DNA of 64,000 nucleotides, from assembly GCF_033441515.1 (NCBI RefSeq), contig NZ_JAWQJT010000003.1:1054001-1118000 (forward strand), read 5' to 3'. Every line of letters begins with the position of its first letter. Within the stretch, counting starts at the first letter, position 1. The notes beneath the pieces were generated by a model. The model saw only the letters and a program-made list of their open reading frames with translations. It searched no databases and was not told the origin of the DNA. Below are positions 1 through 64,000 of the stretch, in pieces. The position numbers were made by a program, and so were the translations under genes. Origin of the DNA: Amycolatopsis solani. Its GTDB lineage: Bacteria > Actinomycetota > Actinomycetes > Mycobacteriales > Pseudonocardiaceae.

Positions 1-1228
1 GCTCGCCCGTCAGGGCCGCCGCCAGGGCTTCGCCTGCCTCCAGTTTGCGGGTGCGCCCGCGGACACGGGCCAGCAGTTGCGGGTCCACCCGCACCCACTG
101 GCCGCGCAGGCGGACCAGGGGGCGCTTCGCCTCGGCCAGTGCCGCGACCTCCGCCTCCGTCAGCTGCTCGCCGCCCAGGCTGAGCTGCCAGCGGAACTCC
201 AGGAGGCTGCGCAGCGCGAACTCCGGTCCCGCCACGCTCGCGGGTGCCTGGGTCGCGCTCGCCTTCGCCTTCACCTCGCCCGCGAACAGGCCCTTCGACC
301 AGAGCACCTCGATGCCCGCTCCGCCCAGCTCGCGGGAGCCGTCGGCGAGCAGGTCGACGACCTCGTCATCCGACAGGACCAGCGACGCCGGGGCGGCCTC
401 GGTCAGCACGCGGCCCAGGGGCGCCCAGGCTCGGGCTCCCCGCCGCAGGCCGAGCAGGAGCTGGGTCTCCACCTGGTCGCCGAGGCGGTTCAGGACCGCG
501 TCCGGGGCGTCCCAGAGCGTCGCCGCCTCCACCACCAGGCTGGGCTCCGCCATGCTGCGGACCGCCAGCACCCCCGCGAACGTGTCGTCGTCCAGTCCTT
601 CGACGCGCAGCAGCACCTGCACGCCCCGCGGCTCGCGGGCCTCCAGCTCGGCCAGCCAGGCGGCGCCGTCCGGGCCGAGCAGGGCCGGTTCGCGGGACGC
701 GAACGCCGGGTCGCCGGCGCCGACCGGGGCGGCCGGGCTGCGGACCAGCAGGTCGGCCGTCGCGTCCCAGAGTGCGCGGACCAGGGAGTCCGGCGAGTGC
801 AGCCGGATGCGTTTCAGCCCGGTCAGCGGCAGCGCGTACGCCTCCGGTGGCAGGGCGCCGGCGAGCCCGCGCAGCAGCTCCTCGTCCGCCGCGTCGAGCG
901 GGCCGATCCGCCACGCCGCCGCGCCGGCCGGGGACACCGCCGGCCGCAGCCGCCCCCGCGCCACCAGGTTCACCCCCGCGTTGACCGCGGCCGACCACGC
1001 CGCGAGGGCCGGGCTGGCCTCCTCCCCCACCGACAGCAGCCGGGGCAGCGCGCGTTCGAGGGGCACCAGCTCCGCGTCGACCTTCGTCCGCGCGAACTTG
1101 GCGCCCCGGGGCAGGACGAGCTCGATCGTGGTCCCGCCGGCCACGTCGTCGCCCCACAAGGCCAGCACGCCTTCCCGCGGGGGATCCGCGGGGAGGTAGG
1201 TGGCCTGGGTGTCTGCGCTGAACTCCAC
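1..1228 (-). CDS. SNF2-family DEAD/DEAH-box helicase, N-terminal part (runs off the window)
   Basis: About 409 codons are open from a GTG at 1226-1228 to the window edge, so the C-terminal helicase motor is outside the window. The visible part resembles the SNF2 helicase-associated N-terminal region of actinobacterial HelZ-like proteins (Rv2101 type): it starts VEFSADTQATYLP and includes RGQWVRVDP and LEAGEALAAAL near the edge. Proteins of this family are large ATP-driven DNA translocases whose cellular role is not well defined. No ATG lies near the start and the upstream purine signal is weak, so the start could move by some codons. The family call rests on the N-terminal region only, because no Walker motif is visible. 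Confidence 0.7.
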   Translation of the reverse strand, partial: MEFSADTQATYLPADPPREGVLALWGDDVAGGTTIELVLPRGAKFARTKVDAELVPLERALPRLLSVGEEASPALAAWSAAVNAGVNLVARGRLRPAVSPAGAAAWRIGPLDAADEELLRGLAGALPPEAYALPLTGLKRIRLHSPDSLVRALWDATADLLVRSPAAPVGAGDPAFASREPALLGPDGAAWLAELEAREPRGVQVLLRVEGLDDDTFAGVLAVRSMAEPSLVVEAATLWDAPDAVLNRLGDQVETQLLLGLRRGARAWAPLGRVLTEAAPASLVLSDDEVVDLLADGSRELGGAGIEVLWSKGLFAGEVKAKASATQAPASVAGPEFALRSLLEFRWQLSLGGEQLTEAEVAALAEAKRPLVRLRGQWVRVDPQLLARVRGRTRKLEAGEALAAALTGE

Positions 1229-1304
1229 GACCGCAACGCTAGAACACGCCACCGACAGTTTCGGCCCGGGCGGCACGAACGGTCCTTTCGCGCCGCCCCG
1301 GCGA

Positions 1305-3350
1305 TCAGCGCGGCAAGCCCAGAAGCCGTTCGGCCGTCAGCGAAAGCAGCACCTGGGTGGTCCCGCCCGCGATCGACAGGCACCGCGTCAGCAGGTACTC
1401 GCGCTGCGCCGCGCCGTCCGCGAGAAGCGCACCGGTCCCGGCCGCTTCGACGGCGAACGCGGCCACGTCCTGCCGGTGCCGCACCCCGAGCAGCTTCCGC
1501 ACGCTCGACTCCGCGCCGGGATCCTGCCCCTCGAGCCGCCGCAACGCCGCCCGCAGGTCCAGCACCGAGCCCGCGACCCCGTCGGCCACCAGGGCACCGA
1601 GCCGGTCCAGCTCGACGTCGCCGAGCGCCGATGCATCCATTGTGGACACCAGCGTCTGCACGCTTTCCCCGACCGCGGAACCACTCCCGATGGCCACCCG
1701 CTCATTCGCCAGCGTCGTGCGCGCCAGCCGCCAGCCGCCGCCCGGCGGGCCGACCACGTCCGCGTCCGGGACGAACACGTCGTCCAGGAACACCTCGTTG
1801 AACACGGCGTCGCCGGTGATCTCGCGCAGCGGGCGCGTGGTGATGCCCTCGGCGCGCATGTCGACCAGGAAGTACGTGATGCCCTTGTGCTTGGGCGCGG
1901 CCGGGTCGGTGCGGGCCAGGCAGATGCCCCAGTCGGCTTCGTGGGCGAGCGACGTCCACACCTTCTGGCCGGACAGCCGCCAGCCGCCGTCGACGCGCCG
2001 CGCGGCCGTCCGCAGCGCGGCCAGGTCGGAGCCGGCGCCGGGCTCGCTGAACAGCTGGCACCACGTCAGTTCACCCCGGAGGGTGGGCCGGGCGAACCGG
2101 TCGCGCTGCTCGTCGCTGCCGTGTTCGAGGATCGTCGGCACCGCCCACGCGCCGATCACCAGGTCGGGACGGCGGACGCCGGCCTCGGCGAGCGCGCCGT
2201 CGATCCGCAGCTGCTCCGCGGCGCCGGCACCCCGGCCGTAGGGCGCGGGCCAGTGCGGGGTCAGCAACCCGGCGTCGGCCAGCGCGGCCCGCTGCCCGGC
2301 CTCGGGCAGCGCCGCGATCCGCGCGACCTCTTCGCGCAGTGCGGGATCGTCGCCGACGTCGACGTTCAGGGTGCGCTCGGCCCCTTCGAGCGCCAGCGAC
2401 GCCGCCCGCCGCCGCCACGTCCCCGTGCCGCCGAGCCACTGCCGCAGGGCGATCGCGCGGCGCAGGTACAGGTGCGCGTCGTGCTCCCAGGTGAACCCGA
2501 TGCCGCCGAGGATCTGGACGCAGTCCTCGGCGTTGGCGACGGCCGCGTCGAGGGCGACGACGGCCGCGCTCGCCACCGACAGCGGGTGCTGCCCGGACGC
2601 CGCGTCCCAGGCCAGCGCTTCGGCCGCTTCGGCGCGGCAGAGCATCTGGGCGCAGAGGTGCTTGATCGCCTGGAACGCGCCGATCGGCTTGCCGAACTGC
2701 TCGCGGACCTTGGCGTACTCGACGGCGACGGTCAGGCACCGCCGCGCCACCCCGGCCGCCTCGGCCGCGGCCAGCGTCGCCGCGAGGGGAGCGACCGGCG
2801 GCAGGGTCAGGACGTCGGCGCGGACACCGGCGAAGCGCACGCGCGCCAGCGGACGCGAGAAGTCGAACGCGTCCAGGGGTTCGACCGTGACACCCGGCGT
2901 GCCCGGCGCGAGCAGCACGTGACCCTCGCCGGACGGCACCAGGAGCCACGTTTCGGCGTCCACCCCGGGCACCGGGCCGGTGACGCCGTCGTCGAGCGAA
3001 GGCGCGTCCAGCAGCACCGCGAGCGTCGCTTCCCCCTCGGCCAGCGCCGGGAGCAGCTCTTTCGCGGCGGGTATTCCGGCGAGCAGAAGGCCGCCGAGCG
3101 CGGTGCCGAGCAGCGGCCCCGGCACCAGTTCTTCGGCCGCGGCGGCGAGGCCGGCGGCGAGATCGGCGATACTGCCGTCGGCACCGCCCGCCTCCGCGGG
3201 CAGCGCGACGCCGAGGAGGCCGAGCCCGGCGAATCCAGCGGGTATCCCGGTTTCGGCCGCGCGCACCGCCGCTCGCGGGTGGTGCGCCGCGGACCAGGCG
3301 TGGATCGCCTCGGCCAGCGCGGCCTGTTCGTCGGTGAGCGCGACCGGCAT
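1305..3350 (-). CDS. fadE34: Two-domain acyl-CoA dehydrogenase, FadE34-like (sterol side chain)
   Basis: This 681-residue protein has two acyl-CoA dehydrogenase domains in one chain (about 1-330 and 345-681). The second carries the flavin/substrate motifs QLFSEPGAGSDLA and GQKVWTS. M. tuberculosis FadE34 has the same fused architecture and desaturates the C24 cholesterol side-chain CoA ester. It is also divergent to kstR there, as here. The ATG start has AGGAGG four bases upstream. A KstR-type operator at 3388-3401 overlaps the likely -35 region (GTAACA-N17-TAGTGT, on the minus strand), so it is probably repressed by the neighbouring KstR and induced by sterol CoA metabolites. The family is certain; the exact substrate is inferred from synteny. 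Confidence 0.85.
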   Translation of the reverse strand: MPVALTDEQAALAEAIHAWSAAHHPRAAVRAAETGIPAGFAGLGLLGVALPAEAGGADGSIADLAAGLAAAAEELVPGPLLGTALGGLLLAGIPAAKELLPALAEGEATLAVLLDAPSLDDGVTGPVPGVDAETWLLVPSGEGHVLLAPGTPGVTVEPLDAFDFSRPLARVRFAGVRADVLTLPPVAPLAATLAAAEAAGVARRCLTVAVEYAKVREQFGKPIGAFQAIKHLCAQMLCRAEAAEALAWDAASGQHPLSVASAAVVALDAAVANAEDCVQILGGIGFTWEHDAHLYLRRAIALRQWLGGTGTWRRRAASLALEGAERTLNVDVGDDPALREEVARIAALPEAGQRAALADAGLLTPHWPAPYGRGAGAAEQLRIDGALAEAGVRRPDLVIGAWAVPTILEHGSDEQRDRFARPTLRGELTWCQLFSEPGAGSDLAALRTAARRVDGGWRLSGQKVWTSLAHEADWGICLARTDPAAPKHKGITYFLVDMRAEGITTRPLREITGDAVFNEVFLDDVFVPDADVVGPPGGGWRLARTTLANERVAIGSGSAVGESVQTLVSTMDASALGDVELDRLGALVADGVAGSVLDLRAALRRLEGQDPGAESSVRKLLGVRHRQDVAAFAVEAAGTGALLADGAAQREYLLTRCLSIAGGTTQVLLSLTAERLLGLPR

Positions 3351-3387
3351 CGGGCCTCCTCGCGAAACGGGACACTACTCGCGAGTG

Positions 3388-3401
3388 TAGAACGTGTTAC
3401 A
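3388..3401. promoter_or_regulatory. KstR-type operator 1 (fadE34 side)
   Basis: TAGAACGTGTTACA fits the KstR consensus TnnAACnnGTTnnA exactly. It lies 38 bp upstream of the fadE34-like start and overlaps its predicted -35 element. Confidence 0.8.
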
Positions 3402-3425
3402 GTTTTTCGGCCAGTGGGTCGATTG

Positions 3426-3453
3426 TTGAACGTTTCGCCAGGACAGGTACCCT
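3426..3453 (+). promoter_or_regulatory. Predicted kstR promoter
   Basis: TTGAAC and TACCCT are separated by 16 bp, placing transcription start near 3460, just before operator 2. This supports negative autoregulation. The -10 match is moderate. Confidence 0.4.
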
Positions 3454-3464
3454 ATGTGATGAAC

Positions 3465-3478
3465 TGGAACAAGTTCCG
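3465..3478. promoter_or_regulatory. KstR-type operator 2 (kstR side)
   Basis: TGGAACAAGTTCCG keeps the AACnnGTT core with perfect GGAAC/GTTCC arms and differs from the KstR consensus only at the last base. It lies 18 bp before the kstR ATG, overlapping the start of the transcript. Confidence 0.7.
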
Positions 3479-3496
3479 ACGGACAGGGGAACTCGG

Positions 3497-4117
3497 ATGC
3501 CCGGCAAGACCAAGGCGCGCGGCAACGGCCTGAGCGCGATCGGCGCCGACGAGCTCGGCTCGGCCGCGCAGCGCGACCGCCGTCGCCGGATCATCGACGC
3601 GACCCTCGCCCTGGCCTCGAAGGGCGGCTACGACGCCGTCCAGATGCGGGCCGTCGCCGAGAAGGCCGACGTCGCGCTCGGCACGCTGTACCGGTACTTC
3701 CCGTCGAAGATCCACCTGCTCGTGTCCGGGCTGGCGCGCGAATTCGAGCGCGCGCAGGAGAAGCTCGAGCGCCAGGCCATCCCGGGCGAGACGCCCGCCG
3801 AGCGGCTGATGTTCGTGCTCGGCCGCAACACCCGCCTGATGCAGCGCGACCCGCACCTGACCGAAGCCATGGTGCGGGCCTTCATGTTCGCCGACACCTC
3901 CGCGGCCGCCGAGGTCGAGCAGGTCGGGCTGCTCATGGAGAACATGTTCGCCAAGGCGATGGGCATCGACGAGCCCACCGAGGCCGACCGCGACATCTTC
4001 CACGTCGTCGCCGACGTCTGGATGGCGAACCTGGTGGCCTGGGTGACCCGCCGCGCCTCCGCGGCCGACGTCGCGAACCGCCTCGAACTGTCGGTCCACC
4101 TGCTGCTGGACAAGTAG
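3497..4117 (+). CDS. kstR: TetR-family repressor KstR of sterol catabolism
   Basis: The 206-residue protein has an N-terminal TetR helix-turn-helix (about 30-85, with the recognition-helix segment LGTLYRYFPSK) and a ligand domain closely resembling mycobacterial KstR (LTEAMVRAF, DVWMANLVAWVTRRAS). KstR represses the upper cholesterol degradation regulon and is released by 3-oxo-cholestenoyl-CoA-type ligands. AGGGGAA precedes the ATG. The gene is divergent to the fadE34-like gene, as in mycobacteria, and two KstR boxes lie between them, indicating joint control and autoregulation. The C-terminus is seven bases from the convergent LLM oxidoreductase gene. Confidence 0.92.
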   Translation: MPGKTKARGNGLSAIGADELGSAAQRDRRRRIIDATLALASKGGYDAVQMRAVAEKADVALGTLYRYFPSKIHLLVSGLAREFERAQEKLERQAIPGETPAERLMFVLGRNTRLMQRDPHLTEAMVRAFMFADTSAAAEVEQVGLLMENMFAKAMGIDEPTEADRDIFHVVADVWMANLVAWVTRRASAADVANRLELSVHLLLDK

Positions 4118-4124
4118 CCGCGCC

Positions 4125-4955
4125 TCAGCGGTGCGCGGCGGCCACCTCCGCCAGCTCGTCGAGCGCCTTGAGCGTCTCCGCTTCCGGCAGCGTGTCCAGC
4201 AGGAACGTGTACCGCTCGACGCCGGCCTCGCGGAAGCCGTCGATCACCTTCGGGATCGTCGGGCCGCCGAAGACCGCGAACTGGACGTCTTCGCGGCCCT
4301 GCTCGGCCAGCCAGCGGCGGACGCGCTGGGCTTCCTGGTACTTCGTGTAGCCCCGGAGCAGCCAGCCGTCGCCGTACTTGGCGAGGCGGTTCAGCGCCGC
4401 TTCGCTCTCACCGCCGATGTAGATCGGGACGTGCGGCTTCTGCACCGGCTTCGGCCAGCTGAAGATCGGGTCGAAGTCGACGTGCTCGCCGTGGAACTCG
4501 GCCTCGTCCTTCGTCCAGATCTCCTTGAGCGCGGCCAGCTGCTCGTCGATGAGCGCGCCGCGCGTCTTCGGATCGGTGCCGTGGTTGCGCATCTCCTCGC
4601 GGTTCCAGCCGACCCCGACGCCGAACAGCGCGCGCCCCTCGGAGATCAGGTCCAGCGACGCGACCTCCTTGGCGGTGTGGATCAGGTCGCGCTGGATCAG
4701 CAGCGCGATCCCGGTGCCGAGCAGCAGCTCCGACGTGGCGGTGGCCGCGGCGGTGAGCGCCAGGAAGGGGTCGAGCGTGCGGTAGTACACGCGCGGCAGG
4801 TCTCCCCCGCCCGGGTAAGGGGTTTCCCGGCTCACCGGGATGTGCGAGTGCTCGGCCAGGAACAGCGAGTCGAAGCCGCGTTCCTCCAAAGCCGCACCCA
4901 GAACGTCCGGGCGGATGCCCTCGTCGGTCACGAACGTCGAGATCCCGAATTTCAT
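4125..4955 (-). CDS. LLM-class F420-dependent oxidoreductase
   Basis: The 276-residue protein has the luciferase-like monooxygenase TIM-barrel pattern: MKFGISTF at the start, FDSLFLAEHSHIP, then GVGVGWNREEM and HVPIYIGGES. Members of this actinobacterial subgroup usually use F420H2 for hydride transfer to unknown substrates. I start at the ATG at 4953-4955, because MKFGIS is the normal family N-terminus; a start 36 bases upstream would add unrelated residues. It ends seven bases from kstR on the opposite strand. No substrate can be given from sequence, although kstR proximity makes a lipid or sterol substrate possible. Confidence 0.8.
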   Translation of the reverse strand: MKFGISTFVTDEGIRPDVLGAALEERGFDSLFLAEHSHIPVSRETPYPGGGDLPRVYYRTLDPFLALTAAATATSELLLGTGIALLIQRDLIHTAKEVASLDLISEGRALFGVGVGWNREEMRNHGTDPKTRGALIDEQLAALKEIWTKDEAEFHGEHVDFDPIFSWPKPVQKPHVPIYIGGESEAALNRLAKYGDGWLLRGYTKYQEAQRVRRWLAEQGREDVQFAVFGGPTIPKVIDGFREAGVERYTFLLDTLPEAETLKALDELAEVAAAHR

Positions 4956-5031
4956 GCTCCAGGAGTACCACTGCCTTGACAGGGGGTGCACGATGGAGTC
5001 ATCTCATCATACGTTGAATAAGGGGGCGGTC

Positions 5032-5727
5032 ATGGACGTACAGGACGTCGACTTCGAAGAGCTCTACCAGGGTGCCACGCCGATGGGCCGCAAGATGCCG
5101 TGGGACATCGGCGCGCCGCAGCCCGTGGTCGTCGCGCTGGCCGACGCCGGCGAGTTCGGCGGCGACGTGCTCGACATCGGCTGCGGCCTCGGCGACAACT
5201 CCGCGTTCCTCGCCTCGCGAGGCCTGCGCGTGACCGGGCTGGACGGCGCCCCGTCGGCGATCGAGCAGGCCCGCGCCCGCGCCGCCGAGAAGGGGCTCGA
5301 CATCGAGTTCGCCGTCGCCGACGCGACGAAGCTCGAAGGGTACGAAGGCCGCTTCGACACGGTCCTCGACAGCGCGCTGTACCACTGCCTGGACGAGGAC
5401 CAGCGCAGGGCGTACCTCGCGGCGCTGACCCGCGCGACCCGCCCGGGCGCGCGCCTGCACCTGTTCTGCTTCTCGCCGTCGGTCCCGGACTCGTTCCCGG
5501 CGCCGTACCTGATCAGCGAAGCCAACCTGCGGGAGACGGTCGGGAAGGACTGGACCATCGAGGTTCTCGAGCCGACGCTCTACACGACGTCGATGACGGC
5601 GGAGGAGCTGCGGCAGAGCGTCCGGGTGGTGCTGGACGCGGACCCGGAAGGCTTGACGAAGATGGAGACCGACGCGAACGGGCGCGTGCTGGTCCCGGTC
5701 TGGCAGCTGAAGGCGGTACGCCGTTAG
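5032..5727 (+). CDS. Class I SAM-dependent methyltransferase
   Basis: The 231-residue protein has a Rossmann methyltransferase fold with motif I VLDIGCGLGDNS (about 46-57), the acidic ribose-binding segment LDGAPSAI, and a motif IV-like DTVLDSALYHCL. It resembles small thiopurine/TehB-type methyltransferases, but the acceptor is unknown. AAGGGGG upstream of ATG 5032 decides the start. A TTGACA at 4976-4981 in the 76-bp divergent space is a plausible -35, though the matching -10 is poor. The gene is convergent to icmF, with a large hairpin between them. Confidence 0.8.
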   Translation: MDVQDVDFEELYQGATPMGRKMPWDIGAPQPVVVALADAGEFGGDVLDIGCGLGDNSAFLASRGLRVTGLDGAPSAIEQARARAAEKGLDIEFAVADATKLEGYEGRFDTVLDSALYHCLDEDQRRAYLAALTRATRPGARLHLFCFSPSVPDSFPAPYLISEANLRETVGKDWTIEVLEPTLYTTSMTAEELRQSVRVVLDADPEGLTKMETDANGRVLVPVWQLKAVRR

Positions 5728-5741
5728 AGCGTGGTGGCGGA

Positions 5742-5828
5742 AGCGCCCCAAGGTGGCCTTGGTTGCGTCAGACGCACCCAAGGCGGCCTTCGGTGCGTCT
5801 GACGCACCGAAGGCCACATTGGGGCGCT
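5742..5828. repeat. 87-nt nested-palindrome hairpin (family B) between convergent genes
   Basis: Arms of 43 nt (5742-5784 and 5786-5828) pair with four mismatches. Each arm contains smaller palindromes, a CCAAGGTGGCCTTGG-like block and TGCGTCAGACGCA. It fills almost all of the gap between the methyltransferase and icmF stop codons and may act as a bidirectional terminator. Confidence 0.8.
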
Positions 5829-5846
5829 CTGGCCGGGCGCGCGCGA

Positions 5847-8800
5847 CTAGACGTTCCGCCGGTACTGGCCCCCGACCTCGAAGAACGCCTCCGTGATCTG
5901 ACCCAGCGAACACACCCGCGCCGCGTCCATCAGGACGCCGAACAGGTTGCCGCCGCGGGTGGCTGCTTCGCGCAGGGCCTTCAGGGCCTGCTGGGCTTCC
6001 TCGTGGTGGCGGTGCTGGAAGTCCGACAGGCGGGCGAGCTGCGACTTCTTCTCGTCCTCCGTCGCCCTCGCCAGTTCGACCTCGATGTCGTCCTCGCCCG
6101 CGTTCGGGTTGCGGAACGTGTTGACGCCGATGATCGGCAACGAACCGTCGTGCTTCTTGCGCTCGTACAGGATCGACTCGTCCTGGATCTTGCCGCGCTG
6201 GTAGCCGGTCTCCATCGCGCCGAGGACGCCGCCGCGCTCGGAGATGCGGTCGAACTCCGCCAGGACCGCTTCCTCGACCAGGTCCGTCAGCTCGTCGATG
6301 ACGAACGAGCCCTGCAGCGGGTTCTCGTTCTTCGACAGGCCCCATTCCTTGTTGATGATCATCTGGATGGCCATCGCGCGACGGACCGAGGACTCCGACG
6401 GCGTCGTGATCGCCTCGTCGAACGCGTTGGTGTGCAACGAGTTCGCGTTGTCGTACAGCGCGCACAGGGCCTGCAGCGTGGTGCGGATGTCGTTGAAGCT
6501 CATCTCCTGCGCGTGCAGCGAGCGCCCGGACGTCTGGACGTGGTACTTGAGCTTCTGGGACCGCTCGTTCGCGCCGTAGCGGTCGCGCATCGCCACCGCC
6601 CAGATCCGGCGCGCCACCCGGCCGAGGACCGAGTACTCCGCGTCCATGCCGTTGGAGAAGAAGAACGACAGGTTCGGCGCGAAGCAGTCGACGTCCATGC
6701 CGCGGGCGAGGTACGACTCGACGTAGGTGAAGCCGTTGGCCAGTGTGAAGGCCAGCTGCGAGATCGGGTTCGCGCCGGCCTCGGCGATGTGGTAGCCGGA
6801 GATCGAGACCGAGTAGAAGTTCCGCAGGTGGTGCTCGATGAACCACTCCTGGATGTCGGCCATCATCCGGAGGCTGAACTCGGTGGAGAAGATGCAGGTG
6901 TTCTGGCCCTGGTCCTCCTTGAGGATGTCGGCCTGCACCGTGCCGCGCACGTTCTGGAGCGTCCACGCGCGCAGCTCGGCGGCCTCGGCGTCGGACGGGT
7001 CGCGGCCGTGCTCGGCCCGGAACGCGTCGACCTTCTGGTCGATCGCGGTGTTGAGGAAGAAGGCCAGGATCGTCGGCGCCGGGCCGTTGATCGTCATCGA
7101 CACCGATGTGTTCGGCGCGGTCAGGTCGAAGCCGTCGTAGAGGACCTTCATGTCCTCGACCGTCGCGATGGACACACCGGACGTGCCGACCTTGCCGTAG
7201 ATGTCGGGGCGCGTGTCGGGGTCGTGGCCGTACAGGGTCACGGAGTCGAACGCCGTCGAGAGCCGCTTCGCCTCGGAGTCGGCCGAGAGCAGCTTGAACC
7301 GGCGGTTGGTGCGGAACGCGTCGCCCTCGCCGGCGAACATCCGCGCCGGGTCCTCGCCTTCGCGCTTGAACGGGAAAACGCCCGCGGTGTAGGGGAAGTA
7401 CCCCGGCAGGTGCTCGCGGCGCAGGAACGACAGCAGCTCGCCGTCCTCGGTGTACCGCGGCAGCGCGACGCGCGGGATCCGGTTGCCGGACAACGTGTCC
7501 CGCCACAGCTGCGTGCGCAGCTCCTTGTCGCGGATCTTCACGACGAGCTCGTCCTGGCGGTATTCCTCGGCCAGCTCGCGGAAGCGCTCGAGGAGCTTTG
7601 TCGATTCGCCGTCCACATCGGACTCGGCCGCGGCGAGCAGCCCGTCCAGCGCGTCGGTCGACGCGTCCACCTTGGACAGTTCGGTCTTGGTCAGCGCCAG
7701 CGCGTTCCGTTTGCGGACCGCGGCGACCTGCTGCTCGGTCTTCGCGTGGTAACCGCGCACCGAGTCGGCGATCTCGGCCAGGTAGCGCGCGCGGTTGCCG
7801 GGGATGATCGTCGAGGCGTCCGTGGACACCTTGCCCTCGACGCGCGGCAGCGTGCCCGCCGAGACGCTCAGCCCGCGCTCGCCCAGCATGCCACGCAGGT
7901 GCTGGTACAGCGCCGTGACGCCGTCGTCGTTGAACTTCGCCGCGCTCGTGCCGTACACCGGCATGTCCTCGGGACCTTCAGAGAAGGCCTCGCGGTTGCG
8001 CACCAGCTGGCGCGCGACGTCGCGGCGGGCGTCCTCGGCGCCGCGGCGCTCGAACTTGTTGATCGCGACGACGTCGGCGAAGTCGAGCATGTCGATCTTC
8101 TCCAGCTGCGACGCGGCGCCGAACTCCGGCGTCATCACGTACAGCGAGTTGTCCACGAAGTCGACGATGCCGGCGTCGCCCTGGCCGATGCCCGGCGTCT
8201 CGACGATCACCAGGTCGAACCCGGCGGCCTTGCAGGCCAGGATCGATTCGCGCAGCCCGGCCGGGATCTCCCCCGACGTCGTGCGCGTGGCCAGCGAGCG
8301 GAAGAACACCGGAGAGCCGTCGAGGCAGTTCATCCGGATGCGGTCGCCGAGCAGCGCGCCGCCGCCCTTGCGCCGCGACGGGTCGACCGCGAGCACCGCG
8401 ATCCGCAGCTTGTCCTCCTGGTCGAGGCGGAAGCGGCGGACCAGCTCGTCGGTGAGCGACGACTTGCCCGAGCCGCCGGTGCCGGTGATGCCCAGGACCG
8501 GCACGGTCCGGCCGGCCGCGGCCTCGGTGATGCCGTCGAGCAGCTCGCCGGGCAGCCGCCCGGCCGCCAGCTGGGTGATGACCCGCGAGAGCGCGGGGAC
8601 GTCCCCGGAGAGCACCTTGTCCAGCGCCGGGCCCTCGGCCGCGAGGTCGGTGTCGCAGGCCTCGATCATCGAGTTGATCATGCCCGGCAGGCCCATCTCG
8701 TAGCCGTCTTCCGGCGAGAAGATGCGGGCGACGCCGCGCGAGTGCAGCAGGTCGATCTCCTCGCGCACGATCACCCCGCCCCCGCCGCCGAAGACCTTGA

Positions 8801-9080
8801 TGTGGCCGGCGCCGCGCTCGCGCAGCAGCTCGACCAGGTACGAGAAGTACTCGACGTGCCCGCCCTGGTAGGCGGAGATCGCCACGCCCTGGACGTCTTC
8901 GGCGATGGCGGCGGTGGCCACCTCGTCGACCGAACGGTTGTGGCCGAGGTGGACGACCTCCGCGCCCTGCGACTGCAGGATCCGCCGCATGATGTTGATC
9001 GACGCGTCGTGGCCGTCGAAGAGACTCGACGCCGTGACGAACCGGACGGGGTGCGCGGGGCGGTACAGCTCACTGCTCAT
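5847..9080 (-). CDS. icmF: Fused isobutyryl-CoA mutase IcmF (B12-dependent mutase with built-in G-protein chaperone)
   Basis: This 1077-residue protein joins a cobalamin-binding domain (about 10-140, SSLFDGHDASI carries the DxH B12 motif), a MeaB-like GTPase domain (P-loop GTGGSGKSS near residue 200) and a C-terminal acyl-CoA mutase barrel with PYTAGVFPFKR and GPAPTILAFFLNT. That order and length match IcmF, which interconverts isobutyryl-CoA and n-butyryl-CoA (and pivalyl-CoA in some members), with the GTPase guarding cofactor loading. It links valine and branched-chain degradation to the butyryl/ethylmalonyl-CoA pool. No cobalamin riboswitch fits in the 138-bp upstream gap. The predicted promoter suggests a leaderless mRNA. 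Confidence 0.95.
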   Translation of the reverse strand: MSSELYRPAHPVRFVTASSLFDGHDASINIMRRILQSQGAEVVHLGHNRSVDEVATAAIAEDVQGVAISAYQGGHVEYFSYLVELLRERGAGHIKVFGGGGGVIVREEIDLLHSRGVARIFSPEDGYEMGLPGMINSMIEACDTDLAAEGPALDKVLSGDVPALSRVITQLAAGRLPGELLDGITEAAAGRTVPVLGITGTGGSGKSSLTDELVRRFRLDQEDKLRIAVLAVDPSRRKGGGALLGDRIRMNCLDGSPVFFRSLATRTTSGEIPAGLRESILACKAAGFDLVIVETPGIGQGDAGIVDFVDNSLYVMTPEFGAASQLEKIDMLDFADVVAINKFERRGAEDARRDVARQLVRNREAFSEGPEDMPVYGTSAAKFNDDGVTALYQHLRGMLGERGLSVSAGTLPRVEGKVSTDASTIIPGNRARYLAEIADSVRGYHAKTEQQVAAVRKRNALALTKTELSKVDASTDALDGLLAAAESDVDGESTKLLERFRELAEEYRQDELVVKIRDKELRTQLWRDTLSGNRIPRVALPRYTEDGELLSFLRREHLPGYFPYTAGVFPFKREGEDPARMFAGEGDAFRTNRRFKLLSADSEAKRLSTAFDSVTLYGHDPDTRPDIYGKVGTSGVSIATVEDMKVLYDGFDLTAPNTSVSMTINGPAPTILAFFLNTAIDQKVDAFRAEHGRDPSDAEAAELRAWTLQNVRGTVQADILKEDQGQNTCIFSTEFSLRMMADIQEWFIEHHLRNFYSVSISGYHIAEAGANPISQLAFTLANGFTYVESYLARGMDVDCFAPNLSFFFSNGMDAEYSVLGRVARRIWAVAMRDRYGANERSQKLKYHVQTSGRSLHAQEMSFNDIRTTLQALCALYDNANSLHTNAFDEAITTPSESSVRRAMAIQMIINKEWGLSKNENPLQGSFVIDELTDLVEEAVLAEFDRISERGGVLGAMETGYQRGKIQDESILYERKKHDGSLPIIGVNTFRNPNAGEDDIEVELARATEDEKKSQLARLSDFQHRHHEEAQQALKALREAATRGGNLFGVLMDAARVCSLGQITEAFFEVGGQYRRNV

Positions 9081-9086
9081 CCCCTA

Positions 9087-9115
9087 AAAATACTTTGACT
9101 TCCTACTGTTGGAAA
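9087..9115 (-). promoter_or_regulatory. Predicted icmF promoter, probably giving a leaderless mRNA
   Basis: On the minus strand TTTCCA-N17-TATTTT ends only six bases before the icmF ATG, so transcription would start at or next to the start codon. The only purine run (AGGGG) directly abuts the ATG, which is too close for a normal ribosome-binding site. Confidence 0.4.
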
Positions 9116-9159
9116 CCCGAGGACCAGTGACACGGCTCTCAGCGCCCTTCACGGCAACC

Positions 9160-9187
9160 TTGACAGTGCGCAGCTCGGGTCTATATT
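9160..9187 (+). promoter_or_regulatory. Sigma-70-type promoter of the ArsR-SRPBCC-DUF899 operon
   Basis: TTGACA at 9160-9165 and TATATT at 9182-9187 with 16 bp between them. This is one of the best -35/-10 matches in the window. Confidence 0.7.
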
Positions 9188-9202
9188 TAACGGAGTCGTT
9201 AA
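9187..9202. promoter_or_regulatory. Predicted ArsR operator
   Basis: TTAACG-N4-CGTTAA is a perfect inverted repeat starting at the last base of the -10 element and covering the transcription start, an ideal place for repression by the ArsR protein encoded just downstream. Confidence 0.65.
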
Positions 9203-9218
9203 TTAACAAGGTGCTGAA

Positions 9219-9563
9219 ATGACCATTCCGGTAGACCACCTGAGCCGCACGTTCGCGGCCCTCGCCGACCCGACCCGGCGTGCCATCCTCGCCCGGCTGT
9301 CGGCGGGCGAAGCGACGGTGAACGAGCTCGCCGAGCCGTTCCCGATGAGCCTGCCCGCCGTTTCGCGACACCTCAAGGTGCTGGAGCAGGCCGGGCTCAT
9401 CACCCGCGGCCGCACCCGCCAGTGGCGGCCCTGCCGGCTGGCGGCGCAACCCCTGGAAGACGTGGCCGACTGGGTGGCGCGCTACCGCCCGTTCTGGGAC
9501 GACGGGTTCGACCGCCTCGAAGAGCACCTGCGGACGCTGCGGACCGGGAGCGAGGATGCCTGA
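9219..9563 (+). CDS. ArsR-family winged-helix regulator of a SRPBCC operon
   Basis: The 114-residue protein is almost entirely an ArsR winged helix: LADPTRRAILARL, then the recognition region MSLPAVSRHLKVLEQAGLI. It has no Cys-rich metal site of the ArsR/SmtB type, so a metal ligand is unlikely. Its stop overlaps the SRPBCC start by 8 bp, and this ArsR plus AHSA1 pairing is very common in actinomycetes. Promoter and inverted-repeat operator directly upstream suggest autorepression. AAGG lies eight bases before the ATG. Confidence 0.88.
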   Translation: MTIPVDHLSRTFAALADPTRRAILARLSAGEATVNELAEPFPMSLPAVSRHLKVLEQAGLITRGRTRQWRPCRLAAQPLEDVADWVARYRPFWDDGFDRLEEHLRTLRTGSEDA

Positions 9564-10002
9564 GCTCACCATCACCCGGGTCTTCGACGCGCCCCGCGAG
9601 CTCGTCTTCGCCGCGTGGACCGATCCCGACCAGCTGGCGAGCTGGCTCGGACCGCACGGCTACACCGGCTCCGCGGTCACCCTGGCGACGCGGCCGGGTG
9701 GCGCCTGGCGGGCGTGCATCCGTTCCCCCGAGGGCGACGAGCACTGGATGCACGGCACCTACCGCGAGATCACCGCCCCCGAGCGGCTCGTGTTCACGTT
9801 CACCTGGGACACCGAGGGCGATCTGCGCGCCGAGACCCTCGTGACGATCGACTTCGCCGATCTGGACGGCAAGACGGAGATGACCTTCGTCCAGACCGGC
9901 TTCCCGGCCGTCGCCGACCGCGACGGCCACCACGGCGGCTGGACCTCCAGCTTCGACGACCTGGCCGGCTTCATCCACCACCGAGGAGAGGAAGACCGAT
10001 GA
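9556..10002 (+). CDS. SRPBCC (AHSA1/Bet v1-like) protein
   Basis: The 148-residue protein begins with the typical AHSA1 pattern ITRVFDAPRELVFAAWTDP and ends with a C-terminal helix (GWTSSFDDLAGFIHH). The fold is a helix-grip cavity that binds small hydrophobic ligands; the ligand is unknown. It overlaps the ArsR gene by 8 bp and the DUF899 gene by 4 bp (ATGA), so the three are translationally coupled in one operon. A role in sensing or detoxifying a hydrophobic compound is inference. Confidence 0.85.
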   Translation: MPELTITRVFDAPRELVFAAWTDPDQLASWLGPHGYTGSAVTLATRPGGAWRACIRSPEGDEHWMHGTYREITAPERLVFTFTWDTEGDLRAETLVTIDFADLDGKTEMTFVQTGFPAVADRDGHHGGWTSSFDDLAGFIHHRGEEDR

Positions 10003-10658
10003 CCGCGACCCAGCACGCCCTGCCCGAGATCGTCTCGCCGGAGGAATGGCAGGCCGCGCGCGACGCACTGCTCGTCAAGGAGAAGGAGCACATGAAGGCG
10101 GCCGACCACCTCGCCGCCGAACGCCGGCGGCTGCCGATGGTGCCGTTCACGAAGCCGTACGTCTTCGAGTCGGCCGAAGGCAAGAAGAGCCTGCTGGACC
10201 TGTTCGACGGACGGCCGCAGCTGATCGTCTACCACTTCATGCTGCACCCGGGCGACGAAGCGGGCTGCCCCGGCTGCTCGCTCCTCGTCGACAACATGCC
10301 GCACCTGGCCCACCTGCACGACCGGGACGTCACGCTCCAGGTCGTCGCGCCGGCGACGCTCGCCGAAATCGAGCGGTACAAGGGCCGGATGGGCTGGGAC
10401 GTGCCGTTCGTGTCCGCGCACGGCAGCGACTTCACCGAGGACTGCGGCGTCGGCATGGGCTTCGGGATCAGCGTGTTCCTGCGCAACGGCGACGACGTCT
10501 ATCGGACGTACTTCACCAGCAACCGCGGCGGCGAGATGTTCCTCGCCTCGCACCGGTACCTCGACGTCACGCCGTGGGGCCGCCAGGAGGCGTGGGAAGA
10601 GGAGAGCCGGGGCGACGACGGTCCCGGCGCCTGGTGGCGCCGCCACGACGAGTACTGA
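9999..10658 (+). CDS. DUF899 (thioredoxin-like) family protein
   Basis: The 219-residue protein belongs to the DUF899 family, a thioredoxin-like fold. It contains FMLHPGDEAGCPGCS with a CPGC pair at residues 90-93, in the place of a redox-active CxxC, and a GFGISVFLRNGDDVYRTY segment typical of the family. The ATG overlaps the preceding stop (ATGA). Predicted operon with ArsR and AHSA1, ended by the hairpin at 10667-10709. A peroxiredoxin or thiol-reductase activity is plausible but not shown. Confidence 0.85.
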   Translation: MTATQHALPEIVSPEEWQAARDALLVKEKEHMKAADHLAAERRRLPMVPFTKPYVFESAEGKKSLLDLFDGRPQLIVYHFMLHPGDEAGCPGCSLLVDNMPHLAHLHDRDVTLQVVAPATLAEIERYKGRMGWDVPFVSAHGSDFTEDCGVGMGFGISVFLRNGDDVYRTYFTSNRGGEMFLASHRYLDVTPWGRQEAWEEESRGDDGPGAWWRRHDEY

Positions 10659-10666
10659 CCGTCGCT

Positions 10667-10709
10667 GAAGGCCACCACCACGGCACCGGCTGCCCTGGTG
10701 GTGGCCTTC
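10667..10709. terminator. Intrinsic terminator after the ArsR-DUF899 operon
   Basis: A 14-bp perfect stem (GAAGGCCACCACCA and its complement), a 15-nt loop, then CGCCTTTTCG on the plus strand. It lies between the convergent DUF899 and cvnD genes and can serve both. Confidence 0.8.
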
Positions 10710-10719
10710 CGCCTTTTCG

Positions 10720-11331
10720 TCAGCGGGCGTTGGCCGCCCGGAGCGCGATCCACTGCCGCATGGCGTACTCGACCAGCGTGATGAGCGTCTGCTTGGTCGA
10801 CTCGCGGTCGCGCGCGTCGCAGCGGACGATCGGGATGTTCGGGTCGATCGACAGCGCCTCGCGGACGTCGTTGATGTCGTGCTCCAGCACGCCGTCGAAC
10901 GTGTTGACGCCGACGATGTACGGCAGTCCCCGGTCCTCGAAGAAGTCGATCGGGGCGAACGAGTCCGCCAGCCGGCGCGTGTCGGCGAGCACCACCGCGC
11001 CGATCGCGCCGCGGACGAGGTCGTCCCACATGAACCAGAACCGCTGCTGACCGGGCGTGCCGAAGAGGTAGAGGATCAGGTCCGCGTCCAGGGACACGCG
11101 GCCGAAGTCCATCGCCACCGTCGTCGTCGACTTGCCCGGCGTGTGGTCGAGGTTGTCGACGCCGACGCTGGCGTCGGTCATCATCGCCTCGGTGGTCAGC
11201 GGCACGATCTCCGACACCGACCCGACGAAGGTCGTCTTCCCCGCACCGAACCCACCAGCCACCACGATCTTGGCGGATGTCATGGTCGGGGGCGCGGTGT
11301 CCCGCGGTGCCTTATAGCCGACGGAGTCCAC
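10720..11331 (-). CDS. cvnD: Conservon GTPase-like protein CvnD
   Basis: The 203-residue small GTPase-like protein has the P-loop GGFGAGKTT and switch segment DFGRVSLDADLILYLFGTPGQQRFWFMWDDL, matching the Ras-like CvnD proteins of Streptomyces conservons. These form membrane-proximal signalling complexes with CvnA (kinase-like), CvnB (roadblock) and CvnC (DUF742), resembling eukaryotic GPCR modules. I keep the GTG start at 11331, because the N-terminus MDSVG is typical of CvnD; this gives a 20-bp overlap with cvnC. It is the last gene of a four-gene operon. Confidence 0.9.
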   Translation of the reverse strand: MDSVGYKAPRDTAPPTMTSAKIVVAGGFGAGKTTFVGSVSEIVPLTTEAMMTDASVGVDNLDHTPGKSTTTVAMDFGRVSLDADLILYLFGTPGQQRFWFMWDDLVRGAIGAVVLADTRRLADSFAPIDFFEDRGLPYIVGVNTFDGVLEHDINDVREALSIDPNIPIVRCDARDRESTKQTLITLVEYAMRQWIALRAANAR

Positions 11332-12028
11332 TCAAAACCCTTTCCATCAACACCAGATGTGCCTCGGCGCCGTCATTGCCCGTAATCGTCTTGTGCACCG
11401 TGACCAGCCCTGCGTCGGCCGCGTCGCTGATCAGCACCCGGGCCACGCCAAGAGGCACCCGCAAGGCCGACACGATCTCGGCGACCGAACGGGGGGTCCG
11501 GCACTCTTCCATGATCGAAATGCACTCGATCTGCTCCGCGGCCACTTCGGGGAAGCCACCGGTGGCAGCGTAGTCCTTCGCGGAGATCAGTGTCTCCAGC
11601 TCCAGGGCATAGTTGGCCCGGGTGCGGCCGCCCGTCAGCGCGTAGGGCCGGACGATGGCCGTCAGCTCCTCGGGCGCGGGCGGCTGTTCGAACACCGCGG
11701 GCATCACGAACTCGCCACTGGGCGGCCCCGGGTCGAACAATCCACCAGGTCGCGGGCTGTCCCCGTCGGTACTGCCGGGTGGAGAGACTAAAGAGGTCAC
11801 ACGATCTCCTTGGTCGGCCGACGGCGCGGGCGCCGGCGGTTCCGCGGCCGCGTGCGCACCGGCGGCCGGGGGTGGCGGGGACTCCTTGCTCTTCTTGCGC
11901 TTCCGGCGGGCACGGCCGGAATCCAGGGTGAACCCGTTGAGGACGTCGGCGAACGTGCCGTCGTCCCCACGCCCGGCGGGCCGCTGGCCCTCGGGTGGTT
12001 CGCCGTTGAATCCGGACCCCGTGCTCAT
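11312..12028 (-). CDS. cvnC: Conservon DUF742 protein CvnC
   Basis: The 238-residue protein has a variable, charged Pro-rich N-terminal half (including RARRKRKKSKE) and a C-terminal DUF742 winged-helix-like domain from about residue 110 (VRPYALTGGRTR, LALEAEQIECISIMEE-like region, PLGVARVLISDAADAGLV). CvnC proteins are partners of CvnB and CvnD. The ATG at 12028 lies eight bases past the cvnB stop; a GTG at 12052, overlapping cvnB, is the alternative. Neither has a strong ribosome-binding site, consistent with coupling. Confidence 0.88.
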   Translation of the reverse strand: MSTGSGFNGEPPEGQRPAGRGDDGTFADVLNGFTLDSGRARRKRKKSKESPPPPAAGAHAAAEPPAPAPSADQGDRVTSLVSPPGSTDGDSPRPGGLFDPGPPSGEFVMPAVFEQPPAPEELTAIVRPYALTGGRTRANYALELETLISAKDYAATGGFPEVAAEQIECISIMEECRTPRSVAEIVSALRVPLGVARVLISDAADAGLVTVHKTITGNDGAEAHLVLMERVLSGLRRL

Positions 12029-12035
12029 CGCGCCA

Positions 12036-12488
12036 TCATCCCACCGGTTCACCGATCAGCGACCCACCGGAGCCCTGAAGCTGGGCGCGCAGCTCCGGCG
12101 TGAGGATCTGACCGACGCGGTCGACGAGCATCGTCATCTCGTAGGCGACCTGCCCGATGTCGCAGTTGGGGGCGGCGAGGACGGCGAGGCAGGACCCGTC
12201 GCTGATCGACATCAGCACCATGATCCCGAGCTCCATCTCGACGACGGTCTCGTTGACCGCGCCGGCCTCGAAGCAGCGGGCGGCGCCCTGGGTGAGGCTG
12301 ACCAGGCCCGAAGCGACCGCGGCGAGCTGGTCGGCCCGGTCGAGCGGAAGCCGGTTCGACGCGGTCAGCAGCAAGCCGTCCGCCGAGACGACCACGGCGT
12401 GGGCCACGCCGGGCACCCGCTCCGCGAAGTCGTTCACCAGCCAGCCGAACTGGTTCTGCGTCGGCTGGGCGCTACTCGGCGAGTTCAT
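12036..12488 (-). CDS. cvnB: Conservon roadblock/LC7 protein CvnB
   Basis: The 150-residue protein is a single roadblock/LC7 domain (FGWLVNDFAERVPGVAHAVVVSADGLLL, then DRADQLAAVASGLVSL and VEMELGIMVLMSISDGSCLAVL). Roadblock proteins act as GTPase partners, here presumably of CvnD. The start overlaps the cvnA stop by 4 bp (ATGA), so it is translationally coupled to the kinase gene. Confidence 0.92.
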   Translation of the reverse strand: MNSPSSAQPTQNQFGWLVNDFAERVPGVAHAVVVSADGLLLTASNRLPLDRADQLAAVASGLVSLTQGAARCFEAGAVNETVVEMELGIMVLMSISDGSCLAVLAAPNCDIGQVAYEMTMLVDRVGQILTPELRAQLQGSGGSLIGEPVG

Positions 12489-15400
12489 TCACCCTCCAGT
12501 GTCTCGTGGTTGGTCTCGGCCGCCTGCGCGGTGCGGTGGCGTCCACGCTCGATGCCCTGCTGGAAGCTCCGCAGGCGGCCGCGCACGTCGTGCGCATCCC
12601 GTTGTGGTCGGGGGGCCGTGGCCCCGGTGGGCGGTCCGGCGCTGCCCGGAAGCAGCTGCTCCCCGCGACGGCGACGGGGCAATCCTGCCGAAGTGAAAGT
12701 GGCGGGTGCCGACTGGGACACCGCTTGCACCGCCCGCCACCCGTCATCGGTCCCGAAGTTCCACTCGGTGGTGGCCTCGACGGCGGAGGTTTCTTCCCGC
12801 GGGGCCGGGGTTTCGGGGGCGTCCGGTGCGGCGCCGCGGCGCGAGGGCAGCGACGACGGAGGGGCGCCCGGCCGGCCGTTGGCGGGCGGCTGCCCGTTGG
12901 CGGGCGGCTGCCCGTTCGGCTGGGCCTGACCCGGCTGCGGAAGCCCGCTGGACGGCGGCGCGGCCGGGGACGGCTGTGGCAGCCCGTTCGGCTGGGCGGG
13001 ACCGCCCGGGTTGGCCTGGCCCGGGTGGGCGAGACCGTTCGGCGGCACCTGACCCGGCTGGGCGGAACCGCCCGGCGGGAACTGACCTGACTGCGTGGGA
13101 CCGCCCGGCTGGGCGAGACCGCCCGGCTGGGCGGGACCGCCCGGCTGGGCCTGGCCCGGCTGGGCAAGGCCGTTCGGCGGGACCTGACCCGGCTGCGCCG
13201 GACCGCCTGACTGGGCGGGACCACCCGGGTTGGCCTGGCCCGGGTGGGCAAGGCCGTTCGGCGGGACCTGACCCGGCTGCGCGGGACCGCTCGACTGGGC
13301 GGGACCGCCCGGCTGGGCCTGACCTGGCTGGGCAAGGCCGTTCGGCGGCACCTGACCCGGCTGCGCGGGACCGCCCGGGTTGGCCTGGCCTGGGTGGGCA
13401 AGGCCGTTCGGCGGGACCTGACCCGGCTGCGCGGGACCGCTCGGCTGAGCCTGGCCCGGTTGGGTGGGGCCGCCGGGGTTGGCCTGGCCAGGTTGGACGA
13501 AACCGTTCGACGGGACCTCGCCCGACTGCGCGGGACCGCCCGGCTGAGCCGAGCCCGGGTGGGCGAGACCGTTCGGCGCCGCGGGGGAATGGCGGCGGGG
13601 TTGGGGCAGCGGGTTCGGCTGGGGGCGGCTCGTCGGCCCGGTGTTCGGCTGGGCCGGGGTGGCGCCCTGCGGTGCGGTCGCCTCCTGGCGCGAGGCGCCC
13701 GCCTGGGGCGAACCCGCGGACTGAGTCGCTTCCGGGCCCGCGCTCGCCGTTGCGGCCGATGCGCCCGGGGCCGGCTGCGGGGTGCCCGGCTCGTCGGCGC
13801 TCGCTTGGTGCGCGGCCGGAGCACCCGCCGCCTGGTGCGCGGCCGGAGTACCCGGCGCTTGCTGGGGCGGGGCCGGGGTGCCGGTCGTGGGCTGGACCGC
13901 CTCGGTCTGGGCCGGCTGGGGCTTGGACTGGCGGGCCTGCTGGCGGCCTCGGGTCACGCCCTGCTGGAAGCTGCTCAGCCTTCCCCGCACGTCCGCCGGG
14001 TCGCGGACCGGGAGGTCCGGGCGGGCCGGGGCCGGGGTGGGGGCGGCCGGGGCCGCGCTGCCCGGCATCAGCTGCTCGCCGCGGCGGCGGCGGGGCAGGC
14101 CCGCCTCCGTGAACGCCGTCGGGGCCGCCTGGGACCGGGCCTGGACCGTGCGGAAGTTCTCGTCGCTCGCGAAGTCCCAGCTGCGGTGCTCCTGCGGTTC
14201 GGCTTCCGCCGGCTCCGGCTCCTCCTCGGCGGTGACCGGGGCGGCAGCGGCCGGCGCGGCAGGCGTGGCCGGCTTGTCCTCGCGGAACCACGCCGACAGC
14301 ATCTCGTCGAAGATCGGCGTCGTTTCCGAGCGGTCCGGCGCGGGGTCGGGGGCCGGCGGGGCGGGGGGCGTCGTGGTCGCCTGCTGCCACCAGTCGCTCA
14401 GGGTCGTCTCGTTGGCGGAGAACAGGTCCTTGCCCGCCGGGAGCTCGTCCGGCTTCGGCGGCTGCGCGGGCATCGGCAGCACCGCGGGCAGCGTCGGGCG
14501 CGGGGGCGGCGGGGCGTCCTCGTCCTTCGGGATCGGCGCGAACAACGCCGTCCCGGAGATCTCCAGGTCGGACGGCGGGCGCGTGGCCGGGCCGCCGGCG
14601 CTCAGGCCCGCGAGGTCGCTCGCGGACGGCCAGCGCTCCTCCCCCATCGGCGGCTGCTGCGGGACCAGCGGGCGCGGGCGGGAGTGGCCGTTGACCTGAC
14701 GGCGGGGCAGCTGGTTGCCGGCCGCAGGGCTGGCCGGGTGCTGCTGCAGCGCGCCGATCGGGCCGGTCGCCGGGCCGTCGGTCACCGGCATCACCAGGTC
14801 CGCCGGGACGACGACCGTGGCGCGGACGCCGACGATGTCCTTGCCGCCGTGCAGCGAGACCCCGATGCGGTGCCTGCTGGCCAGCCGGCCGACGACGAAC
14901 AGGCCCATCCGGCGCGAGGTGGCGAGGTCGACCGACCCCGCCTCGGTCAGCCGGGTGTTCGCCTCGGCGACCTCGGCCTCGTTCATGCCGATGCCCTTGT
15001 CGAGGATGTCGATGTTGAGCGAGCCGTCCTCGCCCAGCCGCGACGCCACCGTCACCGACGTCTCCGGCGCGGAGAACGCCGTGGCGTTGTCCAGCAGCTC
15101 GGCGACCAGGCGCATCAGGTCGCTCGCCGCGTAGCCGACGATCCGCGCCGGGGGCGGCGGCTGGACCTGGACCCGCTGGTACTGCTCGATCTCCGACACC
15201 GCGGCGCGGAGCATGTCCGTCGTGCCGACCGGCTTCCCCGACCGCCGGCCCGGCTCGGCACCCGAAAGCACCATCAGGTTCTCGTTGTTGCGCCGCATCC
15301 GGGTGGCGAGGTGGTCGAGCTGGAACAGCGTCGCCAGCTGGTCGGCGTCCTCCTCGTCCCGCTCGAGCTGCTCGATCAGCTGCAGCTGCCGCTGGACGAG

Positions 15401-16744
15401 GCTCTGGCTGCGCCGCGAAAGGTTGACGAAGACGCTGCCGTAGCCGGTGCGCATCGCCGCCTGCTCGGTCGCCAGCCGCAGCGCCTGGTGGTGCACCTTG
15501 TCGAACGCGCGCGCCACCTCGCCGACCTCGTCGTCGGTCTGCACCGGGACCGGGCGGACGTCGGTGCCCTGCGCGCGGCCCTCCTGGATGTTGCGGACCG
15601 CCTCCGGCAGCGCGGTCTCGGCGACGTCGAGGGCGCTGCGGCGCAGCACCTTCAGCGAGCGCAGCAGCTGGCGGGTGATGAGGAAGACGACCGCGACGGC
15701 GAGCACCATCGCGCCGAACAGCAGCACGGCCAGCAGGCCGGCGCCGCTGCTGGAGTCGTCGACCAGCTCCTGCGACGTCGCCGACGCCGACGCGCCGAGC
15801 CGGTCGGCGACCTGCGCGATCTGCGTGCGCATCGCGGCGGAGGCGGCGTTCCAGTCCTGGGCCGACAGCGTGCGGAACGCGTCGTCGACCGCGCCGCTCG
15901 GCGCGTTCAGCACCGACTCGACCATGCGGGCCCGGCTCTGCGCCTGCGCGCCTTCGGCGATGGCCGCGAAGTCGCGCTGCAGCGTGTCGCCCGCCGCGGA
16001 CCGGAAGTCGACGAGCCGGTCGCCGAGGCGCAGCTCGGCGGCGCGGAGGGTGGCCAGCTCGCTCGGCGACAGCCCGGCACGGGCGATGCCGAAGGAAACC
16101 AGTGACTGGCTGACCGACACCTGCTCGCCCGCGACGAGGAGCTCGTGCAGCCCGGCGGGGGTGCCGCCGAGCGTGCCGTCGCCGGCGCCCGCGGTGGCCG
16201 CGGTGTCGAGGGCGACCAGCGGCTTGGCGAGGTCGGAGAACGCCGTGATGGCCTGGCCGGGGTCGAGCTGGCCGCCGTCGACCTGGCGGCGCAGGAAGCC
16301 GAGGTTGCCGAGCTGCGAGGTGGCGGCGCCCGCGGCACCGGCCACGCCGGGCTCGATCGCGGCCGCGCGGGCCTGCGCGGCGGTGAACGGGGCGACCGCC
16401 GCGTCCGTGGCCGTGCGGGCCTTCACGAGTTCGGGCGTGCCGCCGACGGTGCCCTCGGTCAGCATCGCCGCGGTGACCGTGCGCTCCTGCTGCAGGGCGC
16501 CGGTGAGCGCGCGCACCTGGCCGCCGAGCGCGACGAGCCGGTCGAGCCGCTGGTAGTCGTCCGAGCGGCCGACCTGGCCCGCGATCGTCGTGATGCCGAG
16601 CACCAGCGCGAGGACGATGGGCACGACGGTGACGGCCGAAAGCTTGACGGGGAGGCTCCAGTCGCGCCAGTGCACGAGTGCGTGCCACGCCGCCTTCCCC
16701 TTCGACCGCCGGGGTGCTCGGCCGAGCAGCTCCCCCACGGGCAC
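12485..16744 (-). CDS. cvnA: Conservon nitrate/sulfate-sensing-type histidine kinase CvnA with a very long repeat tail
   Basis: This 1419-residue membrane kinase has a first transmembrane helix (LSAVTVVPIVLALVLGI), an extracytoplasmic NIT-type sensor region, a second helix (LLAVLLFGAMVLAVAVVFLI), HAMP, a possible phospho-acceptor segment (LDHLATRMRRNNENL), and an ATPase with N-box ELLDNATAFS and G-box DKGIGM. After about residue 760 it is Pro/Gln/Gly-rich. The C-terminal module (AGLPRRRRGEQL...RGRL.SFQQG) occurs twice, at 13935-14182 and 12530-12766, with Pro-Gly-Gln repeats between. The GTG at 16742-16744 is chosen because AGGAGAAGG precedes it. Most CvnA proteins have one such module. Confidence 0.88.
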   Translation of the reverse strand: MPVGELLGRAPRRSKGKAAWHALVHWRDWSLPVKLSAVTVVPIVLALVLGITTIAGQVGRSDDYQRLDRLVALGGQVRALTGALQQERTVTAAMLTEGTVGGTPELVKARTATDAAVAPFTAAQARAAAIEPGVAGAAGAATSQLGNLGFLRRQVDGGQLDPGQAITAFSDLAKPLVALDTAATAGAGDGTLGGTPAGLHELLVAGEQVSVSQSLVSFGIARAGLSPSELATLRAAELRLGDRLVDFRSAAGDTLQRDFAAIAEGAQAQSRARMVESVLNAPSGAVDDAFRTLSAQDWNAASAAMRTQIAQVADRLGASASATSQELVDDSSSGAGLLAVLLFGAMVLAVAVVFLITRQLLRSLKVLRRSALDVAETALPEAVRNIQEGRAQGTDVRPVPVQTDDEVGEVARAFDKVHHQALRLATEQAAMRTGYGSVFVNLSRRSQSLVQRQLQLIEQLERDEEDADQLATLFQLDHLATRMRRNNENLMVLSGAEPGRRSGKPVGTTDMLRAAVSEIEQYQRVQVQPPPPARIVGYAASDLMRLVAELLDNATAFSAPETSVTVASRLGEDGSLNIDILDKGIGMNEAEVAEANTRLTEAGSVDLATSRRMGLFVVGRLASRHRIGVSLHGGKDIVGVRATVVVPADLVMPVTDGPATGPIGALQQHPASPAAGNQLPRRQVNGHSRPRPLVPQQPPMGEERWPSASDLAGLSAGGPATRPPSDLEISGTALFAPIPKDEDAPPPPRPTLPAVLPMPAQPPKPDELPAGKDLFSANETTLSDWWQQATTTPPAPPAPDPAPDRSETTPIFDEMLSAWFREDKPATPAAPAAAAPVTAEEEPEPAEAEPQEHRSWDFASDENFRTVQARSQAAPTAFTEAGLPRRRRGEQLMPGSAAPAAPTPAPARPDLPVRDPADVRGRLSSFQQGVTRGRQQARQSKPQPAQTEAVQPTTGTPAPPQQAPGTPAAHQAAGAPAAHQASADEPGTPQPAPGASAATASAGPEATQSAGSPQAGASRQEATAPQGATPAQPNTGPTSRPQPNPLPQPRRHSPAAPNGLAHPGSAQPGGPAQSGEVPSNGFVQPGQANPGGPTQPGQAQPSGPAQPGQVPPNGLAHPGQANPGGPAQPGQVPPNGLAQPGQAQPGGPAQSSGPAQPGQVPPNGLAHPGQANPGGPAQSGGPAQPGQVPPNGLAQPGQAQPGGPAQPGGLAQPGGPTQSGQFPPGGSAQPGQVPPNGLAHPGQANPGGPAQPNGLPQPSPAAPPSSGLPQPGQAQPNGQPPANGQPPANGRPGAPPSSLPSRRGAAPDAPETPAPREETSAVEATTEWNFGTDDGWRAVQAVSQSAPATFTSAGLPRRRRGEQLLPGSAGPPTGATAPRPQRDAHDVRGRLRSFQQGIERGRHRTAQAAETNHETLEGE
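12905..13560 (-). repeat. In-frame Pro/Gly/Gln tandem repeats within cvnA
   Basis: A unit starting QVPPNGLA and ending PGGPAQ (22 residues, 66 bp) occurs five times, with Q/H and Q/N alternation and shorter PGG/PAQ spacers. Copies are in phase with the cvnA frame and show third-position variation, so the repeat is coding, not a CRISPR array. Confidence 0.85.
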
Positions 16745-17755
16745 CTGACCTTCTCCTGCAACGGTCACGTGAGTGACTCCCTGTCCGGCGTCATGGATCC
16801 GCGTCGGCGACGCGGCGTGCCGGCTCGTGGCGGGCGCCCGGACGGCCACGCCGCCCGCACCCTGCCGCTTCGCCGTCGCCCTCGCTCGCCCCCGGCAGCC
16901 CCGCCGTCCGCGCGCCCGTCCCCGGGCAGGCACCGCCCCGACGTCCCGTGCAAGGGACTGTGCACGTGCACGGCGCAACTTGCGTTCTGCACGGTTGTCG
17001 AGATCAACTTTATCGGGGCCAATCGATCGCTGCGGTCAGCTGGGCCAAAGAATCGTACCCCCGATGCCCGGCCGGTCAATTTCGTCGTCCACTCGGGCGC
17101 TGACCTGCAGAAAGTGGATTCCCGGCCGCGAACCGCGCGAGACATTCCCCTTCGCGGCCCCCGAAGAGGGAATTCCGGTTACCGGACACGCCTCACCCAG
17201 GCATCCGGCCGTCACCCGATTAGCCCAAGCAGGGCAACAGCGTACCTCAGTCGATCTACACTCTGTACCCCCAACGGGTGGGTCAAGTCTCAAGATGTGC
17301 CCGATCTTGTGGCGTTGCGCGGCGACGTCCCTCGACCTGGTGATTTCTTTCGAGAACCCGCGCCGACCTGTGGATCTTCGCCGCCACGCCGCCGCGGGAG
17401 GACCCTCTTCGGCGCTACGGAACCGTACTTCGACCACCCAGAGTGACACGAGGTCACCCGCGCCTGGCATGATTACTTCGTTCGCCGCAGCGTAGGCCGA
17501 ACGCGACAACGTCGTGTCACAATTTTTCTCATCATTCCGGGTGATCTGCCCGTGATCTCCCCACCAAAAGCGCATTCGATGCTTTCGACAAGAAAACGAA
17601 TACCGCGTGTTCCGGGGGTCCGAACCACCCGGCCGCCCTCGGACTCCGCCAGACGGCCTAGTTACGATGTGCGCCTCGCAGACCGCAAGGGCGGCCGGCG
17701 CCCGCCGCGGGCACCGGGTCCCGCCGCCACGCCAGGCTCTCTGCCGGAGGCACCC
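16745..17755. other. 1.0-kb non-coding divergent region between cvnA and the DUF485-actP operon
   Basis: No open frame here has convincing coding character. It is lower in GC than its flanks (for example 17500-17600). It contains GTGAC-N5-GTCAC at 17443-17457, an inverted repeat too widely spaced for a Crp-type site. The part near 17756 is the likely 5' region of the acetate operon. I see no tRNA or recognisable riboswitch. Confidence 0.5.
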
Positions 17756-18193
17756 ATGTACGACGTCGCGCGACCAGCGACGGGCAACGCCCTCGAGGAG
17801 ACCGGCCGGATGCCGGCCCTCTTCACCGGGGAGCGCCCGACCGGCGCCCCGCAGCGGCGGCCCGCCGCCCCCACCGGCCCGGACTACGCCGGGATCCAGG
17901 CCAGCCGCGAGTTCGTCGCGCTGCGCCGCCGGTTCCGCGGGTTCGTCTTCCCGATGAGCCTCGCCTTCTTCGCCTGGTACATGACGTACGTGCTGCTGGC
18001 CGCCTACGCGCACGACTTCATGAGCACCAAGGTGTTCGGCCAGGTCAACGTCGGCATCGTGCTCGGCATCGGCCAGTTCGCCAGCACCGCGCTGGTCACC
18101 TGGCTCTACCTCCGCTACGCGCGCCGCCACGTCGACCCGCGCGTGGCCGAACTGCGCGCCCGCGAGGGCGTGGCGGAAGGGACGAGCCGGTGA
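17756..18193 (+). CDS. DUF485 membrane protein partner of ActP
   Basis: The 145-residue protein has a hydrophilic N-terminus of about 70 residues and a DUF485 domain with two membrane helices (FPMSLAFFAWYMTYVLLAAYA and VGIVLGIGQFASTALVTWLYL). DUF485 (YjcH-type) genes are regularly coupled to acetate/solute symporters and probably help their assembly. GGAGG lies five bases before the ATG. The stop overlaps the actP start by 4 bp (GTGA). Confidence 0.88.
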   Translation: MYDVARPATGNALEETGRMPALFTGERPTGAPQRRPAAPTGPDYAGIQASREFVALRRRFRGFVFPMSLAFFAWYMTYVLLAAYAHDFMSTKVFGQVNVGIVLGIGQFASTALVTWLYLRYARRHVDPRVAELRAREGVAEGTSR

Positions 18194-19782
18194 CCGCCCT
18201 CGCCGCGGGCGGGGTGCCCGCCAGCGACCCGCTCGTCAACACGGTCGTGTTCGCCCTCTTCGTGGCCATCACGCTGTACGTCGTCTACCGGGCCAGCAGC
18301 CGCAACTCGTCGACCGCGGACTACTACGCCGCGGGCAGCGCCTTCACCGGCCGCCAGAACGGCATCGCCCTCTCCGGCGACTTCCTCTCGGCGGCGTCCT
18401 TCCTCGGGATCGCCGGCGCCATCGCGATCCACGGCTACGACGGCTTCCTCTACTCGATCGGCTTCCTCGTCGCGTGGCTGGTCGACCTGCTCCTGATCGC
18501 CGAACTGCTGCGCAACACCGGCCGCTTCACGATGGGCGACGTGCTCAGCTTCCGGATGAAGCAGCGCCCGGTCCGCGCGGCGGCGGCGACGTCGACGCTG
18601 GTCATCTCCTTCTTCTACATGCTCGCGCAGATGGCGGGCGCCGGTGGCCTGGTGGCACTGCTGCTGAACGTGCACTCCAAGCTCGGCCAGGCGCTGGTGA
18701 TCGGCGTCGTCGGCCTGGTCATGGTGCTGTACGTGCTGGTCGGCGGGATGAAGGGCACCACGTGGGTGCAGATCATCAAGGCGACGATCCTGCTGCTGTG
18801 CGGCGCGCTGCTCACGGTGTTCCTGTTCGGCAAGTTCGGCTTCTCGTTCTCGAACCTGCTCTCCTCGGCGGCGGAAAACAGCCCGCTCGGCGACAAGCTC
18901 CTCGAGCCGGGCGGCTCGTACGGCAAGAACGGCACCACCAAGCTGGACTTCGTGTCGCTGGCGCTGGCGCTGGTGCTCGGCGCGGCGGCGCTGCCGCACG
19001 TGCTGATGCGCTTCTACACGGTGCCGAACTCCCGTGAGGCGCGGCGAAGCGTCGTCTGGGCGACGGCGTGCATGTTCCTCTTCTACCTGTGCACGCTGGT
19101 GATCGGCTTCGGCGCGGCCGCGCTGGTCGGCGCGGACGAGATCAAGGCCGCGCCCGGCGGCGAGAACTCGGCGGCGCCGCTGCTGGCGCTGCACGTCGGC
19201 GGCACGCTGCTGCTGGGCATCATCGCCGCGGTGGCCTTCGCGACGATCCTCGCGGTCGTGGCCGGGCTGACGATCACCGCGTCGGCCTCGTTCGCCCACG
19301 ACGTCTACGCGAACATCTTCAAGCGGGGCAAGGCGGAGCCCGCCGACGAGGTCCGGGTGGCGCGGCTGACCGCGATCGTCGTCGGCGCGATGGCGATCAT
19401 CGGCGGCGTGCTGGCGAACGGGCAGAACATCGCGTTCCTGGTCGCGCTGGCGTTCGCGGTGGCGGCGTCGGCGAACCTCTCGACGCTGCTCTACTCCTTG
19501 TTCTGGAAGCGGTTCAACACCACCGGCACGCTGTGGGGCATCTACGGCGGCCTGATCGCGTGCCTGCTGCTGGTGCTGTTCTCGCCGGTCGTCTCCGGTT
19601 CGCCGGATTCGATCTTCAAGGGCATCGACTTCGCCTGGTTCCCGCTGAAGAACCCGGGCCTGGTCTCGATCCCGTTCTCGTTCCTGTGCGGGTTCGTCGG
19701 CACGCTGGTCGGCAAGCCGAAGGCGGACGAGGCGAAGCAGGCCGAGATGGAAGTCCGGTCCCTCACCGGGATCGGCAGCTGA
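18190..19782 (+). CDS. actP: Cation/acetate symporter, sodium:solute symporter family
   Basis: The 530-residue protein is a 13-helix SSS-family transporter with the ActP hallmark segments YYAAGSAFTGRQNGIALSGD and LSAASFLGIAGAIAI, and an internal loop of moderate length (residues about 225-250). It likely imports acetate or other short monocarboxylates driven by a cation gradient. The GTG start overlaps the DUF485 stop, a conserved two-gene operon. A perfect 15-bp stem hairpin directly follows the stop. Confidence 0.9.
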   Translation: MTALAAGGVPASDPLVNTVVFALFVAITLYVVYRASSRNSSTADYYAAGSAFTGRQNGIALSGDFLSAASFLGIAGAIAIHGYDGFLYSIGFLVAWLVDLLLIAELLRNTGRFTMGDVLSFRMKQRPVRAAAATSTLVISFFYMLAQMAGAGGLVALLLNVHSKLGQALVIGVVGLVMVLYVLVGGMKGTTWVQIIKATILLLCGALLTVFLFGKFGFSFSNLLSSAAENSPLGDKLLEPGGSYGKNGTTKLDFVSLALALVLGAAALPHVLMRFYTVPNSREARRSVVWATACMFLFYLCTLVIGFGAAALVGADEIKAAPGGENSAAPLLALHVGGTLLLGIIAAVAFATILAVVAGLTITASASFAHDVYANIFKRGKAEPADEVRVARLTAIVVGAMAIIGGVLANGQNIAFLVALAFAVAASANLSTLLYSLFWKRFNTTGTLWGIYGGLIACLLLVLFSPVVSGSPDSIFKGIDFAWFPLKNPGLVSIPFSFLCGFVGTLVGKPKADEAKQAEMEVRSLTGIGS

Positions 19783-19785
19783 CGG

Positions 19786-19822
19786 CCTGGACGGCCTGCG
19801 TCACGCGCGCAGGCCGTCCAGG
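19786..19822. terminator. Bidirectional terminator between actP and tetR
   Basis: CCTGGACGGCCTGCG and its perfect complement with a 7-nt loop. The right arm lies inside the last codons of the convergent tetR gene. Confidence 0.75.
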
Positions 19823-20367
19823 ATCACGGTCAGCACCCGCTTCCCCTCCTCCGGGCTGCAGTTGCGCACCGCCATCCCGGCGCCGTGGCCCAGCCGCAGC
19901 ACGTCGACGCCCTGGATGTCCGCGCGGATCAGCCCCGCGTCCTGGGCGGCGCCGACCAGGACGCCGGTGGCTTCGCGCAGCCGCTTCTGGCAGTACTGGA
20001 AGGTCTCCGAGCCGGAGTCGATCGACTCCTTGAGGAACGTGGCCAGCTTGTGCCGCTCGACGACCCAGGTGACCTGGGCGGTCAGCCAGGCTTCCAGCGC
20101 TTCCCACGGCGGCAGCTCGTCCCGCAGCGCGAACGCGCGGTCGGCGAGCACTTCGATCTCGTCGCGGTAGACCGCCTCGAACAGCTTCTCGCGCGTCGGG
20201 AAGTGCCGGTAGAGCGTCCCCGCCCCGACCCCCGCCTTCTTCGCGATGTCGTCCAGCGGCACGTCGGCCCCGTGCGCGGTGAAGAGCTCCTTCGCCGTCG
20301 CGACGATGCGCTCGTAGTTGCGCCGCGCGTCCGCCCGCATCGGACGCGCCGTGTCCCCGCCCGGCAT
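19801..20367 (-). CDS. TetR-family repressor divergent to an MFS exporter
   Basis: The 188-residue regulator has a TetR helix-turn-helix (VPLDDIAKKAGVGAGTLYRHFPTREKL) and a C-terminal ligand domain typical of multidrug-responsive members. The ATG at 20365-20367 has GAGGAGG six bases upstream; longer starts would run through the operators. Three copies of the dyad GGAGA-N3-TCTCC lie in the 136-bp divergent region, so it should repress both itself and the exporter. Confidence 0.9.
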   Translation of the reverse strand: MPGGDTARPMRADARRNYERIVATAKELFTAHGADVPLDDIAKKAGVGAGTLYRHFPTREKLFEAVYRDEIEVLADRAFALRDELPPWEALEAWLTAQVTWVVERHKLATFLKESIDSGSETFQYCQKRLREATGVLVGAAQDAGLIRADIQGVDVLRLGHGAGMAVRNCSPEEGKRVLTVILDGLRA

Positions 20368-20389
20368 CCCGGCCTCCTCACCACGTAAC

Positions 20390-20473
20390 CGGAGAGATTC
20401 TCCGAATTCGCTTGCGCATCCGGAGACGCTCTCCATATTATCGCTTCAGACCCCAAGTGGAGAAGCTCTCCAC
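20390..20473. promoter_or_regulatory. Three TetR-type operators between tetR and the MFS exporter
   Basis: GGAGA-N3-TCTCC occurs at 20391-20403, 20422-20434 and 20459-20471. The outer sites extend to CGGAGA/TCTCCG and GTGGAGA/TCTCCAC. Centres are 31 and 37 bp apart, about three to three and a half helical turns. Confidence 0.8.
20412..20441 (+). promoter_or_regulatory. Predicted promoter of the MFS exporter
   Basis: TTGCGC-N18-TATTAT. The middle operator lies in the spacer and touches the -10, so repressor binding would block polymerase. Confidence 0.55.
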
Positions 20474-20503
20474 TTACCTTCGTGCTCCTTGGGGGAGTAT
20501 CCC

Positions 20504-21937
20504 TTGTCGCAGCAAACGCTCCATCGTGCGGTCGAGCCTGCCCCGGCCCACCGCAGCGGGCTGGTCCTCGCGATCATCCTGACCTGTCAGCTCATGCTCA
20601 TCCTCGACGCGACCGTGATGAACGTCGCCCTCCCGCGCATCCAGGCCGACCTGGGGTTCTCCCCCACCGGCCTGTCCTGGGTGATGACCGCCTACAGCCT
20701 CGTCTTCGGCGGTTTGCTGCTGCTCGGCGGCCGGGCGGGTGACCTGTTCGGCCGGCGCCGGATGTTCGTCGCGGGCACCGCGCTGTTCACCCTCGCCTCG
20801 CTGGCCGGCGGCCTCGCCGACTCGGCTGCGCTGCTCATCGCCGCCCGCGTCCTGCAGGGCGTCGGCGCCGCCATGGCCGGCCCGAGCACCCTGGCCCTGG
20901 TCACCACGACGTTCACCGAGGCCAAGGCCCGCGTGCGGGCGCTGGCGCTGTTCTCCGCGATGTCCAGCGGCGGCTTCGCGATCGGCCTGATCGTCGGCGG
21001 CCTGCTCACCGAGTGGATCTCGTGGCGCGCCGCGCTGTTCATCAACGTCCCGTTCGGGCTGGCGATCGTGCTCCTCGCCCCGCGGTTCGTCCCCGAGCCG
21101 CCGCGGCGACGGGCCCACCTCGACCTGCCCGGCGCGATCACCGGCACCTTCGGCGTCGGCGCGCTCGTGTTCGCCTTCACGCACGCCGCGTCCGACGGCT
21201 GGGGCAGCCCGGTGACCCTCGGCTCGCTCGCCGGCGGCCTGGCGCTGCTCACGGCGTTCGTCGTGATCGAAGCCCGGACCGCGCTGCCGCTGGTCCCGCT
21301 GCGCCTGTTCGCCGACCGCAACCGCAGCGCGGCCTACGTCAACTTCTTCCTCGGCCCCATGGCGATGATGTCGATGTTCTTCTTCCTCACCCAGTTCATG
21401 CAGGACATCCGGCACTACGCCGCGCTGGCCACCGGGTTCGCCTTCCTGCCCATGGCGGCGCTGATCTTCACCATGAGCCGGCTCGTGCCGCGGTTGCTGC
21501 CCCGCTACGGGCCGAAGCCGCTGGCGATCACCGGGTCGCTGCTGATGGTGGCGGGCGTCGCCTGGCTCGCCACGCTCACCACGAGCAGCGCGTACTTCCC
21601 GGCGTTGCTGGGACCGCTGCTGCTCATGGGGCTCGGCGGCGGGCTGGCGTTCGCGCCGCTCAACGTGATCGTGATGGCCACCGTGCCCAGCGAGGACGCG
21701 GGCGCCGCGGGCGGCGTGCTGCAGACGATGCAGCAGGTCGGCAGCACGCTCGGGCTGGCCGTGCTGATCACCGTGTTCGGCTCGGTGACCCGTTCGGCGG
21801 GCTCGACCGGCGCCCAGCTGACGGTCGACGGGATGACCGCCGCGTTCGGGACGGCCGCGGTGTTCGCGGCCTGCACGTTCCTGGTGGCGCTGACGTTCCG
21901 CCGCCAGGGCGCGGCTACAGCTTCTGCCCGGCCTTGA
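20504..21937 (+). CDS. MFS drug exporter, DHA2 (14-TMS) family
   Basis: From TTG 20504 the protein has 477 residues with 14 predicted membrane helices. The motif A loop GGRAGDLFGRRRM follows helix 2, motif D-like LDATVMNVALPRI lies in helix 1, and VLQGVGAAMAGPSTLALV is typical of EmrB/QacA-type proton antiporters. TTG is chosen because GGGGGAG precedes it at good distance and no ATG/GTG gives a complete helix 1. Control by the divergent TetR through three operators implies export of the ligand that TetR binds. The 3' end overlaps the convergent DUF3817 gene by 23 bp. Confidence 0.88.
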   Translation: MSQQTLHRAVEPAPAHRSGLVLAIILTCQLMLILDATVMNVALPRIQADLGFSPTGLSWVMTAYSLVFGGLLLLGGRAGDLFGRRRMFVAGTALFTLASLAGGLADSAALLIAARVLQGVGAAMAGPSTLALVTTTFTEAKARVRALALFSAMSSGGFAIGLIVGGLLTEWISWRAALFINVPFGLAIVLLAPRFVPEPPRRRAHLDLPGAITGTFGVGALVFAFTHAASDGWGSPVTLGSLAGGLALLTAFVVIEARTALPLVPLRLFADRNRSAAYVNFFLGPMAMMSMFFFLTQFMQDIRHYAALATGFAFLPMAALIFTMSRLVPRLLPRYGPKPLAITGSLLMVAGVAWLATLTTSSAYFPALLGPLLLMGLGGGLAFAPLNVIVMATVPSEDAGAAGGVLQTMQQVGSTLGLAVLITVFGSVTRSAGSTGAQLTVDGMTAAFGTAAVFAACTFLVALTFRRQGAATASARP

Positions 21938-22256
21938 CCTTGTGCGTCACCCGGCGCTCGACGAGGAACGAGACGAACGGGACGCAGCCGGCCAGCAGCA
22001 CGAGCACGGTGCCCTTGATCGACCAGCGGGCCTTGATCGCCAGGTCGATGGTCAGCACCAGGTAGATCATGTAGAGGACGCCGTGGATCGGCGAGTACAC
22101 CGCGGACGGCGTCGGGTTGTCGAAGCCGTAGCGCAGCACCATCACGAAGCACAGGCCGAGCAGGCCGACGCCGGTGACGTAGGCGGCGGTCCGGAACCGG
22201 ACCAGGGGGCCGGCGAGCGGCACCGCTGTCCGGGCGCCTTCGGTGCTGGTGGTCAT
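21915..22256 (-). CDS. DUF3817 integral membrane protein
   Basis: The 113-residue protein has three hydrophobic helices (AYVTGVGLLGLCFVMVL, GVLYMIYLVLTIDLAI, GTVLVLLAGCVPFVSFLVE), with HG and ER residues typical of DUF3817. Function unknown; members are small actinobacterial membrane proteins. GAGGA precedes the ATG. It is 10 bp downstream of the next membrane protein gene, forming a probable two-gene operon. Confidence 0.85.
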   Translation of the reverse strand: MTTSTEGARTAVPLAGPLVRFRTAAYVTGVGLLGLCFVMVLRYGFDNPTPSAVYSPIHGVLYMIYLVLTIDLAIKARWSIKGTVLVLLAGCVPFVSFLVERRVTHKVKAGQKL

Positions 22257-22266
22257 CGGGTCGTCC

Positions 22267-22665
22267 TCACTCTGCGGCCTGCTGGTCGCGGGCGTTCAGT
22301 TCACGCAGGTAACGGTTGTACGAGGCCAGCTCCTCGTCTTCGTCCGTGGGTCGCACGTCGGGACGGGGACGGGGAGCGGGCACTTCGGCGACGGGCTGTT
22401 CCCCGGGCTTCGCGTCCGCGGTGCCGTCGGCTTCGGCCTTCAGGCGGAGTTTGCGGATGCGCCAGAACATGAAGGCGGGGAAGAGCCCGAACAGCGGCCA
22501 CTGCAGGACGTAGCCGAGGTTCTGGAAGGTGCCGTTCGCCGAGGTGAAGCGGTCCCACTGCCACCAGGCGAGCCCGCAGCAGACGAGCAGGCTCACCAGG
22601 CACGTCGCGGCGATCGCGATCCGGCGCCCCCAGGGGGACACGGCCGGCGGGTGGGGATCTGGCAC
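22267..22665 (-). CDS. Small conserved membrane protein, function unknown
   Basis: The 132-residue protein has two predicted membrane helices (RRIAIAATCLVSLLVCCGLAWW and LQWPLFGLFPAFMFW) followed by a charged, Pro-rich cytosolic tail with EDEELASYNRYLREL. It resembles conserved actinobacterial membrane proteins without assigned function, often found next to DUF3817 genes. The GTG start at 22663-22665 precedes a Pro-rich N-terminus. Confidence 0.75.
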   Translation of the reverse strand: MPDPHPPAVSPWGRRIAIAATCLVSLLVCCGLAWWQWDRFTSANGTFQNLGYVLQWPLFGLFPAFMFWRIRKLRLKAEADGTADAKPGEQPVAEVPAPRPRPDVRPTDEDEELASYNRYLRELNARDQQAAE

Positions 22666-23149
22666 GGTTCGACGCTAGCACTGGACGGCCAAGCGGCGAC
22701 GGCCGACCGCGACCCGGGTGGCCCGGCTCTCAGCGGCCTTGGATGAGGTTGGGGCGCCGGTCGCGGGCTTGGAGTGCCGCGTCGGGGGTGCCAAGTGCCG
22801 CGAATGACTCATTCGGGACGTCGGAGGTCCCGAATGAGTCATTCGCGACCTCGCGGGCCTCCGGAGCGGCGCGGGACCGTCCGCGATCCAGCGCCGGTGG
22901 TGGTCGCAAGAGAGCGGTGCAGGCGAGTTCGCGGCCGAACGGGCCGCCGGTGGGCCCCGATGCCGGAAGGCTCGCGGGCGAAGGAGCCCGGGCCGCTGGG
23001 CCACGATCCCGCGAAGTCACGGCCGAACGAGCCCGCCGGTAGGGCTACGGTGCCGGGACGCTCGCGCGGACGAAAAGCCCGACGGTCGGGACCACAGCGC
23101 CGGCGAGGTCGCACCGAGCGGCGCCGACCGCGGTACCGGGCCGCGGCGC
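22666..23149. other. 484-bp intergenic region carrying a family A hairpin
   Basis: Lies between the start of the small membrane protein gene and the end of the lytic transglycosylase gene, both on the minus strand. Apart from the hairpin at 22801-22845 I see only GC-rich sequence without coding character. Confidence 0.5.
22801..22845. repeat. Family A nested-palindrome hairpin, copy 1
   Basis: Arm CGAATGACTCATTCGGGAC pairs perfectly (19 bp) with 22827-22845 across the 7-nt loop gtcggag. Each arm itself contains the 13-bp palindrome GAATGA(C/G)TCATTC. Confidence 0.9.
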
Positions 23150-24064
23150 TCAACCCTGCTTGCGGACCGACTGGGCGCCCTTCGCGTAGCCGTCCGCCAA
23201 GCCGAACACCTTCTGCGCGTACTCCGTCGAATTGTTGTACGACAGGATCCCGGCCCACCACCCGTCCGGGCTGGCCATGTCGCGGCCGCCCGCGCACAGG
23301 TACCGCGCCGCCGCCAAAGCCGCGTCGTCGATCTGCTGGGGGTCGCCGAGGCCGTCGCCGTTGCCGTCCGACGCCCACTTGCGCCAGGTGCTCGGGATGA
23401 ACTGCATCGGGCCGACCGCGCGGTCGACGCCGGTGTCGCCGTCGTAGCGGCCGCCGTCGGTGTCGCCGATCGCCTGGACGCCGGCCGAGCCATCGAGGGG
23501 GACGCCGATGATCGGCTTGGACGGGCGGCCGTCCGCGCCGAGGATCGCGCCCGCGTACTGGCCGTGGTTCGACTCGATGCGGCCGATGCCGGCGAGCGTG
23601 GCCCACGAGATCTTGCACTTCGGCTGGTCGGCGCGCATCGCCAGCTCGGCGTTGCCGTACGCGGACAGCGCGCGGGCCGGGACGCCGGTCACCGCGGCGA
23701 CCTGGTTCGCCCATTGCGACAGCGTTGCCGGGCCCGTGCTGCGGGCCTGCTGGGGAGACGTCTGCTGCTCGGCCCCGCCCGCCACGGCGCCGCCGGCCGG
23801 GGCGACCGACCCCGGGCGGACGTCGGCCGCCTTGACCTGCAGGGCGGGGATTTCGGTGGTGAGCGGGCTCGCCTCGGGCGTCGCCGCGCGGGTGACCAGC
23901 CAGATGCCGCCGCCGGCCACGGCCAGCACGGCGAGGACCACGATCAGCCGGGTGAGCACTGCGACGCTCTGGGAGCGTGGCGCCGGTGCCGGTGCGGCGG
24001 GGGCGGCTTCCTCGACGCTCGCGTCGATCGGGTCGTCCTCGTTCTTTCCGGTCCTGGTGCGCAC
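23150..24064 (-). CDS. Membrane-anchored lytic transglycosylase (SLT/MltB-like)
   Basis: The 304-residue protein has a cytosolic acidic N-terminus, one membrane helix (LTRLIVVLAVLAVAGGGIWLV, about 37-57), a Pro/Gln linker, and a lytic transglycosylase domain with the catalytic Glu in GIGRIESNHGQYAG, followed by GPMQFIPSTW and NNSTEYAQKVF. It would cleave the glycan strands of peptidoglycan outside the membrane. This layout matches actinobacterial lytic murein transglycosylases. The GTG start at 24062-24064 has GGAG upstream. Confidence 0.9.
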   Translation of the reverse strand: MRTRTGKNEDDPIDASVEEAAPAAPAPAPRSQSVAVLTRLIVVLAVLAVAGGGIWLVTRAATPEASPLTTEIPALQVKAADVRPGSVAPAGGAVAGGAEQQTSPQQARSTGPATLSQWANQVAAVTGVPARALSAYGNAELAMRADQPKCKISWATLAGIGRIESNHGQYAGAILGADGRPSKPIIGVPLDGSAGVQAIGDTDGGRYDGDTGVDRAVGPMQFIPSTWRKWASDGNGDGLGDPQQIDDAALAAARYLCAGGRDMASPDGWWAGILSYNNSTEYAQKVFGLADGYAKGAQSVRKQG

Positions 24065-24182
24065 GTAACTCCGGTCCTCCAGCGTGGTGTCGACGAAGTG
24101 TCAACGAGCCCGCGCAGGTTAGCGTTACGCGGGTCGCCGAAATCCTCTTCCCACGCCGGTTCACCCGGCCGTGTGAAAAACG

Positions 24183-24665
24183 TCAGGCGGACTTCTGCTG
24201 CCGCGCGAGGCGCGCGACACACCAGGCCGGGGCGCTGCCGCGGCGGAGGTGCTGCAGGACGGTCATCGGCCCGAGCCGGCGGCTCAGGTCGGACGGCGCG
24301 AGACCGGCCGCCCGGTAGTCGAGGGCTCGCTGGTCGAGCGGGCTGATGCCGGCGTCCCACCACTCTTCGGCCTCGGCGACGCCGCCGACCATCTGCCACC
24401 AGCCCGCGGCGGCGGTGAGGAGCTCTTCCGGGACGTCCGGCAGGCGGCTGCGCATCGCGGCGAGGTAGCCGGGATCGGCCGACTCGACGGGCACGAACCG
24501 GGACTGCCCGGTCCGGGCACGCTGGCCGGGGATGCCCGGAGCCTGCGGTGGCGCGTCGGCCAGCCACGCGGACGCGATGCGGTCGACCTCCTGCTCTTCG
24601 GGGGTCTGCTCGCGCTCGGCGGCCCATTGCCGGATCAGCGCGTCCACTCCGGGATCTCCGGTCAT
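24183..24665 (-). CDS. Hypothetical protein, 160 residues
   Basis: No domain is recognised. The protein starts MTGDPGVDALIRQW, is helical and Trp-rich in the middle (AAGWWQMVGGVAEAEEWWDAG) and basic at the end (APAWCVARLARQQKSA). AAGGAGG five bases before ATG 24665 and codon use like its neighbours support it as real. Possibly a soluble protein specific to Pseudonocardiaceae. It is 118 bp from the lytic transglycosylase gene, so an operon is uncertain. Confidence 0.65.
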   Translation of the reverse strand: MTGDPGVDALIRQWAAEREQTPEEQEVDRIASAWLADAPPQAPGIPGQRARTGQSRFVPVESADPGYLAAMRSRLPDVPEELLTAAAGWWQMVGGVAEAEEWWDAGISPLDQRALDYRAAGLAPSDLSRRLGPMTVLQHLRRGSAPAWCVARLARQQKSA

Positions 24666-25026
24666 CCCTGCCTCCTTGTAGGTCCCCGACGGACAGGACC
24701 TGACGCCTGTCCCACGCGGTGGTGCCGCACGCACCAACCTGCACCTTGCTGAGTGGAAACTGCCTGCGTACCGGGGTTCTCCGGGGGGATGGCGAACCAC
24801 CCGATCACGCAATGTGAGCACCGTAGGGCCGGGGTGGTCCCCTTCGCCAGACCCCCGGTGCCACGAATTCGCCGACCTGCGCGTTTTCAGCCGCAATCCA
24901 CCCGGATGGTCGAGTGCTGGAGTCCGAAATCCGAGATTGGTGACGCTCGGTGATTTACCGTCCGCTAACACGGACGGTAGCCACCGGCGCCGCCCGATGC
25001 GGTGCCGGTGCGCGAGTCGGCGAAGA
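24666..25026. other. 361-bp non-coding region with a small terminator
   Basis: Spans from the upstream side of the 160-residue gene to the end of the 55-residue gene. It contains the hairpin at 24957-24978; otherwise I see no gene or RNA. Confidence 0.5.
24957..24978. terminator. Hairpin downstream of the 55-residue membrane protein gene
   Basis: ACCGTCCG, six-base loop, CGGACGGT. The stem is perfect and lies about 50 bp after the stop; on the minus strand it is followed by AAATCA, so terminator strength is uncertain. Confidence 0.5.
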
Positions 25027-25194
25027 TCAGGAGAAGAGCGTCCGGAAGAACGTGACGATCGCTTCGGCGCCGTCCTTGAGCCAGCCGAGCACGCGGTGCA
25101 CGAAGTCTGCGGACTGCGTGGGCTGGGTGATCAGGAAGAACAGCACGATCGCCACCACCCCGACGATCAGGACCTTCTTCATCCCGCCCGACAT
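25027..25194 (-). CDS. Small single-pass membrane protein, 55 residues
   Basis: Starts MSGGMKKVLIVGVVAIVLFFLI with one membrane helix, then an amphipathic tail (VLGWLKDGAEAIVTFFRTLFS). GGAGG lies seven bases before ATG 25194. The helix directly after a Lys pair with no cleavage site suggests a membrane anchor rather than a secreted peptide. Function unknown. It is too short for most gene callers, but frame, ribosome site and hydrophobic pattern agree. Confidence 0.65.
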   Translation of the reverse strand: MSGGMKKVLIVGVVAIVLFFLITQPTQSADFVHRVLGWLKDGAEAIVTFFRTLFS

Positions 25195-25296
25195 GCGCTT
25201 CCTCCCGGCTCGCCGTCCCCGTCCCGGGAGTGGCCACCCCAATACTCTAGGGAAGGCGTGCCCGGAAGACACGCTGATCACCCTCGAGGAGCGCCG

Positions 25297-26070
25297 ATGC
25301 CCCGGAACGTGCTGGTCGAGCAGGACGGCCCCGTGACCACGATCACCATCGACCGGCCGGCGGCGCGCAACGCCGTCGACGGGCCGACCGCGGCCGAACT
25401 GGCCGACGCCTTCCGCGCGTTCGACGCCGACCCCGACGCGGCGGTCGCGGTGCTGACCGGGTCCGGCGGCGCGTTCTGCGCGGGCGCCGACCTCAAGGCC
25501 ATCGGCACCGGACGGGTGAACCGCACCCACCCGGACGGGGACGGGCCGATGGGCCCGACCCGGATGGCGCTCGGCAAGCCGGTGATCGCGGCGGTGCACG
25601 GGCCCGCCGTCGCGGGCGGGCTGGAACTGGCGCTGTGGTGCGACCTGCGGGTCGCCGACGCGACGGCGGTGTTCGGCGTGTACTGCCGCCGCTGGGGCGT
25701 CCCGCTGATCGACGGCGGGACGGTGCGCCTGCCGCGCCTGATCGGCCAGTCGCGGGCGATGGACCTGATCCTGACCGGACGGCCGGTGGAGGCGGACGAG
25801 GCGTTCTCGATCGGCTTGGCCAACCGCCTGGTCCCGGCCGGCGAGGCGGTCTCGGCGGCGCGGGAGCTGGCCCGTCAGCTCGCGGCGTTCCCGCAGGCCT
25901 GCCTGCGCGGCGACCGGCTCTCGGCGCTGGCGCAGTGGGGACAGTCCGAAGAGGACGCGCTGGCGGCGGAGTTCCGGGCCGCGATGGGCACGGGGGTGCT
26001 GGCGGCGGAGGCGGTCGACGGCGCGGCCCGGTTCGCCGGCGGCGAGGGCCGGCACGGCAGCTTCGGCTGA
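25297..26070 (+). CDS. Crotonase-fold enoyl-CoA hydratase/isomerase
   Basis: The 257-residue protein has the crotonase CoA-binding motif GAFCAGADLKAI (about 62-73) and the second oxyanion segment AAVHGPAVAGGLELAL. The position used by Glu144 of enoyl-CoA hydratase falls in YCRRWGVPLIDGGTVRLPRLI, where Asp/Gly replace the usual Glu, so isomerase or hydrolase activity is possible. GAGGAG precedes ATG 25297. It is monocistronic as far as the sequence shows, and its pathway cannot be given. Confidence 0.85.
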   Translation: MPRNVLVEQDGPVTTITIDRPAARNAVDGPTAAELADAFRAFDADPDAAVAVLTGSGGAFCAGADLKAIGTGRVNRTHPDGDGPMGPTRMALGKPVIAAVHGPAVAGGLELALWCDLRVADATAVFGVYCRRWGVPLIDGGTVRLPRLIGQSRAMDLILTGRPVEADEAFSIGLANRLVPAGEAVSAARELARQLAAFPQACLRGDRLSALAQWGQSEEDALAAEFRAAMGTGVLAAEAVDGAARFAGGEGRHGSFG

Positions 26071-26078
26071 CGCTCCAG

Positions 26079-26121
26079 GAAGGGGACGTTCAGGGCATCT
26101 CGTGCCGGCAAAGTCCCCTTC
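26079..26121. repeat. Family C hairpin after the crotonase gene
   Basis: GAAGGGGAC and GTCCCCTTC form a 9-bp stem around a 25-nt loop. It starts eight bases after the crotonase stop and may terminate transcription. Confidence 0.6.
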
Positions 26122-26232
26122 AGCGCGTCACGTGGCAAGCCTGAGCTCACTGTGCGCGACGCCGCGTCACCTGAGCGGGCGGATCCCGTGCCGGCGCGCC
26201 GGTTCCGGTCAAGCGGCCGATAAGGTCGCCGG

Positions 26233-26763
26233 ATGGACGACGACGTCGCCAGAGTCGTGCTCCGGCCAGTGGCCGAAGCCGATCTCGAGCTGCTCGACCA
26301 GCTGACCAACGATCCCACCGCCGCGGGCGAGCACCAGTGGTTCGGCTGGCACGACCCCGGCTACCTGCGCCGCCGGTGGCACGAAACCGGGATGCTCACC
26401 GCCGACAGCGGCATGCTCGTACCCGCGCTCGGCGGCCGCGTGCTCGGGCTCGTTTCGTGGCACCGCAGCCGGACCGGGCCGGCGTCGTACTGCTGGAACG
26501 TCGGTCTCGTGCTGGCGCCCGAAGCCCGCGGCCACGGCTACGGCACCGAGGCCCAGCGGCTGCTCGCCGAATACCTCTTCGCGCACACGCAGCTGAACCG
26601 CGTCGAAGCGACGACCGAGGTCGGCAACCGCGCCGAACAGCGCTCGCTCGAGAAAGCCGGCTTCACCCGCGAAGGCGTCCTCCGCGGCTACGACTTCCGG
26701 AACGGCGAGTGGCGCGACCACGTCATCTACTCGGTCGTGCGCTCCGACTTCTCGCGGAACTAG
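26233..26763 (+). CDS. GNAT-family N-acetyltransferase
   Basis: The 176-residue protein has the GNAT fold of the RimJ/RimL type: VVLRPVAEADLELL at the start, the acetyl-CoA loop LAPEARGHGYGTEAQRLL (Q/RxxGxG/A), and TEVGNRAEQRSLEKAGFTREGVLRGY at the C-terminus. Substrate unknown. AAGG lies seven bases before the ATG. It overlaps the convergent mcr gene by 4 bp. Confidence 0.88.
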   Translation: MDDDVARVVLRPVAEADLELLDQLTNDPTAAGEHQWFGWHDPGYLRRRWHETGMLTADSGMLVPALGGRVLGLVSWHRSRTGPASYCWNVGLVLAPEARGHGYGTEAQRLLAEYLFAHTQLNRVEATTEVGNRAEQRSLEKAGFTREGVLRGYDFRNGEWRDHVIYSVVRSDFSRN

Positions 26764-27896
26764 GCGATCGCGCCCGCCGAACGCAGGGCGCCGAGGTCCG
26801 TGACGCCCAGTTCGGCGAGCACGGCTTCGGTGTCGGATCCCTTGACGCGCGGGGCTTCCGGGGTTTCCGGCGGCGTCCGGTCGAACCGCGGCGCCGGGGC
26901 CGGCTGCACCATGCCGCCGATCTCGACGAACGTGCCCCGCGCCGCGTTGTGCGGGTGCGCCGCCGCTTCGCCCGGCGCCAGCACCGGCGTCAGGCACGCG
27001 TCGGTGCCTTCGGCGCGCGCGACGAGGTCGTCGCGCGTGTACTTGCCGATCGCCGTCGCGAGGATCTCGCGCAGGCGCGGCCACTGCGTCTTGTCGACGT
27101 GCAGCGGCAGCGATTCCGGGTCCAGCTCGAGGACCTTGACCAGATCGCCCCAGAACCGCATCTCGATCGCGCCGACGGCGACGTACTTGCCGTCCGCGGT
27201 CTCGTAGGTGTCGTAGAACGGGGCGCCGCCGTCGAGCATGTTGTCCCCGCGGCCGCCGCCCCACAGCCCGGCCGCGGCCATGCCGTGCAGGCTGGTGGTG
27301 AGCAGCGCGGCGCCGTCGACCATCGACGCGTCGACGACCTGCCCGCGCCCGGAGGTGTTCCGTTCGTAGAGCGCGGCCAGGATGCCCATGGCCAGCAGCA
27401 GCCCGCCGCCGCCGAAGTCGCCGACGAGGTTGAGCGGAGGCACCGGCCGCTCGCCCGCGCGCCCGATCGGTTCGAGCGCGCCGGCGATGCCGATGTAGTT
27501 GATGTCGTGGCCGGCCGCCGTGGCCAGCGGCCCGTCCTGGCCCCAGCCGGTCATCCGGCCGTAGACCAGCCGCGGGTTGCGGGCGTGCACGACATCCGGG
27601 CCGAGCCCGATCCGCTCGGCGACGCCGGGGCGGAAGGGCTCGATGAGGACGTCGGCGGTGTCGCACAGCTTCAGCACCAGCTCGACGCCTTCGGGCGTCT
27701 TGGTGTTGATGCCGACCGTGCGGCGGCCGCGAGCCAGCGGGTCGGTCGGGAGGCCGAGCACGTCCTCCCCCGGCGTCGCGCGGTCGACGCGGACGACGTC
27801 GGCGCCGAGGTCACCGAGGATCATCGCGGCGAAGGGCCCCGGCGCGAGACCGGCGAGCTCCACCACCTTCAGGCCGCTGAGCGGACCTGCCTTCAT
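26760..27896 (-). CDS. mcr: Alpha-methylacyl-CoA racemase (CaiB/BaiF CoA-transferase fold)
   Basis: The 378-residue protein matches mycobacterial MCR along its length. The catalytic His sits in GHDINYIG and the catalytic Asp in NLVGDFGGGG; GRGQVVDASMVDG and DGGAPFYDTYE are also conserved. MCR interconverts R and S 2-methylacyl-CoA, needed for beta-oxidation of methyl-branched fatty acids and sterol side chains. AAGGA precedes ATG 27896. It follows an acyl-CoA dehydrogenase gene by 11 bp, giving a racemase-dehydrogenase operon under the divergent TetR. Confidence 0.9.
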   Translation of the reverse strand: MKAGPLSGLKVVELAGLAPGPFAAMILGDLGADVVRVDRATPGEDVLGLPTDPLARGRRTVGINTKTPEGVELVLKLCDTADVLIEPFRPGVAERIGLGPDVVHARNPRLVYGRMTGWGQDGPLATAAGHDINYIGIAGALEPIGRAGERPVPPLNLVGDFGGGGLLLAMGILAALYERNTSGRGQVVDASMVDGAALLTTSLHGMAAAGLWGGGRGDNMLDGGAPFYDTYETADGKYVAVGAIEMRFWGDLVKVLELDPESLPLHVDKTQWPRLREILATAIGKYTRDDLVARAEGTDACLTPVLAPGEAAAHPHNAARGTFVEIGGMVQPAPAPRFDRTPPETPEAPRVKGSDTEAVLAELGVTDLGALRSAGAIA

Positions 27897-27907
27897 GTTC
27901 GGTCCTT

Positions 27908-29059
27908 TCACAGCGAGCGGGAGATGATTTCCTTCATGATCTCGCTGGTGCCGCCGAAGATCCGGGAGATCCGGACGTCGGCCCAGGCACGCGCGATCGG
28001 GTACTCGGTCATGTAACCGTAGCCGCCGAAGAGCTGCACGCAGTCGTCGATGACCTTGTTGACCCGCTCGGTGGTCCACAGCTTCGCCATCGCCGCGCCC
28101 TGGACGTCGAGCTCGCCCTTGAGGTGCCGTTCGATGCACTGGTCGAGGAACGCGCGCGAGACGGCGGCCTCGGTGGCGGCCTCGGCGAGGGTGAACTTGG
28201 TGTTCTGGAAGTTGAAGATCGGCCGGCCGAACGCCGTGCGCTCCTTGGTGTACTCGAGCGTGAGATCCACCGCGGCCTCCAGCCCGGCCACCGCGGTGAC
28301 GGCGATGATCAGCCGTTCCTGGGGCAGCTGCAGCATCAGCTGGAAGAAGCCCTGGCCCTCGGCGTCGCCGAGGAGGTTGGCGACCGGCACGCGGACGTCG
28401 TCGAAGAACAGCTCGGCGGTGTCCTGCCCCTTGAGCCCGACCTTGTCGAGGACGCGGCCGCGGCGGAAGCCCGGCGTGCCGGTCTCGACCACGACCAGCG
28501 AGACGCCCTGCGCGCCGGCGTCCGGGTCGGTCTTGACCGCGACGACGACGAGGTCGGCGTGGAAACCGTTGGTGATGAACGTCTTGGCGCCGTTGATGAC
28601 GTAGTGGTCGCCGTCGCGGACCGCGCGGGTCTTGATGCCCTGCAGGTCGGAGCCGGTGCCCGGCTCGGTCATCGCGATCGCGCCGACCATCTCGCCACTG
28701 GCCATCTTCGGCAGCCACTCGCGCTTCTTCTCTTCGGAAGCGTAGGCGCTCAGGTAGTGCGCGACGATTCCGTTGTGGACGGTCACGCCCCACGCGCTGT
28801 CCCCGGAGCGGGCCTGCTCTTCGTAGAGGACGGCTTCGTGCGCGAAGGTGCCGCCACCCCCGCCGTACTCCTCGGGGATGGACAGGCAGAGCAGCCCGAC
28901 CTCGCCCGCCTTGTTCCACAGCTCGCGGTCGACCTTCTTCTCGGCCGCCCAGCGCTCCTGGTGCGGCACGAGCTCCTTCTGCATGAACGACCGCGAGAGT
29001 TCGCGGAGGTCTTCGAGCTCGGTCGTGCTCCAGGAGCTCTTCGGCAGTTGCAGCGGCAC
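27908..29059 (-). CDS. Acyl-CoA dehydrogenase
   Basis: The 383-residue flavoprotein has standard acyl-CoA dehydrogenase motifs: AIAMTEPGTGSDLQG (FAD/substrate), KTFITNGFHADLV, and the C-terminal QLFGGYGYMTEYPIARAWADVRISRIFGGTSEI. The usual catalytic Glu region (YPIARAWAD) is intact. It likely desaturates the 2S-methyl or straight-chain acyl-CoA delivered by the downstream racemase. GTG start with AGGAGGG seven bases upstream. Operon with mcr; probably controlled by the divergent TetR through the dyad at 29081-29098. Confidence 0.92.
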   Translation of the reverse strand: MPLQLPKSSWSTTELEDLRELSRSFMQKELVPHQERWAAEKKVDRELWNKAGEVGLLCLSIPEEYGGGGGTFAHEAVLYEEQARSGDSAWGVTVHNGIVAHYLSAYASEEKKREWLPKMASGEMVGAIAMTEPGTGSDLQGIKTRAVRDGDHYVINGAKTFITNGFHADLVVVAVKTDPDAGAQGVSLVVVETGTPGFRRGRVLDKVGLKGQDTAELFFDDVRVPVANLLGDAEGQGFFQLMLQLPQERLIIAVTAVAGLEAAVDLTLEYTKERTAFGRPIFNFQNTKFTLAEAATEAAVSRAFLDQCIERHLKGELDVQGAAMAKLWTTERVNKVIDDCVQLFGGYGYMTEYPIARAWADVRISRIFGGTSEIMKEIISRSL

Positions 29060-29080
29060 GGGACACCCTCCTGCTGGAAA

Positions 29081-29098
29081 ACATGACGATCAGCATGT
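29081..29098. promoter_or_regulatory. Candidate TetR operator between the acyl-CoA dehydrogenase and tetR
   Basis: ACATGACGATCAGCATGT: ACATG/CATGT arms and a central GATC in an 18-bp imperfect palindrome, in the 96-bp divergent gap. Confidence 0.5.
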
Positions 29099-29155
29099 AA
29101 GTTCTCTGCGGAATGTACATCCGTACCGGCCTGTAGGTAAAGCAGGGAGGCCGAA

Positions 29156-29773
29156 GTGCCCTCGACGGCGCACCGGACCCAGGCGCAGCGGCGCGAACAG
29201 ACTCGCACCGCGCTGCTCGACGCGACCATCGACTGCCTGGTGGACGTCGGCTACGCGCGCACGTCGGTCCAGGAGATCTGCGCCCGCGCGGGCGTTTCGA
29301 AGGGCGCGGTGCAGCACCACTTCACCGCGAAGGCCGAGCTGATGGCGGCCGCGGTGGAGCACCTGACGACGAAGCTGCGCCGCCGGCTCGCGGCCTCGCT
29401 GGACGAGCTGCCCGGCGGCGGCACCGGCGTCGCCGCGGCGATCGACCTGCTGTGGACCGGCTACTCGGGCACGCTCTCGACCGCCGTCACCGAGCTGTGG
29501 GTCGCCGCCCGCACCGACCCCGAGCTGCGCGCGGCCATCCGCCCGGTCGACCGCGCGCTCGGGCGCGCCACGCTGGAGCACGTCACCCAGGTCGCCGGCG
29601 AACTCCCGCCCGAGCGCGCCGAAATGCTGTTCTGGCTCACCGTCAACCTCACGCGCGGGCTGGCGCTGGACGCCGAACTCGGCGGCGACCCGGACCGGCG
29701 CCGCCAGCTCCTCGAGGAGTGGAAGCGCATCGCCGTCCTGCTCTACCAGGACGCCGCCGCTGCTCCGAGCTGA
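29156..29773 (+). CDS. TetR-family regulator of the acyl-CoA dehydrogenase-mcr operon
   Basis: The 205-residue protein has a TetR helix-turn-helix (TSVQEICARAGVSKGAVQHHFTAKAELM; the QHHF variant of the YYHF motif) and a ligand-binding C-terminal half. GTG start at 29156, GGGAGG upstream. It is divergent to the operon above and so likely responds to an acyl-CoA ligand; the effector is not visible from sequence. Confidence 0.88.
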   Translation: MPSTAHRTQAQRREQTRTALLDATIDCLVDVGYARTSVQEICARAGVSKGAVQHHFTAKAELMAAAVEHLTTKLRRRLAASLDELPGGGTGVAAAIDLLWTGYSGTLSTAVTELWVAARTDPELRAAIRPVDRALGRATLEHVTQVAGELPPERAEMLFWLTVNLTRGLALDAELGGDPDRRRQLLEEWKRIAVLLYQDAAAAPS

Positions 29774-29834
29774 CGAACCCCTTATCCGCGGCGCCGGAAT
29801 CGTGGTCCAATCCCCCGGACAGAGGGGAGCCACC

Positions 29835-30914
29835 ATGACCGCCGCTCCGCAGCCGTACCCCTACGGTCCGCCGCCCGCCCGGCCCCCCGCCGATCCGGGC
29901 GGGTTCTCCCGGCTGCTCGCCGGGATGTTCGGCGCCGTGGCCGCGGCCCTGGTGGTGGCCGGGTCGTTCCTGCCGCAGACGTCGTTCGAGCAGGTCGTCG
30001 ACGGCAAGAGCGAGAGCAGCCAGACGATCAGCGCATGGTCGCGGTCGTTCTCCGTCGAACCCGGCGAGGAAGCCAAGAAGTTCTACGAGAACACCCACGT
30101 CGCGCGCTACGGGATCCCGCTCACCGCCGGCGCCGTGGTGCTGCTGGCCGGGGCCGGGCTGGCCTTCGCGGGACGGCGCCGCTCGGCGGGCGCGGGCGTC
30201 CGCGACGGCGCCCGGACGGCGCTGGTGGCCGGCGGCGCCGGGGTGGCCGCGGCGGTGTGGATGCTCGGCATGGACGTCTCGGCGACGTTGAGCTACGAGT
30301 CCGGCGAGGGCACGATCCAGTCGCACTACGCGACCGGCACGGGGTTCTGGCTGCTGCTCGGCGGCGGGGCGGTCGCGCTGGTGGCGCTGGTGTTCGCGGT
30401 GCTGGCCGGACGGCGGGCCCCCGCCGCGGCCGGTCCCGGCGGGCCGCCGGGGCCGTACCCGCAGCAGCAGTCGCGGCCGTATCCGGTGCCGCCGCAGCAG
30501 TACCCCGGCGCGCCGCAGTTCCCGAGGCAGGCTTACGGCGGCCAGGGTTACGGGACACCACCGTCCCAGCCCTTCCCGGCGCAGCCCCAGGCCGGGCCGT
30601 ACGGCGCACCGCAGTCCCAGCCCTTCCCGGCGCAACCCCAGGCCGGACCGCAGTCCCAGCCCTTCCCCGCGCAGCAGCCGCCCACCCCGGCGCACGGCAC
30701 ACCGCAACCGCAGCAGCCCTTCGGCGCCCAGCCCTACGGCGGCGCGCCCGCACAGCCGGCTCCCGACCGGACCGACGACGAGCCCGTGTCCGGCGACCTG
30801 TCGTCGCGGCTCGACGACGCCTACGGCGGCGCCACCCAGGCCCACCCGCCGCCGAAGCAGGAGCCGACCGAGCCGACCTACCAGCTCCCGCCGCTGAACC
30901 CGCCCAATACATGA
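29835..30914 (+). CDS. Four-helix membrane protein with a Pro/Gln-rich tail
   Basis: The 359-residue protein has a short Pro-rich N-terminus, four predicted membrane helices between about 20 and 195 (for example LLAGMFGAVAAALVVAGSFL and GTGFWLLLGGGAVALVALVF), and a 160-residue tail in which QSQPFPAQPQAGP-like units repeat three times. No family is recognised. AGGGGAG precedes ATG 29835. Such tails in actinobacterial membrane proteins often face the cytoplasm and bind partners, which is inference here. Confidence 0.7.
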   Translation: MTAAPQPYPYGPPPARPPADPGGFSRLLAGMFGAVAAALVVAGSFLPQTSFEQVVDGKSESSQTISAWSRSFSVEPGEEAKKFYENTHVARYGIPLTAGAVVLLAGAGLAFAGRRRSAGAGVRDGARTALVAGGAGVAAAVWMLGMDVSATLSYESGEGTIQSHYATGTGFWLLLGGGAVALVALVFAVLAGRRAPAAAGPGGPPGPYPQQQSRPYPVPPQQYPGAPQFPRQAYGGQGYGTPPSQPFPAQPQAGPYGAPQSQPFPAQPQAGPQSQPFPAQQPPTPAHGTPQPQQPFGAQPYGGAPAQPAPDRTDDEPVSGDLSSRLDDAYGGATQAHPPPKQEPTEPTYQLPPLNPPNT

Positions 30915-30945
30915 AAGATATTCACATCAGACTGGACATCTGACG

Positions 30946-30973
30946 TACCGACGGTATGGTGTACTCGTCGGTA
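30946..30973. promoter_or_regulatory. Candidate operator upstream of the succinate-semialdehyde dehydrogenase gene
   Basis: TACCGACG and CGTCGGTA are inverted across 12 bp, and the left arm is itself part of the 11-bp palindrome TACCGACGGTA. TetR-type sites look like this, but no regulator gene is adjacent. Confidence 0.45.
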
Positions 30974-31023
30974 ACCCCTGCGCGGCGTCGCGCGGACTCC
31001 GGACGCCGCGGAACGGAGACGTC

Positions 31024-32634
31024 ATGACCAGCACGACCCCCGCGAACACGGTCGAAGAAACCCCGCTGCCCCCGACCGTCGGCGGCGTCGCCGGGGCGCC
31101 CGGCTCGGCTCGGGCGGCCCAGCTCGTCGCCCGCGTGGCCGGCGGGGCGGACTCGGCGCCGGTCCGGATGCGCGCGCCCTTCACCGGGCAGCCGATCGCG
31201 ACCCTGCCGCAGGCCACCGACGCCGACGTCCGCTCGGTGTTCGGCCACGCGCGCACGGCCCAGCGCGCGTGGGCGGAGCACTCCCCCGCCGAACGCGCCC
31301 GCGTGCTCACCCGCCTGCACGACCTGGTGCTGGCCCGCCAGGACGAGGTGCTCGACCTGGTCCAGGTCGAAGCGGGCAAGGCCCGGCTCGACGCGTTCGA
31401 CGAAGTCAGCGCGACCGCACTGGTGGCGGCCTACTACGGCAAGCACGCGGCCAAGATCCTGGCCCCGCGGCGCGTCGCGGGTGTCATCCCCGGTCTGACC
31501 CGCGCCGGGGAGATCCGGCACCCCAAGGGCGTCGTCGGGATCATCTCGCCGTGGAACTACCCCCTCGCCCTGACCGCGATGGACGTCCTGCCTGCCCTGG
31601 CCGCGGGCAACGCCGTCGTGCAGAAGCCGGACAACCAGACCGCGCTCTCGGCGCTGTGGCTGCACGAGCTCGCCGAAGAGGCGGGGCTCCCCGCCGGGAC
31701 CTGGCAGATCGTGCTCGGCCGCGGCTCGAAGATCGGCACCGCGCTGGTCGAGGAGTCGGACTACCTGTGCTTCACCGGCTCCACGCCGACCGGCAAGGAA
31801 CTGGCCGGGCAGGTGGCCAAGCGGCTGACGTCGTACTCGCTGGAGCTCGGCGGCAAGAACCCGATGATCGTGCTGCCCGACGCCGACGTCGCGAAGGCCG
31901 CGACCGGCGCGGTGACGGCGTGCTTCTCCTCGGCGGGCCAGCTGTGCGTGTCGGTCGAGCGGATCTACGTCCACGAGGACATCCGCGACGAGTTCACCCG
32001 CGCGTTCGTGGCGAAGACCGCGGCCTTGAAGCTCGGCGGCGCGCTCGACTACCAGGCCCAGATGGGCTCGCTGACGTCGGAAGACCAGCTCGCGACGGTG
32101 TCGGCGCACGTCGAAGACGCGCGCGAGAAGGGCGCTTCGGTGCTCACCGGCGGCCGCGCCCGGCCCGACCTCGGCCCGCTGTTCTACGAGCCGACGGTGC
32201 TCTCCGGTGTCACCCCGGGCATGCTGCCGTTCGCGGACGAGACCTTCGGGCCGGTCGTCTCGATCTACGGCTACACCGACGTCACCGAGGCGATCGACCA
32301 GGCCAACGACACGCCGTTCGGGCTCAACGCCAGCGTCTGGTCCCGCAACGGCCGCGCGGGCTGGGAGGTCGGCGCCCGGCTGAAGGCGGGCACGGTCAAC
32401 GTCAACGAGGGCTACGCGGCGACGTTCGGCAGCGTCGGCGTGCCGATGGGCGGCATGAAGGACTCGGGCGTCGGGCGCCGCAACGGCGCCGAAGGACTCC
32501 TGAAGTACACCGAGTCCCAGTCGATCGCGCTGCAGCGCGGGCTGGCGCTGCGGCCGCCGCGCGCGGTGCCGGGTTCGCTGTGGTCGCGCGGGATGACGTT
32601 CGGCCTCAAGGCCCTGCGCCGCCTCCCCCGCTGA
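31024..32634 (+). CDS. gabD2: Succinate-semialdehyde dehydrogenase (aldehyde dehydrogenase family)
   Basis: The 536-residue enzyme has the aldehyde dehydrogenase motifs: ISPWNYPLALTAMDVLPALAAGN, catalytic Glu in SLELGGKNPM, catalytic Cys in CFSSAGQLCVS, and the C-terminal TFGPVVSIY. It matches actinobacterial GabD2-type proteins (Rv1731), which oxidise succinate semialdehyde to succinate with NADP+. This closes the GABA shunt or the variant TCA cycle. GGAG six bases before the ATG. The stop is six bases from the convergent LuxR gene. Confidence 0.85.
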   Translation: MTSTTPANTVEETPLPPTVGGVAGAPGSARAAQLVARVAGGADSAPVRMRAPFTGQPIATLPQATDADVRSVFGHARTAQRAWAEHSPAERARVLTRLHDLVLARQDEVLDLVQVEAGKARLDAFDEVSATALVAAYYGKHAAKILAPRRVAGVIPGLTRAGEIRHPKGVVGIISPWNYPLALTAMDVLPALAAGNAVVQKPDNQTALSALWLHELAEEAGLPAGTWQIVLGRGSKIGTALVEESDYLCFTGSTPTGKELAGQVAKRLTSYSLELGGKNPMIVLPDADVAKAATGAVTACFSSAGQLCVSVERIYVHEDIRDEFTRAFVAKTAALKLGGALDYQAQMGSLTSEDQLATVSAHVEDAREKGASVLTGGRARPDLGPLFYEPTVLSGVTPGMLPFADETFGPVVSIYGYTDVTEAIDQANDTPFGLNASVWSRNGRAGWEVGARLKAGTVNVNEGYAATFGSVGVPMGGMKDSGVGRRNGAEGLLKYTESQSIALQRGLALRPPRAVPGSLWSRGMTFGLKALRRLPR

Positions 32635-32640
32635 GGCCCC

Positions 32641-35600
32641 TCACGCGTGTTCGGAGGCCGGGGCGGTCAGCAGGCCCCGGTCGTAGGCGATCGCCACGGC
32701 CTCCGCACGACGGCTCGCGCCCAGCTTCGCCATCACCCGGGACAGGTGCACGCTCACCGTCTTCTCGCTGATGTAGAGCTCCTCCCCCACCTGCCGGTTG
32801 GTGCGGCCCAGCGCGACGCGCTCGAGGACGTCCCGCTCGCGGTCGGTCAGCGGGTCGGTGACCGTGCGGGCCGGCGCGGCCGGTTCGACCCCGGCCAGCT
32901 CGACCCGGGCGCGGTGCGCCAGGTCCCGGACGGCGTCGCGCAGCGGGATCGCCCCCAGCCGGACGGCGACCGCGTGGGCCGCTTCGAGCGCCTCACCCGC
33001 GCCGGCGTCGCCGGCCAGCAGCGCTTCGGCCTCGTGCCAGCGGCAAATCGCCTGCTCGTAGACGGCGCCGTAGCCGAACGCCTCCGCCGCGACCGCCCAC
33101 TTCGCCGCGTCGCCCCGGCCGGTCAGGCAGGACGCCGCCGCTTCGAGCCGGGCCAGCCACGCCCGGCCTTCCGGCCCGAGCTCGCCCGACCGCGGCTGCC
33201 CGACGACCGAGCACATGCGGCCGTGGGCCAGCATCCGTTCACCCGCCGCCACCGCCGCGTCCGCCGTCGCCGCGTCCCCGCGGACCCGGGCGTCGGCGGC
33301 CAGCGCGGCCGCGGCGGAGACGCCGAGCGCGGCCACCCGGATGCCGGCCAGCAGGCCGGGTTCGATCCGTTCCAGCCAGCCGATGAGGTCTTCGGCCCGG
33401 CGCACCGCTTCGGCGTGCTCGCCCCGCCAGTTCGCCAGCTCGATCCCGGCGCCACCCACCGACAGCGGGATCTGCATGTCCGCCGTCCAGTGCTGCCGCT
33501 GCCCGGCGACGAGCTTCGCGGCTTCGTCGAACCGGCCCCGGCCGACGAGGAACAGCGACCAGATGGCCAGGATCCGCGCGGCGACCGCGCTGGACACCCC
33601 GCGCCCGGCCCGCCCGGCGCTCTCGTCCGGCCAGTCGCCCATCAGGTAGCGCAGCATCAGCTGCCGCGCCCGCAGCTCCAGGCCGTAGACGCTCCAGCTC
33701 AGCCCGGCTTCCTCGGCGCGCGCGACGCCGCGGGCCGCGTGGGCCAGCGCCTCGGCGAACTCGCCCTGGTCGTCGTGGCTCAGCGCCAGGAAGTAGGTCG
33801 CGCGGATCTCGGTGTTCAGCGCCCCGGCGTCGCGCGCCTTGCGTTCGGCCTGCCGCAGCCGCTCGCGGGCCTCGGCGGCGTCGCCCGCGGAATCGGCCAG
33901 CGTGCCCAAGGTGACCAGGGCCGACGCCTCCGCGCCCGCCGCGCCGGCCGCCTGCGCGTCGGCGACCGCGCTCAGCGCGCTGTCCAGCGCCTCCTCGGGC
34001 TTGTCGAGGATCCGCAGGAACCCGGCCCGGCTGGCCAGCACCCACGCCCGCGTCCCGCTCGGCCCGCCGTCCTTCACCAGGTCCCAGGCGCGGTCGATGG
34101 CGGCCGTCGCCTCGTCGAGCGTGCCCTCCAGGGCCAGCAGCGCCTCGGCCAGCCGCCGCCACGTCTTCGCCGCACGGTCCGCCGGCGTCTCCGGGGTCAG
34201 GGCCCGGGTGGCCGACCGCGCGAAGGCCGCCGCCCGCTCGGGCTCGCCGGACGTGCCCGCGAAGTACGAGGCCTCGTGCAGCAGCCGCAGCTCGTCGTAG
34301 CCCTCGGGGCGGCCCGCGGCCGGGACGGCGTCCCAGATGGACAGCGCCTGCTCGACGTGCTGCAGCGCCGACCCGGGCGCGCCCAGCTTCTCGGCCTCGT
34401 CCATCGCGCGCAGCAGCGCCGGCAGCGCGGTGACCAGGTCGCTGCTCTGCATCGAGTGGTAGGCCAGCTTCGCGTCGTGCCCGCGGCCCTGCGGCCGGGC
34501 CTGGATCCGCGCGGCGTACGCGGCGTGCGTGCGCGACCGCTCCCCCGGCAGCAGGTCGCCGTACACCGCTTCCTGCAGCAACGCGTGCCGGAACGTGTAG
34601 GAACCGTCGGAGAGCACCACGAGCACGTGGTGCTGGACGGCTTCGCGCAGTGCCTCGTCGAGCTCCAGCTCCCCCAGCCCGGAGATCTCCGCCAGCGCGG
34701 CGTGCATCACGGGCTCGTTGGCCACCGAGATCACGCGGACCACCCGGCGGGTGTCCGGCGAGAGCCGCTCGAGCCGGGACAGCAGCACCTCGGCCAGCCC
34801 GGCGGGCAGGTCGTTGCACTCGGTCTTGGTGGCGAGCAGCTCTTCGACGAAGAACGGGTTGCCCTCGGAGCGGCTGACGATGTCGGCGACGACGTCGGCC
34901 GGCAGCGGCTCGTCGGCCAGCGCTTCGACGAACTTGCGGGCGTCGGCGGCGCCGAAGGGGTGCAGGTCGACGCGCTCGACGGTGGCGAGCCGGACCAGTT
35001 CCGAGAGGAGTCCGCGCAGCGGGTGGCGCCGGTGGACGTCCTCTTCGCGGTAGCTGCCCACGACCAGCAGCCGCTGCGCGCGCAGCCGGCTCAGCAGGAA
35101 GGACAGCAGGTTGCGGGTCGACGCGTCGGCCCAGTGGAGATCCTCCAGCAGGATCACCACCGGGCGCGACTCCGCGACCTCGGTCAGCACCCCCAGTACC
35201 GCGTCGAACAACTGCAGCTGACCGAGGTCCTGCTCGGGCCGGGGACGCACCATGGTCTCCCGGTCGTTCGAGGTCATCGGCGGGTGTTCGGCCGCCCGCG
35301 GCTCCTCGAAACCCTGCCCCTGCGGCAGCAGCCGCCCGAGCGCGGGCCGGGCCCGCACCGCGGCCGCGACCGCCGCGTCCGTCGCCACGCCGAGGGGGGC
35401 GAGCGCCTCGGCGAACGGAAGATAAGGAAGACCGCCTTCGCGGACGTCGATGCAGCGGCCGGTGAGCACCAGCGCACCGCAGCCGCCGACGTGTTCGCCG
35501 AGCGCGGTCAGCAGCCGGGTCTTGCCGACCCCGGCGTCCCCCGAGAGCAGCACCGCGCCGGCTTCGCCACGTTCAGCCCTGGCGAAGGCGGCGCGGAGCC

Positions 35601-35664
35601 GCCGCATCTCGTGGGTACGGGCGACGAGCGGGATTCCGGAGCCGAGTCGGGGCACGAGGAGCAT
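32641..35664 (-). CDS. Large ATPase-type LuxR regulator (LAL family)
   Basis: The 1007-residue protein has an N-terminal AAA/STAND ATPase (P-loop LLSGDAGVGKTRLL, Walker B-like PVVILLEDLHWAD), a long helical TPR-like middle, and a C-terminal LuxR helix-turn-helix (PLTDRERDVLERVALGRTNRQVGEELYISEKTVSVHLSRVMAKL). LAL regulators are usually activators of catabolic or antibiotic genes. No adjacent operon on the same strand suggests its target. ATG at 35662-35664 has only GGTGAG upstream; a GTG four codons in is an alternative. Confidence 0.9.
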   Translation of the reverse strand: MLLVPRLGSGIPLVARTHEMRRLRAAFARAERGEAGAVLLSGDAGVGKTRLLTALGEHVGGCGALVLTGRCIDVREGGLPYLPFAEALAPLGVATDAAVAAAVRARPALGRLLPQGQGFEEPRAAEHPPMTSNDRETMVRPRPEQDLGQLQLFDAVLGVLTEVAESRPVVILLEDLHWADASTRNLLSFLLSRLRAQRLLVVGSYREEDVHRRHPLRGLLSELVRLATVERVDLHPFGAADARKFVEALADEPLPADVVADIVSRSEGNPFFVEELLATKTECNDLPAGLAEVLLSRLERLSPDTRRVVRVISVANEPVMHAALAEISGLGELELDEALREAVQHHVLVVLSDGSYTFRHALLQEAVYGDLLPGERSRTHAAYAARIQARPQGRGHDAKLAYHSMQSSDLVTALPALLRAMDEAEKLGAPGSALQHVEQALSIWDAVPAAGRPEGYDELRLLHEASYFAGTSGEPERAAAFARSATRALTPETPADRAAKTWRRLAEALLALEGTLDEATAAIDRAWDLVKDGGPSGTRAWVLASRAGFLRILDKPEEALDSALSAVADAQAAGAAGAEASALVTLGTLADSAGDAAEARERLRQAERKARDAGALNTEIRATYFLALSHDDQGEFAEALAHAARGVARAEEAGLSWSVYGLELRARQLMLRYLMGDWPDESAGRAGRGVSSAVAARILAIWSLFLVGRGRFDEAAKLVAGQRQHWTADMQIPLSVGGAGIELANWRGEHAEAVRRAEDLIGWLERIEPGLLAGIRVAALGVSAAAALAADARVRGDAATADAAVAAGERMLAHGRMCSVVGQPRSGELGPEGRAWLARLEAAASCLTGRGDAAKWAVAAEAFGYGAVYEQAICRWHEAEALLAGDAGAGEALEAAHAVAVRLGAIPLRDAVRDLAHRARVELAGVEPAAPARTVTDPLTDRERDVLERVALGRTNRQVGEELYISEKTVSVHLSRVMAKLGASRRAEAVAIAYDRGLLTAPASEHA

Positions 35665-35725
35665 TGTTGCTCACCCCACCGACAGTTTCCGACTGCTTAT
35701 CGCCTTGGACACCATCACTCCGCCC

Positions 35726-35935
35726 CTACCGGGCGGTCTCGCCGACGCCCGCGGTCTCCCGCGAGGCCTCGCGGCGCTGCTGCGCCGGTACGTCGACGGC
35801 GGTGCGCGCGGCCCGGAAGTGCCGGACGGCGCGGCGGGCGTGGACGGCCCAGGCGCTGCGCCCGGCCTTCCGCAGTTCCTCGGCCCGGTAGGCCGCTTCG
35901 GCGCGGACCGCGTCGAGCATCAGATCGCTGTGCAT
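35726..35935 (-). CDS. Small basic helical protein, 69 residues
   Basis: Starts MHSDLMLDAVRAEAAYRAEELRKAG and is predicted all-helical, with many Arg and Ala residues. No family recognised. AAGGGG about six bases before ATG 35935 supports translation. Located between the LuxR gene and a terminator, so it is probably transcribed alone. Function unknown; the protein is short enough that the call stays tentative. Confidence 0.5.
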   Translation of the reverse strand: MHSDLMLDAVRAEAAYRAEELRKAGRSAWAVHARRAVRHFRAARTAVDVPAQQRREASRETAGVGETAR

Positions 35936-36036
35936 CGTGTTCCCCTTGGTTCCCGAGTGCTCCGGTTTGGTAGTACTCAGGTTCGTCCTGAGGGGACGGC
36001 TCAGGCATCGGGTGATCACGCAGCCCTGGACGCGAA

Positions 36037-36086
36037 AAGACCCCTTACTCCCGGTCGAGCCCAGCTCGGCGGGGGTAAGGGGTCTT
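36037..36086. terminator. Terminator after the XRE-DUF397 operon
   Basis: AAGACCCCTTAC pairs perfectly with 36075-36086; the loop also has partial pairing (CCCG/CGGG). On the minus strand it follows the DUF397 stop, and AAAA on the plus strand gives TTTT after the stem. Confidence 0.8.
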
Positions 36087-36097
36087 CGCGGACGACC

Positions 36098-36301
36098 TCA
36101 GTCGTGCGTCTGGCCGCCGGTCCGCACCGCGGCCAGCAGCCCCCGCCACCCCGACGCGGGCAGGCGGAAAGCACCCCCTTCGGGGTCCTTCGAGTCGCGC
36201 ACCGCGGCGCCGCCGTCGACGAACGCGACCTCGACGCAGTCGTTGCCGCCACCGCTGTGGCTGCTCTTGCGCCACCGCGCCCCGGACAGATCTGCTTCCA
36301 T
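36098..36301 (-). CDS. DUF397 protein, partner of the upstream XRE regulator
   Basis: The 67-residue protein is one DUF397 domain: ARWRKSSHSGGGNDCVEVAFVDGGAAVRDSKDPEGGAFRLP. Such proteins are encoded beside DUF5753 XRE regulators (WhiJ/BldB-type systems in Streptomyces), where the small protein modulates the DNA-binding partner; some pairs behave like antitoxin/toxin. ATG 36301 has AAGGAG eight bases upstream; an in-frame GTG at 36310 would be too close to it. It starts 12 bp after the XRE stop. Confidence 0.9.
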   Translation of the reverse strand: MEADLSGARWRKSSHSGGGNDCVEVAFVDGGAAVRDSKDPEGGAFRLPASGWRGLLAAVRTGGQTHD

Positions 36302-36313
36302 GGTCCCCACTCC

Positions 36314-37216
36314 TTACTGTGTCCTCGGTTCCAGGTGGTGCACCGGTGCCGGCACGGCAGCCAGTTCGGCGAACCGTCCGGCGGCCTCGGCGATCAGATC
36401 CACCGAGTCGTCCGGCTTCAGTGCGGCCGCGCGCAGATGGTCGAACATCAGCCCGTAGCGCCGGACGTCTGTGGGTTCCTCCAGGTAAAGGCCGCTGGAC
36501 GTGCTGTCGTCGACGTAGACGACGTCCGGGTCGGCCTGCTCGGGGAAGCCCATGATCAGGAAGGGGCCCTCCATGCCGGGGTGCGCGCCGGCGCCGAACG
36601 GCACGACCTGGACGGTCACGTTCGGTTTCTCGGCGAGCGCGACCATGCGGTAGAGCTGCTCGGCCATCACCTCGGGACCATCGACCACCCGGCGCAGCAC
36701 GGCCTCGTCCATCACCGCCCAGTACTCCGGCGGCGGGGTCTCCGACAGCAGTTCCTGGCGCGCCATCCGGGCGGCGACGCGACGGCGGATCTCGGCTTCC
36801 TCGGCGTCCGGCCGCAGCGCGCGGATCACCGCGCGGGCGTACCGCTCGGTCTGCAGCAGCCCGGGCACCAGCAGCGCCTGGAACGCGCGCAGCGAGCTGG
36901 CGTCGGCCTCGAGCCCGACGAAGGTGCCGGTGAAGACCTCGTTGTAGGCGTGCCACCAGCCGCGCTTGCGGGCCTCCCTGGCCAGCTGGACGAGCGCTTC
37001 CTGCTCGTCGCCGGTGATGCCGTAGAGGGCCAGCATGTCCCGGGCGTCACGCGGGGTGACGCCGACGTGGCCGGTTTCGATGCGGCTGACCTTCGAGGCG
37101 GAGCATTCGAGCTTCTCGCCGACCTCGTCGATGGTCAGGTCGGCGGCTTCGCGCAGCCGTCGCAGCTCACCCGCGAGCCTCCGGCGGCGAACCGTGGGGC
37201 TCTGTCCCCTTGCCAT
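36314..37216 (-). CDS. XRE-family regulator with DUF5753 domain (WhiJ-like)
   Basis: The 300-residue protein has an N-terminal XRE helix-turn-helix (LRRLREAADLTIDEVGEKLECSASKVSRIETGHV, about 15-50) and a C-terminal DUF5753 domain (WWHAYNEVFTGTFVGLEADASSLRAF, AVMDEAVLRRVV, VQVVPFGAGAHPGM). Proteins of this type with DUF397 partners control development and secondary metabolism in Streptomyces. ATG 37216 follows GGAGG by six bases. A perfect 15-bp palindrome at 37330-37344 may be its operator. Amycolatopsis genomes carry many such pairs, so the specific target is unknown. Confidence 0.9.
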   Translation of the reverse strand: MARGQSPTVRRRRLAGELRRLREAADLTIDEVGEKLECSASKVSRIETGHVGVTPRDARDMLALYGITGDEQEALVQLAREARKRGWWHAYNEVFTGTFVGLEADASSLRAFQALLVPGLLQTERYARAVIRALRPDAEEAEIRRRVAARMARQELLSETPPPEYWAVMDEAVLRRVVDGPEVMAEQLYRMVALAEKPNVTVQVVPFGAGAHPGMEGPFLIMGFPEQADPDVVYVDDSTSSGLYLEEPTDVRRYGLMFDHLRAAALKPDDSVDLIAEAAGRFAELAAVPAPVHHLEPRTQ

Positions 37217-37595
37217 CGCGCACCTCCGGATGTCGACGGCTTCGTAGCCGTTCGGTCGCTGCCAGTATCCAACCACGAGGGTCGTGCAATAACACCGGCA
37301 CTATTCCCGCCCGGGCAGCCGGGGCGGAATCTGCAATTTGCAGAATGCTCTTGTATGCTCGCGGCCTGCGCTGCCCAGGACACGGGCGAGGCCCGGCGGT
37401 TCCGCCCCCAGTCCCCGCCCGGCCCTGTTGAGCAGCGTAGACGATGGATCCGCGGCTCGCCGCGTGATCATCGGGAGAAGAGGTCCGGGGCCGTCCCCCG
37501 ATCGGTCCCGGCCCTCTCCACCGGGCAGACTGCCCTTTTGCGGAGAGGGATATTCCGCCAATTTGTCGCCCGTAGGGGTGATTTCCGCGCCGTGT
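37217..37595. other. 379-bp region upstream of the XRE gene
   Basis: Contains the palindrome at 37330-37344 and presumably the XRE promoter. The rest, up to the tesB stop, shows no gene. Confidence 0.45.
37330..37344. promoter_or_regulatory. 15-bp perfect palindrome, candidate XRE operator
   Basis: TCTGCAATTTGCAGA, perfect around the central T. It lies 114 bp upstream of the XRE start codon in AT-richer sequence. Confidence 0.5.
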
Positions 37596-38492
37596 TCAGA
37601 GGACGCGAAGAAGCCCTTCTTGGACGACCGTCGCGATGAGCGTGCCGTCTTCGGCGAAGAACCGGCCCGTGGCGAGGCCGCGGGCGCCGGACGCCGTCGG
37701 CGAAGCGCTGTCGTAGAGGAACCACTCGTCGGCGCGGAACGGCCGGTGGAACCACAGCGCGTGGTCGAGGCTGGCGCCGAGCACCTTGTCGGTGTCCCAG
37801 TAGACGCCGTGGCGCGCGAGCACCGAGTCGAGCAGCGTCATGTCCGAGGCGTAGGTGAGCACGCACACGTGCAGCAACTGGTCCTCGGGCAGCTTCCCGT
37901 CGGCGCGCATCCACACCTGGTTGCGCGCGGGCCGCTCACCGGTCTCGCGGGTGATCCACGGCGGCTCGTTGACGTAGCGGACGTCGATCGGCCGCGGCCG
38001 GCTGTGCGCGCCGATCGCGTAGCCCTCGGCGCGTTCCATCAGCGTGGGCAGCGTCTCGGGCGCGGGGATGCCCTCGGGCATCGTCTCGGCGTGCTCGATG
38101 CCGGGCTCGTCCTTCTGGAACGAGGCCGAGAGCGAGAAGATCGCCTTGCCGTGCTGGACCGCGACGACGCGGCGGGTGGTGAACGAACGGCCGTCCCGGA
38201 TCCGGTCGACCTCGTAGACGATCGGCACGCTCGGGTCGCCGCCGCGGATGAAGTACGCGTGCAGCGAGTGCACCCGGCGTTCCTCGGGAACCGTGCGCCC
38301 GGCCGCGACCAGCGCCTGGCCGGCGACCTGCCCGCCGAACACCCGCACCGGCGAGTGGGCGGGCGAGACGCCGCGGAAGATGTTCTCTTCGATCTTTTCC
38401 AGGTCGAGCAGGGCGATCAGGCGGTCGAGCACCGGCTGGCCGCCACCTGGCTGGTCGAGTTCGGTGGCGGCCGTCCTGGCCATTTCAGTCAT
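37596..38492 (-). CDS. tesB: Acyl-CoA thioesterase II (TesB)
   Basis: The 298-residue protein is a double-hotdog TesB thioesterase: NIFRGVSPAHSPVRVFGGQVAGQAL at the start, RRVHSLHAYFIRGG, and C-terminal LLDSVLARHGV and SLDHALWFHRPFRADEWFLYD, which holds the catalytic Asp/Gln/Thr region. It hydrolyses acyl-CoAs to free acids and CoA. It lies 36 bp downstream of pyk in the same direction, as tesB1 (Rv1618) next to pykA (Rv1617) in M. tuberculosis, supporting an ancestral pyk-tesB operon. Confidence 0.92.
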   Translation of the reverse strand: MTEMARTAATELDQPGGGQPVLDRLIALLDLEKIEENIFRGVSPAHSPVRVFGGQVAGQALVAAGRTVPEERRVHSLHAYFIRGGDPSVPIVYEVDRIRDGRSFTTRRVVAVQHGKAIFSLSASFQKDEPGIEHAETMPEGIPAPETLPTLMERAEGYAIGAHSRPRPIDVRYVNEPPWITRETGERPARNQVWMRADGKLPEDQLLHVCVLTYASDMTLLDSVLARHGVYWDTDKVLGASLDHALWFHRPFRADEWFLYDSASPTASGARGLATGRFFAEDGTLIATVVQEGLLRVL

Positions 38493-38528
38493 GCTCGGAC
38501 CTTAGGCCCATACCGGGTGGTCGGTCTC

Positions 38529-39953
38529 TCAAGCGTGGTCGTCTTCACCGAGCCGGTGCACGTGGATGAGGTTCGTCGAGCCCACGGTGCCCGGGGGCGA
38601 ACCGGCCACGATGACGACCAGGTCGCCCTTCTGGTACTTGCCCATCTCGAGCATCGCGTGGTCGACCTGCTGGATCATCTGGTCGGTCGAGTCCACCCGC
38701 GGCACGATGTGGGTGTTGGTGCCCCACGTCATCGACAGCTGGCTGCGGACGCAGTCCTCCGGCGTGAACGCCAGCAGCGGCAGCCGCGTGTGCAGCCGGG
38801 CCAGGCGGCGCACGGTGTCGCCGGACTGCGTGAACGCGACCAGCGCCTTCGCGTTGAGCCGCTCGCCGATGTCGCGGGCGGCGTAGGAGATCACGCCGCG
38901 CTTGGTGCGCGGGACGTGGGTCAGCGGCGGCACGATCGGCGAGTCGGTCTCGACCGCCTCGACGATCCGGGCCATGGTCTGCACCGTCTCGATCGGGTAC
39001 CGGCCGACACTGGTCTCACCGGACAGCATCACCGCGTCGGTGCCGTCGAGCACCGCGTTCGCGACGTCGGAGGCCTCGGCGCGGGTCGGCCGGGAGTTGT
39101 TGATCATCGACTCGAGCATCTGCGTCGCGACGATGACCGGCTTCGCGTTCTCGCGGCAGATCTGGATGGCGCGCTTCTGCACCAGCGGGACCTGCTCCAG
39201 CGGCAGCTCGACGCCCAGGTCGCCGCGGGCGACCATCACCGCGTCGAAGGCCAGCACGATGGCTTCGAGGTTGTAGACGGCTTCGGGCTTCTCGATCTTG
39301 GCGACCACCGGCAGGCGCCCCTTGCCGACGCGGTCCATCACCTGGTGGACCAGGTCGATGTCGGCCGGCGAGCGGACGAAGGACAGGGCGACGAAGTCCA
39401 CGCCCAGCTCGAGGGCGAACTCGAGGTCCTCGATGTCCTTCTCGGACAGCGCCGGGACGGAGACGTCCATGCCGGGCAGCGAGACGCCCTTGTTGTTGCT
39501 GACGGGACCGCCCTCGGTCACCTCGCAGACGACGTCCGGGCCCTCGACGCCCTTGACCACCAGGCCGACCTTGCCGTCGTCGACCAGCAGGCGGTCGCCG
39601 GGCTTGGCGTCCCGGGCGAGGCCCTTGTAGGTGGTCGAGACCCGGTCGTGGGTGCCGGCGACGTCCTCGACGGTGATCCGGACGATGTCGCCGTTGTGCC
39701 ACTCGACCGGGCCGCCGGCGAACGTGCCGAGCCGGATCTTCGGACCCTGCAGGTCGGCGAGGACGCCGACCGCCCGGCCGCTCTCGGCGGCGGCGTTCCG
39801 GATGAGGTCGTAGACCTCCTTGTGGTCGCCGTGGCTGCCGTGGCTGAAGTTCATCCTGGCCACGTCCATGCCAGCGTCGACAAGGGCCCGCATCTTCTCC
39901 GGCGTAGCGGTGGCGGGGCCCATGGTACAAACGATCTTCGCGCGTCGGCTCAC
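38529..39953 (-). CDS. pyk: Pyruvate kinase
   Basis: The 474-residue enzyme shows RAKIVCTMGPAT and MNFSHGSH at the N-terminus, the metal/substrate motif VMVARGDLGVE, and VMLSGETSVGRYP. It converts phosphoenolpyruvate and ADP to pyruvate and ATP in lower glycolysis. Length matches bacterial type II pyruvate kinases. GTG start at 39953. Cotranscription with tesB is likely, given the 36-bp gap. Confidence 0.96.
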   Translation of the reverse strand: MSRRAKIVCTMGPATATPEKMRALVDAGMDVARMNFSHGSHGDHKEVYDLIRNAAAESGRAVGVLADLQGPKIRLGTFAGGPVEWHNGDIVRITVEDVAGTHDRVSTTYKGLARDAKPGDRLLVDDGKVGLVVKGVEGPDVVCEVTEGGPVSNNKGVSLPGMDVSVPALSEKDIEDLEFALELGVDFVALSFVRSPADIDLVHQVMDRVGKGRLPVVAKIEKPEAVYNLEAIVLAFDAVMVARGDLGVELPLEQVPLVQKRAIQICRENAKPVIVATQMLESMINNSRPTRAEASDVANAVLDGTDAVMLSGETSVGRYPIETVQTMARIVEAVETDSPIVPPLTHVPRTKRGVISYAARDIGERLNAKALVAFTQSGDTVRRLARLHTRLPLLAFTPEDCVRSQLSMTWGTNTHIVPRVDSTDQMIQQVDHAMLEMGKYQKGDLVVIVAGSPPGTVGSTNLIHVHRLGEDDHA

Positions 39954-40044
39954 GTTCGCACAGCGTAGTCCCTCGCCGGGCGTTCGTCTGTACCGATCCC
40001 GAAAAGTTCAAGAAAACTGTTCAGAAACCTGTCCTGTCCAGGTG

Positions 40045-40710
40045 TCAGCGCCGGGGCAGCTCACTGGGGCCGACGCGGTCGCGGGCCCAGTCGTTGAACT
40101 CGCGCAGCTGCCGCCACGCCTTTTTCACCCGATCGAGCGCGCCCCGCTCGTGGAGGACGTCGTCCGGCTCCCAGGCCCGCACCGCGTACACCGAGCGGTA
40201 GCGCAGCAGGTCGAGCCGCGGGTGATCGGCGTCGAAGCCGCGGGGTTTCGACTTCAGCCGGTCGCCCTTGACCTCCCAGCCGGACTTCTCGAGCTTCTTG
40301 AGGATCTTCTCGAGCGCTTCGCCGTGCAGCTCGGTGTCGACGGCCTTCCGGAACCGGGCGAGCTGGTCGGAGGCCAGGTGGAAGCAGCCGCCGCCGACGC
40401 GCAGGCCCTCCGGGCCGACCTCGACGTAGTACGCGCCACCGCCGCGGCCCTGCTCGATCACCGCGCCGCAGTGGGTCTTGTACGGCGTCTTGTCCTTGGC
40501 GAAGCGGACGTCACGGTAGGGGCGGAACACCTTGGGGTCGCCGAAGCCGTCCGAGAACTCGGGCGCGAGCTCCGCCAGCAGCGCCTCCATCGGGGCCCGG
40601 ACGTCGGACTTGTACGTCTCGACGTGGTCGTCCCAGTAGGGCTTCGAGTTGTCCTCCACGAGGCCGTCGAAGAAGTCGACGGCGTACTCGCCGAATCCGC
40701 TGAACTTCAC
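40045..40710 (-). CDS. DUF2461 family protein
   Basis: The 221-residue protein matches DUF2461: GFGEYAVDFFDGLVEDNSKPYWDDH, then PKVFRPYRDVRFAKDKTPYKTHCGA and VGGGCFHLASDQLARFR. Function unknown. Start at GTG 40708-40710 because VKFSGF is the family N-terminus. It is divergent to the DUF1801 gene across 64 bp holding an inverted repeat at 40734-40750. Confidence 0.88.
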   Translation of the reverse strand: MKFSGFGEYAVDFFDGLVEDNSKPYWDDHVETYKSDVRAPMEALLAELAPEFSDGFGDPKVFRPYRDVRFAKDKTPYKTHCGAVIEQGRGGGAYYVEVGPEGLRVGGGCFHLASDQLARFRKAVDTELHGEALEKILKKLEKSGWEVKGDRLKSKPRGFDADHPRLDLLRYRSVYAVRAWEPDDVLHERGALDRVKKAWRQLREFNDWARDRVGPSELPRR

Positions 40711-40733
40711 GGTGGGGACCCTAATCGCGAGCA

Positions 40734-40750
40734 CCGACAGGAATTGTCGG
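40734..40750. promoter_or_regulatory. Inverted repeat in the DUF2461/DUF1801 divergent gap
   Basis: CCGACA-N5-TGTCGG, perfect arms, midway between the two start codons. Could be an operator, but no regulator is adjacent. Confidence 0.35.
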
Positions 40751-40774
40751 TCCCCCGGCGTAGCGTCCCCGGGC

Positions 40775-41167
40775 ATGACGCACGAGGAGTACTTCGCGGC
40801 GCTCGCCGAGCCACGGCGCGGCGAGCTGCGGGCGCTGCACGAGCTGATCCGCGAGTGCGCGCCGGACCTGGCGCCGACGATGGAGTTCGGCGTGCCCGGC
40901 TACGGCCGCTACCACTACCGGTACGCGTCGGGCCGCGAAGGCGACGCGGCGACCGTGTCGCTGGCGAGCCGCAAGAGCTCCATCTCGCTGTACGTCTCGT
41001 GCGTGGCAGGCGACCGGTACCTGCCGGAACTGTTCGCCGACCGGCTCAACGGGGCGTCGGTCGGGAAGAGCTGCGTGCGGTTCAAGCGGTTGTCCGATGT
41101 GGACATCGGGGTGCTCGCCGAACTGCTGCGCGCCGCGGCGGAGCACCCGCCCGCCGGGGCGGTGTGA
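40775..41167 (+). CDS. DUF1801 (YdhG-like) protein
   Basis: The 130-residue protein has the DUF1801 pattern: EEYFAALAEPRRGELRALHELIRECAPDLAPTMEFGVPGYGRYHY, and a C-terminal GKSCVRFKRLSDVDIGVLAELLRAA. Function unknown; the fold resembles an iron chaperone-like alpha/beta domain. ATG 40775 without a clear ribosome site may reflect a short leader. Convergent to the chitinase gene, with a perfect 14-bp hairpin between. Confidence 0.85.
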   Translation: MTHEEYFAALAEPRRGELRALHELIRECAPDLAPTMEFGVPGYGRYHYRYASGREGDAATVSLASRKSSISLYVSCVAGDRYLPELFADRLNGASVGKSCVRFKRLSDVDIGVLAELLRAAAEHPPAGAV

Positions 41168-41170
41168 AAC

Positions 41171-41210
41171 CCGGTGCGGCCGGCGCACCGCGCGCGGCCG
41201 GCCGCACCGG
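41171..41210. terminator. Bidirectional terminator between DUF1801 and chitinase genes
   Basis: CCGGTGCGGCCGGC pairs perfectly with 41197-41210 across a 12-nt loop; it fills the 47-bp gap between two stop codons. Confidence 0.8.
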
Positions 41211-41214
41211 AGTC

Positions 41215-42438
<1,224 letters not shown>

Positions 42439-42497
42439 GCCTTCTCCCTCCGGAGAATTACTCACGGCTGCGTTGCCGGAGTGGTGGGGACCACACC

Positions 42498-42538
42498 ACC
42501 GTAAGTGGACTAGACCATTAGGTCAATGGTTCAGACCA
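42498..42538 (-). promoter_or_regulatory. Chitinase promoter with two direct repeats
   Basis: On the minus strand the repeats TGGTCTGAACCA and TGGTCTAGTCCA, 21 bp apart, flank the -35 TTGACC; the -10 TACGGT follows with 17 bp spacing. Streptomyces chi promoters carry related TGGTCTAGACCT-type repeats. Confidence 0.65.
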
Positions 42539-42570
42539 AGCGGCTCCACGATGGACGGCCCGGCCGTGCA

Positions 42571-42584
42571 TTCCTTGACAGGAA
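42571..42584. promoter_or_regulatory. Inverted repeat over a TTGACA box upstream of the ArsR gene
   Basis: TTCCT-N4-AGGAA contains TTGACA (42575-42580), a likely -35 of the ArsR gene; the matching -10 (CACATT, 18 bp on) is weak. Autoregulation is possible. Confidence 0.4.
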
Positions 42585-42613
42585 TATGCCCGGCGGAGCA
42601 CATTTCGGGGGTG

Positions 42614-42931
42614 ATGCAGACGTTCGAGGTGCTGGCGGAGCCCCGCCGCCGCACGATCCTGGACCTCCTCCGCGACGGCGAGCGCTCGGTCGGCGAGCTG
42701 GTCGACGAGCTGGAACTCAGCCAGCCTGCGGTTTCGAAGCACCTGCGGGTGCTGCGGGAGGCGGGCCTGGTGACGGTCCGGGTGGCGGCCCAGCGAAGGT
42801 GCTACGCGCTGCGGCCGGAGCCCCTGGCGGAGGTGGACGCGTGGCTGGCGCCGTACCGGCAGTTCTGGTCCGAGCGCCTCGACGCGCTGGAGCGCCGGTT
42901 GGAGGAGACCGACCCGCCGCCGATGCCGTGA
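42614..42931 (+). CDS. ArsR-family winged-helix regulator
   Basis: The 105-residue protein consists of an ArsR winged helix: MQTFEVLAEPRRRTILDLL, recognition region ELSQPAVSKHLRVLREAGLV, and a Pro-rich end. No metal-binding Cys residues are visible. The start is ATG 42614, where the family N-terminus begins. Unusually, its TGA stop (42929-42931) is part of a family A repeat, so the repeat abuts or has replaced the original gene end. No SRPBCC partner follows, unlike the 9.2-kb locus. Confidence 0.85.
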   Translation: MQTFEVLAEPRRRTILDLLRDGERSVGELVDELELSQPAVSKHLRVLREAGLVTVRVAAQRRCYALRPEPLAEVDAWLAPYRQFWSERLDALERRLEETDPPPMP

Positions 42932-42947
42932 ATGACTCATTCCTGTC
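42929..42947. repeat. Half copy of the family A element
   Basis: TGAATGACTCATTCCTGTC is one complete arm with the 13-bp palindrome, followed by the loop-like gtcggac and then only GGCAGG instead of the second arm. It contains the TGA stop of the ArsR gene. Confidence 0.75.
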
Positions 42948-43022
42948 GTCGGACGGCAGGGCTCCGGCAAAAGTCGGGGTCGACGCGGTGGATCGTCGCC
43001 TCGGCGGGCTCGACTGAAGTCC

Positions 43023-43067
43023 TGAATGAGTCATTCAGGACGCCGGAGGTCCTGAATGACTCATTCA
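43023..43067. repeat. Family A nested-palindrome hairpin, copy 2
   Basis: TGAATGAGTCATTCAGGAC pairs perfectly with 43049-43067 across the 7-nt loop gccggag. It lies between the convergent ArsR and HxlR genes. Confidence 0.9.
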
Positions 43068-43109
43068 AGACCTCCGGGGGGCCGCTCGAGCCGGCCGGCC
43101 GGGGCGGCG

Positions 43110-43454
43110 TCAGGGGTGGTCGGGCGCCGGCTCGAAGGTGATCCCGCGCTCCGCCGCGCGGCGCTCGCCCCACTCGTACAGGGCCGTCAGCGCGGGGCGG
43201 AGCTCCTCCCCCACCGCCGTCAGGTGGTACTCGACCCGCGGCACCCGGCCGTCGAACTCGACCCGGCGCACCAGGCCGTCCGCCGCCAGCTCGCGCAGCT
43301 GCTGGGTCAGCATCTTCTCGCTGACGCCCGGCACGCGGCGCCGCAGTTCGCCGTAGCGGTGGGCGCCTTCCTTGAGGTGCGCCAGGATGACCGGCTTCCA
43401 CTTGCCGCCGATCAGGTCGACCGCCAGTTCCGTCGCGCAGTGGTACCGCTTCAC
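43110..43454 (-). CDS. HxlR-family winged-helix regulator
   Basis: The 114-residue protein has the HxlR pattern: LAVDLIGGKWKPVILAHL, GVSEKMLTQQLRELAADGLV and PRVEYHLTAVGEELRPAL. HxlR proteins respond to electrophiles, redox stress or small ligands and often control a divergent enzyme gene. Here the truncated haemoglobin gene is divergent across 68 bp. One Cys (RYHCATELAV) lies near the N-terminus, where redox-sensing HxlR members such as HypR and YodB have theirs. GTG start at 43454, AGGGAG upstream. Confidence 0.88.
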   Translation of the reverse strand: MKRYHCATELAVDLIGGKWKPVILAHLKEGAHRYGELRRRVPGVSEKMLTQQLRELAADGLVRRVEFDGRVPRVEYHLTAVGEELRPALTALYEWGERRAAERGITFEPAPDHP

Positions 43455-43522
43455 GTCGTTCTCCCTACGCACCGGAAAGTACGTGCTTGCCGCCACCGCC
43501 CGGCCGCTGGTTGCCTGGCCGG

Positions 43523-44161
43523 GTGATCGTCGACTACGTCCGCTACACCGTGCCAGAAGCCGCGCGGGCCGACTTCGAGAAGGCCGCGGCCGGGCACCAC
43601 GTCGAGCGCGCGCCCGGCCGGTACCTGGTGCGCGCCCCGTCGCCGTTCGGCGGCATCGAAGGCTTCACGCCCGACGGCGAACCCGAGCGCTTCGAAACCA
43701 CCACCCCGTCCCTCTACGACTGGGCGGGCGGCCGCGAAGCCCTCGTCCGCCTCCTGACGATCTTCTACCGCCACGTCCTCGAAGACCCGCAGCTCGAGCC
43801 CGTTTTCCGCGGCATGGACGCGCACCACGCCGAGCACGTCGCGGTCTGGCTCGGCGAGGTCTTCGGCGGCCCGCCCGCCTACAGCGAAAGCCACGGCGGG
43901 CACGCCCACATGATCGGCCGCCACCTCGGCCGCGGCATCACCGAGCCGCAGCGCCGCCGGTGGGTGTCGCTGCTGCTCGACGCCGCCGACGAGGCGGGCC
44001 TCCCCGCCGACCCCGAGTTCCGCGCGGCCTTCGCCGGCTACGTCGAGTGGGGCAGCAGGCTGGCCGTCCTCTTCTCGGCTCCGGGCGCCGAGCCGAACCC
44101 GCACGAACCGGTCCCGCGCTGGGACTGGCCGAGGCCGCCCTGGCCGCCGGCCGGGCCCTAG
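43523..44161 (+). CDS. Group II truncated haemoglobin with a short extra N-terminal segment
   Basis: The 212-residue protein has a group II truncated haemoglobin domain (about 70-190): LTIFYRHVLEDPQLEPVFRGMDAHHAEHVAVWLGEVFGGPPAYSE, then HAHMIGRHLGRGI with the likely proximal His, and EPQRRRWVSLLLDAADEAGLP. The first 30-40 residues (VIVDYVRYTVPEAARADFEKAA) look like the start of an antibiotic-monooxygenase (ABM) domain, known fused to such globins in Streptomyces, but the rest of that domain is missing. GTG 43523. Probably controlled by the divergent HxlR protein; redox or NO chemistry is inferred. Confidence 0.82.
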   Translation: MIVDYVRYTVPEAARADFEKAAAGHHVERAPGRYLVRAPSPFGGIEGFTPDGEPERFETTTPSLYDWAGGREALVRLLTIFYRHVLEDPQLEPVFRGMDAHHAEHVAVWLGEVFGGPPAYSESHGGHAHMIGRHLGRGITEPQRRRWVSLLLDAADEAGLPADPEFRAAFAGYVEWGSRLAVLFSAPGAEPNPHEPVPRWDWPRPPWPPAGP

Positions 44162-44195
44162 CCGCATAGTGAGGGCAGTCGAAAGGAGGCTGCCT

Positions 44196-45632
44196 TTGAT
44201 CCGGGTGGACGGCCGCACCCTCAGGTGCGCGGACGTCGTGACGGCGGCGCGCACCGAGGGCCCGCTGGGCATCGACGTCTCGATCGCCGCGCAGCGCGCG
44301 GCCGAGCACGCGTGGAAGCTCGCCGAAGATCTGAGCACGCGCCGCGTGGTCTACGGCCGGACCACCGGTGTCGGCGCCAACAAGGACGACACCGTCGAGA
44401 GCTCGCAGGAGCACGGGCTGCGCCTGCTGCGCAGCCACGCGGGCGGCAGCGGCGACGTGCTGCCGGCCGGGCAGATCCGGGCGATGATGCTGATCCGGCT
44501 GAACCAGCTGCTCTCCGGCCGCTCCGGGATCAGCCCCGAGCTGATCGGCGCGCTGGCCGAGGCGGTCCGCACCGGCGCGCTGCCGCTGGTGCACCGGCTC
44601 GGCGCGATCGGCACCGGCGACCTCGCGCCGCTGGCGGAGACGGCGCTGGCGCTCACCGGCCAGCGGCCGTGGGTGACCGGGCACGTGCCGCCGGTGCCGG
44701 TGCACGCCGGCGACGCGCTCGCGTTCATGAGCAGCAACGCCGCGACGCTCGCCGAAGCGACCCTGGCGGCGATGCGGCTGGACGCGCTGACCCGGGCGAG
44801 CCACGCCGTCGCGGCGCTGACGTACGTCGCGCTCGACGGCAACCCCGAGGCCTACGCGACGCCGGTGCACGAGGCCAGGCCGCACGCAGGGCAGGTCGCC
44901 TGCGCCGCGGAGATGCGGCGGCTGCTGGGCATGCACCAGACGCCGAAACCGGGGCGCCGCATCCAGGACCCGTTCGGGCTGCGGGCGTTCCCGCAGGTGC
45001 AGGGCCCGGCGCTGGACGCGATCCACTACCTGCGCGACGTCCTCGCCGTCGAGATCAACGCGAGCACCGAGAACCCGATGATCTCGACGGTGCACGGCGA
45101 CGCCTACCACCACGCGCACTTCCACACGGCGTACGTCTCGACGGCGCTGGACCAGGCCCGCGCGACCGTGCACCAGGTGGCGGAGCTGTCGGTGGCGCGG
45201 CTGGGCGACCTGGTGGAGCCGGAGTTCACCGGGCTGCGGCCGTTCCTCGCGGCGGGCCCGGCGGGCAGCTCGGGCGTGATGATCCTCGAGTACGTGGCGC
45301 ACGACGCGCTGACCGAGCTGCGCCAGGCGGCGCTCCCGGCGACCCTCGGCACGGCCGTGGTGTCGCGTGGCATCGAGGACCACGCGAGCTTCTCGACGCA
45401 GGCGGCCCGCGCGGCGACGGCGGCGTGCGCGGCCTACCAGCAGGTGCTCGGCTGCGAGCTGGTGGCGGCGGTGCGGGCGCTGCGGATGCGCGAGGCGGAC
45501 CTGGTGGACCTGCCGGTGCGCGACGCCTTCGAGATGGCGTCGGAGGTGCTGGACGAGAGCGTCGACGACCGGCCCCTCACCGACGACATCGCCGCCGCGG
45601 TCGGGGTCCTGGAGCGGCTCGCCCGGATCTAG
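44196..45632 (+). CDS. HAL/PAL-family protein lacking the canonical MIO tripeptide
   Basis: The 478-residue protein has the aromatic amino acid ammonia-lyase fold: VVYGRTTGVGANKD (Tyr53 kept), GLRAFPQVQG and INASTENPM. The usual GSVGASGDL motif is GAIGTGDL (residues 136-143), so Ala-Ser-Gly, which cyclises to the MIO electrophile, is absent. LxNG reads FMSSN, and the catalytic Tyr of QDxY is Phe260. TTG 44196 is chosen because AGGAGG lies six bases upstream; a GTG at 44169 would swallow that site. It lies 34 bp after the globin gene, so probably co-transcribed. Standard ammonia-lyase activity is doubtful. Confidence 0.82.
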   Translation: MIRVDGRTLRCADVVTAARTEGPLGIDVSIAAQRAAEHAWKLAEDLSTRRVVYGRTTGVGANKDDTVESSQEHGLRLLRSHAGGSGDVLPAGQIRAMMLIRLNQLLSGRSGISPELIGALAEAVRTGALPLVHRLGAIGTGDLAPLAETALALTGQRPWVTGHVPPVPVHAGDALAFMSSNAATLAEATLAAMRLDALTRASHAVAALTYVALDGNPEAYATPVHEARPHAGQVACAAEMRRLLGMHQTPKPGRRIQDPFGLRAFPQVQGPALDAIHYLRDVLAVEINASTENPMISTVHGDAYHHAHFHTAYVSTALDQARATVHQVAELSVARLGDLVEPEFTGLRPFLAAGPAGSSGVMILEYVAHDALTELRQAALPATLGTAVVSRGIEDHASFSTQAARAATAACAAYQQVLGCELVAAVRALRMREADLVDLPVRDAFEMASEVLDESVDDRPLTDDIAAAVGVLERLARI

Positions 45633-45697
45633 CGTGAACTCGAACCGCCCGAACCGCCAACAACGGGGCAGCAGGCTTCCCCACAGACAGGCGATTC

Positions 45698-46282
45698 ATG
45701 AGTTCACCTGGTGAAGCCGGGGACGACGCGGAGATCATCGCCGCGTCGCTCCGGCACCCCGAACGGTTCGCGGCGCTCTTCGACCGCCACGCCGCGCACA
45801 TCCACCGCTACCTCGCCCGGCGGCTCGGTGGTCAGGTCGCCGACGACCTGACCGGCGAGACCTTCCTGATCGCGTTCGACCGCCGCGACCGCTACGACCC
45901 CGCGTTCCCCGGCGCGCGCCCGTGGCTCTACGGCATCGCCACCAACCTCGCCGGCCAGCGCCGGCGGGCGGAACAGCGCGAGTACCGGCTGCGAGCCGCC
46001 CTCGGGCCGCCGTCCGACCACGACTCCCACGCGGACCGGGTCGCCGAGCGGGTGAGCGCCCAGGCACTGACCGGGCCGCTCGCCGCCGCGCTGGCCGGGC
46101 TCGCCCCGCGCGATCGCGACGTCCTGCTGCTGATCGCGTGGGAAGGCCTCGCCTACGACGAGGTCGCAGCGGCGCTGGCCATCCCGGTCGGCACCGTCCG
46201 GTCGCGCTTGAACCGCGCCCGCAAGAAAGTCCGCGCCGCACTGGCGCCCGCGCCCGCCGAGGAGGTCTCGAACCATGGATGA
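45698..46282 (+). CDS. ECF-type RNA polymerase sigma factor
   Basis: The 194-residue protein has region 2 (FAALFDRHAAHIHRYLARRLGGQVADDLTGETFLIAF, about 25-60, then PWLYGIATNLAGQRRR) and region 4 (LAPRDRDVLLLIAWEGLAYDEVAAALAIPVGTVRSRLNRARKKV). It would redirect RNA polymerase to a small regulon. The stop overlaps the start of the CU044_5270 gene by 8 bp, an arrangement typical for this ECF subgroup in actinomycetes, in which that membrane partner likely replaces a classical anti-sigma factor. Confidence 0.92.
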   Translation: MSSPGEAGDDAEIIAASLRHPERFAALFDRHAAHIHRYLARRLGGQVADDLTGETFLIAFDRRDRYDPAFPGARPWLYGIATNLAGQRRRAEQREYRLRAALGPPSDHDSHADRVAERVSAQALTGPLAAALAGLAPRDRDVLLLIAWEGLAYDEVAAALAIPVGTVRSRLNRARKKVRAALAPAPAEEVSNHG

Positions 46283-47144
46283 GATGCAGCTGCTGCGCGA
46301 CTTCGCCGGACCGGCCGGGCTCCCGGGGCGCGACGACCTGGCCGGCGCGCGGGCCCGGCTCCTCGCCACGGCGACGGCGCGTCCCCGGCGGCGGCACCGG
46401 CGCGCGCTCTGGGGCTGGATCACCGCGGCCGGGCTCGCCGCGGCGGCCGCCGCCGTCGTCGTGCTCACGCCGTCCGCCCCGCCGGCTCCCCGGGCGGAGA
46501 CCGACCCGGTGAAGGTCCTGTACCAGGCCGCGGCGGCGGCGCGGGCCCGGCCGGACGTCGAGCCGCGGCCGGACCAGTTCGTCTACACCCGGACGCTGCT
46601 GGCGGACGGCCGGGAAAACGAGTTCTGGGTGTCGGCGGACGGCACCCACGACGGGCTCGAGATCCTCTTCGGGCACGAAACCGAGGTCGCGGGCTGCCGC
46701 GACGGGAAGCGCGTGCAGAAGGAAGGCCGCGGGCGCACGGCGACCAGCCGGTGCGAGCCGCGTCCGGCCGCCCACCCGGACCTGCCGACGGACGCCGACG
46801 CCATGCTCGCCTACCTGCACCGGAGCACCTACGGCGAAGGCGACACGCTGCACGACCTCGGCAACGAGGTCGTCGATCTGGCCGGCGGCTACCTGCGGCC
46901 GGCGGCACGGGCCGCGCTCTACGAGGCCGTGGCGAAGGTGCCCGGGCTCATCCTTCGCGCCGGCGCGAAGGACGCCACGGGCCGGCCGGTACTCGGGATC
47001 ACCTGGAACAGCACGACCGAGCGCGGGATCGGCAACCAGGACGAGTTCCTGTTCGACCCCGTCACTTTCGCCTACCGCGGCTCCGGCACGACCGGGGCGG
47101 TGCTGAGCCAAGGGATCGTCGACGCCGTGCGGCAGCGGCCGTGA
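46275..47144 (+). CDS. CU044_5270 family membrane protein, likely regulator of the ECF sigma factor
   Basis: The 289-residue protein has a cytosolic N-terminus of about 45 residues rich in Arg, one membrane helix (LWGWITAAGLAAAAAAVVVL), and an extracytoplasmic domain with CU044_5270 features (PDQFVYTRTLLADGRENEFWVSADGTHDG, PTDADAMLAYLH, LGITWNS). Two Cys residues (VAGCRDGK and TSRCEPRP) could form a disulfide. Overlaps the sigma gene by 8 bp. A terminator follows directly after the stop. Confidence 0.85.
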   Translation: MDEMQLLRDFAGPAGLPGRDDLAGARARLLATATARPRRRHRRALWGWITAAGLAAAAAAVVVLTPSAPPAPRAETDPVKVLYQAAAAARARPDVEPRPDQFVYTRTLLADGRENEFWVSADGTHDGLEILFGHETEVAGCRDGKRVQKEGRGRTATSRCEPRPAAHPDLPTDADAMLAYLHRSTYGEGDTLHDLGNEVVDLAGGYLRPAARAALYEAVAKVPGLILRAGAKDATGRPVLGITWNSTTERGIGNQDEFLFDPVTFAYRGSGTTGAVLSQGIVDAVRQRP

Positions 47145-47147
47145 ACG

Positions 47148-47187
47148 CGCGAAGGGCCGCCCCGGTCGTCCGGGGCGGCCCTTCGCG
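47148..47187. terminator. Bidirectional terminator between CU044_5270 and pfkA genes
   Basis: An 18-bp perfect stem (47148-47165 with 47170-47187) around a TCGT tetraloop, the strongest hairpin of simple type in the window. It lies between convergent stop codons. Confidence 0.85.
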
Positions 47188-47193
47188 GGAGAC

Positions 47194-48219
47194 TCAGCCG
47201 AAGAAGACTTCGGCTTCCTCGTAGCGCTCGGCCGGGACCGTCTTGAGCTCGGCCGTCGCCTCGGACAGCTTCACGCGGACGATGTCCGTGCCCTTCAGCG
47301 CCACCATCACGCCGAAGTCGCCGTCGGCCACCGCGTCGACCGCGTGCAGGCCGAAGCGCGTCGCCAGGACGCGGTCGTACGCCGTCGGGGTGCCGCCGCG
47401 CTGGACGTGGCCCAGGACCACCGCGCGGGACTCCTTGCCGGTGCGGTGGGCGATCTCGTCGGCCAGCCAGGTGCCGATGCCGCCGAGCCGGACGTGCCCG
47501 AAGGCGTCCTTCTCGCCGGTGAGCAGCCGCTCCTCGCCGCCCTCGGGCAGCGCGCCCTCGGCGACGACGATGATCGGCGCGAACTCCTTCTCGAAGCGGC
47601 TCTCGACGTAGGAGACGACCTTGTCGACGTCGAAGTGCTTCTCCGGCACCAGGATGACGCTGGCGCCACCGGCCAGGCCGGAGTGCAGCGCGATCCAGCC
47701 GGCGTGGCGGCCCATGACCTCGACGACCAGCGCGCGGTGGTGCGACTCGGCGGTGGTGTGCAGCCGGTCGATCGCCTCGGTCGCGATGGAGACCGCGGTG
47801 TCGAAGCCGAAGGTGTAGTCGGTGGCGCCCAGGTCGTTGTCGATGGTCTTGGGCACGCCCACGACGCCGATGCCGTCGTCGGTCAGCCGCTTCGCGACGC
47901 CGAGGGTGTCCTCGCCGCCGATCGCGATCAGCGCGTCGACGCCCTGGTCGGCCAGGACCTTCTTGATCTTGTCGACGCCACCCTCGACCTTGTACGGGTT
48001 CGTGCGCGAGGACCGCAGGATGGTGCCGCCGCGGGTCAGGATGTCCTCGACGTCGTTGAGGCCGAGCGGGCGGCTGTCCCCGGTGAGCGGGCCGTTCCAG
48101 CCGTTGCGGAAGCCCACGAAGTCCCAGCCGTGCACCTCGATGCCCTTACGCACCACGCCGCGGATGACCGCGTTGAGTCCCGGGCAGTCGCCGCCGCCGG
48201 TCAGCACACCGACACGCAT
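47194..48219 (-). CDS. pfkA: 6-phosphofructokinase, probably PPi-dependent
   Basis: The 341-residue enzyme has GGDCPGLNAVIRG, IAIGGEDTLGVAK and PKTIDNDLG, with catalytic Asp in TIDND. The position equal to E. coli Gly104 is Asp (GGED) and Gly124 is Lys (PKTIDND); both substitutions mark PPi-dependent enzymes and agree with A. methanolica PPi-PFK, which this protein closely resembles. It would phosphorylate fructose 6-phosphate reversibly with pyrophosphate, so it could serve gluconeogenesis as well as glycolysis. ATG start at 48219 with a 135-bp gap to the divergent DAHP synthase leader. Confidence 0.93.
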   Translation of the reverse strand: MRVGVLTGGGDCPGLNAVIRGVVRKGIEVHGWDFVGFRNGWNGPLTGDSRPLGLNDVEDILTRGGTILRSSRTNPYKVEGGVDKIKKVLADQGVDALIAIGGEDTLGVAKRLTDDGIGVVGVPKTIDNDLGATDYTFGFDTAVSIATEAIDRLHTTAESHHRALVVEVMGRHAGWIALHSGLAGGASVILVPEKHFDVDKVVSYVESRFEKEFAPIIVVAEGALPEGGEERLLTGEKDAFGHVRLGGIGTWLADEIAHRTGKESRAVVLGHVQRGGTPTAYDRVLATRFGLHAVDAVADGDFGVMVALKGTDIVRVKLSEATAELKTVPAERYEEAEVFFG

Positions 48220-48339
48220 GAGAAGCCTCCGTCTGTTCTCTGGAGATGACAGTCACATTTCGTCGCCCGCCAGCGTAGCGGCTCCCGTCTTGATCGGTGC
48301 AGCCCGTACCACCTGCCGAATCGGTCCGCGCCCGGCGTG

Positions 48340-48348
48340 TGCTACGTT
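48340..48348 (+). promoter_or_regulatory. Extended -10 element of the DAHP synthase leader
   Basis: TGC-TACGTT fits the extended -10 pattern TGn-TAnnnT. It ends six bases before the leader GTG, so the transcript should begin at or next to that start codon. No good -35 is seen, which extended -10 promoters do not require. Confidence 0.5.
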
Positions 48349-48354
48349 GGCGCC

Positions 48355-48420
48355 GTGCAGCGCTATTTCTGGTTTACGAAGCCGGCCCCGGGTGGGCACG
48401 GCGGCGTGAACCTGCGCTGA
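48355..48420 (+). CDS. Leader peptide of DAHP synthase (21 residues, contains Tyr-Phe-Trp-Phe)
   Basis: GTG-initiated peptide VQRYFWFTKPAPGGHGGVNL plus Arg, with aromatic codons TAT TTC TGG TTT at positions 4-7. It ends at 48420, 80 bp before the DAHP synthase ATG. Corynebacterium aroF is preceded by a comparable leader (AroR) whose aromatic codons are needed for control by phenylalanine/tyrosine supply. Here all three aromatic amino acids are sampled. Translation is probably leaderless. A 9-bp hairpin and a stem over the ribosome-binding site follow. The call rests on codon content and position. Confidence 0.75.
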   Translation: MQRYFWFTKPAPGGHGGVNLR

Positions 48421-48428
48421 CCTCCACC

Positions 48429-48454
48429 CCGAGCCGGATCTCCAACCGGCTCGG
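48429..48454 (+). promoter_or_regulatory. Attenuator hairpin 1 after the leader peptide
   Basis: CCGAGCCGG, 8-nt loop, CCGGCTCGG; perfect 9-bp stem starting eight bases after the leader stop. No T run follows, so translational control or Rho-linked attenuation is likelier than an intrinsic terminator. Confidence 0.6.
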
Positions 48455-48471
48455 CGAGTCCCCCGCGGGTC

Positions 48472-48494
48472 GGTGTCCACCAGGAAGGAACACC
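48472..48494 (+). promoter_or_regulatory. Candidate stem covering the DAHP synthase ribosome-binding site
   Basis: GGTGTCC can pair (one bulge) with GGAACACC at 48487-48494, which overlaps the AGGAAGGAA ribosome-binding site at 48482-48490. Competing structures with the upstream hairpin would couple initiation to ribosome position on the leader. Confidence 0.4.
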
Positions 48495-48500
48495 CCCGCC

Positions 48501-49583
48501 ATGACGCTCTCGGCCGGCCCCGCCACCATCGGTGACCTCGACGCCGCGCGCACCACGTCGATCAGTCCGCTCATTTCGCCCGCGCTGCTGCGTGAGGACC
48601 ATCCGGCCGACGCCGCGGTGGCCAAGGTCGTGCGGCAGGGCCGCGCCGAGACGGTCGACATCCTCGAAGGCCGCGACGACCGGCTGCTCGTCGTCGTCGG
48701 CCCGTGCTCGGTGCACGACCCGGAAGCCGCGCTCGACTACGCCCGCCGGCTGGCCGCGAAGGCCGAAGAGGTGCGCGGCGAGCTGCACATCGTGATGCGC
48801 GTGTACTTCGAGAAGCCGCGCACGACGCTGGGCTGGAAGGGCCTGATCAACGACCCGGACCTCGACGGCACGTTCGCCGTCAACAAGGGCCTGCGCCTGG
48901 CCCGGAAGCTGCTGCTCGACGTGTCCGCGCTCGGCCTGCCGGTCGGGTGTGAGTTCCTCGACCCGATCACGCCGCAGTTCATCGCCGACATCGTGACGTG
49001 GGGCTCGATCGGCGCCCGCACGGCGGCGAGCCAGGTGCACCGCCAGCTGTGCAGCGCCCTGTCGATGCCGGTGGGCATCAAGAACTCGACGGAGGGCGAC
49101 GTCCAGGTGGCGATCGACGCGACCCGAGCGGCGGCGGCGAGCCACGTGTTCCCCGGCATCAACACCGACGGCCTCGCGGCCCTGCTGACGACCTCGGGCA
49201 ACCCGGACTGCCACGTGATCCTGCGCGGCCACAACACGGGCCCGAACTACGACGCGGCAACGGTGGCGGACACGCTCGCGCGGCTGGCGAAGTCGGGCCT
49301 GCCGGAGCGGGTGATCATCGACGCGTCGCACGGCAACAGCGGCAAGGACCACGTCCGGCAGGGCGAAGTGGTGCGGGAGCTGGCCGGGAGGATTTCCGGT
49401 GGTGAGCGCGGGATCTCGGGCCTGATGATGGAGAGCTTCCTGGCGGGTGGGCGGCAGGAGCTTTCGCTGGGGCACGCGGAGGAGCTGACGTACGGGCAGT
49501 CGATCACGGACGCGTGCCTGGCGTGGGACGACACGGCCCCCCTGCTGGACGAGCTGGCGGCGGCGGTGCGGGCGCGGCGTTGA
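48501..49583 (+). CDS. aroF: Type I (AroFGH-like) DAHP synthase
   Basis: The 360-residue enzyme is a class I-alpha 3-deoxy-7-phosphoheptulonate synthase: VVGPCSVHDPEAALDYA, MRVYFEKPRTTLGWKG, GARTAASQVHRQL, GIKNSTEGDV and VILRGHNTGPNYD. It condenses phosphoenolpyruvate and erythrose 4-phosphate, the first shikimate-pathway step. AGGAAGGAA lies about ten bases before ATG 48501. Control by aromatic amino acids is suggested by the leader peptide upstream. It sits where mycobacteria have the unrelated type II enzyme AroG (Rv2178c), next to RNase AS. Confidence 0.94.
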   Translation: MTLSAGPATIGDLDAARTTSISPLISPALLREDHPADAAVAKVVRQGRAETVDILEGRDDRLLVVVGPCSVHDPEAALDYARRLAAKAEEVRGELHIVMRVYFEKPRTTLGWKGLINDPDLDGTFAVNKGLRLARKLLLDVSALGLPVGCEFLDPITPQFIADIVTWGSIGARTAASQVHRQLCSALSMPVGIKNSTEGDVQVAIDATRAAAASHVFPGINTDGLAALLTTSGNPDCHVILRGHNTGPNYDAATVADTLARLAKSGLPERVIIDASHGNSGKDHVRQGEVVRELAGRISGGERGISGLMMESFLAGGRQELSLGHAEELTYGQSITDACLAWDDTAPLLDELAAAVRARR

Positions 49584-49610
49584 GCGGGTCTGTGATGTCG
49601 TGATCTCGAT

Positions 49611-49663
49611 GTAGTGAATGACTCATTCCTGTCGTCGGATGACAGGAATGAGTCATTCACTAC
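49611..49663. repeat. Family A nested-palindrome hairpin, copy 3 (longest)
   Basis: Arms of 23 bp (49611-49633 and 49641-49663) pair perfectly across the 7-nt loop gtcggat; each arm contains GAATGA(C/G)TCATTC. It starts 28 bp after the aroF stop. Confidence 0.92.
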
Positions 49664-49819
49664 GTTCGGGGCGGACGCTCCCGGCCGGGCGGAGGCCACG
49701 CGGGCCGGGCCGCAGCAGGCTCGGTGGGCGTGGCCGCAGCGGACGCGACCGAGCTGGGCGGGCCGCTGGTCGAGGGCCGGGGTCCGGACCGGTCTCGTCG
49801 GGTCGGGTCAGCTGTGCCG

Positions 49820-49864
49820 CGAATGACTCATTCGGGACGTGGGAGGTCCCGAATGAGTCATTCG
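49820..49864. repeat. Family A nested-palindrome hairpin, copy 4
   Basis: CGAATGACTCATTCGGGAC pairs perfectly with 49846-49864; loop gtgggag. Arms are identical to copy 1 at 22801. Confidence 0.92.
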
Positions 49865-49880
49865 GGACGCTCGTGAGTCG

Positions 49881-50095
49881 GCCGCGGGTCGCGCTGGGCT
49901 GGGCCGGGCCGCGCTGAGCCGGGCGGGACTGGGCTGGCCGGGCTGGGGCGCGCTGGGCCGGGCGGGCCTGCGCTGGGCCGAGCCGGGCCGGGCCGCGCTG
50001 AGCCGGGCGGGCCTGCGCTGGGCCGGGCCGGGCAGCGCCGCGCTGGGCCGGGCAGCGCGAGCCGGGTAGCGCCAGCGGAGCCGGGGCGAGCGGCC
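49881..50095. repeat. Degenerate GC-rich tandem repeats
   Basis: Variants of GCGCTGGGCCGGGC recur about a dozen times; the block GGGCCGCGCTGAGCCGGGCG occurs twice, near 49905 and 49989. The sequence has nearly no A or T and no coding pattern. Confidence 0.7.
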
Positions 50096-50101
50096 CCAGG
50101 G

Positions 50102-50590
50102 TCAGCGGCGCGGGAAGTACTCCTCGATGATCTCCCACCGCGCCAAGTTGTGCTTAGCGTCCGCCAGTGCGTCGTGCTGGTCGGTCGGCGCCGCCGGGAG
50201 CTTCGGCTTTCCCGCGTCCTCCCACCGCTGCCTCAAGTCACGCGTGAACCGCGGGAGCTGGCGGGGCAGGGCCGGCATCGGGCCCCACAGCTGGGCCAGT
50301 GCCACGTGGTCGTACGCCGCGAACCAGGCCCACAGCTCGATTCCACCTGGGGGCTTGCCGAAGAACTCCAGCAGGTCGGTGCGGATCTTCTCGCGGCTGC
50401 GCCAGGCCCGGTCGGCCGGGGACGGGAGCTTGTCCAGGACGTTGTCGCGCACCCACTGGCCGGCGCGGGCCGGGTCGAACTCCGTCGAGACCGCGTAGAA
50501 CTCGCGGCCTCGCTCGTCGACGACACCGATGGACACCAGGTCGATGGTCAGGCCGTCTTCGATGAACTCGGTGTCGTAGAAAAAACGCAC
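50102..50590 (-). CDS. 3'-5' exoribonuclease, RNase AS type
   Basis: The 162-residue protein resembles M. tuberculosis RNase AS (Rv2179c), a DEDD-type exoribonuclease acting on adenylate-containing RNA ends. Acidic residues appear in RFFYDTEFIEDG, in WAWFAAYDHVALAQL and in DQHDALADAKHNL, matching Exo I-III. GTG 50588-50590 begins the family N-terminus. It lies 17 bp downstream of plsC, probably in one operon, as both genes are close together in mycobacteria. Confidence 0.88.
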   Translation of the reverse strand: MRFFYDTEFIEDGLTIDLVSIGVVDERGREFYAVSTEFDPARAGQWVRDNVLDKLPSPADRAWRSREKIRTDLLEFFGKPPGGIELWAWFAAYDHVALAQLWGPMPALPRQLPRFTRDLRQRWEDAGKPKLPAAPTDQHDALADAKHNLARWEIIEEYFPRR

Positions 50591-50607
50591 TGGTGAACAG
50601 TAGTGGG

Positions 50608-51369
50608 TCAGCCGACCTTGGAGTCCGGCACCCGGGCCGCGTCGCGGGAGGCGGGTTGGGCGGGGACCGCCGGCTTGACCCCGGCGGCCTCCGCGGCCAG
50701 CAGCTCCTTGGCCTTCGCCGCGTAGATGTCGACGTACTCCTGGCCGGACAGTTCCATCAGGGCGTACATGATCTCGTCGGTGATGGACCGCTCGATGAAG
50801 CGGTCGCCGGCGAGGCCTTCGTAGCGGGAAAAGTCCAGGGGCTTGCCGAAGCGGACCTCGAGGCGGCGGGGCCACCACATCTTGGAGCCGATCGGGTTGA
50901 CCTTGTCGGTGCCGATCATCGCCACCGGGACGACCACGCCGCCGGACTCCAGCGCGATGCGGGCGACGCCGGTCTTGCCCTTGTACAGGCGGCCGTCCGG
51001 GGAGCGGGTGCCCTCCGGGTAGATACCGAGCAGGTGGCCGGCCTTGACCAGGCGGGTCGCGGTGTCGAGGGCGGCCTGGGCGGCGTTGCCGCCGGAGCGG
51101 TCGATCGGGAACTGGCCGACGCCGGTGAAGAACCACTTCTTGAGCAGGCCCTTGAAGCCGGGCTCGGTGAAGTACTCGGACTTGGCCGGGAAGGTCACCT
51201 TGCGCTTGACCCGCAGCGGCATGAAGAACGAGTCCGCGACCGCCAGGTGGTTGCCGGCCAGGATCGCGCCGCCGGTTTCGGGGATGTTCTCCGCGCCGAC
51301 GACCTTGGTCGGCCACAGCGTTTTGAGCAGCGGTCCGATGAATACCCACTTCATGAGCCAGTACAGCAC
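50608..51369 (-). CDS. plsC: 1-acyl-sn-glycerol-3-phosphate acyltransferase (PlsC family)
   Basis: The 253-residue membrane-associated enzyme has an N-terminal hydrophobic stretch, the NHLAVAD catalytic motif (NHxxxxD), FTGVGQFPIDR, and YPEGTRSPDG. It transfers an acyl chain to lysophosphatidate in phospholipid synthesis. I start at GTG 51367-51369 (VLYWLMKW); ACTGAGG lies four bases upstream, and an ATG five codons later is the alternative. Related to Rv2182c, which supports the conserved order of this block. Confidence 0.9.
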   Translation of the reverse strand: MLYWLMKWVFIGPLLKTLWPTKVVGAENIPETGGAILAGNHLAVADSFFMPLRVKRKVTFPAKSEYFTEPGFKGLLKKWFFTGVGQFPIDRSGGNAAQAALDTATRLVKAGHLLGIYPEGTRSPDGRLYKGKTGVARIALESGGVVVPVAMIGTDKVNPIGSKMWWPRRLEVRFGKPLDFSRYEGLAGDRFIERSITDEIMYALMELSGQEYVDIYAAKAKELLAAEAAGVKPAVPAQPASRDAARVPDSKVG

Positions 51370-51578
51370 CGGTGCCTCAGTCCTCCATCGCAGCTCAACC
51401 CCTGTAACCCGCGCGGGACAGCCTACGAACCCGGGTGGCCGCCGCACAACGGAGACCACCCGGTTACCGGCGGGCAGCGATCGATCTCACAGCGAATTCC
51501 GGGCCCGGGCGGAGCCCCACAACGCCCGCGAGCCGTGAGAGCATGGACGGATCCACCGCTCACACGGAAGGCGATCGC

Positions 51579-52346
51579 ATGGGCGTGCTCGCCGGCGCGG
51601 AACCGTTCGGCCACACCGGTTCGGCCGAGATCGGGTTCCTGCTCTGCCACGGGTTCACCGGTACCCCGGCGAGCATGCGGGCCTGGGGTGACCACCTGGC
51701 CGGCGCCGGGTTCACCGTGCGCTGCCCGCTCCTGCCCGGCCACGGCACCCGCTGGCCGGACCTCAACCGCACGACGTGGGAAGACTGGTACGGCACCGTC
51801 CGCGAAGCGCTCCTCGAGCTGCTCTCGACGTGCAAGACGGTCTTCGTCGGCGGCCTGTCCATGGGCGGCACGCTCACGCTGCGCCTCGCCGAGGAGTTCG
51901 GCGACCGGATCGCCGGGATCGTCCTGGTCAACCCGTCGGTGACGCGGCTGAAGTGGGACACGAAGCTGCTGCCGGTGCTGGGCCGGATCGTGCCGTCGGT
52001 GCCGGCGATCGCGAACGACATCAAGATGCCGGGCGAGACGGAGCTGGCCTACCCGCGGACCCCGGTGCGGGCCGCCGCGAGCCTGGCGAAGCTGTGGGCG
52101 GTCGTGCGCGCGGACCTGGGCAAGGTGACCCAGCCGGTGCTGCTGCTGCACTCGTCGGTCGACCACGTCGTCGAGCCGGTGAACTCGCAGCTCGTGCTGC
52201 AGGGCGTCTCGAGCACCGACGTCACCGAGGTCGTCCTGGAGAACAGCTACCACGTGGCGACGCAGGACAACGACGCCGAGGTCATCTTCACGCGTAGCGT
52301 CGAGTTCGTGAAGGCCCACGCCGCACAGCCGGAGGAGACCGCATGA
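51579..52346 (+). CDS. Alpha/beta-hydrolase, Est30-type carboxylesterase/monoacylglycerol lipase
   Basis: The 255-residue hydrolase has the oxyanion segment LLCHGFTGTP, nucleophile Ser94 in GGLSMGG, acidic residue in HSSVDHVVEP and catalytic His in ENSYHVATQD. These match Est30/EstD-type carboxylesterases and bacterial monoacylglycerol lipases. It would cleave short-to-medium acyl esters in the cytosol. GGAAGG precedes ATG 51579. The stop overlaps the next gene by 4 bp (ATGA). Confidence 0.9.
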   Translation: MGVLAGAEPFGHTGSAEIGFLLCHGFTGTPASMRAWGDHLAGAGFTVRCPLLPGHGTRWPDLNRTTWEDWYGTVREALLELLSTCKTVFVGGLSMGGTLTLRLAEEFGDRIAGIVLVNPSVTRLKWDTKLLPVLGRIVPSVPAIANDIKMPGETELAYPRTPVRAAASLAKLWAVVRADLGKVTQPVLLLHSSVDHVVEPVNSQLVLQGVSSTDVTEVVLENSYHVATQDNDAEVIFTRSVEFVKAHAAQPEETA

Positions 52347-52858
52347 GCCGCGGGAAGGACGGGCCGGAGGACGTCGACGCGACGTTCGCCGAGATCGTCG
52401 CCGACCTGCGGGCCGACGGGTTCGGGCTGCCCGAAAACGACACGGCCGACACCGCCGAAACCCCGCAGACCGGCACGGCGACCGAGCAGCGCAAGACGCC
52501 GGAGCGGCCCGCCGAGCCGCCGGCCGCGGACCCCACGCCGCCCGAACCGGGCTGGCGGTCCGGGGGCACGTCGTGGGACACCACGATCTTCTCCGACGAT
52601 CCCGCGGACGACGACGAGCACTACGTCCCGCCGGAGCCGCCGCCGCTGCCGCGGCCGAAGATGGGCGCGTTCCTCATCCTGCTGCTGTTCCTGGCCGGGC
52701 TGTTCCTGCTGATCCTGCCGAACGCGATCGGCGTCGGCGCGACGGTGGCGACCCCGCTCGGCATCCTCGCGCTCGCGACGGCGATCGCGCTCCTGCTGCT
52801 GCGCGTCCGGCAGGGGCCGCCGCCGGGCGCCGATCCCAGCAACGGCGCCCAGGTCTGA
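52343..52858 (+). CDS. Acidic-tail membrane protein of unknown function
   Basis: The 171-residue protein has a long acidic, Pro/Thr-rich cytosolic N-terminus (about 1-105, with DATFAEIVADLRADGFGLPE) and two membrane helices (MGAFLILLLFLAGLFLLIL, then ATPLGILALATAIALLLLRV). It is translationally coupled to the esterase (ATGA overlap) and lies 12 bp before the GCS2 ligase gene. No family assignment; similar small proteins occur at the same place in related actinomycetes. Confidence 0.75.
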   Translation: MSRGKDGPEDVDATFAEIVADLRADGFGLPENDTADTAETPQTGTATEQRKTPERPAEPPAADPTPPEPGWRSGGTSWDTTIFSDDPADDDEHYVPPEPPPLPRPKMGAFLILLLFLAGLFLLILPNAIGVGATVATPLGILALATAIALLLLRVRQGPPPGADPSNGAQV

Positions 52859-52870
52859 CGCGTCACGGCG

Positions 52871-54010
52871 ATGCGCATCGATTTCAGCCCTTCACGGCGT
52901 TCGACCGTCGGCGCGGAATGGGAGCTCGGCCTGGTCGACCGCCGCAGCGGCGAGCTCTCCTCGGTGGCGGAACGGATCCTCGACGCGGTCCGCCCCGACG
53001 GCGCCGCCGAGCACCCGAAGATCAAGCAGGAGCTGCTGCTCAACACCATCGAGATCATCACCGGCGTCTGCGAAACGATCGCCGAGGTCAAAGCCGACCT
53101 GAACGAGTCGCTCGACGTCGTGCACAGCGTCGCGGACCCGCTCGGCGTCGAGATGTTCTCGGCCGGGACGCACCCGTTCTCGAACTGGTACCAGCAGAAG
53201 GTCACCGACAAGGAGCGCTACGCCAAGCTGATCGACCGGACCCAGTGGTGGGGCCGCCAGATGCTGATCTACGGCGTCCACGTGCACGTCGGGATCGACC
53301 ACCGCGAGAAAGTCCTGCCGATCCTCGACGCGCTGCTCAACTACGCGCCGCACCTGCAGGCGCTGTCGGCGTCGTCGCCGTACTGGGGCGCCGAGGACAC
53401 CGGGTACGCGTCGAATCGCGCGCTGATGTTCCAGCAGCTGCCGACGGCCGGGCTGCCGTTCCAGTTCCGGAAGTGGGCGGAGCTGGAGAACTACGTCGAC
53501 GACATGTTCACCACCGGCGTGATCGACCACTTTTCGGAGATCCGCTGGGACATCCGGCCGGCCCCGCACCTGGGCACGATCGAGATGCGCGTCTGCGACG
53601 GGCTGCCGACGCTGGAGGAGGTCGGCGCGATCGCGGCGCTGACGCAGTGCCTGGTCGACGACTTCAGCGAACGCCTCGACGACGGCGAGATCCTGCCGAC
53701 GCTGCCGCCGTGGCACGTCCAGGAGAACAAGTGGCGCGCGGCCCGCTACGGCGCCGACGCGATCGTCATCCTGGACGCGCGCGGGCGCGAACGGCTGGTC
53801 ACCGACGACATCGCCGACCTGCTCGACCGGCTGGAGCCGGTGGCGCGGCGGCTCGGCTGCGTCTCGGAGCTGCGTGACGTCGAGACGATCCTGAAGTACG
53901 GGCCGAGCTACGTCCGGCAGCGGGCGGTCGCCGAGCGGCACAAGGGCAGCCTCAAGGCCGTCATGGCGTCGCTGGTCTCCGAGATGCGCGAGGGGATCGC
54001 GAAAGACTAG
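52871..54010 (+). CDS. Carboxylate-amine ligase of the glutamate-cysteine ligase type 2 family (YbdK-like)
   Basis: The 379-residue protein matches the GCS2/YbdK family: TVGAEWELGLVDRRSGELS at the start, HPKIKQELLLNTIEIITGVC, QMLIYGVHVHVGID and RWDIRPAPHLGTIEMRVCDGLPT. Family members have weak glutamate-cysteine ligase activity. Actinomycetes make mycothiol rather than glutathione, so the real substrate is uncertain. It is the last gene of the esterase-membrane protein-ligase operon and overlaps the convergent Nudix gene by 4 bp. Confidence 0.88.
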   Translation: MRIDFSPSRRSTVGAEWELGLVDRRSGELSSVAERILDAVRPDGAAEHPKIKQELLLNTIEIITGVCETIAEVKADLNESLDVVHSVADPLGVEMFSAGTHPFSNWYQQKVTDKERYAKLIDRTQWWGRQMLIYGVHVHVGIDHREKVLPILDALLNYAPHLQALSASSPYWGAEDTGYASNRALMFQQLPTAGLPFQFRKWAELENYVDDMFTTGVIDHFSEIRWDIRPAPHLGTIEMRVCDGLPTLEEVGAIAALTQCLVDDFSERLDDGEILPTLPPWHVQENKWRAARYGADAIVILDARGRERLVTDDIADLLDRLEPVARRLGCVSELRDVETILKYGPSYVRQRAVAERHKGSLKAVMASLVSEMREGIAKD

Positions 54011-54852
54011 AGCCGGTCGAGCCGGGTCCGGAGCGTGCCCGGGCCGAGGATCGCCGCCCCGAGGGCTTCGACGCGCCCCTTCAGTTCACGGTCCGCCGTC
54101 GCGACCAGGATCCGGGCGTCACCCTGCTTCGCGACGACCTCGACGATCTTCGAGTCCCCGTCGGTCTCCGCCGCGACGACCTCCACGCCGGGCACGCCCG
54201 TGACGTGCTTGGCCTTGCCTTCGACGACCAGGACGATCCGCGGCCACCAGGTCACGGCGGCGTCGTCCGGGTCGGTCAGGCCCGCTTCGGCGAGCCGGGC
54301 GAGCTGGTCGCGCAGCCGCTCGGCGGCGCCGTGCCGGTCGCGCCACCAGCCGTCCGGGCGCGAGCCGACGACGTTGGCCCCGTCGACGACGAGGACGAGC
54401 TCCTGCCCGACGCGCGCGGCCAGGTCCGGCCAGGCGGCCGCGAAATCGCGGTGCAGGGGGTAACCGGGGACGTCTTCGGGCTTCACCCAGCGCACCTCCG
54501 CGCTCTCGGTGTTGGCGACCCGCGCCTCGGCGCCTTCGGCGAGGGCGAGCACGGTGGTGTAACTCCAGTCCCCGTGGTCGACCACGGACGCGGAGACGGT
54601 CCGGAAGGCTTCGGCGGGCACGGAGGCCTCTTCGAAGGCTTCGCGCGCGGCCGCGGTGAGGGCGGTTTCGCCCGCTTCGATGGCCCCGCCGGGCAGCGCC
54701 CAGGTGCGGCCGTGGTGCACCCACCAGGCCCGGCGCTGCAGCAGGACCCCGCGGGCGGGATCGACGAGCAGCAGCCCGGCGGCGCCGTACCGGCCCCAGT
54801 GCAGGTGCCCGCAGGAACACTTGACGAAGACGCTCGCGGAGGGGCCACTCAC
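54007..54852 (-). CDS. Nudix hydrolase fused to a NYN/PIN-like nuclease domain
   Basis: The 281-residue protein has an N-terminal Cys/His segment (KCSCGHLHWG), a Nudix domain with box GGAIEAGETALTAAAREAFEEAS (residues 55-78; REAFEE keeps the metal-binding Glu pair) and, from about residue 150, a NYN/PIN-like fold starting ELVLVVDGANVVGSR with further acidic residues (ETDGDSKIVE and LVATADRELKGR). The first half would hydrolyse a nucleoside diphosphate-linked substrate; the second looks like an RNase. GTG start at 54852 has a weak ribosome site. The fusion suggests RNA end or nucleotide processing. Confidence 0.8.
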   Translation of the reverse strand: MSGPSASVFVKCSCGHLHWGRYGAAGLLLVDPARGVLLQRRAWWVHHGRTWALPGGAIEAGETALTAAAREAFEEASVPAEAFRTVSASVVDHGDWSYTTVLALAEGAEARVANTESAEVRWVKPEDVPGYPLHRDFAAAWPDLAARVGQELVLVVDGANVVGSRPDGWWRDRHGAAERLRDQLARLAEAGLTDPDDAAVTWWPRIVLVVEGKAKHVTGVPGVEVVAAETDGDSKIVEVVAKQGDARILVATADRELKGRVEALGAAILGPGTLRTRLDRL

Positions 54853-54878
54853 CCGACCAGCCTGTCACACTCTCGCGC

Positions 54879-55355
54879 ATGACCCCGTTCGATCAGCTCA
54901 AGCCCACGTTCTGGGAGCAGGGCCCCGGCGAGCCGCTGAGCGCCCGCGAGTTCGCCCACGCGAGCCGCGAGCTGGGCGTCCGGCTGCCCCTGGAGCTGGG
55001 CGAACTGCTCGGCCTGCGCAACGGTGGCACGGTGGCCGACTCGTTCGACGCCTTCCCGGCGAGCGCGCCTACGTCGTGGAGCGGGACGCACGTGCCGTTC
55101 GACCAGCTCCTGGGCGTCGGCGGCCGGCTGTCGATCCTGGACTCGCCGTACCTGAGCACCGAGTGGGACCTGCCGAAGCGGGTGGTGGTGCTCTCCGGGG
55201 ACGGCCACACGTGGATCGCGCTGGACTACCGCGAGTCGTCGGAGCCATCGGTGACGTGGTTCGACGTGGAGCTGGAGTCGGAGCTCGCCTTGGCGCCGAC
55301 GTTCCGGGCGTTCCTCGAGGGACTGGTGCCGTCGGAAAGCTTTCCCGAGGAGTGA
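54879..55355 (+). CDS. SMI1/KNR4 family protein
   Basis: The 158-residue protein has the SMI1/KNR4 fold: FAHASRELGVRLPLELGELLGLRNGG, VVVLSGDGHTWIALDYRE and TWFDVE. Such proteins often serve as immunity proteins for contact-dependent toxins, but single copies with no toxin nearby, as here, usually have another unknown role. It starts 26 bp from the divergent Nudix gene and ends one base from the convergent ROK gene. Confidence 0.85.
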   Translation: MTPFDQLKPTFWEQGPGEPLSAREFAHASRELGVRLPLELGELLGLRNGGTVADSFDAFPASAPTSWSGTHVPFDQLLGVGGRLSILDSPYLSTEWDLPKRVVVLSGDGHTWIALDYRESSEPSVTWFDVELESELALAPTFRAFLEGLVPSESFPEE

Positions 55356-55356
55356 G

Positions 55357-56310
55357 TCAGACCGGGGCCTTCGCCGCTTCCAGGGCCAGCGCCGCCGCGC
55401 CCACGATGGCCGTGTCGTCGCCGAGGTGGGCCGTGCGGATCCGCGCCAAGGGCCGATGGCGGGCTCCCGTGATCGCGCCCGCGTAGTGCTCGCGGGCCTC
55501 GTCCAGGAACAGCGGTGCCGACTCCGACACCCCGCCGCCGATCACGATGATCTCCGGATCGAACACGTCCGCCACCAGGGCCAGGCCCTCGCCCAGCCAC
55601 TTGGCCAGCTCGGCCATCGCCAGCTGGGCGATCGGGTCGCCGTCGCGGGCCGCGCCGGCCACCCGGCGGCCCGTCACCGAACCGGGGTCGCCCGCGACCT
55701 GCGGGGCCAGCACCGTCGAGCGGCCCGGGTGCCGCGCGAGCAGCTCCACCGCCGTCGCCGCCAGCGCCGTTCCGCTGCAGTAGCGCTCCCAGCAGCCGTA
55801 CTTGCCGCAGGGGCACGGCCGGCCGCCGCGGACCACCGTCAGGTGGCCCAGCTCCGGGGCGACGCCGTACGCGCCGCGGAACAGCTTGCCGTCCAGCAGC
55901 AGGCCCGCGCCGATGCCCGTGCCCAGCGCCACCAGCGCCGCCACGTGGGCGCCGCGGGCCGCGCCGAAGCGGTGCTCGCCGACCATCGCCGCGTTGACGT
56001 CGTGCTCCAGCAGCACCGGCAGGCCGACGCGCTTCTCGATCCGGTCCGCGACCGGCGCGCCGCGCCACGCCAGGTGCGGCGCGAACATCACCGACCGGCG
56101 GTCGCGGGCCACGAACCCGGCGACGGCCAGGCCGACACCAGCCACCTCGTGGCGGTTGCGCAGGTCCTCGACCACGCCGGCGATGGCGTCCTCGAGGGCG
56201 CCTTCCTCGCTCGGCGTCGCGACGCGGGCCGTGTCGAGCAAGGAGCCGCGCTCGTCCACCACCCCGGCCCGGACGCTCGTCCCGCCGACGTCCACCCCTA
56301 TCGTCCGCAC
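55357..56310 (-). CDS. ROK-family glucokinase
   Basis: The 317-residue sugar kinase has the ATP loop IGVDVGGTSVRAGVVDE, active-site Asp in LLEHDVNAAMVGE, EL GH zinc ligand (VAPELGHLTVV) and the ROK zinc motif CPCGKYGCWE. It would phosphorylate glucose (or a close relative) with ATP. The GTG start directly follows the stop of the upstream gene (TGAGTG), so it is the last gene of a six-gene minus-strand operon. Confidence 0.9.
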   Translation of the reverse strand: MRTIGVDVGGTSVRAGVVDERGSLLDTARVATPSEEGALEDAIAGVVEDLRNRHEVAGVGLAVAGFVARDRRSVMFAPHLAWRGAPVADRIEKRVGLPVLLEHDVNAAMVGEHRFGAARGAHVAALVALGTGIGAGLLLDGKLFRGAYGVAPELGHLTVVRGGRPCPCGKYGCWERYCSGTALAATAVELLARHPGRSTVLAPQVAGDPGSVTGRRVAGAARDGDPIAQLAMAELAKWLGEGLALVADVFDPEIIVIGGGVSESAPLFLDEAREHYAGAITGARHRPLARIRTAHLGDDTAIVGAAALALEAAKAPV

Positions 56311-56715
56311 TCAGTTCTCCCACTCGTCACGCCTGCGGACGGCGATGTGCTGCACCCGCACCGACACCGAGTCCTCCGCCGGCGGTCGCGGTGTGGGCCG
56401 GAACCCGGGCATGTGCACGCCCTCGTCCGGCTCCCAGCGGTCCGCGAGCACCGCCCGGAGCAACGCCACGAGCTGCGCCAGCTGTTCCAGCAAGCGGGCG
56501 ACGAACTCGGGGCGTTCACCCTGCACCACGGCGACGATCGCACACAGCGGGCACCACCCGCACGCCGAGCCGTCCGGTTTCGCCTGGTCAGGGTCCCCGT
56601 GGCCGGCGGCGACGACGCCCTCCAGCCACGGCGCCGCCTTCTCCACGACCATCTCCACGAGCAGGCGGATCTCCTCCGCGAGCCGCGGCCCGGCCGTCTC
56701 GTCCTCTTCGCTCAC
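56311..56715 (-). CDS. Conserved hypothetical protein in the ArsA operon (Rv2183c-like position)
   Basis: The 134-residue protein has a helical N-terminus (GPRLAEEIRLLVEMVVEKAAPWLEGVV), a Cys cluster CGWCPLCAIV that could bind a metal or be redox-active, and a Pro-rich end. GTG 56713-56715 overlaps the ArsA stop by 4 bp. In M. tuberculosis a conserved hypothetical gene occupies the same place next to the ArsA-type ATPase. Function unknown. Confidence 0.75.
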   Translation of the reverse strand: MSEEDETAGPRLAEEIRLLVEMVVEKAAPWLEGVVAAGHGDPDQAKPDGSACGWCPLCAIVAVVQGERPEFVARLLEQLAQLVALLRAVLADRWEPDEGVHMPGFRPTPRPPAEDSVSVRVQHIAVRRRDEWEN

Positions 56716-57839
56716 CCGCGTCCCCGGTTCCCGGCCAGGCTCACGACCAGGCCGTCGGCGTCGGATTCCGCGCCGGTGATCCGGCACGGCCGCAGCGACT
56801 CCGGCAGGGCGATGAGCCTGCGGAAGCCGTCCACGGTGATCGCCAGGTCGTCGTCGACGCGGGCGAGGTCGACCTCGGTGTCCCGCGTGAGCGGGATCGC
56901 GATGCGCAGCGTGTAGCCGTCCGGCGCGCGCCGCACGCGAAGCAGCGGCGTGACCGGGGTGCCGTCGCCCGCCAGGGGGTCGCCGTCGCGGTAGAGCTCC
57001 GCGGCGATCTCCAGCAGCGCGGGCAGCCCGACCGGTTCGACGGCGCGGTGCTCGACGCGCGACACCCGCGCGAACCCCGCGCGGGAGAGTTCGGCGAGGA
57101 CGGCGTCCTGCTGGGTGCGGCGGGTGCGCAGCCAGGAAGCGGCGCCCCCGCGCCAGAACCCGGGCGCGGGCATCAGCCGGTTGGCGATCAGGCCGTCGAC
57201 GGCGATGCCGCGCAGGGCCAGCGAGCTCAGCGTGCGCCGAGCTTCGGCGACGACGACCCGCTCGGGGGTCAGCACCAGCCGGACAGTGGTCACCGACGGC
57301 TCGGTGAGCAGCGCGCGCAGGCCGTCGAGGTGGCGGCCGAGCCGGCGCACGGACTCGGTGACGCGCCGGCCGAACACCCGGGTCAGGTAGCCCGAGACGG
57401 CTTCCGGGAGGGCGAGCAGCCGCAGCGTCTCGGCGGTCGGGCCGCAGTCGACGACGATGGTCTCCCACGGCCCGTCTTCGGCCAGCCGGCGGACCTCGGT
57501 GAGGGCGAGCAGCTCGTCGACGCCGGGCAGCACGGTGAGCTCTTCGGCGTCCAAAGTGTCCAGGCCCGCGCCGGCCAGCGCGGTCTGCAGCTCGGCACGC
57601 AGCCGGTGCCAGCTGGTGTCCACCAGCGTGCGCGAGTCGACCTGCACGGCCGAGAGGAGGGCGTCCACTTCGGACGGTTCGGCGCCCAGGGTGTGCCCGA
57701 AGGCGTCGCCGAGCGAGTGCGCCGGGTCGGTGGACACGACCAGCGTCTTCCTGCCGCGCGCGGCCAGGGCGGCGCCGGTGGCGGCGGCCAGCGTCGTCTT
57801 CCCGACACCCCCCTTGCCGGTGAACAGCAGGATCCGCAC
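56712..57839 (-). CDS. ArsA-family anion-transporting/GET3-like ATPase
   Basis: The 375-residue ATPase has the deviant Walker A GKGGVGKTT (residues 8-16), switch I STDPAHSLGDAFG and Walker B-like IVVDCGPTAETLRLL. A C-terminal domain (YTLRIAIPLTRDTEVDLARVDDDLAITV) resembles the Hsp20-like fold found after ArsA domains in actinobacteria. It corresponds to Rv2184c. There is no arsB/arsC nearby, so protein targeting is as likely as arsenite transport. Four bases separate it from the SRPBCC stop upstream. Confidence 0.9.
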   Translation of the reverse strand: MRILLFTGKGGVGKTTLAAATGAALAARGRKTLVVSTDPAHSLGDAFGHTLGAEPSEVDALLSAVQVDSRTLVDTSWHRLRAELQTALAGAGLDTLDAEELTVLPGVDELLALTEVRRLAEDGPWETIVVDCGPTAETLRLLALPEAVSGYLTRVFGRRVTESVRRLGRHLDGLRALLTEPSVTTVRLVLTPERVVVAEARRTLSSLALRGIAVDGLIANRLMPAPGFWRGGAASWLRTRRTQQDAVLAELSRAGFARVSRVEHRAVEPVGLPALLEIAAELYRDGDPLAGDGTPVTPLLRVRRAPDGYTLRIAIPLTRDTEVDLARVDDDLAITVDGFRRLIALPESLRPCRITGAESDADGLVVSLAGNRGRG

Positions 57840-57843
57840 GCGG

Positions 57844-58278
57844 CTACCCCTCGGCCCGCTTCTTGAGCTCCTTCAGCGCGGTGTCCATGACCATCTTCTC
57901 GGCCTTGCGGCGCAGCAGCCCGATCATCGGGAGCGCCAGCTCGACCGAGAGCGTGTAGGTGACCCGCGTCCGGCCGCCGAGGTCCTCGAGCGCGTAGCGG
58001 CCGTTCTGCGCCTTCTGCATCTGGCCCTTGACCAGGTGCCAGCTGACGCCGAGGCCGTCGTCGTCCCAGTCGTAGGCGAGGGTGTAGACGTCCTTGATCG
58101 GGCCCGCGTCCAGGGTCAGCTTGACCTGCTTGGCCCGGCCACCGGCGTCGGTGTCGAGGACTTCGGTCTCCCGGACGGCCTTGGCCCATTCGGGGTAGGC
58201 GGGGAAGTCGGCGATCACGGCCATCACCCGGCTGGGCTCGGCGTCGACCTCGATGGACTGTGTGGACTGCTCGGCCAT
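57844..58278 (-). CDS. SRPBCC (polyketide cyclase-like) protein, Rv2185c-like
   Basis: The 144-residue protein starts EQSTQSIEVDAEPSRVMAVIADFPAYPEWAKAVRETEVL and has the helix-grip fold of small lipid/polyketide-binding proteins; the C-terminal helix ends in KKRAEG. It corresponds in place and size to Rv2185c (TB16.3), between Rv2184c and Rv2186c. Ligand unknown; association with fadD15 suggests a fatty acyl or polyketide ligand. Confidence 0.85.
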   Translation of the reverse strand: MAEQSTQSIEVDAEPSRVMAVIADFPAYPEWAKAVRETEVLDTDAGGRAKQVKLTLDAGPIKDVYTLAYDWDDDGLGVSWHLVKGQMQKAQNGRYALEDLGGRTRVTYTLSVELALPMIGLLRRKAEKMVMDTALKELKKRAEG

Positions 58279-58305
58279 GGGACGAAGCGTAGCCGCCGCG
58301 GTCGG

Positions 58306-59100
58306 TCACCAGCGCAGCACGTACGGCTGCCCGGTCTCCTTGAAGTGACCCACGTTACGGCACTCGGTCAGGCCGACCCGGACGCGCGAGGACAGCGGCT
58401 GGTGCACGTGGCCGAACACCGACCAGCGCGGCCGCTGCTCCCGGATCAGCTCCAGCAGCGCCGTGGAGCCGATCTCGTTGCGGCGCGCGACGACGTCGTA
58501 GGTCAGCTCCGGCACGGCGGGCGGGCCGTGCGTGCAGAGGACGTCGACGTCGGTGAGCGCGGCGACGCTCTTGTCGTAGTCCTCGCGATCCCGCAGGTAG
58601 GGGCGCCAGGCGGCGCCCTTGCGGCGGTGCGGGACGACGCCGTCGGGCAGCAGCGCGCCGCCGACGAACCCGAACCGGAGGCCGCCGATCTCGGTCACCT
58701 CGCCGTCGAGGACGTGGACGCCCTCGCCGGTGAACTCGGGCCACAGCGAGGGCGTGTCGACGTTGCCCGGCGTGGCGTAGGTGGGCGCGGTCATGGCCGC
58801 GAACAGCGTCGCGTACTGCTCGCGGATGGCCTCGTCGACCGCGGCGGCCGGGTCGTCGAGGGTCGCCCAGAGCGTCCGGGAAAAGGCAACGGTTTCGTCA
58901 CGGGTGCCCTCGCGGCGCAGGCGCGCGAACTCGCCGACCTTCCCGGCGCCGAACAGCGCGCCCATGATGCCCTTGTCGTGGTCGCGGTAGTCGACGAAGT
59001 CCAGCAGGTCGCCGAGCACGACCAGCGCGTCGGCTCCGTCCCCCGCGCGCTTCAGCGCGTCCGCGTTGCCGTGCACGTCCGAGACGACGTGTACCCGCAC
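58306..59100 (-). CDS. Calcineurin-like metallophosphoesterase
   Basis: The 264-residue protein has metallophosphoesterase motifs: VVSDVHGNADAL (DxH), VVLGDLLDFVDY (GDxxD), GNVDTP (GNxD), and CTHGPP plus VFGHVHQ (GHxH). Substrate unknown. GTG start at 59100, AGGGG upstream. It lies 11 bp after one SRPBCC gene and 27 bp before the next, in a block that in mycobacteria lacks this gene, so it was probably inserted in this lineage. Confidence 0.88.
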   Translation of the reverse strand: MRVHVVSDVHGNADALKRAGDGADALVVLGDLLDFVDYRDHDKGIMGALFGAGKVGEFARLRREGTRDETVAFSRTLWATLDDPAAAVDEAIREQYATLFAAMTAPTYATPGNVDTPSLWPEFTGEGVHVLDGEVTEIGGLRFGFVGGALLPDGVVPHRRKGAAWRPYLRDREDYDKSVAALTDVDVLCTHGPPAVPELTYDVVARRNEIGSTALLELIREQRPRWSVFGHVHQPLSSRVRVGLTECRNVGHFKETGQPYVLRW

Positions 59101-59111
59101 CCCTGATCCCC

Positions 59112-59522
59112 TTAGTCTTCGCCGCGCGGAGGCACTCCGGGCTCGCGCCCGTCCTCCAGGATCTCCTTCAGCCCGAGCGCGATCCCCTTCGCCGCGCGGG
59201 CCCGCCGATCGAACTCCCGGCGCAGGTCACGTGGCGAAAGCGCGCGGGGCGCGCCCGCCGCGTCGGCGGGGGTCGCCCGCAGGAAGTAGTGCAGCAGGGT
59301 GCCGTCGAGCACCGGCTCGAGCCAGACCTCCATCGTACCGACGAGAGCGCCCCGCACGGTCCAGCGCAGGCCCTTGTCCCCCCGGTCGGTGTAGACCTCC
59401 AGGACCAGGTCGGGCCAGTAGCGCCGCCAGGACGCCGGCTGGGCGAAGACCGCGGCCACGGTGGCCGGCGGAACGGCGAGGAACGTCTCGTCGACGATGT
59501 CGAGTGAGGGTGGCGCGTTCAC
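59112..59522 (-). CDS. SRPBCC-like conserved protein (Rv2186c-like position)
   Basis: The 136-residue protein has SRPBCC features (IVDETFLAVPPATVAAVFAQPASWRRYWPDL, GTLLHYFLRA) and a basic C-terminal helix (LRREFDRRARAAKGIALGLKEILED). It corresponds to the conserved hypothetical beside fadD15 in mycobacteria. First gene of the six-gene minus-strand operon, divergent to fadD15 across 127 bp. The GTG start has a weak ribosome site. Ligand unknown. Confidence 0.8.
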   Translation of the reverse strand: MNAPPSLDIVDETFLAVPPATVAAVFAQPASWRRYWPDLVLEVYTDRGDKGLRWTVRGALVGTMEVWLEPVLDGTLLHYFLRATPADAAGAPRALSPRDLRREFDRRARAAKGIALGLKEILEDGREPGVPPRGED

Positions 59523-59649
59523 GTGCGAAGAATGTCACGCCCTCGCCGTGCGACGGCGATCAGCATGGTCTTAAGGTGCACACCACGCTAAGTTGACTGG
59601 CGGGTAACAGCGGTGTCGCCCACCGCACGCGTTGAACACGGAGGTCCAC

Positions 59650-61446
59650 GTGCGCGAATACAGCGCTCCCGCCGGCAAGCCGGTGGCCGACGACGAGAAC
59701 ATGTCCGATGTCGTCTGGGCGAACGCCGAGCGGTTCTCGGACGTGGTGAGCTTCCGCCGCCAGGTCGAGGGCAGCTGGCTGGACGTGACCGCCAAGGAGT
59801 TCGCGGCCGAGGTGCTGGCCGTCGCCAAGGGCATGGCCAAGGCCGGGATCGGCCGCGGCGACCGCGTCGCGATCATGTCGAAGACCCGCTACGAGTGGAC
59901 GCTGATCGACTTCGCGATCTGGGCGGCCGGCGCGGTCACGGTGCCGATCTACGACACCTCCTCCCCCGAACAGGTGTACTGGATCCTCTCCGACTCGGCC
60001 GCCAAGGGAATCTTCGTCGAGACGAACGCCCACGCCGCGGCGGTCGACGAGATCCGGGACCGGCTCACCGGGCTGGACAACACGTGGCAGATCGAGGGCG
60101 ACTCCCCCGCCGTCGAGGAGCTGGCCGCGCTGGGCGCTTCGCTGTCCGACGACGAGCTGCACGACCGCCGCCGCGAGGTGACCGCGGGCGAGCTCGCCAC
60201 GATCGTCTACACCTCGGGCACCACCGGCCGCCCCAAGGGCGTCGAGCTGACCCACCGCAACCTGCTGGCCGAGATCCGCGCCGACATCGAGGCGTTCCCG
60301 CAGCTCATGGAGCAGGGCAACTCGCTGCTGGTGTTCCTGCCGCTGGCGCACGTGCTGGCCCGCGCGATCGCGGTGACCGCGCTGTCGGCCCGCGTCACCC
60401 TCGGGCACACCCCGGACGTCAAGAACCTGGTCGCCGACCTGGGCACGTTCCGCCCGACGTTCGTGGTCGCGGTGCCGCGCGTGTTCGAGAAGGTCTACAA
60501 CTCGGCGAAGCAGAAGGCCCACGGCGACGGCAAGGGCAAGATCTTCGACGCCGCCGAGGCGGTCGCGGTCGCCTACAGCGAGGCGCAGGACAAGGGCGGC
60601 GCCGGGTTCGGCCTGAAGGCCAAGCACCTGGTGTTCGACAAGCTGGTCTACGGCAAGCTGCGCGCGGCCCTCGGCGGCCGCTGCGTCGCGGCGGTGTCGG
60701 GCGGCGCGCCGCTGGGTGCCCGGCTGGCGCACTTCTTCCGCGGCATCGGCGTCCCGGTGTTCGAGGGCTACGGCCTGACCGAGACGTCCGCGGCGGCGAA
60801 CGTCAACACCCAGACGGCCTTCCGCGTCGGCACGGTCGGCAAGCCGGTCAACGGCACGTCGGTCCGCATCGCCGACGACGGCGAGGTCCTGCTCAAGGGC
60901 GACGTCGTGTTCGGGGCGTACTACAACAACCCGCAGGCGACGGCCGAGTCCCTCACCGACGGCTGGTTCCACACCGGCGACCTGGGCGAGCTCGACTCCG
61001 ACGGCTTCCTGAAGATCACCGGCCGCAAGAAGGAGATCATCGTGACGGCGGGCGGCAAGAACGTCGCCCCGTCCGGCCTCGAGGACACCATCAAGGCGGC
61101 CCCGCTGGTCAGCCAGGCGATGGTGGTCGGCGACCAGCGCCCCTTCATCGCGGCGCTGGTGACGGTGGACGAGGAGTACTTCCCGTCCTGGAAGTCCCAG
61201 CACGGCAAGCCTGCCGGCGCATCGGTGGCGGACCTCGCTTCGGACGCCGACCTGCTCGCCGAGATCCAGGCGGCGGTGGACGAGGCCAACAAGCAGGTGT
61301 CGAAGGCCGAGGCGATCAAGAAGTTCACGGTGCTGGCCAACGACTTCACCGAAGCCGGCGGCGAGATCACGCCGAGCCTGAAGCTGAAGCGCAACGTGGT
61401 CACGAAGAACTACGCGAACGACATCGAAGGCCTGTACAAGAAGTAG
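59650..61446 (+). CDS. fadD15: Long-chain fatty acid-CoA ligase FadD15
   Basis: The 598-residue adenylate-forming enzyme has IVYTSGTTGRPKGVEL (AMP P-loop), FEGYGLTETSAAANVNT, WFHTGDLGELDSDGFLKITGRKKEIIVTAGGKNV and the C-terminal KLKRN Lys region. It activates long-chain fatty acids to acyl-CoA. Start at GTG 59650, because GGAGG lies five bases upstream and VREYSAPAG aligns with the N-terminus of mycobacterial FadD15 (600 residues); a TTG at 59632 would cover that site. Divergent SRPBCC/ArsA operon as in Rv2183c-Rv2187. Confidence 0.94.
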   Translation: MREYSAPAGKPVADDENMSDVVWANAERFSDVVSFRRQVEGSWLDVTAKEFAAEVLAVAKGMAKAGIGRGDRVAIMSKTRYEWTLIDFAIWAAGAVTVPIYDTSSPEQVYWILSDSAAKGIFVETNAHAAAVDEIRDRLTGLDNTWQIEGDSPAVEELAALGASLSDDELHDRRREVTAGELATIVYTSGTTGRPKGVELTHRNLLAEIRADIEAFPQLMEQGNSLLVFLPLAHVLARAIAVTALSARVTLGHTPDVKNLVADLGTFRPTFVVAVPRVFEKVYNSAKQKAHGDGKGKIFDAAEAVAVAYSEAQDKGGAGFGLKAKHLVFDKLVYGKLRAALGGRCVAAVSGGAPLGARLAHFFRGIGVPVFEGYGLTETSAAANVNTQTAFRVGTVGKPVNGTSVRIADDGEVLLKGDVVFGAYYNNPQATAESLTDGWFHTGDLGELDSDGFLKITGRKKEIIVTAGGKNVAPSGLEDTIKAAPLVSQAMVVGDQRPFIAALVTVDEEYFPSWKSQHGKPAGASVADLASDADLLAEIQAAVDEANKQVSKAEAIKKFTVLANDFTEAGGEITPSLKLKRNVVTKNYANDIEGLYKK

Positions 61447-61455
61447 CGAGCGGCG

Positions 61456-61791
61456 TCACGGCCGCACGAAGCCGTGACTTCGCTCCACCTTCGCCACGTG
61501 CAGGGTGTAGCTCTCGTACCACTCCGCGCGGCCCCGCCGCTGGGCCGCGCGGTGCTCGGCGTTGCGGCGCCACTCGGTCAGGGCGTCGGCGTCGCGGAAG
61601 TACCCGACGGTGATGCCGAGCCCGCCGGGCGTCTGCGCGTGGTCCATCCCCAGGTACCCGGGGACCTCCCGCACGAGGTCCTCCATGCGGGCGTTCGTCT
61701 CGCCGTAGCCGTCCTGCTCGGCGGTGCGCACCGTCGTGAAGACGGCCAGGTGGTACGGCGGTTCGAAGGCCCCGACGGGGTGCTCGCTCAT
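61456..61791 (-). CDS. Antibiotic-monooxygenase (ABM) family protein
   Basis: The 111-residue protein is one ABM ferredoxin-like domain: LAVFTTVRTAEQDGYGETNARMEDLVREVPGYLGMDHAQ, ITVGYFRDADALTEWRRNAEHRAAQRRGRAEWYESY. Such dimeric proteins act as cofactor-free monooxygenases, haem-degrading enzymes or stress proteins. ATG 61791 has no strong ribosome site. It is convergent to fadD15 with a 9-bp gap and 41 bp downstream of the beta-glucosidase gene. Confidence 0.85.
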   Translation of the reverse strand: MSEHPVGAFEPPYHLAVFTTVRTAEQDGYGETNARMEDLVREVPGYLGMDHAQTPGGLGITVGYFRDADALTEWRRNAEHRAAQRRGRAEWYESYTLHVAKVERSHGFVRP

Positions 61792-61832
61792 GGCGTCACC
61801 GTAGAGCCGGCGGCCGACGCGGACCAGCGCTT

Positions 61833-63200
61833 TTACCCCGGTGCGCGCTGCGCCGTCACGAAGTCGCGGTACCAGCGGTAACTCGCCCGTGGCGTGCGGG
61901 CCTGCGTCGCGTAGTCGACGTGCACCAGGCCGAACCGGTGCTTGTAGCCGTGCGCCCACTCGAAGTTGTCCAGCAACGACCAGCAGAAGTACCCGCGCAG
62001 GTCCACGCCGGCCGCCGCCGCGGTGCGCGCTGCCTCGATGTGCTCGGTCAGGTACGTGATGCGCTCGTAGTCGGCGAAGTCGCTGCGGTCCGGGTACACG
62101 CAGCCGTTCTCCGTGACGTACACCGGGGGCAGGTCCGGGTAGCGGTTGTGCAGGCCCACCAGTGCTTCGGTGAGGCCTTCCGGCTCGACCGGCCAGCCCA
62201 TGCCGGTGCGCGGGACGTCCGGCAGCCGCGAGGTGTCGACGCCGATGTCGGCCACCGTCCGCGCCGCCGGGTCCGGTTCGCGGTGCGGGGCGTCCGCGAC
62301 GTGCAGGCGGTAGTAGTAGTTGACGCCCAGGTAGTCCAGCGGCTGCCCGATCGTCCCCAGGTCGCCGTCGTGGCGGAAGGCGAAGTCCGAAGCGCCGCTG
62401 AACATCGCCGCCAGCCCCGGGGCGTAGCGGCCGCCGAACAGCGGGTCGGTGAACTGCCGGCGCAGCAAGGTGTCCTGGCGGGCGGCGGCCGCCGCGTCCG
62501 CGGCCGAGGCGGACACCGGGACGACCGGCGACTGGTTGAGGACGATGCCGAACTGGTGGTGCGGGGGTGCCTGCGCCCGCATCGCCCGCACCGCCAGGCC
62601 GTGGCCGAGCAGCAGGTGGTGGGCCGCGGCGAGGGCGCCGTGGCCCTCCTTCGCGCCGGGCGCGTGGCGGCCCTCGCCGTAGCCCGCGACCGCGCACGGG
62701 TACGGCTCGTTCAGCGTCGTCCAGTGCTCGACCAGGTCGCCGAGCTCCGCGTGGACCAGTGCCGCGTAGTCGGCGAACCGGAACGCCGTGTCGCGCGAGC
62801 GCCAGCCGCCTTCGTCCTCCAGCGCCTGCGGGAGGTCCCAGTGGTAGAGCGTCAGGAACGGCTCGATCCCCTTCTCCCGCAGCCCTTCCGCGAGCCGCCG
62901 GTAGAAGTCGAGCCCGCGGCGTTCGACGCGGCCGCGGCCGGACGGCTGCACGCGCGGCCACGACACCGAGAACCGGTAGGCGTCCACGCCGAGGCCGGCG
63001 AGCAGGGCGAGGTCCTGCGGCCAGCGGTGGTAGTGGTCCGCCGCCGGTTCCCCGGTGTCGCCGCCGGCCACCGCGCCGGGGACCGCGGCGAAGGTGTCCC
63101 AGATGGACGGTCCGCGGCCGTCCGCGGTGGTGGCGCCCTCGATCTGGAACGCCGAAGTGGCGACGCCCCAGCGGAAGCCGGGCGGGAAACTGGTGGTCAC
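61833..63200 (-). CDS. Family 1 beta-glucosidase
   Basis: The 455-residue GH1 enzyme has PGFRWGVATSAFQIEGA at the start, the acid/base Glu in TLNEPYPCA and the nucleophile Glu in VYVTENGCVYP; LLDNFEWAHGYKHRFGLVHVDY completes the barrel. It lacks a signal peptide, so it is intracellular and acts on imported disaccharides such as cellobiose. GTG 63200 follows GGAG. It begins 16 bp after the ABC permease gene, the arrangement of cebEFG-bglC-type uptake operons. Confidence 0.93.
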   Translation of the reverse strand: MTTSFPPGFRWGVATSAFQIEGATTADGRGPSIWDTFAAVPGAVAGGDTGEPAADHYHRWPQDLALLAGLGVDAYRFSVSWPRVQPSGRGRVERRGLDFYRRLAEGLREKGIEPFLTLYHWDLPQALEDEGGWRSRDTAFRFADYAALVHAELGDLVEHWTTLNEPYPCAVAGYGEGRHAPGAKEGHGALAAAHHLLLGHGLAVRAMRAQAPPHHQFGIVLNQSPVVPVSASAADAAAAARQDTLLRRQFTDPLFGGRYAPGLAAMFSGASDFAFRHDGDLGTIGQPLDYLGVNYYYRLHVADAPHREPDPAARTVADIGVDTSRLPDVPRTGMGWPVEPEGLTEALVGLHNRYPDLPPVYVTENGCVYPDRSDFADYERITYLTEHIEAARTAAAAGVDLRGYFCWSLLDNFEWAHGYKHRFGLVHVDYATQARTPRASYRWYRDFVTAQRAPG

Positions 63201-63216
63201 GGTGGTCTCCGGGAGG

Positions 63217-64000
63217 TCAGCCCTTGAGCGCGCCCTGCATGATGCCGCCGACGATCTGGCGGCCGAACAGCAGGAACACGAGGAGGACGGGGACGGTGCC
63301 GATGGTCGCGGCGGTGAGCACGAGCGTGTAGTCGGTGGTGTAGCCACTGGCCAAAGTGGACAGCGCGGTCTGGACGGTCGGGTTCTCCGGGGTCAGCACG
63401 ACCAGCGGCCAGAAGAAGTCGTTCCACGCCTGCATGAACGTGAACAGCCCGAGCACCGCCGCGGCCGGGCGGGCCGCGGGCAGCGCCACGTGCCAGAACA
63501 GCCGCAGCGAGCCGCAGCCGTCCATCCGCCCGGCTTCCAGCAGTTCCAGCGGCAGCGCGCGTTCGAAGTACTGGCGCATGAAGAACACGCCGAACGCGGT
63601 GACCAGCCCGGGCACGATCACCGCCTGCAACTGCCCGGCCCAGCCGAAGTCGGCCATCATCATGTAGAGCGGGACGACGCCGAGCTCGGTCGGGATCGCC
63701 TGGGTGGCGACCACGAGCAGCAGCAGGAAGGTCCGCCCGCGGAACTTCAGCTTGGCGAAGGCGAACCCGGCCAGCGTGGAGAACAGCACCACCGACACGG
63801 TGATCGTGCCCGCGACGATCACCGAGTTCCCCAGCGCCAGCGCGAAGTTCGTCTCGTCGAAGACGCGGGCGATGTTCTCGAACAGGTGCCCGCCGGGCAC
63901 GAGCACCGGCGGCACGCTGCCGACCGCCTCCGTCGTCTGTGAGGAGACGACGAACGACCAGTACACCGGGAACGCCGAACCGGCCAGGATCGCGATCAGC
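63217..64000 (-). CDS. Carbohydrate ABC transporter permease (CebG/MalG-like), 5' end outside window
   Basis: At least 260 codons are open to the window edge and continue beyond it. The protein has several membrane helices (SVIVAGTITVSVVLFSTLAGFAF, VIVPGLVTAFGVFFM, ATIGTVPVLLVFLLFGRQIV) and the EAA loop EAGRMDG...HVALP that docks on the ATPase subunit. It is the second inner-membrane permease type of CUT1 sugar importers. With the downstream beta-glucosidase it suggests cellobiose/oligosaccharide uptake; binding protein and first permease should lie beyond the window. Confidence 0.9.
   Translation of the reverse strand, partial: LIAILAGSAFPVYWSFVVSSQTTEAVGSVPPVLVPGGHLFENIARVFDETNFALALGNSVIVAGTITVSVVLFSTLAGFAFAKLKFRGRTFLLLLVVATQAIPTELGVVPLYMMMADFGWAGQLQAVIVPGLVTAFGVFFMRQYFERALPLELLEAGRMDGCGSLRLFWHVALPAARPAAAVLGLFTFMQAWNDFFWPLVVLTPENPTVQTALSTLASGYTTDYTLVLTAATIGTVPVLLVFLLFGRQIVGGIMQGALKG

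Follow-up and report, generated by a model that had tools for sequence, protein, structure and literature searches.

The REP and BIME elements of enterobacteria and pseudomonads are short extragenic palindromes that occur in many copies 3' of genes, and in Neisseria and Haemophilus paired uptake sequences consist of inverted short words that form terminator hairpins at gene ends. The TRIT of Mycobacterium (Gardner et al. 2011) is said to be a repeated terminator hairpin, multi-copy, placed at gene ends and lacking a U-tail. A model of TRIT is mentioned in PMC3526491, and insertion elements also target REPs (PMC1525189). U-tract terminators are few in GC-rich actinobacteria such as Streptomyces, and the intrinsic terminators of Streptomyces are long stable hairpins with few U's and stem covariation at gene 3' ends (PMC12207403). 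In Bacillus cereus, convergent genes have predicted bidirectional terminators with compensatory stem changes (PMC5381666).

Here we describe F1, a repeat of Amycolatopsis solani analysed in a stretch of 64,000 nucleotides (the window), in larger parts of the same genome and in relatives. F1 is a 3'-end hairpin, extragenic, lineage-specific and present in more than 100 copies. Like TRIT as described, F1 is a multi-copy hairpin at actinobacterial gene ends without a U-tail; its own features are self-palindromic arms, a 30-bp pitch and species-specific types. With REP/BIME it shares many short extragenic palindromes 3' of genes (163 pairs), and it differs from them in having no Y1 transposase in 80 genomes of the genus, a fixed 13-17-13 layout and symmetry about its own centre. 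The uptake-sequence pairs likewise use a short conserved word in inverted pairs at gene-end hairpins, but in F1 each word is itself palindromic. F1 has in common with the Streptomyces terminators (PMC12207403) long stable hairpins, few U's and a covarying stem; they carry 3-4 U in 10 nt against 1.4 in F1, which moreover is a repeat family with conserved arms. As in B. cereus, one F1 hairpin would serve two convergent genes and shows compensatory stem changes, whereas the B. cereus ones are predicted terminators that PMC5381666 compares gene by gene and that are not known as one repeat family. In the literature searched, no paper contains the 13-letter F1 palindrome; the papers that match have only the 11-letter words and, judged by title, deal with other subjects. 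Among the papers listed on Amycolatopsis REPs and on Amycolatopsis inverted repeats and terminators, nothing concerned F1, and REPs with terminators and concerted evolution gave no paper.

The F1 unit and its copies in the window

The F1 unit comprises 53 bp, with two 13-bp palindromes at a pitch of 30 bp and 5-bp pairing blocks both inside and outside the palindromes; pairing ends past outer position 5. The genome of A. solani holds 440 exact palindromes and 163 exact pairs. Enrichment across the genome, on which the earlier note had staked the family, is therefore borne out, as the reversed control pattern gave 0 pairs. In the window GAATGASTCATTC occurs nine times exactly, and still nine times with up to two mismatches, where shuffles lead one to expect 0.15. 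Over 864 kb of the genome, 143, 33 and 5 palindromes have 0, 1 and 2 mismatches, respectively; of the 10 unpaired palindromes there, 7 lie next to a small-repeat end, 1 has a decayed partner and 2 are plain.

The earlier note had reported four complete hairpins and one half copy, with three of the complete ones in convergent gaps. All five places and the three convergent gaps were confirmed, the first copy lying in a same-strand gap; the extents given were a few bases short of the 53-bp pairing unit and are corrected here.

5742..5828, no strand: hairpin of a second repeat family, F2, with palindromes TGCGTCNGACGCA, in the convergent gap 5728-5846
22797..22849, no strand: complete F1, GGG type, in the same-strand gap between 22641 and 23150
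42925..42959, no strand: half F1 (outer block, left palindrome and centre; right arm missing), followed by the small-repeat end
42960..42976, + strand: small-repeat end GGCTCCGGCAAAAGTCG
43019..43071, no strand: complete F1, AGG type, in the convergent gap 42932-43109
49611..49663, no strand: complete F1, CTG type, in the convergent gap 49584-50101
49816..49868, no strand: complete F1, GGG type, in the convergent gap 49584-50101, shared with the 49611 copy

The stems of the window copies have predicted energies of -36 to -43 kcal/mol (z -7.9 to -10.6), the 22797 copy folding at -41.8 kcal/mol on the plus and -43.0 kcal/mol on the minus strand. The outer block is perfect in the 49611 copy (GTAGT/ACTAC) and has one mismatch in the 22797 copy, one in the 43019 copy and two in the 49816 copy. 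An Rfam scan of the window at the gathering score gave 0 matches to known RNA families. The genes flanking the 22797 copy are both on the minus strand, and the element is nearer the start of the downstream gene.

The half copy is an F1 arm, as the earlier note had it, with the correction that arm and centre run into the end of another small repeat; at the edge of the half copy lies the stop codon (42929-42931) of the plus-strand gene 42611-42931. This small-repeat end reads GGNYCCGGCAAAGTCG in most places, and four complete copies of the repeat found elsewhere measure 187-356 bp. Judged by its likeness to two other loci (L188 and L192), the 43019 copy appears to lie inside a remnant of the small repeat. 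As the main carrier of F1 the small repeat was rejected, because such an end lies within 300 bp in only 29 of 268 elements. The F2 hairpin has the same geometry as F1 (13-17-13, 30-bp pitch) with unrelated sequences, and its arm centre varies, with A, T, C and G each found among 23 pairs. Variant families also exist, in which the arms pair with each other yet are not self-palindromic.

Position of F1 relative to genes

F1 is rare in genes and in divergent gaps and is concentrated between convergent genes. Among the 54 elements in 864 kb of the A. solani genome, 27 are convergent, 24 same-strand (17 of them nearer the upstream stop) and 2 divergent, one is unassigned and none lies in a gene; of the summed length of gaps of at least 60 bp, 13% is convergent and 34% divergent. 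Of the 132 elements in named loci, 48 are convergent, 12 are divergent, 14 are unassigned and one lies in a gene; the remaining 57 are same-strand, 49 of them closer to the stop. Here 15% of gap length is convergent and 29% divergent.

Strong hairpins were also counted by junction. A contiguous 377-kb block of the A. solani genome has 50 convergent junctions (41 scanned), 161 same-strand ones (151 scanned) and 48 divergent ones; strong hairpins were found at 15, 13 and 2 of these, respectively, and one shuffle of each gave none. In three relatives the corresponding counts were 12/62, 14/160 and 3/61; 14/53, 19/182 and 3/52; and 6/23, 5/66 and 1/23, with one shuffled match in the three together.

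As in a canonical terminator, a stable hairpin is thus found at gene 3' ends. Among 320 gene ends facing F1 the stop codon lies inside the element in 29 and 0-15 nt away in 66, and in 28 of 104 convergent pairs both ends have their stop inside or 0-15 nt from the element. Several copies lie hundreds of bases from any stop, or are clustered in groups of 2-4.

Pairing, covariation and the arm centre

Over 44 copies, standard pairs, counting G-U among them, make up 94.8% of cells, and 5.2% are unpaired. Covariation under the F1 pairing was 0.248 against 0.084 in shuffled data, with 99 against 36 cells changed on both sides. The hairpin fits the covariation of inner and outer blocks better than a palindromic extension of each arm (0.139), and arms as independent extended palindromes only were rejected for this worse fit. 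Hence the earlier proposal that structure and not sequence is conserved applies to the flanking blocks, which vary with compensation, and does not extend to the arms, which are conserved in sequence; that changes always compensate was too strong, given the unpaired cells and the outer mismatches in three window copies. Like the terminal inverted repeats of a MITE, the F1 arms pair with each other.

Counted without bias, with the base at the arm centre left free, 440 of the 441 palindromes of the genome have C or G there and 1 has A or T. Summed over ten F1-rich genomes, 1086 pairs have a C/G and 2 an A/T arm centre. Of 266 elements, 59 have C.C or G.G as their two arm centres, which do not pair, and 28 have A or T at the centre of the whole element. 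Because the arm dyads are C:G almost without exception yet often unpaired with each other, these counts hint at a putative protein that reads the duplex.

In same-strand elements read on the sense strand, G-T was found 39 times and A-C 24 times (p 0.077), and 35 versus 15 times within 150 nt of the stop (p 0.007); convergent elements gave 20 versus 23 and divergent ones 2 versus 7. A replicate in one relative, G025, is too small (3 versus 1), and pooling gave 42 versus 25 (p 0.050), or 38 versus 16 near the stop (p 0.004). This asymmetry leans to RNA over DNA and is only suggestive, because mismatches of other kinds are more frequent, making up 113 of the 180 in the pooled same-strand data. 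A DNA cruciform, also put forward in the earlier note, found no support of its own, the asymmetry leaning weakly the other way.

F1 in relatives and competing explanations

F1 is patchy in Amycolatopsis (22 of 80 genomes, 1-276 pairs each) and occurs in one further genus of the family. Its carriers include A. vancoresmycina NRRL B-24208 and A. bullii CGMCC 4.7680. Several species have a single type (50 of 50 in G025), others are mixed, and orthologous junctions in relatives hold another F1 type, another hairpin family or nothing. For convergent junctions with a hairpin in A. solani, 19 of 30 ortholog comparisons show a hairpin too, against 3 of 58 for junctions at which A. solani has none (p 5.7e-9, with up to three comparisons per junction, which are not independent). 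At junction 39008, F1 in A. solani and G069 stands against F3 in G042 and a short F3-like hairpin in G025. Clean exchange between unrelated hairpin families is seen at few junctions; at 3213, G042 has its F3 alongside F1 variants. At one convergent site (site 2) the aligned gene ends are 0-8 bp apart in 12 of 30 loci, and other loci have short gaps without a hairpin, and at site 1 6 of 26 scored loci have no strong hairpin. A. eburnea (L038) has the same two stop triplets 3 bp apart where A. solani has F1. In the one near-clean filled/empty pair (L177:9756 against L038) no target duplication was found; other filled sites differ from empty ones by more than the element. A phage or plasmid origin was rejected: viral contigs gave no exact F1 pair, and plasmids and phages no match to the 49611 copy, the single query.

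We lean, with modest confidence, towards F1 as a lineage-specific 3'-end hairpin that is most likely a bidirectional terminator, termination being its probable selected function judging from sequence comparison. This option of the earlier note gains from the gene-end position and from the exchange at orthologous sites. A possible but doubtful alternative is a REP-like repeat, neutral or selfish, that is seen at gene ends only because selection clears insertions from genes and promoters. A harmless repeat that persists only at sites where it is not damaging would be distributed in much the same way, and the patchy spread, the clustering, the sites without F1 in relatives such as A. eburnea and species-specific types, as recent spread would give, all suit it; the covariation between arms, the other hairpins at some of the same junctions, the excess of convergent over same-strand gaps and the failure to find a mobiliser in 80 genomes argue against it. 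In keeping with the suggestion of a non-autonomous mobile repeat, presence differs at orthologous sites, but no target duplication was seen in the few informative sites, no REP transposase was found in the 80 genomes, and no autonomous parent with F1 ends turned up in the 864 kb read. Movement of F1 as a REP/BIME element by a Y1 (RAYT) transposase is very improbable and was rejected: numerous short palindromes outside genes and 3' of them, and no target duplication in the few informative sites, would be in keeping with it, but PF01797 was matched in 0 of 80 genus genomes against 5 of 14 control genomes.

It is rather doubtful that each arm is instead a duplex-DNA site for a protein dimer, the two sites being separated by about three turns of the helix, and that the element acts as roadblock or chromosome organiser with the hairpin secondary. 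The arm-centre constraint, which also supports the protein-bound element of the earlier note, the unpaired arm centres, the A/T centres of whole elements and the shared geometry of the unrelated F1 and F2 favour such sites; block covariation fits the hairpin better, variant families pair without being self-palindromic, and the arm centre of F2 is free. A canonical intrinsic terminator with hairpin and U-tract is improbable: the strong stem at gene ends agrees with it, but T's in the 10 nt next to the stem average 1.42 against 1.11 further out (195 elements, both sides), so that there is no U-tract, and a terminator scan of 42400-50300 lists no F1 copy.

As a bidirectional terminator, F1 would be a lineage-specific extragenic repeat marking gene 3' ends. 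Transcribed from either side it would fold into one and the same stem, up to 23 pairs long and closed by a 7-nt loop; since it folds alike on both strands, a single copy could terminate, or protect, transcripts coming from both convergent neighbours, and stop codons on both strands are also provided by its ends. It would be one of several hairpin families that can stand in for each other at a given junction from species to species, and the likeness of copies in several genomes may reflect gene conversion or fresh copies replacing old ones. The geometry, copy number, position, covariation in pairing, species-specific types and the differences and losses at orthologous sites were observed directly, and termination as the selected function, a copying mechanism and a duplex-binding protein are what we infer from such patterns. 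Unlikely, and offered tentatively, is a dedicated trans-acting system that would recognise the paired palindromes (C:G dyads, 30 bp apart) and copy or convert 3'-end hairpins, so that copies follow one species-specific type in many genomes, even at orthologous sites. F1 would then be a mobile bidirectional terminator that homogenises itself and has a protein partner, and F1 and F2 two independent versions of one architecture.

F1 bears on how GC-rich actinobacteria end convergent transcripts. More than 100 alike hairpins in one genome, with another or no hairpin at the orthologous junctions of relatives, form a set for testing terminator function, and the way in which types change at the same sites is an unusual example of concerted evolution in non-coding DNA.

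The hairpin unit and its distribution

The window contains nine exact copies of GAATGASTCATTC, and these palindromes make up four complete elements and one half copy of the hairpin repeat studied here (F1), as the earlier note had claimed. In 177 distinct copies of many genomes the unit measures 53 bp instead of 45 bp: 5 outer bases, a 13-bp palindrome (arm), 17 inner bases, a second 13-bp palindrome and 5 outer bases. Most Amycolatopsis copies follow the rule GNCNN-P-NNGNC-NTCNGAN-GNCNN-P-NNGNC, where P is the palindrome. Pairing in the 177 distinct copies stays high as far as outer position 5 and is close to background beyond it. The pitch is rigid, namely exactly 30 bp in 177 of 184 distinct close pairs.

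Covariation was analyzed in a selection of 44 aligned copies (42 distinct), the arms of which had been demanded by the search. In the 23-pair hairpin, eight pairs show changes on both sides, 14 are invariant and one departs by unpaired cells only. Cells changed on both sides numbered 99, compared with 36.0 (sd 4.8) in shuffles. The covariation score was 0.248 against 0.084 after shuffling, and an alternative model, in which each arm and its flanks form one long palindrome, scored 0.139. Compensating changes in the bases flanking the palindromes were confirmed, but not that they ‘always’ compensate, as standard pairs occupy 94.8% of the cells. For the window copies, folding energies range from -36 to -43 kcal/mol (z -7.9 to -10.6).

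F1 is a real, large repeat family. The genome of A. solani (10.28 Mb, four contigs) holds 440 exact palindromes and 163 exact pairs, compared with 0 pairs for a reversed control pattern, so that the enrichment check proposed earlier came out positive. An 864-kb sample of it, taken around known copies, contains 143 exact palindromes, of which 133 are matched 30 bp away by a second one with at most 1 mismatch and 10 are unpartnered. Pairs occur in 22 of 80 genus genomes (1 to 276 per genome) and, across the family, in 24 of 390 genomes belonging to 2 of 46 genera, the second genus apparently being Allokutzneria. There (loci L048, L049, L104, L202, L203), palindrome and 30-bp pitch are retained, while the inner sequences (AGTGCGTTCAAGTACCT type) break the rule; the units are partly arrayed. 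A head-to-tail array of F1 units was also seen in A. vancoresmycina (L088:15-237). Exact pairs were not found in viral contigs, plasmids and phages gave no match to the copy at 49611 (the only one searched), and no description of the family was found in the open-access papers searched.

Gene context and orthologous junctions

Genes were called by a purpose-written codon-usage script rather than a published caller (63 window genes, 90.5% coding). In the same 864 kb, stretches chosen for containing elements, 54 elements were distributed over convergent (27), same-strand (24) and divergent (2) gaps, with one unassigned and none in genes. Of the summed length of all gaps of at least 60 bp, convergent ones account for 13% and divergent ones for 34%. 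Among the named loci listed, likewise chosen for containing elements, 132 elements comprised 48 convergent, 57 same-strand, 12 divergent, 14 unassigned and one in a gene. Same-strand elements lay nearer the upstream stop in 17 of 24 cases in the own genome, and nearer the stop in 49 of 57 among the named loci listed. In 29 of 320 cases, e.g. in L162 and L166, the facing gene has its stop codon within the element.

Regarding strong hairpins of any kind, a contiguous 377-kb block, an F1-rich part and not a random one, has them at 15/50 convergent, 13/161 same-strand and 2/48 divergent junctions; its shuffled junctions have none. The 15 convergent hairpins include eight F1, four of another family, F3 (CGTGAGTG...CACTCACG), and three unclassified. 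The corresponding window counts are 6/14, 1/34 and 0/14.

F3 (L166, L307-L310, genus-wide) occurs in 76 of 80 genus genomes with up to 495 copies and compensated variable stems. A further family, F2, lies in a convergent gap at window 5742-5828; it has the 13-17-13 geometry of F1 with a different sequence (TGCGTCNGACGCA) and is present in 16 of 80 genus genomes, with at most 51 pairs. Strong convergent-gap hairpins at 10667-10709, 41171-41210 and 47148-47187 fall outside the repeat families named in this analysis, and degenerate GC-rich repeats (GCCGGGC...GCGCTGAGCCGGGCGGG) at about 49880-50070 share their convergent gap with two F1 copies.

Across four genomes, in comparisons that share junctions, a convergent own-genome hairpin was matched in 19 of 30 ortholog comparisons, against 3 of 58 without one (Fisher p 5.7e-9). 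Same-strand junctions also showed persistence (17/30 vs 3/230), and divergent ones none (0/2 vs 6/86). The convergent persistence is in part plain inheritance. In two of the 19 matched convergent comparisons F1 stands opposite F3, cleanly at 39008 and with F1 variants beside F3 at 3213.

A strong hairpin is present at convergent junction L166:3210 in 20 of the 26 scored loci (out of 30, own genome counted) and absent from six. These hairpins are other F1 types, F1 variants, F3, F2-like and others; one variant combines GAAAGGGTCGTTC with GAACGACCCTTTC, arms that pair mutually but are not palindromes. At convergent junction L166:7452, some genomes have F1 or variants, and 12 of 30 loci leave 0-8 bp between the aligned gene ends. 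Orthologs of the window's own F1 junctions were compared by coordinates only: the aligned gene parts at the 43019 gap are 13-16 bp apart in the relatives G042, G039 and G077 (210-226 in the own genome), and those at the gap of 49611 and 49816 are 9 bp apart in G025 (515 in the own genome). Within the orthologous gap of G039, the copy at 49611 has a 92% match.

Mobility and possible replacement of units

The best empty site is L038 of A. eburnea, where 3 bp separate the two stop triplets that are 63 bp apart at L177:9756. The filled site holds the F1 element plus 7 bp more, and no target duplication was found there. Elsewhere, filled and empty sites differ by more than the element. Losses likely occur too, because remnants persist in G042 (226725), G069 (150711) and G039 (site 2, the L166:7452 junction). 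A search of 80 genus genomes for a Y1 transposase found none, for which reason F1 was not filed as a REP.

A small repeat with inverted ends GGNYCCGGCAAAGTCG (187-356 bp in four complete copies) occupies the F1 hairpin centre in L177, L184 and L192, with about 12-15 bp duplicated, and can carry F1 hairpins of its own.

Positions of the GGNYCCGGCAAAGTCG-ended small repeat
window 42960
L177:1478-1780
L184:10321-10620
L192:9214-9617
L072:4728

F1 types, defined by the variable blocks, are uniform in several species and mixed in others, in the loci examined. A single type was seen in G025 (A[GA]G, 50/50), A. vancoresmycina (G[GCA]G, 30/30) and sp. A133 (G[GCA]G, 10/10), and nearly so in A. eburnea (A[GA]G, 27/28) and A. 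bullii (C[TC]G, 22/24). In the own genome, 54 copies are split 20, 10, 10, 7 and 7 between types; similarly mixed are sp. 2-2 (23), A. vastitatis (9) and A. pretoriensis (8). F1 is present in two or more of four genomes at eight junctions, and its type differed wholly at six of them, partly at one (120080) and not at all at one (238392). F3 behaves alike, since at convergent junction 48136 its inner stem varies among three versions and still pairs. It therefore seems that, within a lineage, replacement or conversion acts on the entire copy.

Arm symmetry and a possible role in termination

Of the own-genome palindromes, 440 have C or G at the dyad of the arm and one has A or T. In ten F1-rich genomes, two A/T-centred pairs stand against a summed 1086 C/G pairs, so A or T is almost never present at this position. 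As a control, A or T was counted at the midpoint of the complete element in 28 of 266 cases. In 59 of 266 complete elements (9 of 36 in the contiguous blocks), the dyads of the two arms are C.C or G.G and hence unpaired. Pairing does not explain these near-fixed dyads, because in an RNA stem A-U or G.U would be expected to be tolerated there. We infer that each arm may be recognised as a two-fold symmetric duplex, i.e. by a putative protein; against this, the arm centre of F2 is not fixed (23 pairs) and the arms of some F1 variants are not palindromes.

A role in termination is favoured by position, persistence, stop codons, symmetry and the finding of other hairpins in the same places. Against it, no U-tract was found beside the F1 stem, with 1.42 T in 10 nt, compared with 3-4 U in 10 nt for Streptomyces terminators (PMC12207403); for lack of this tract, F1 was not filed as a canonical terminator. 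Near stops, sense-strand wobble is biased (35 G-T vs 15 A-C), which hints at RNA, and the bias is absent from convergent copies, as expected. Judging from sequence, F1 is predicted to work like a 3'-end or terminator hairpin.
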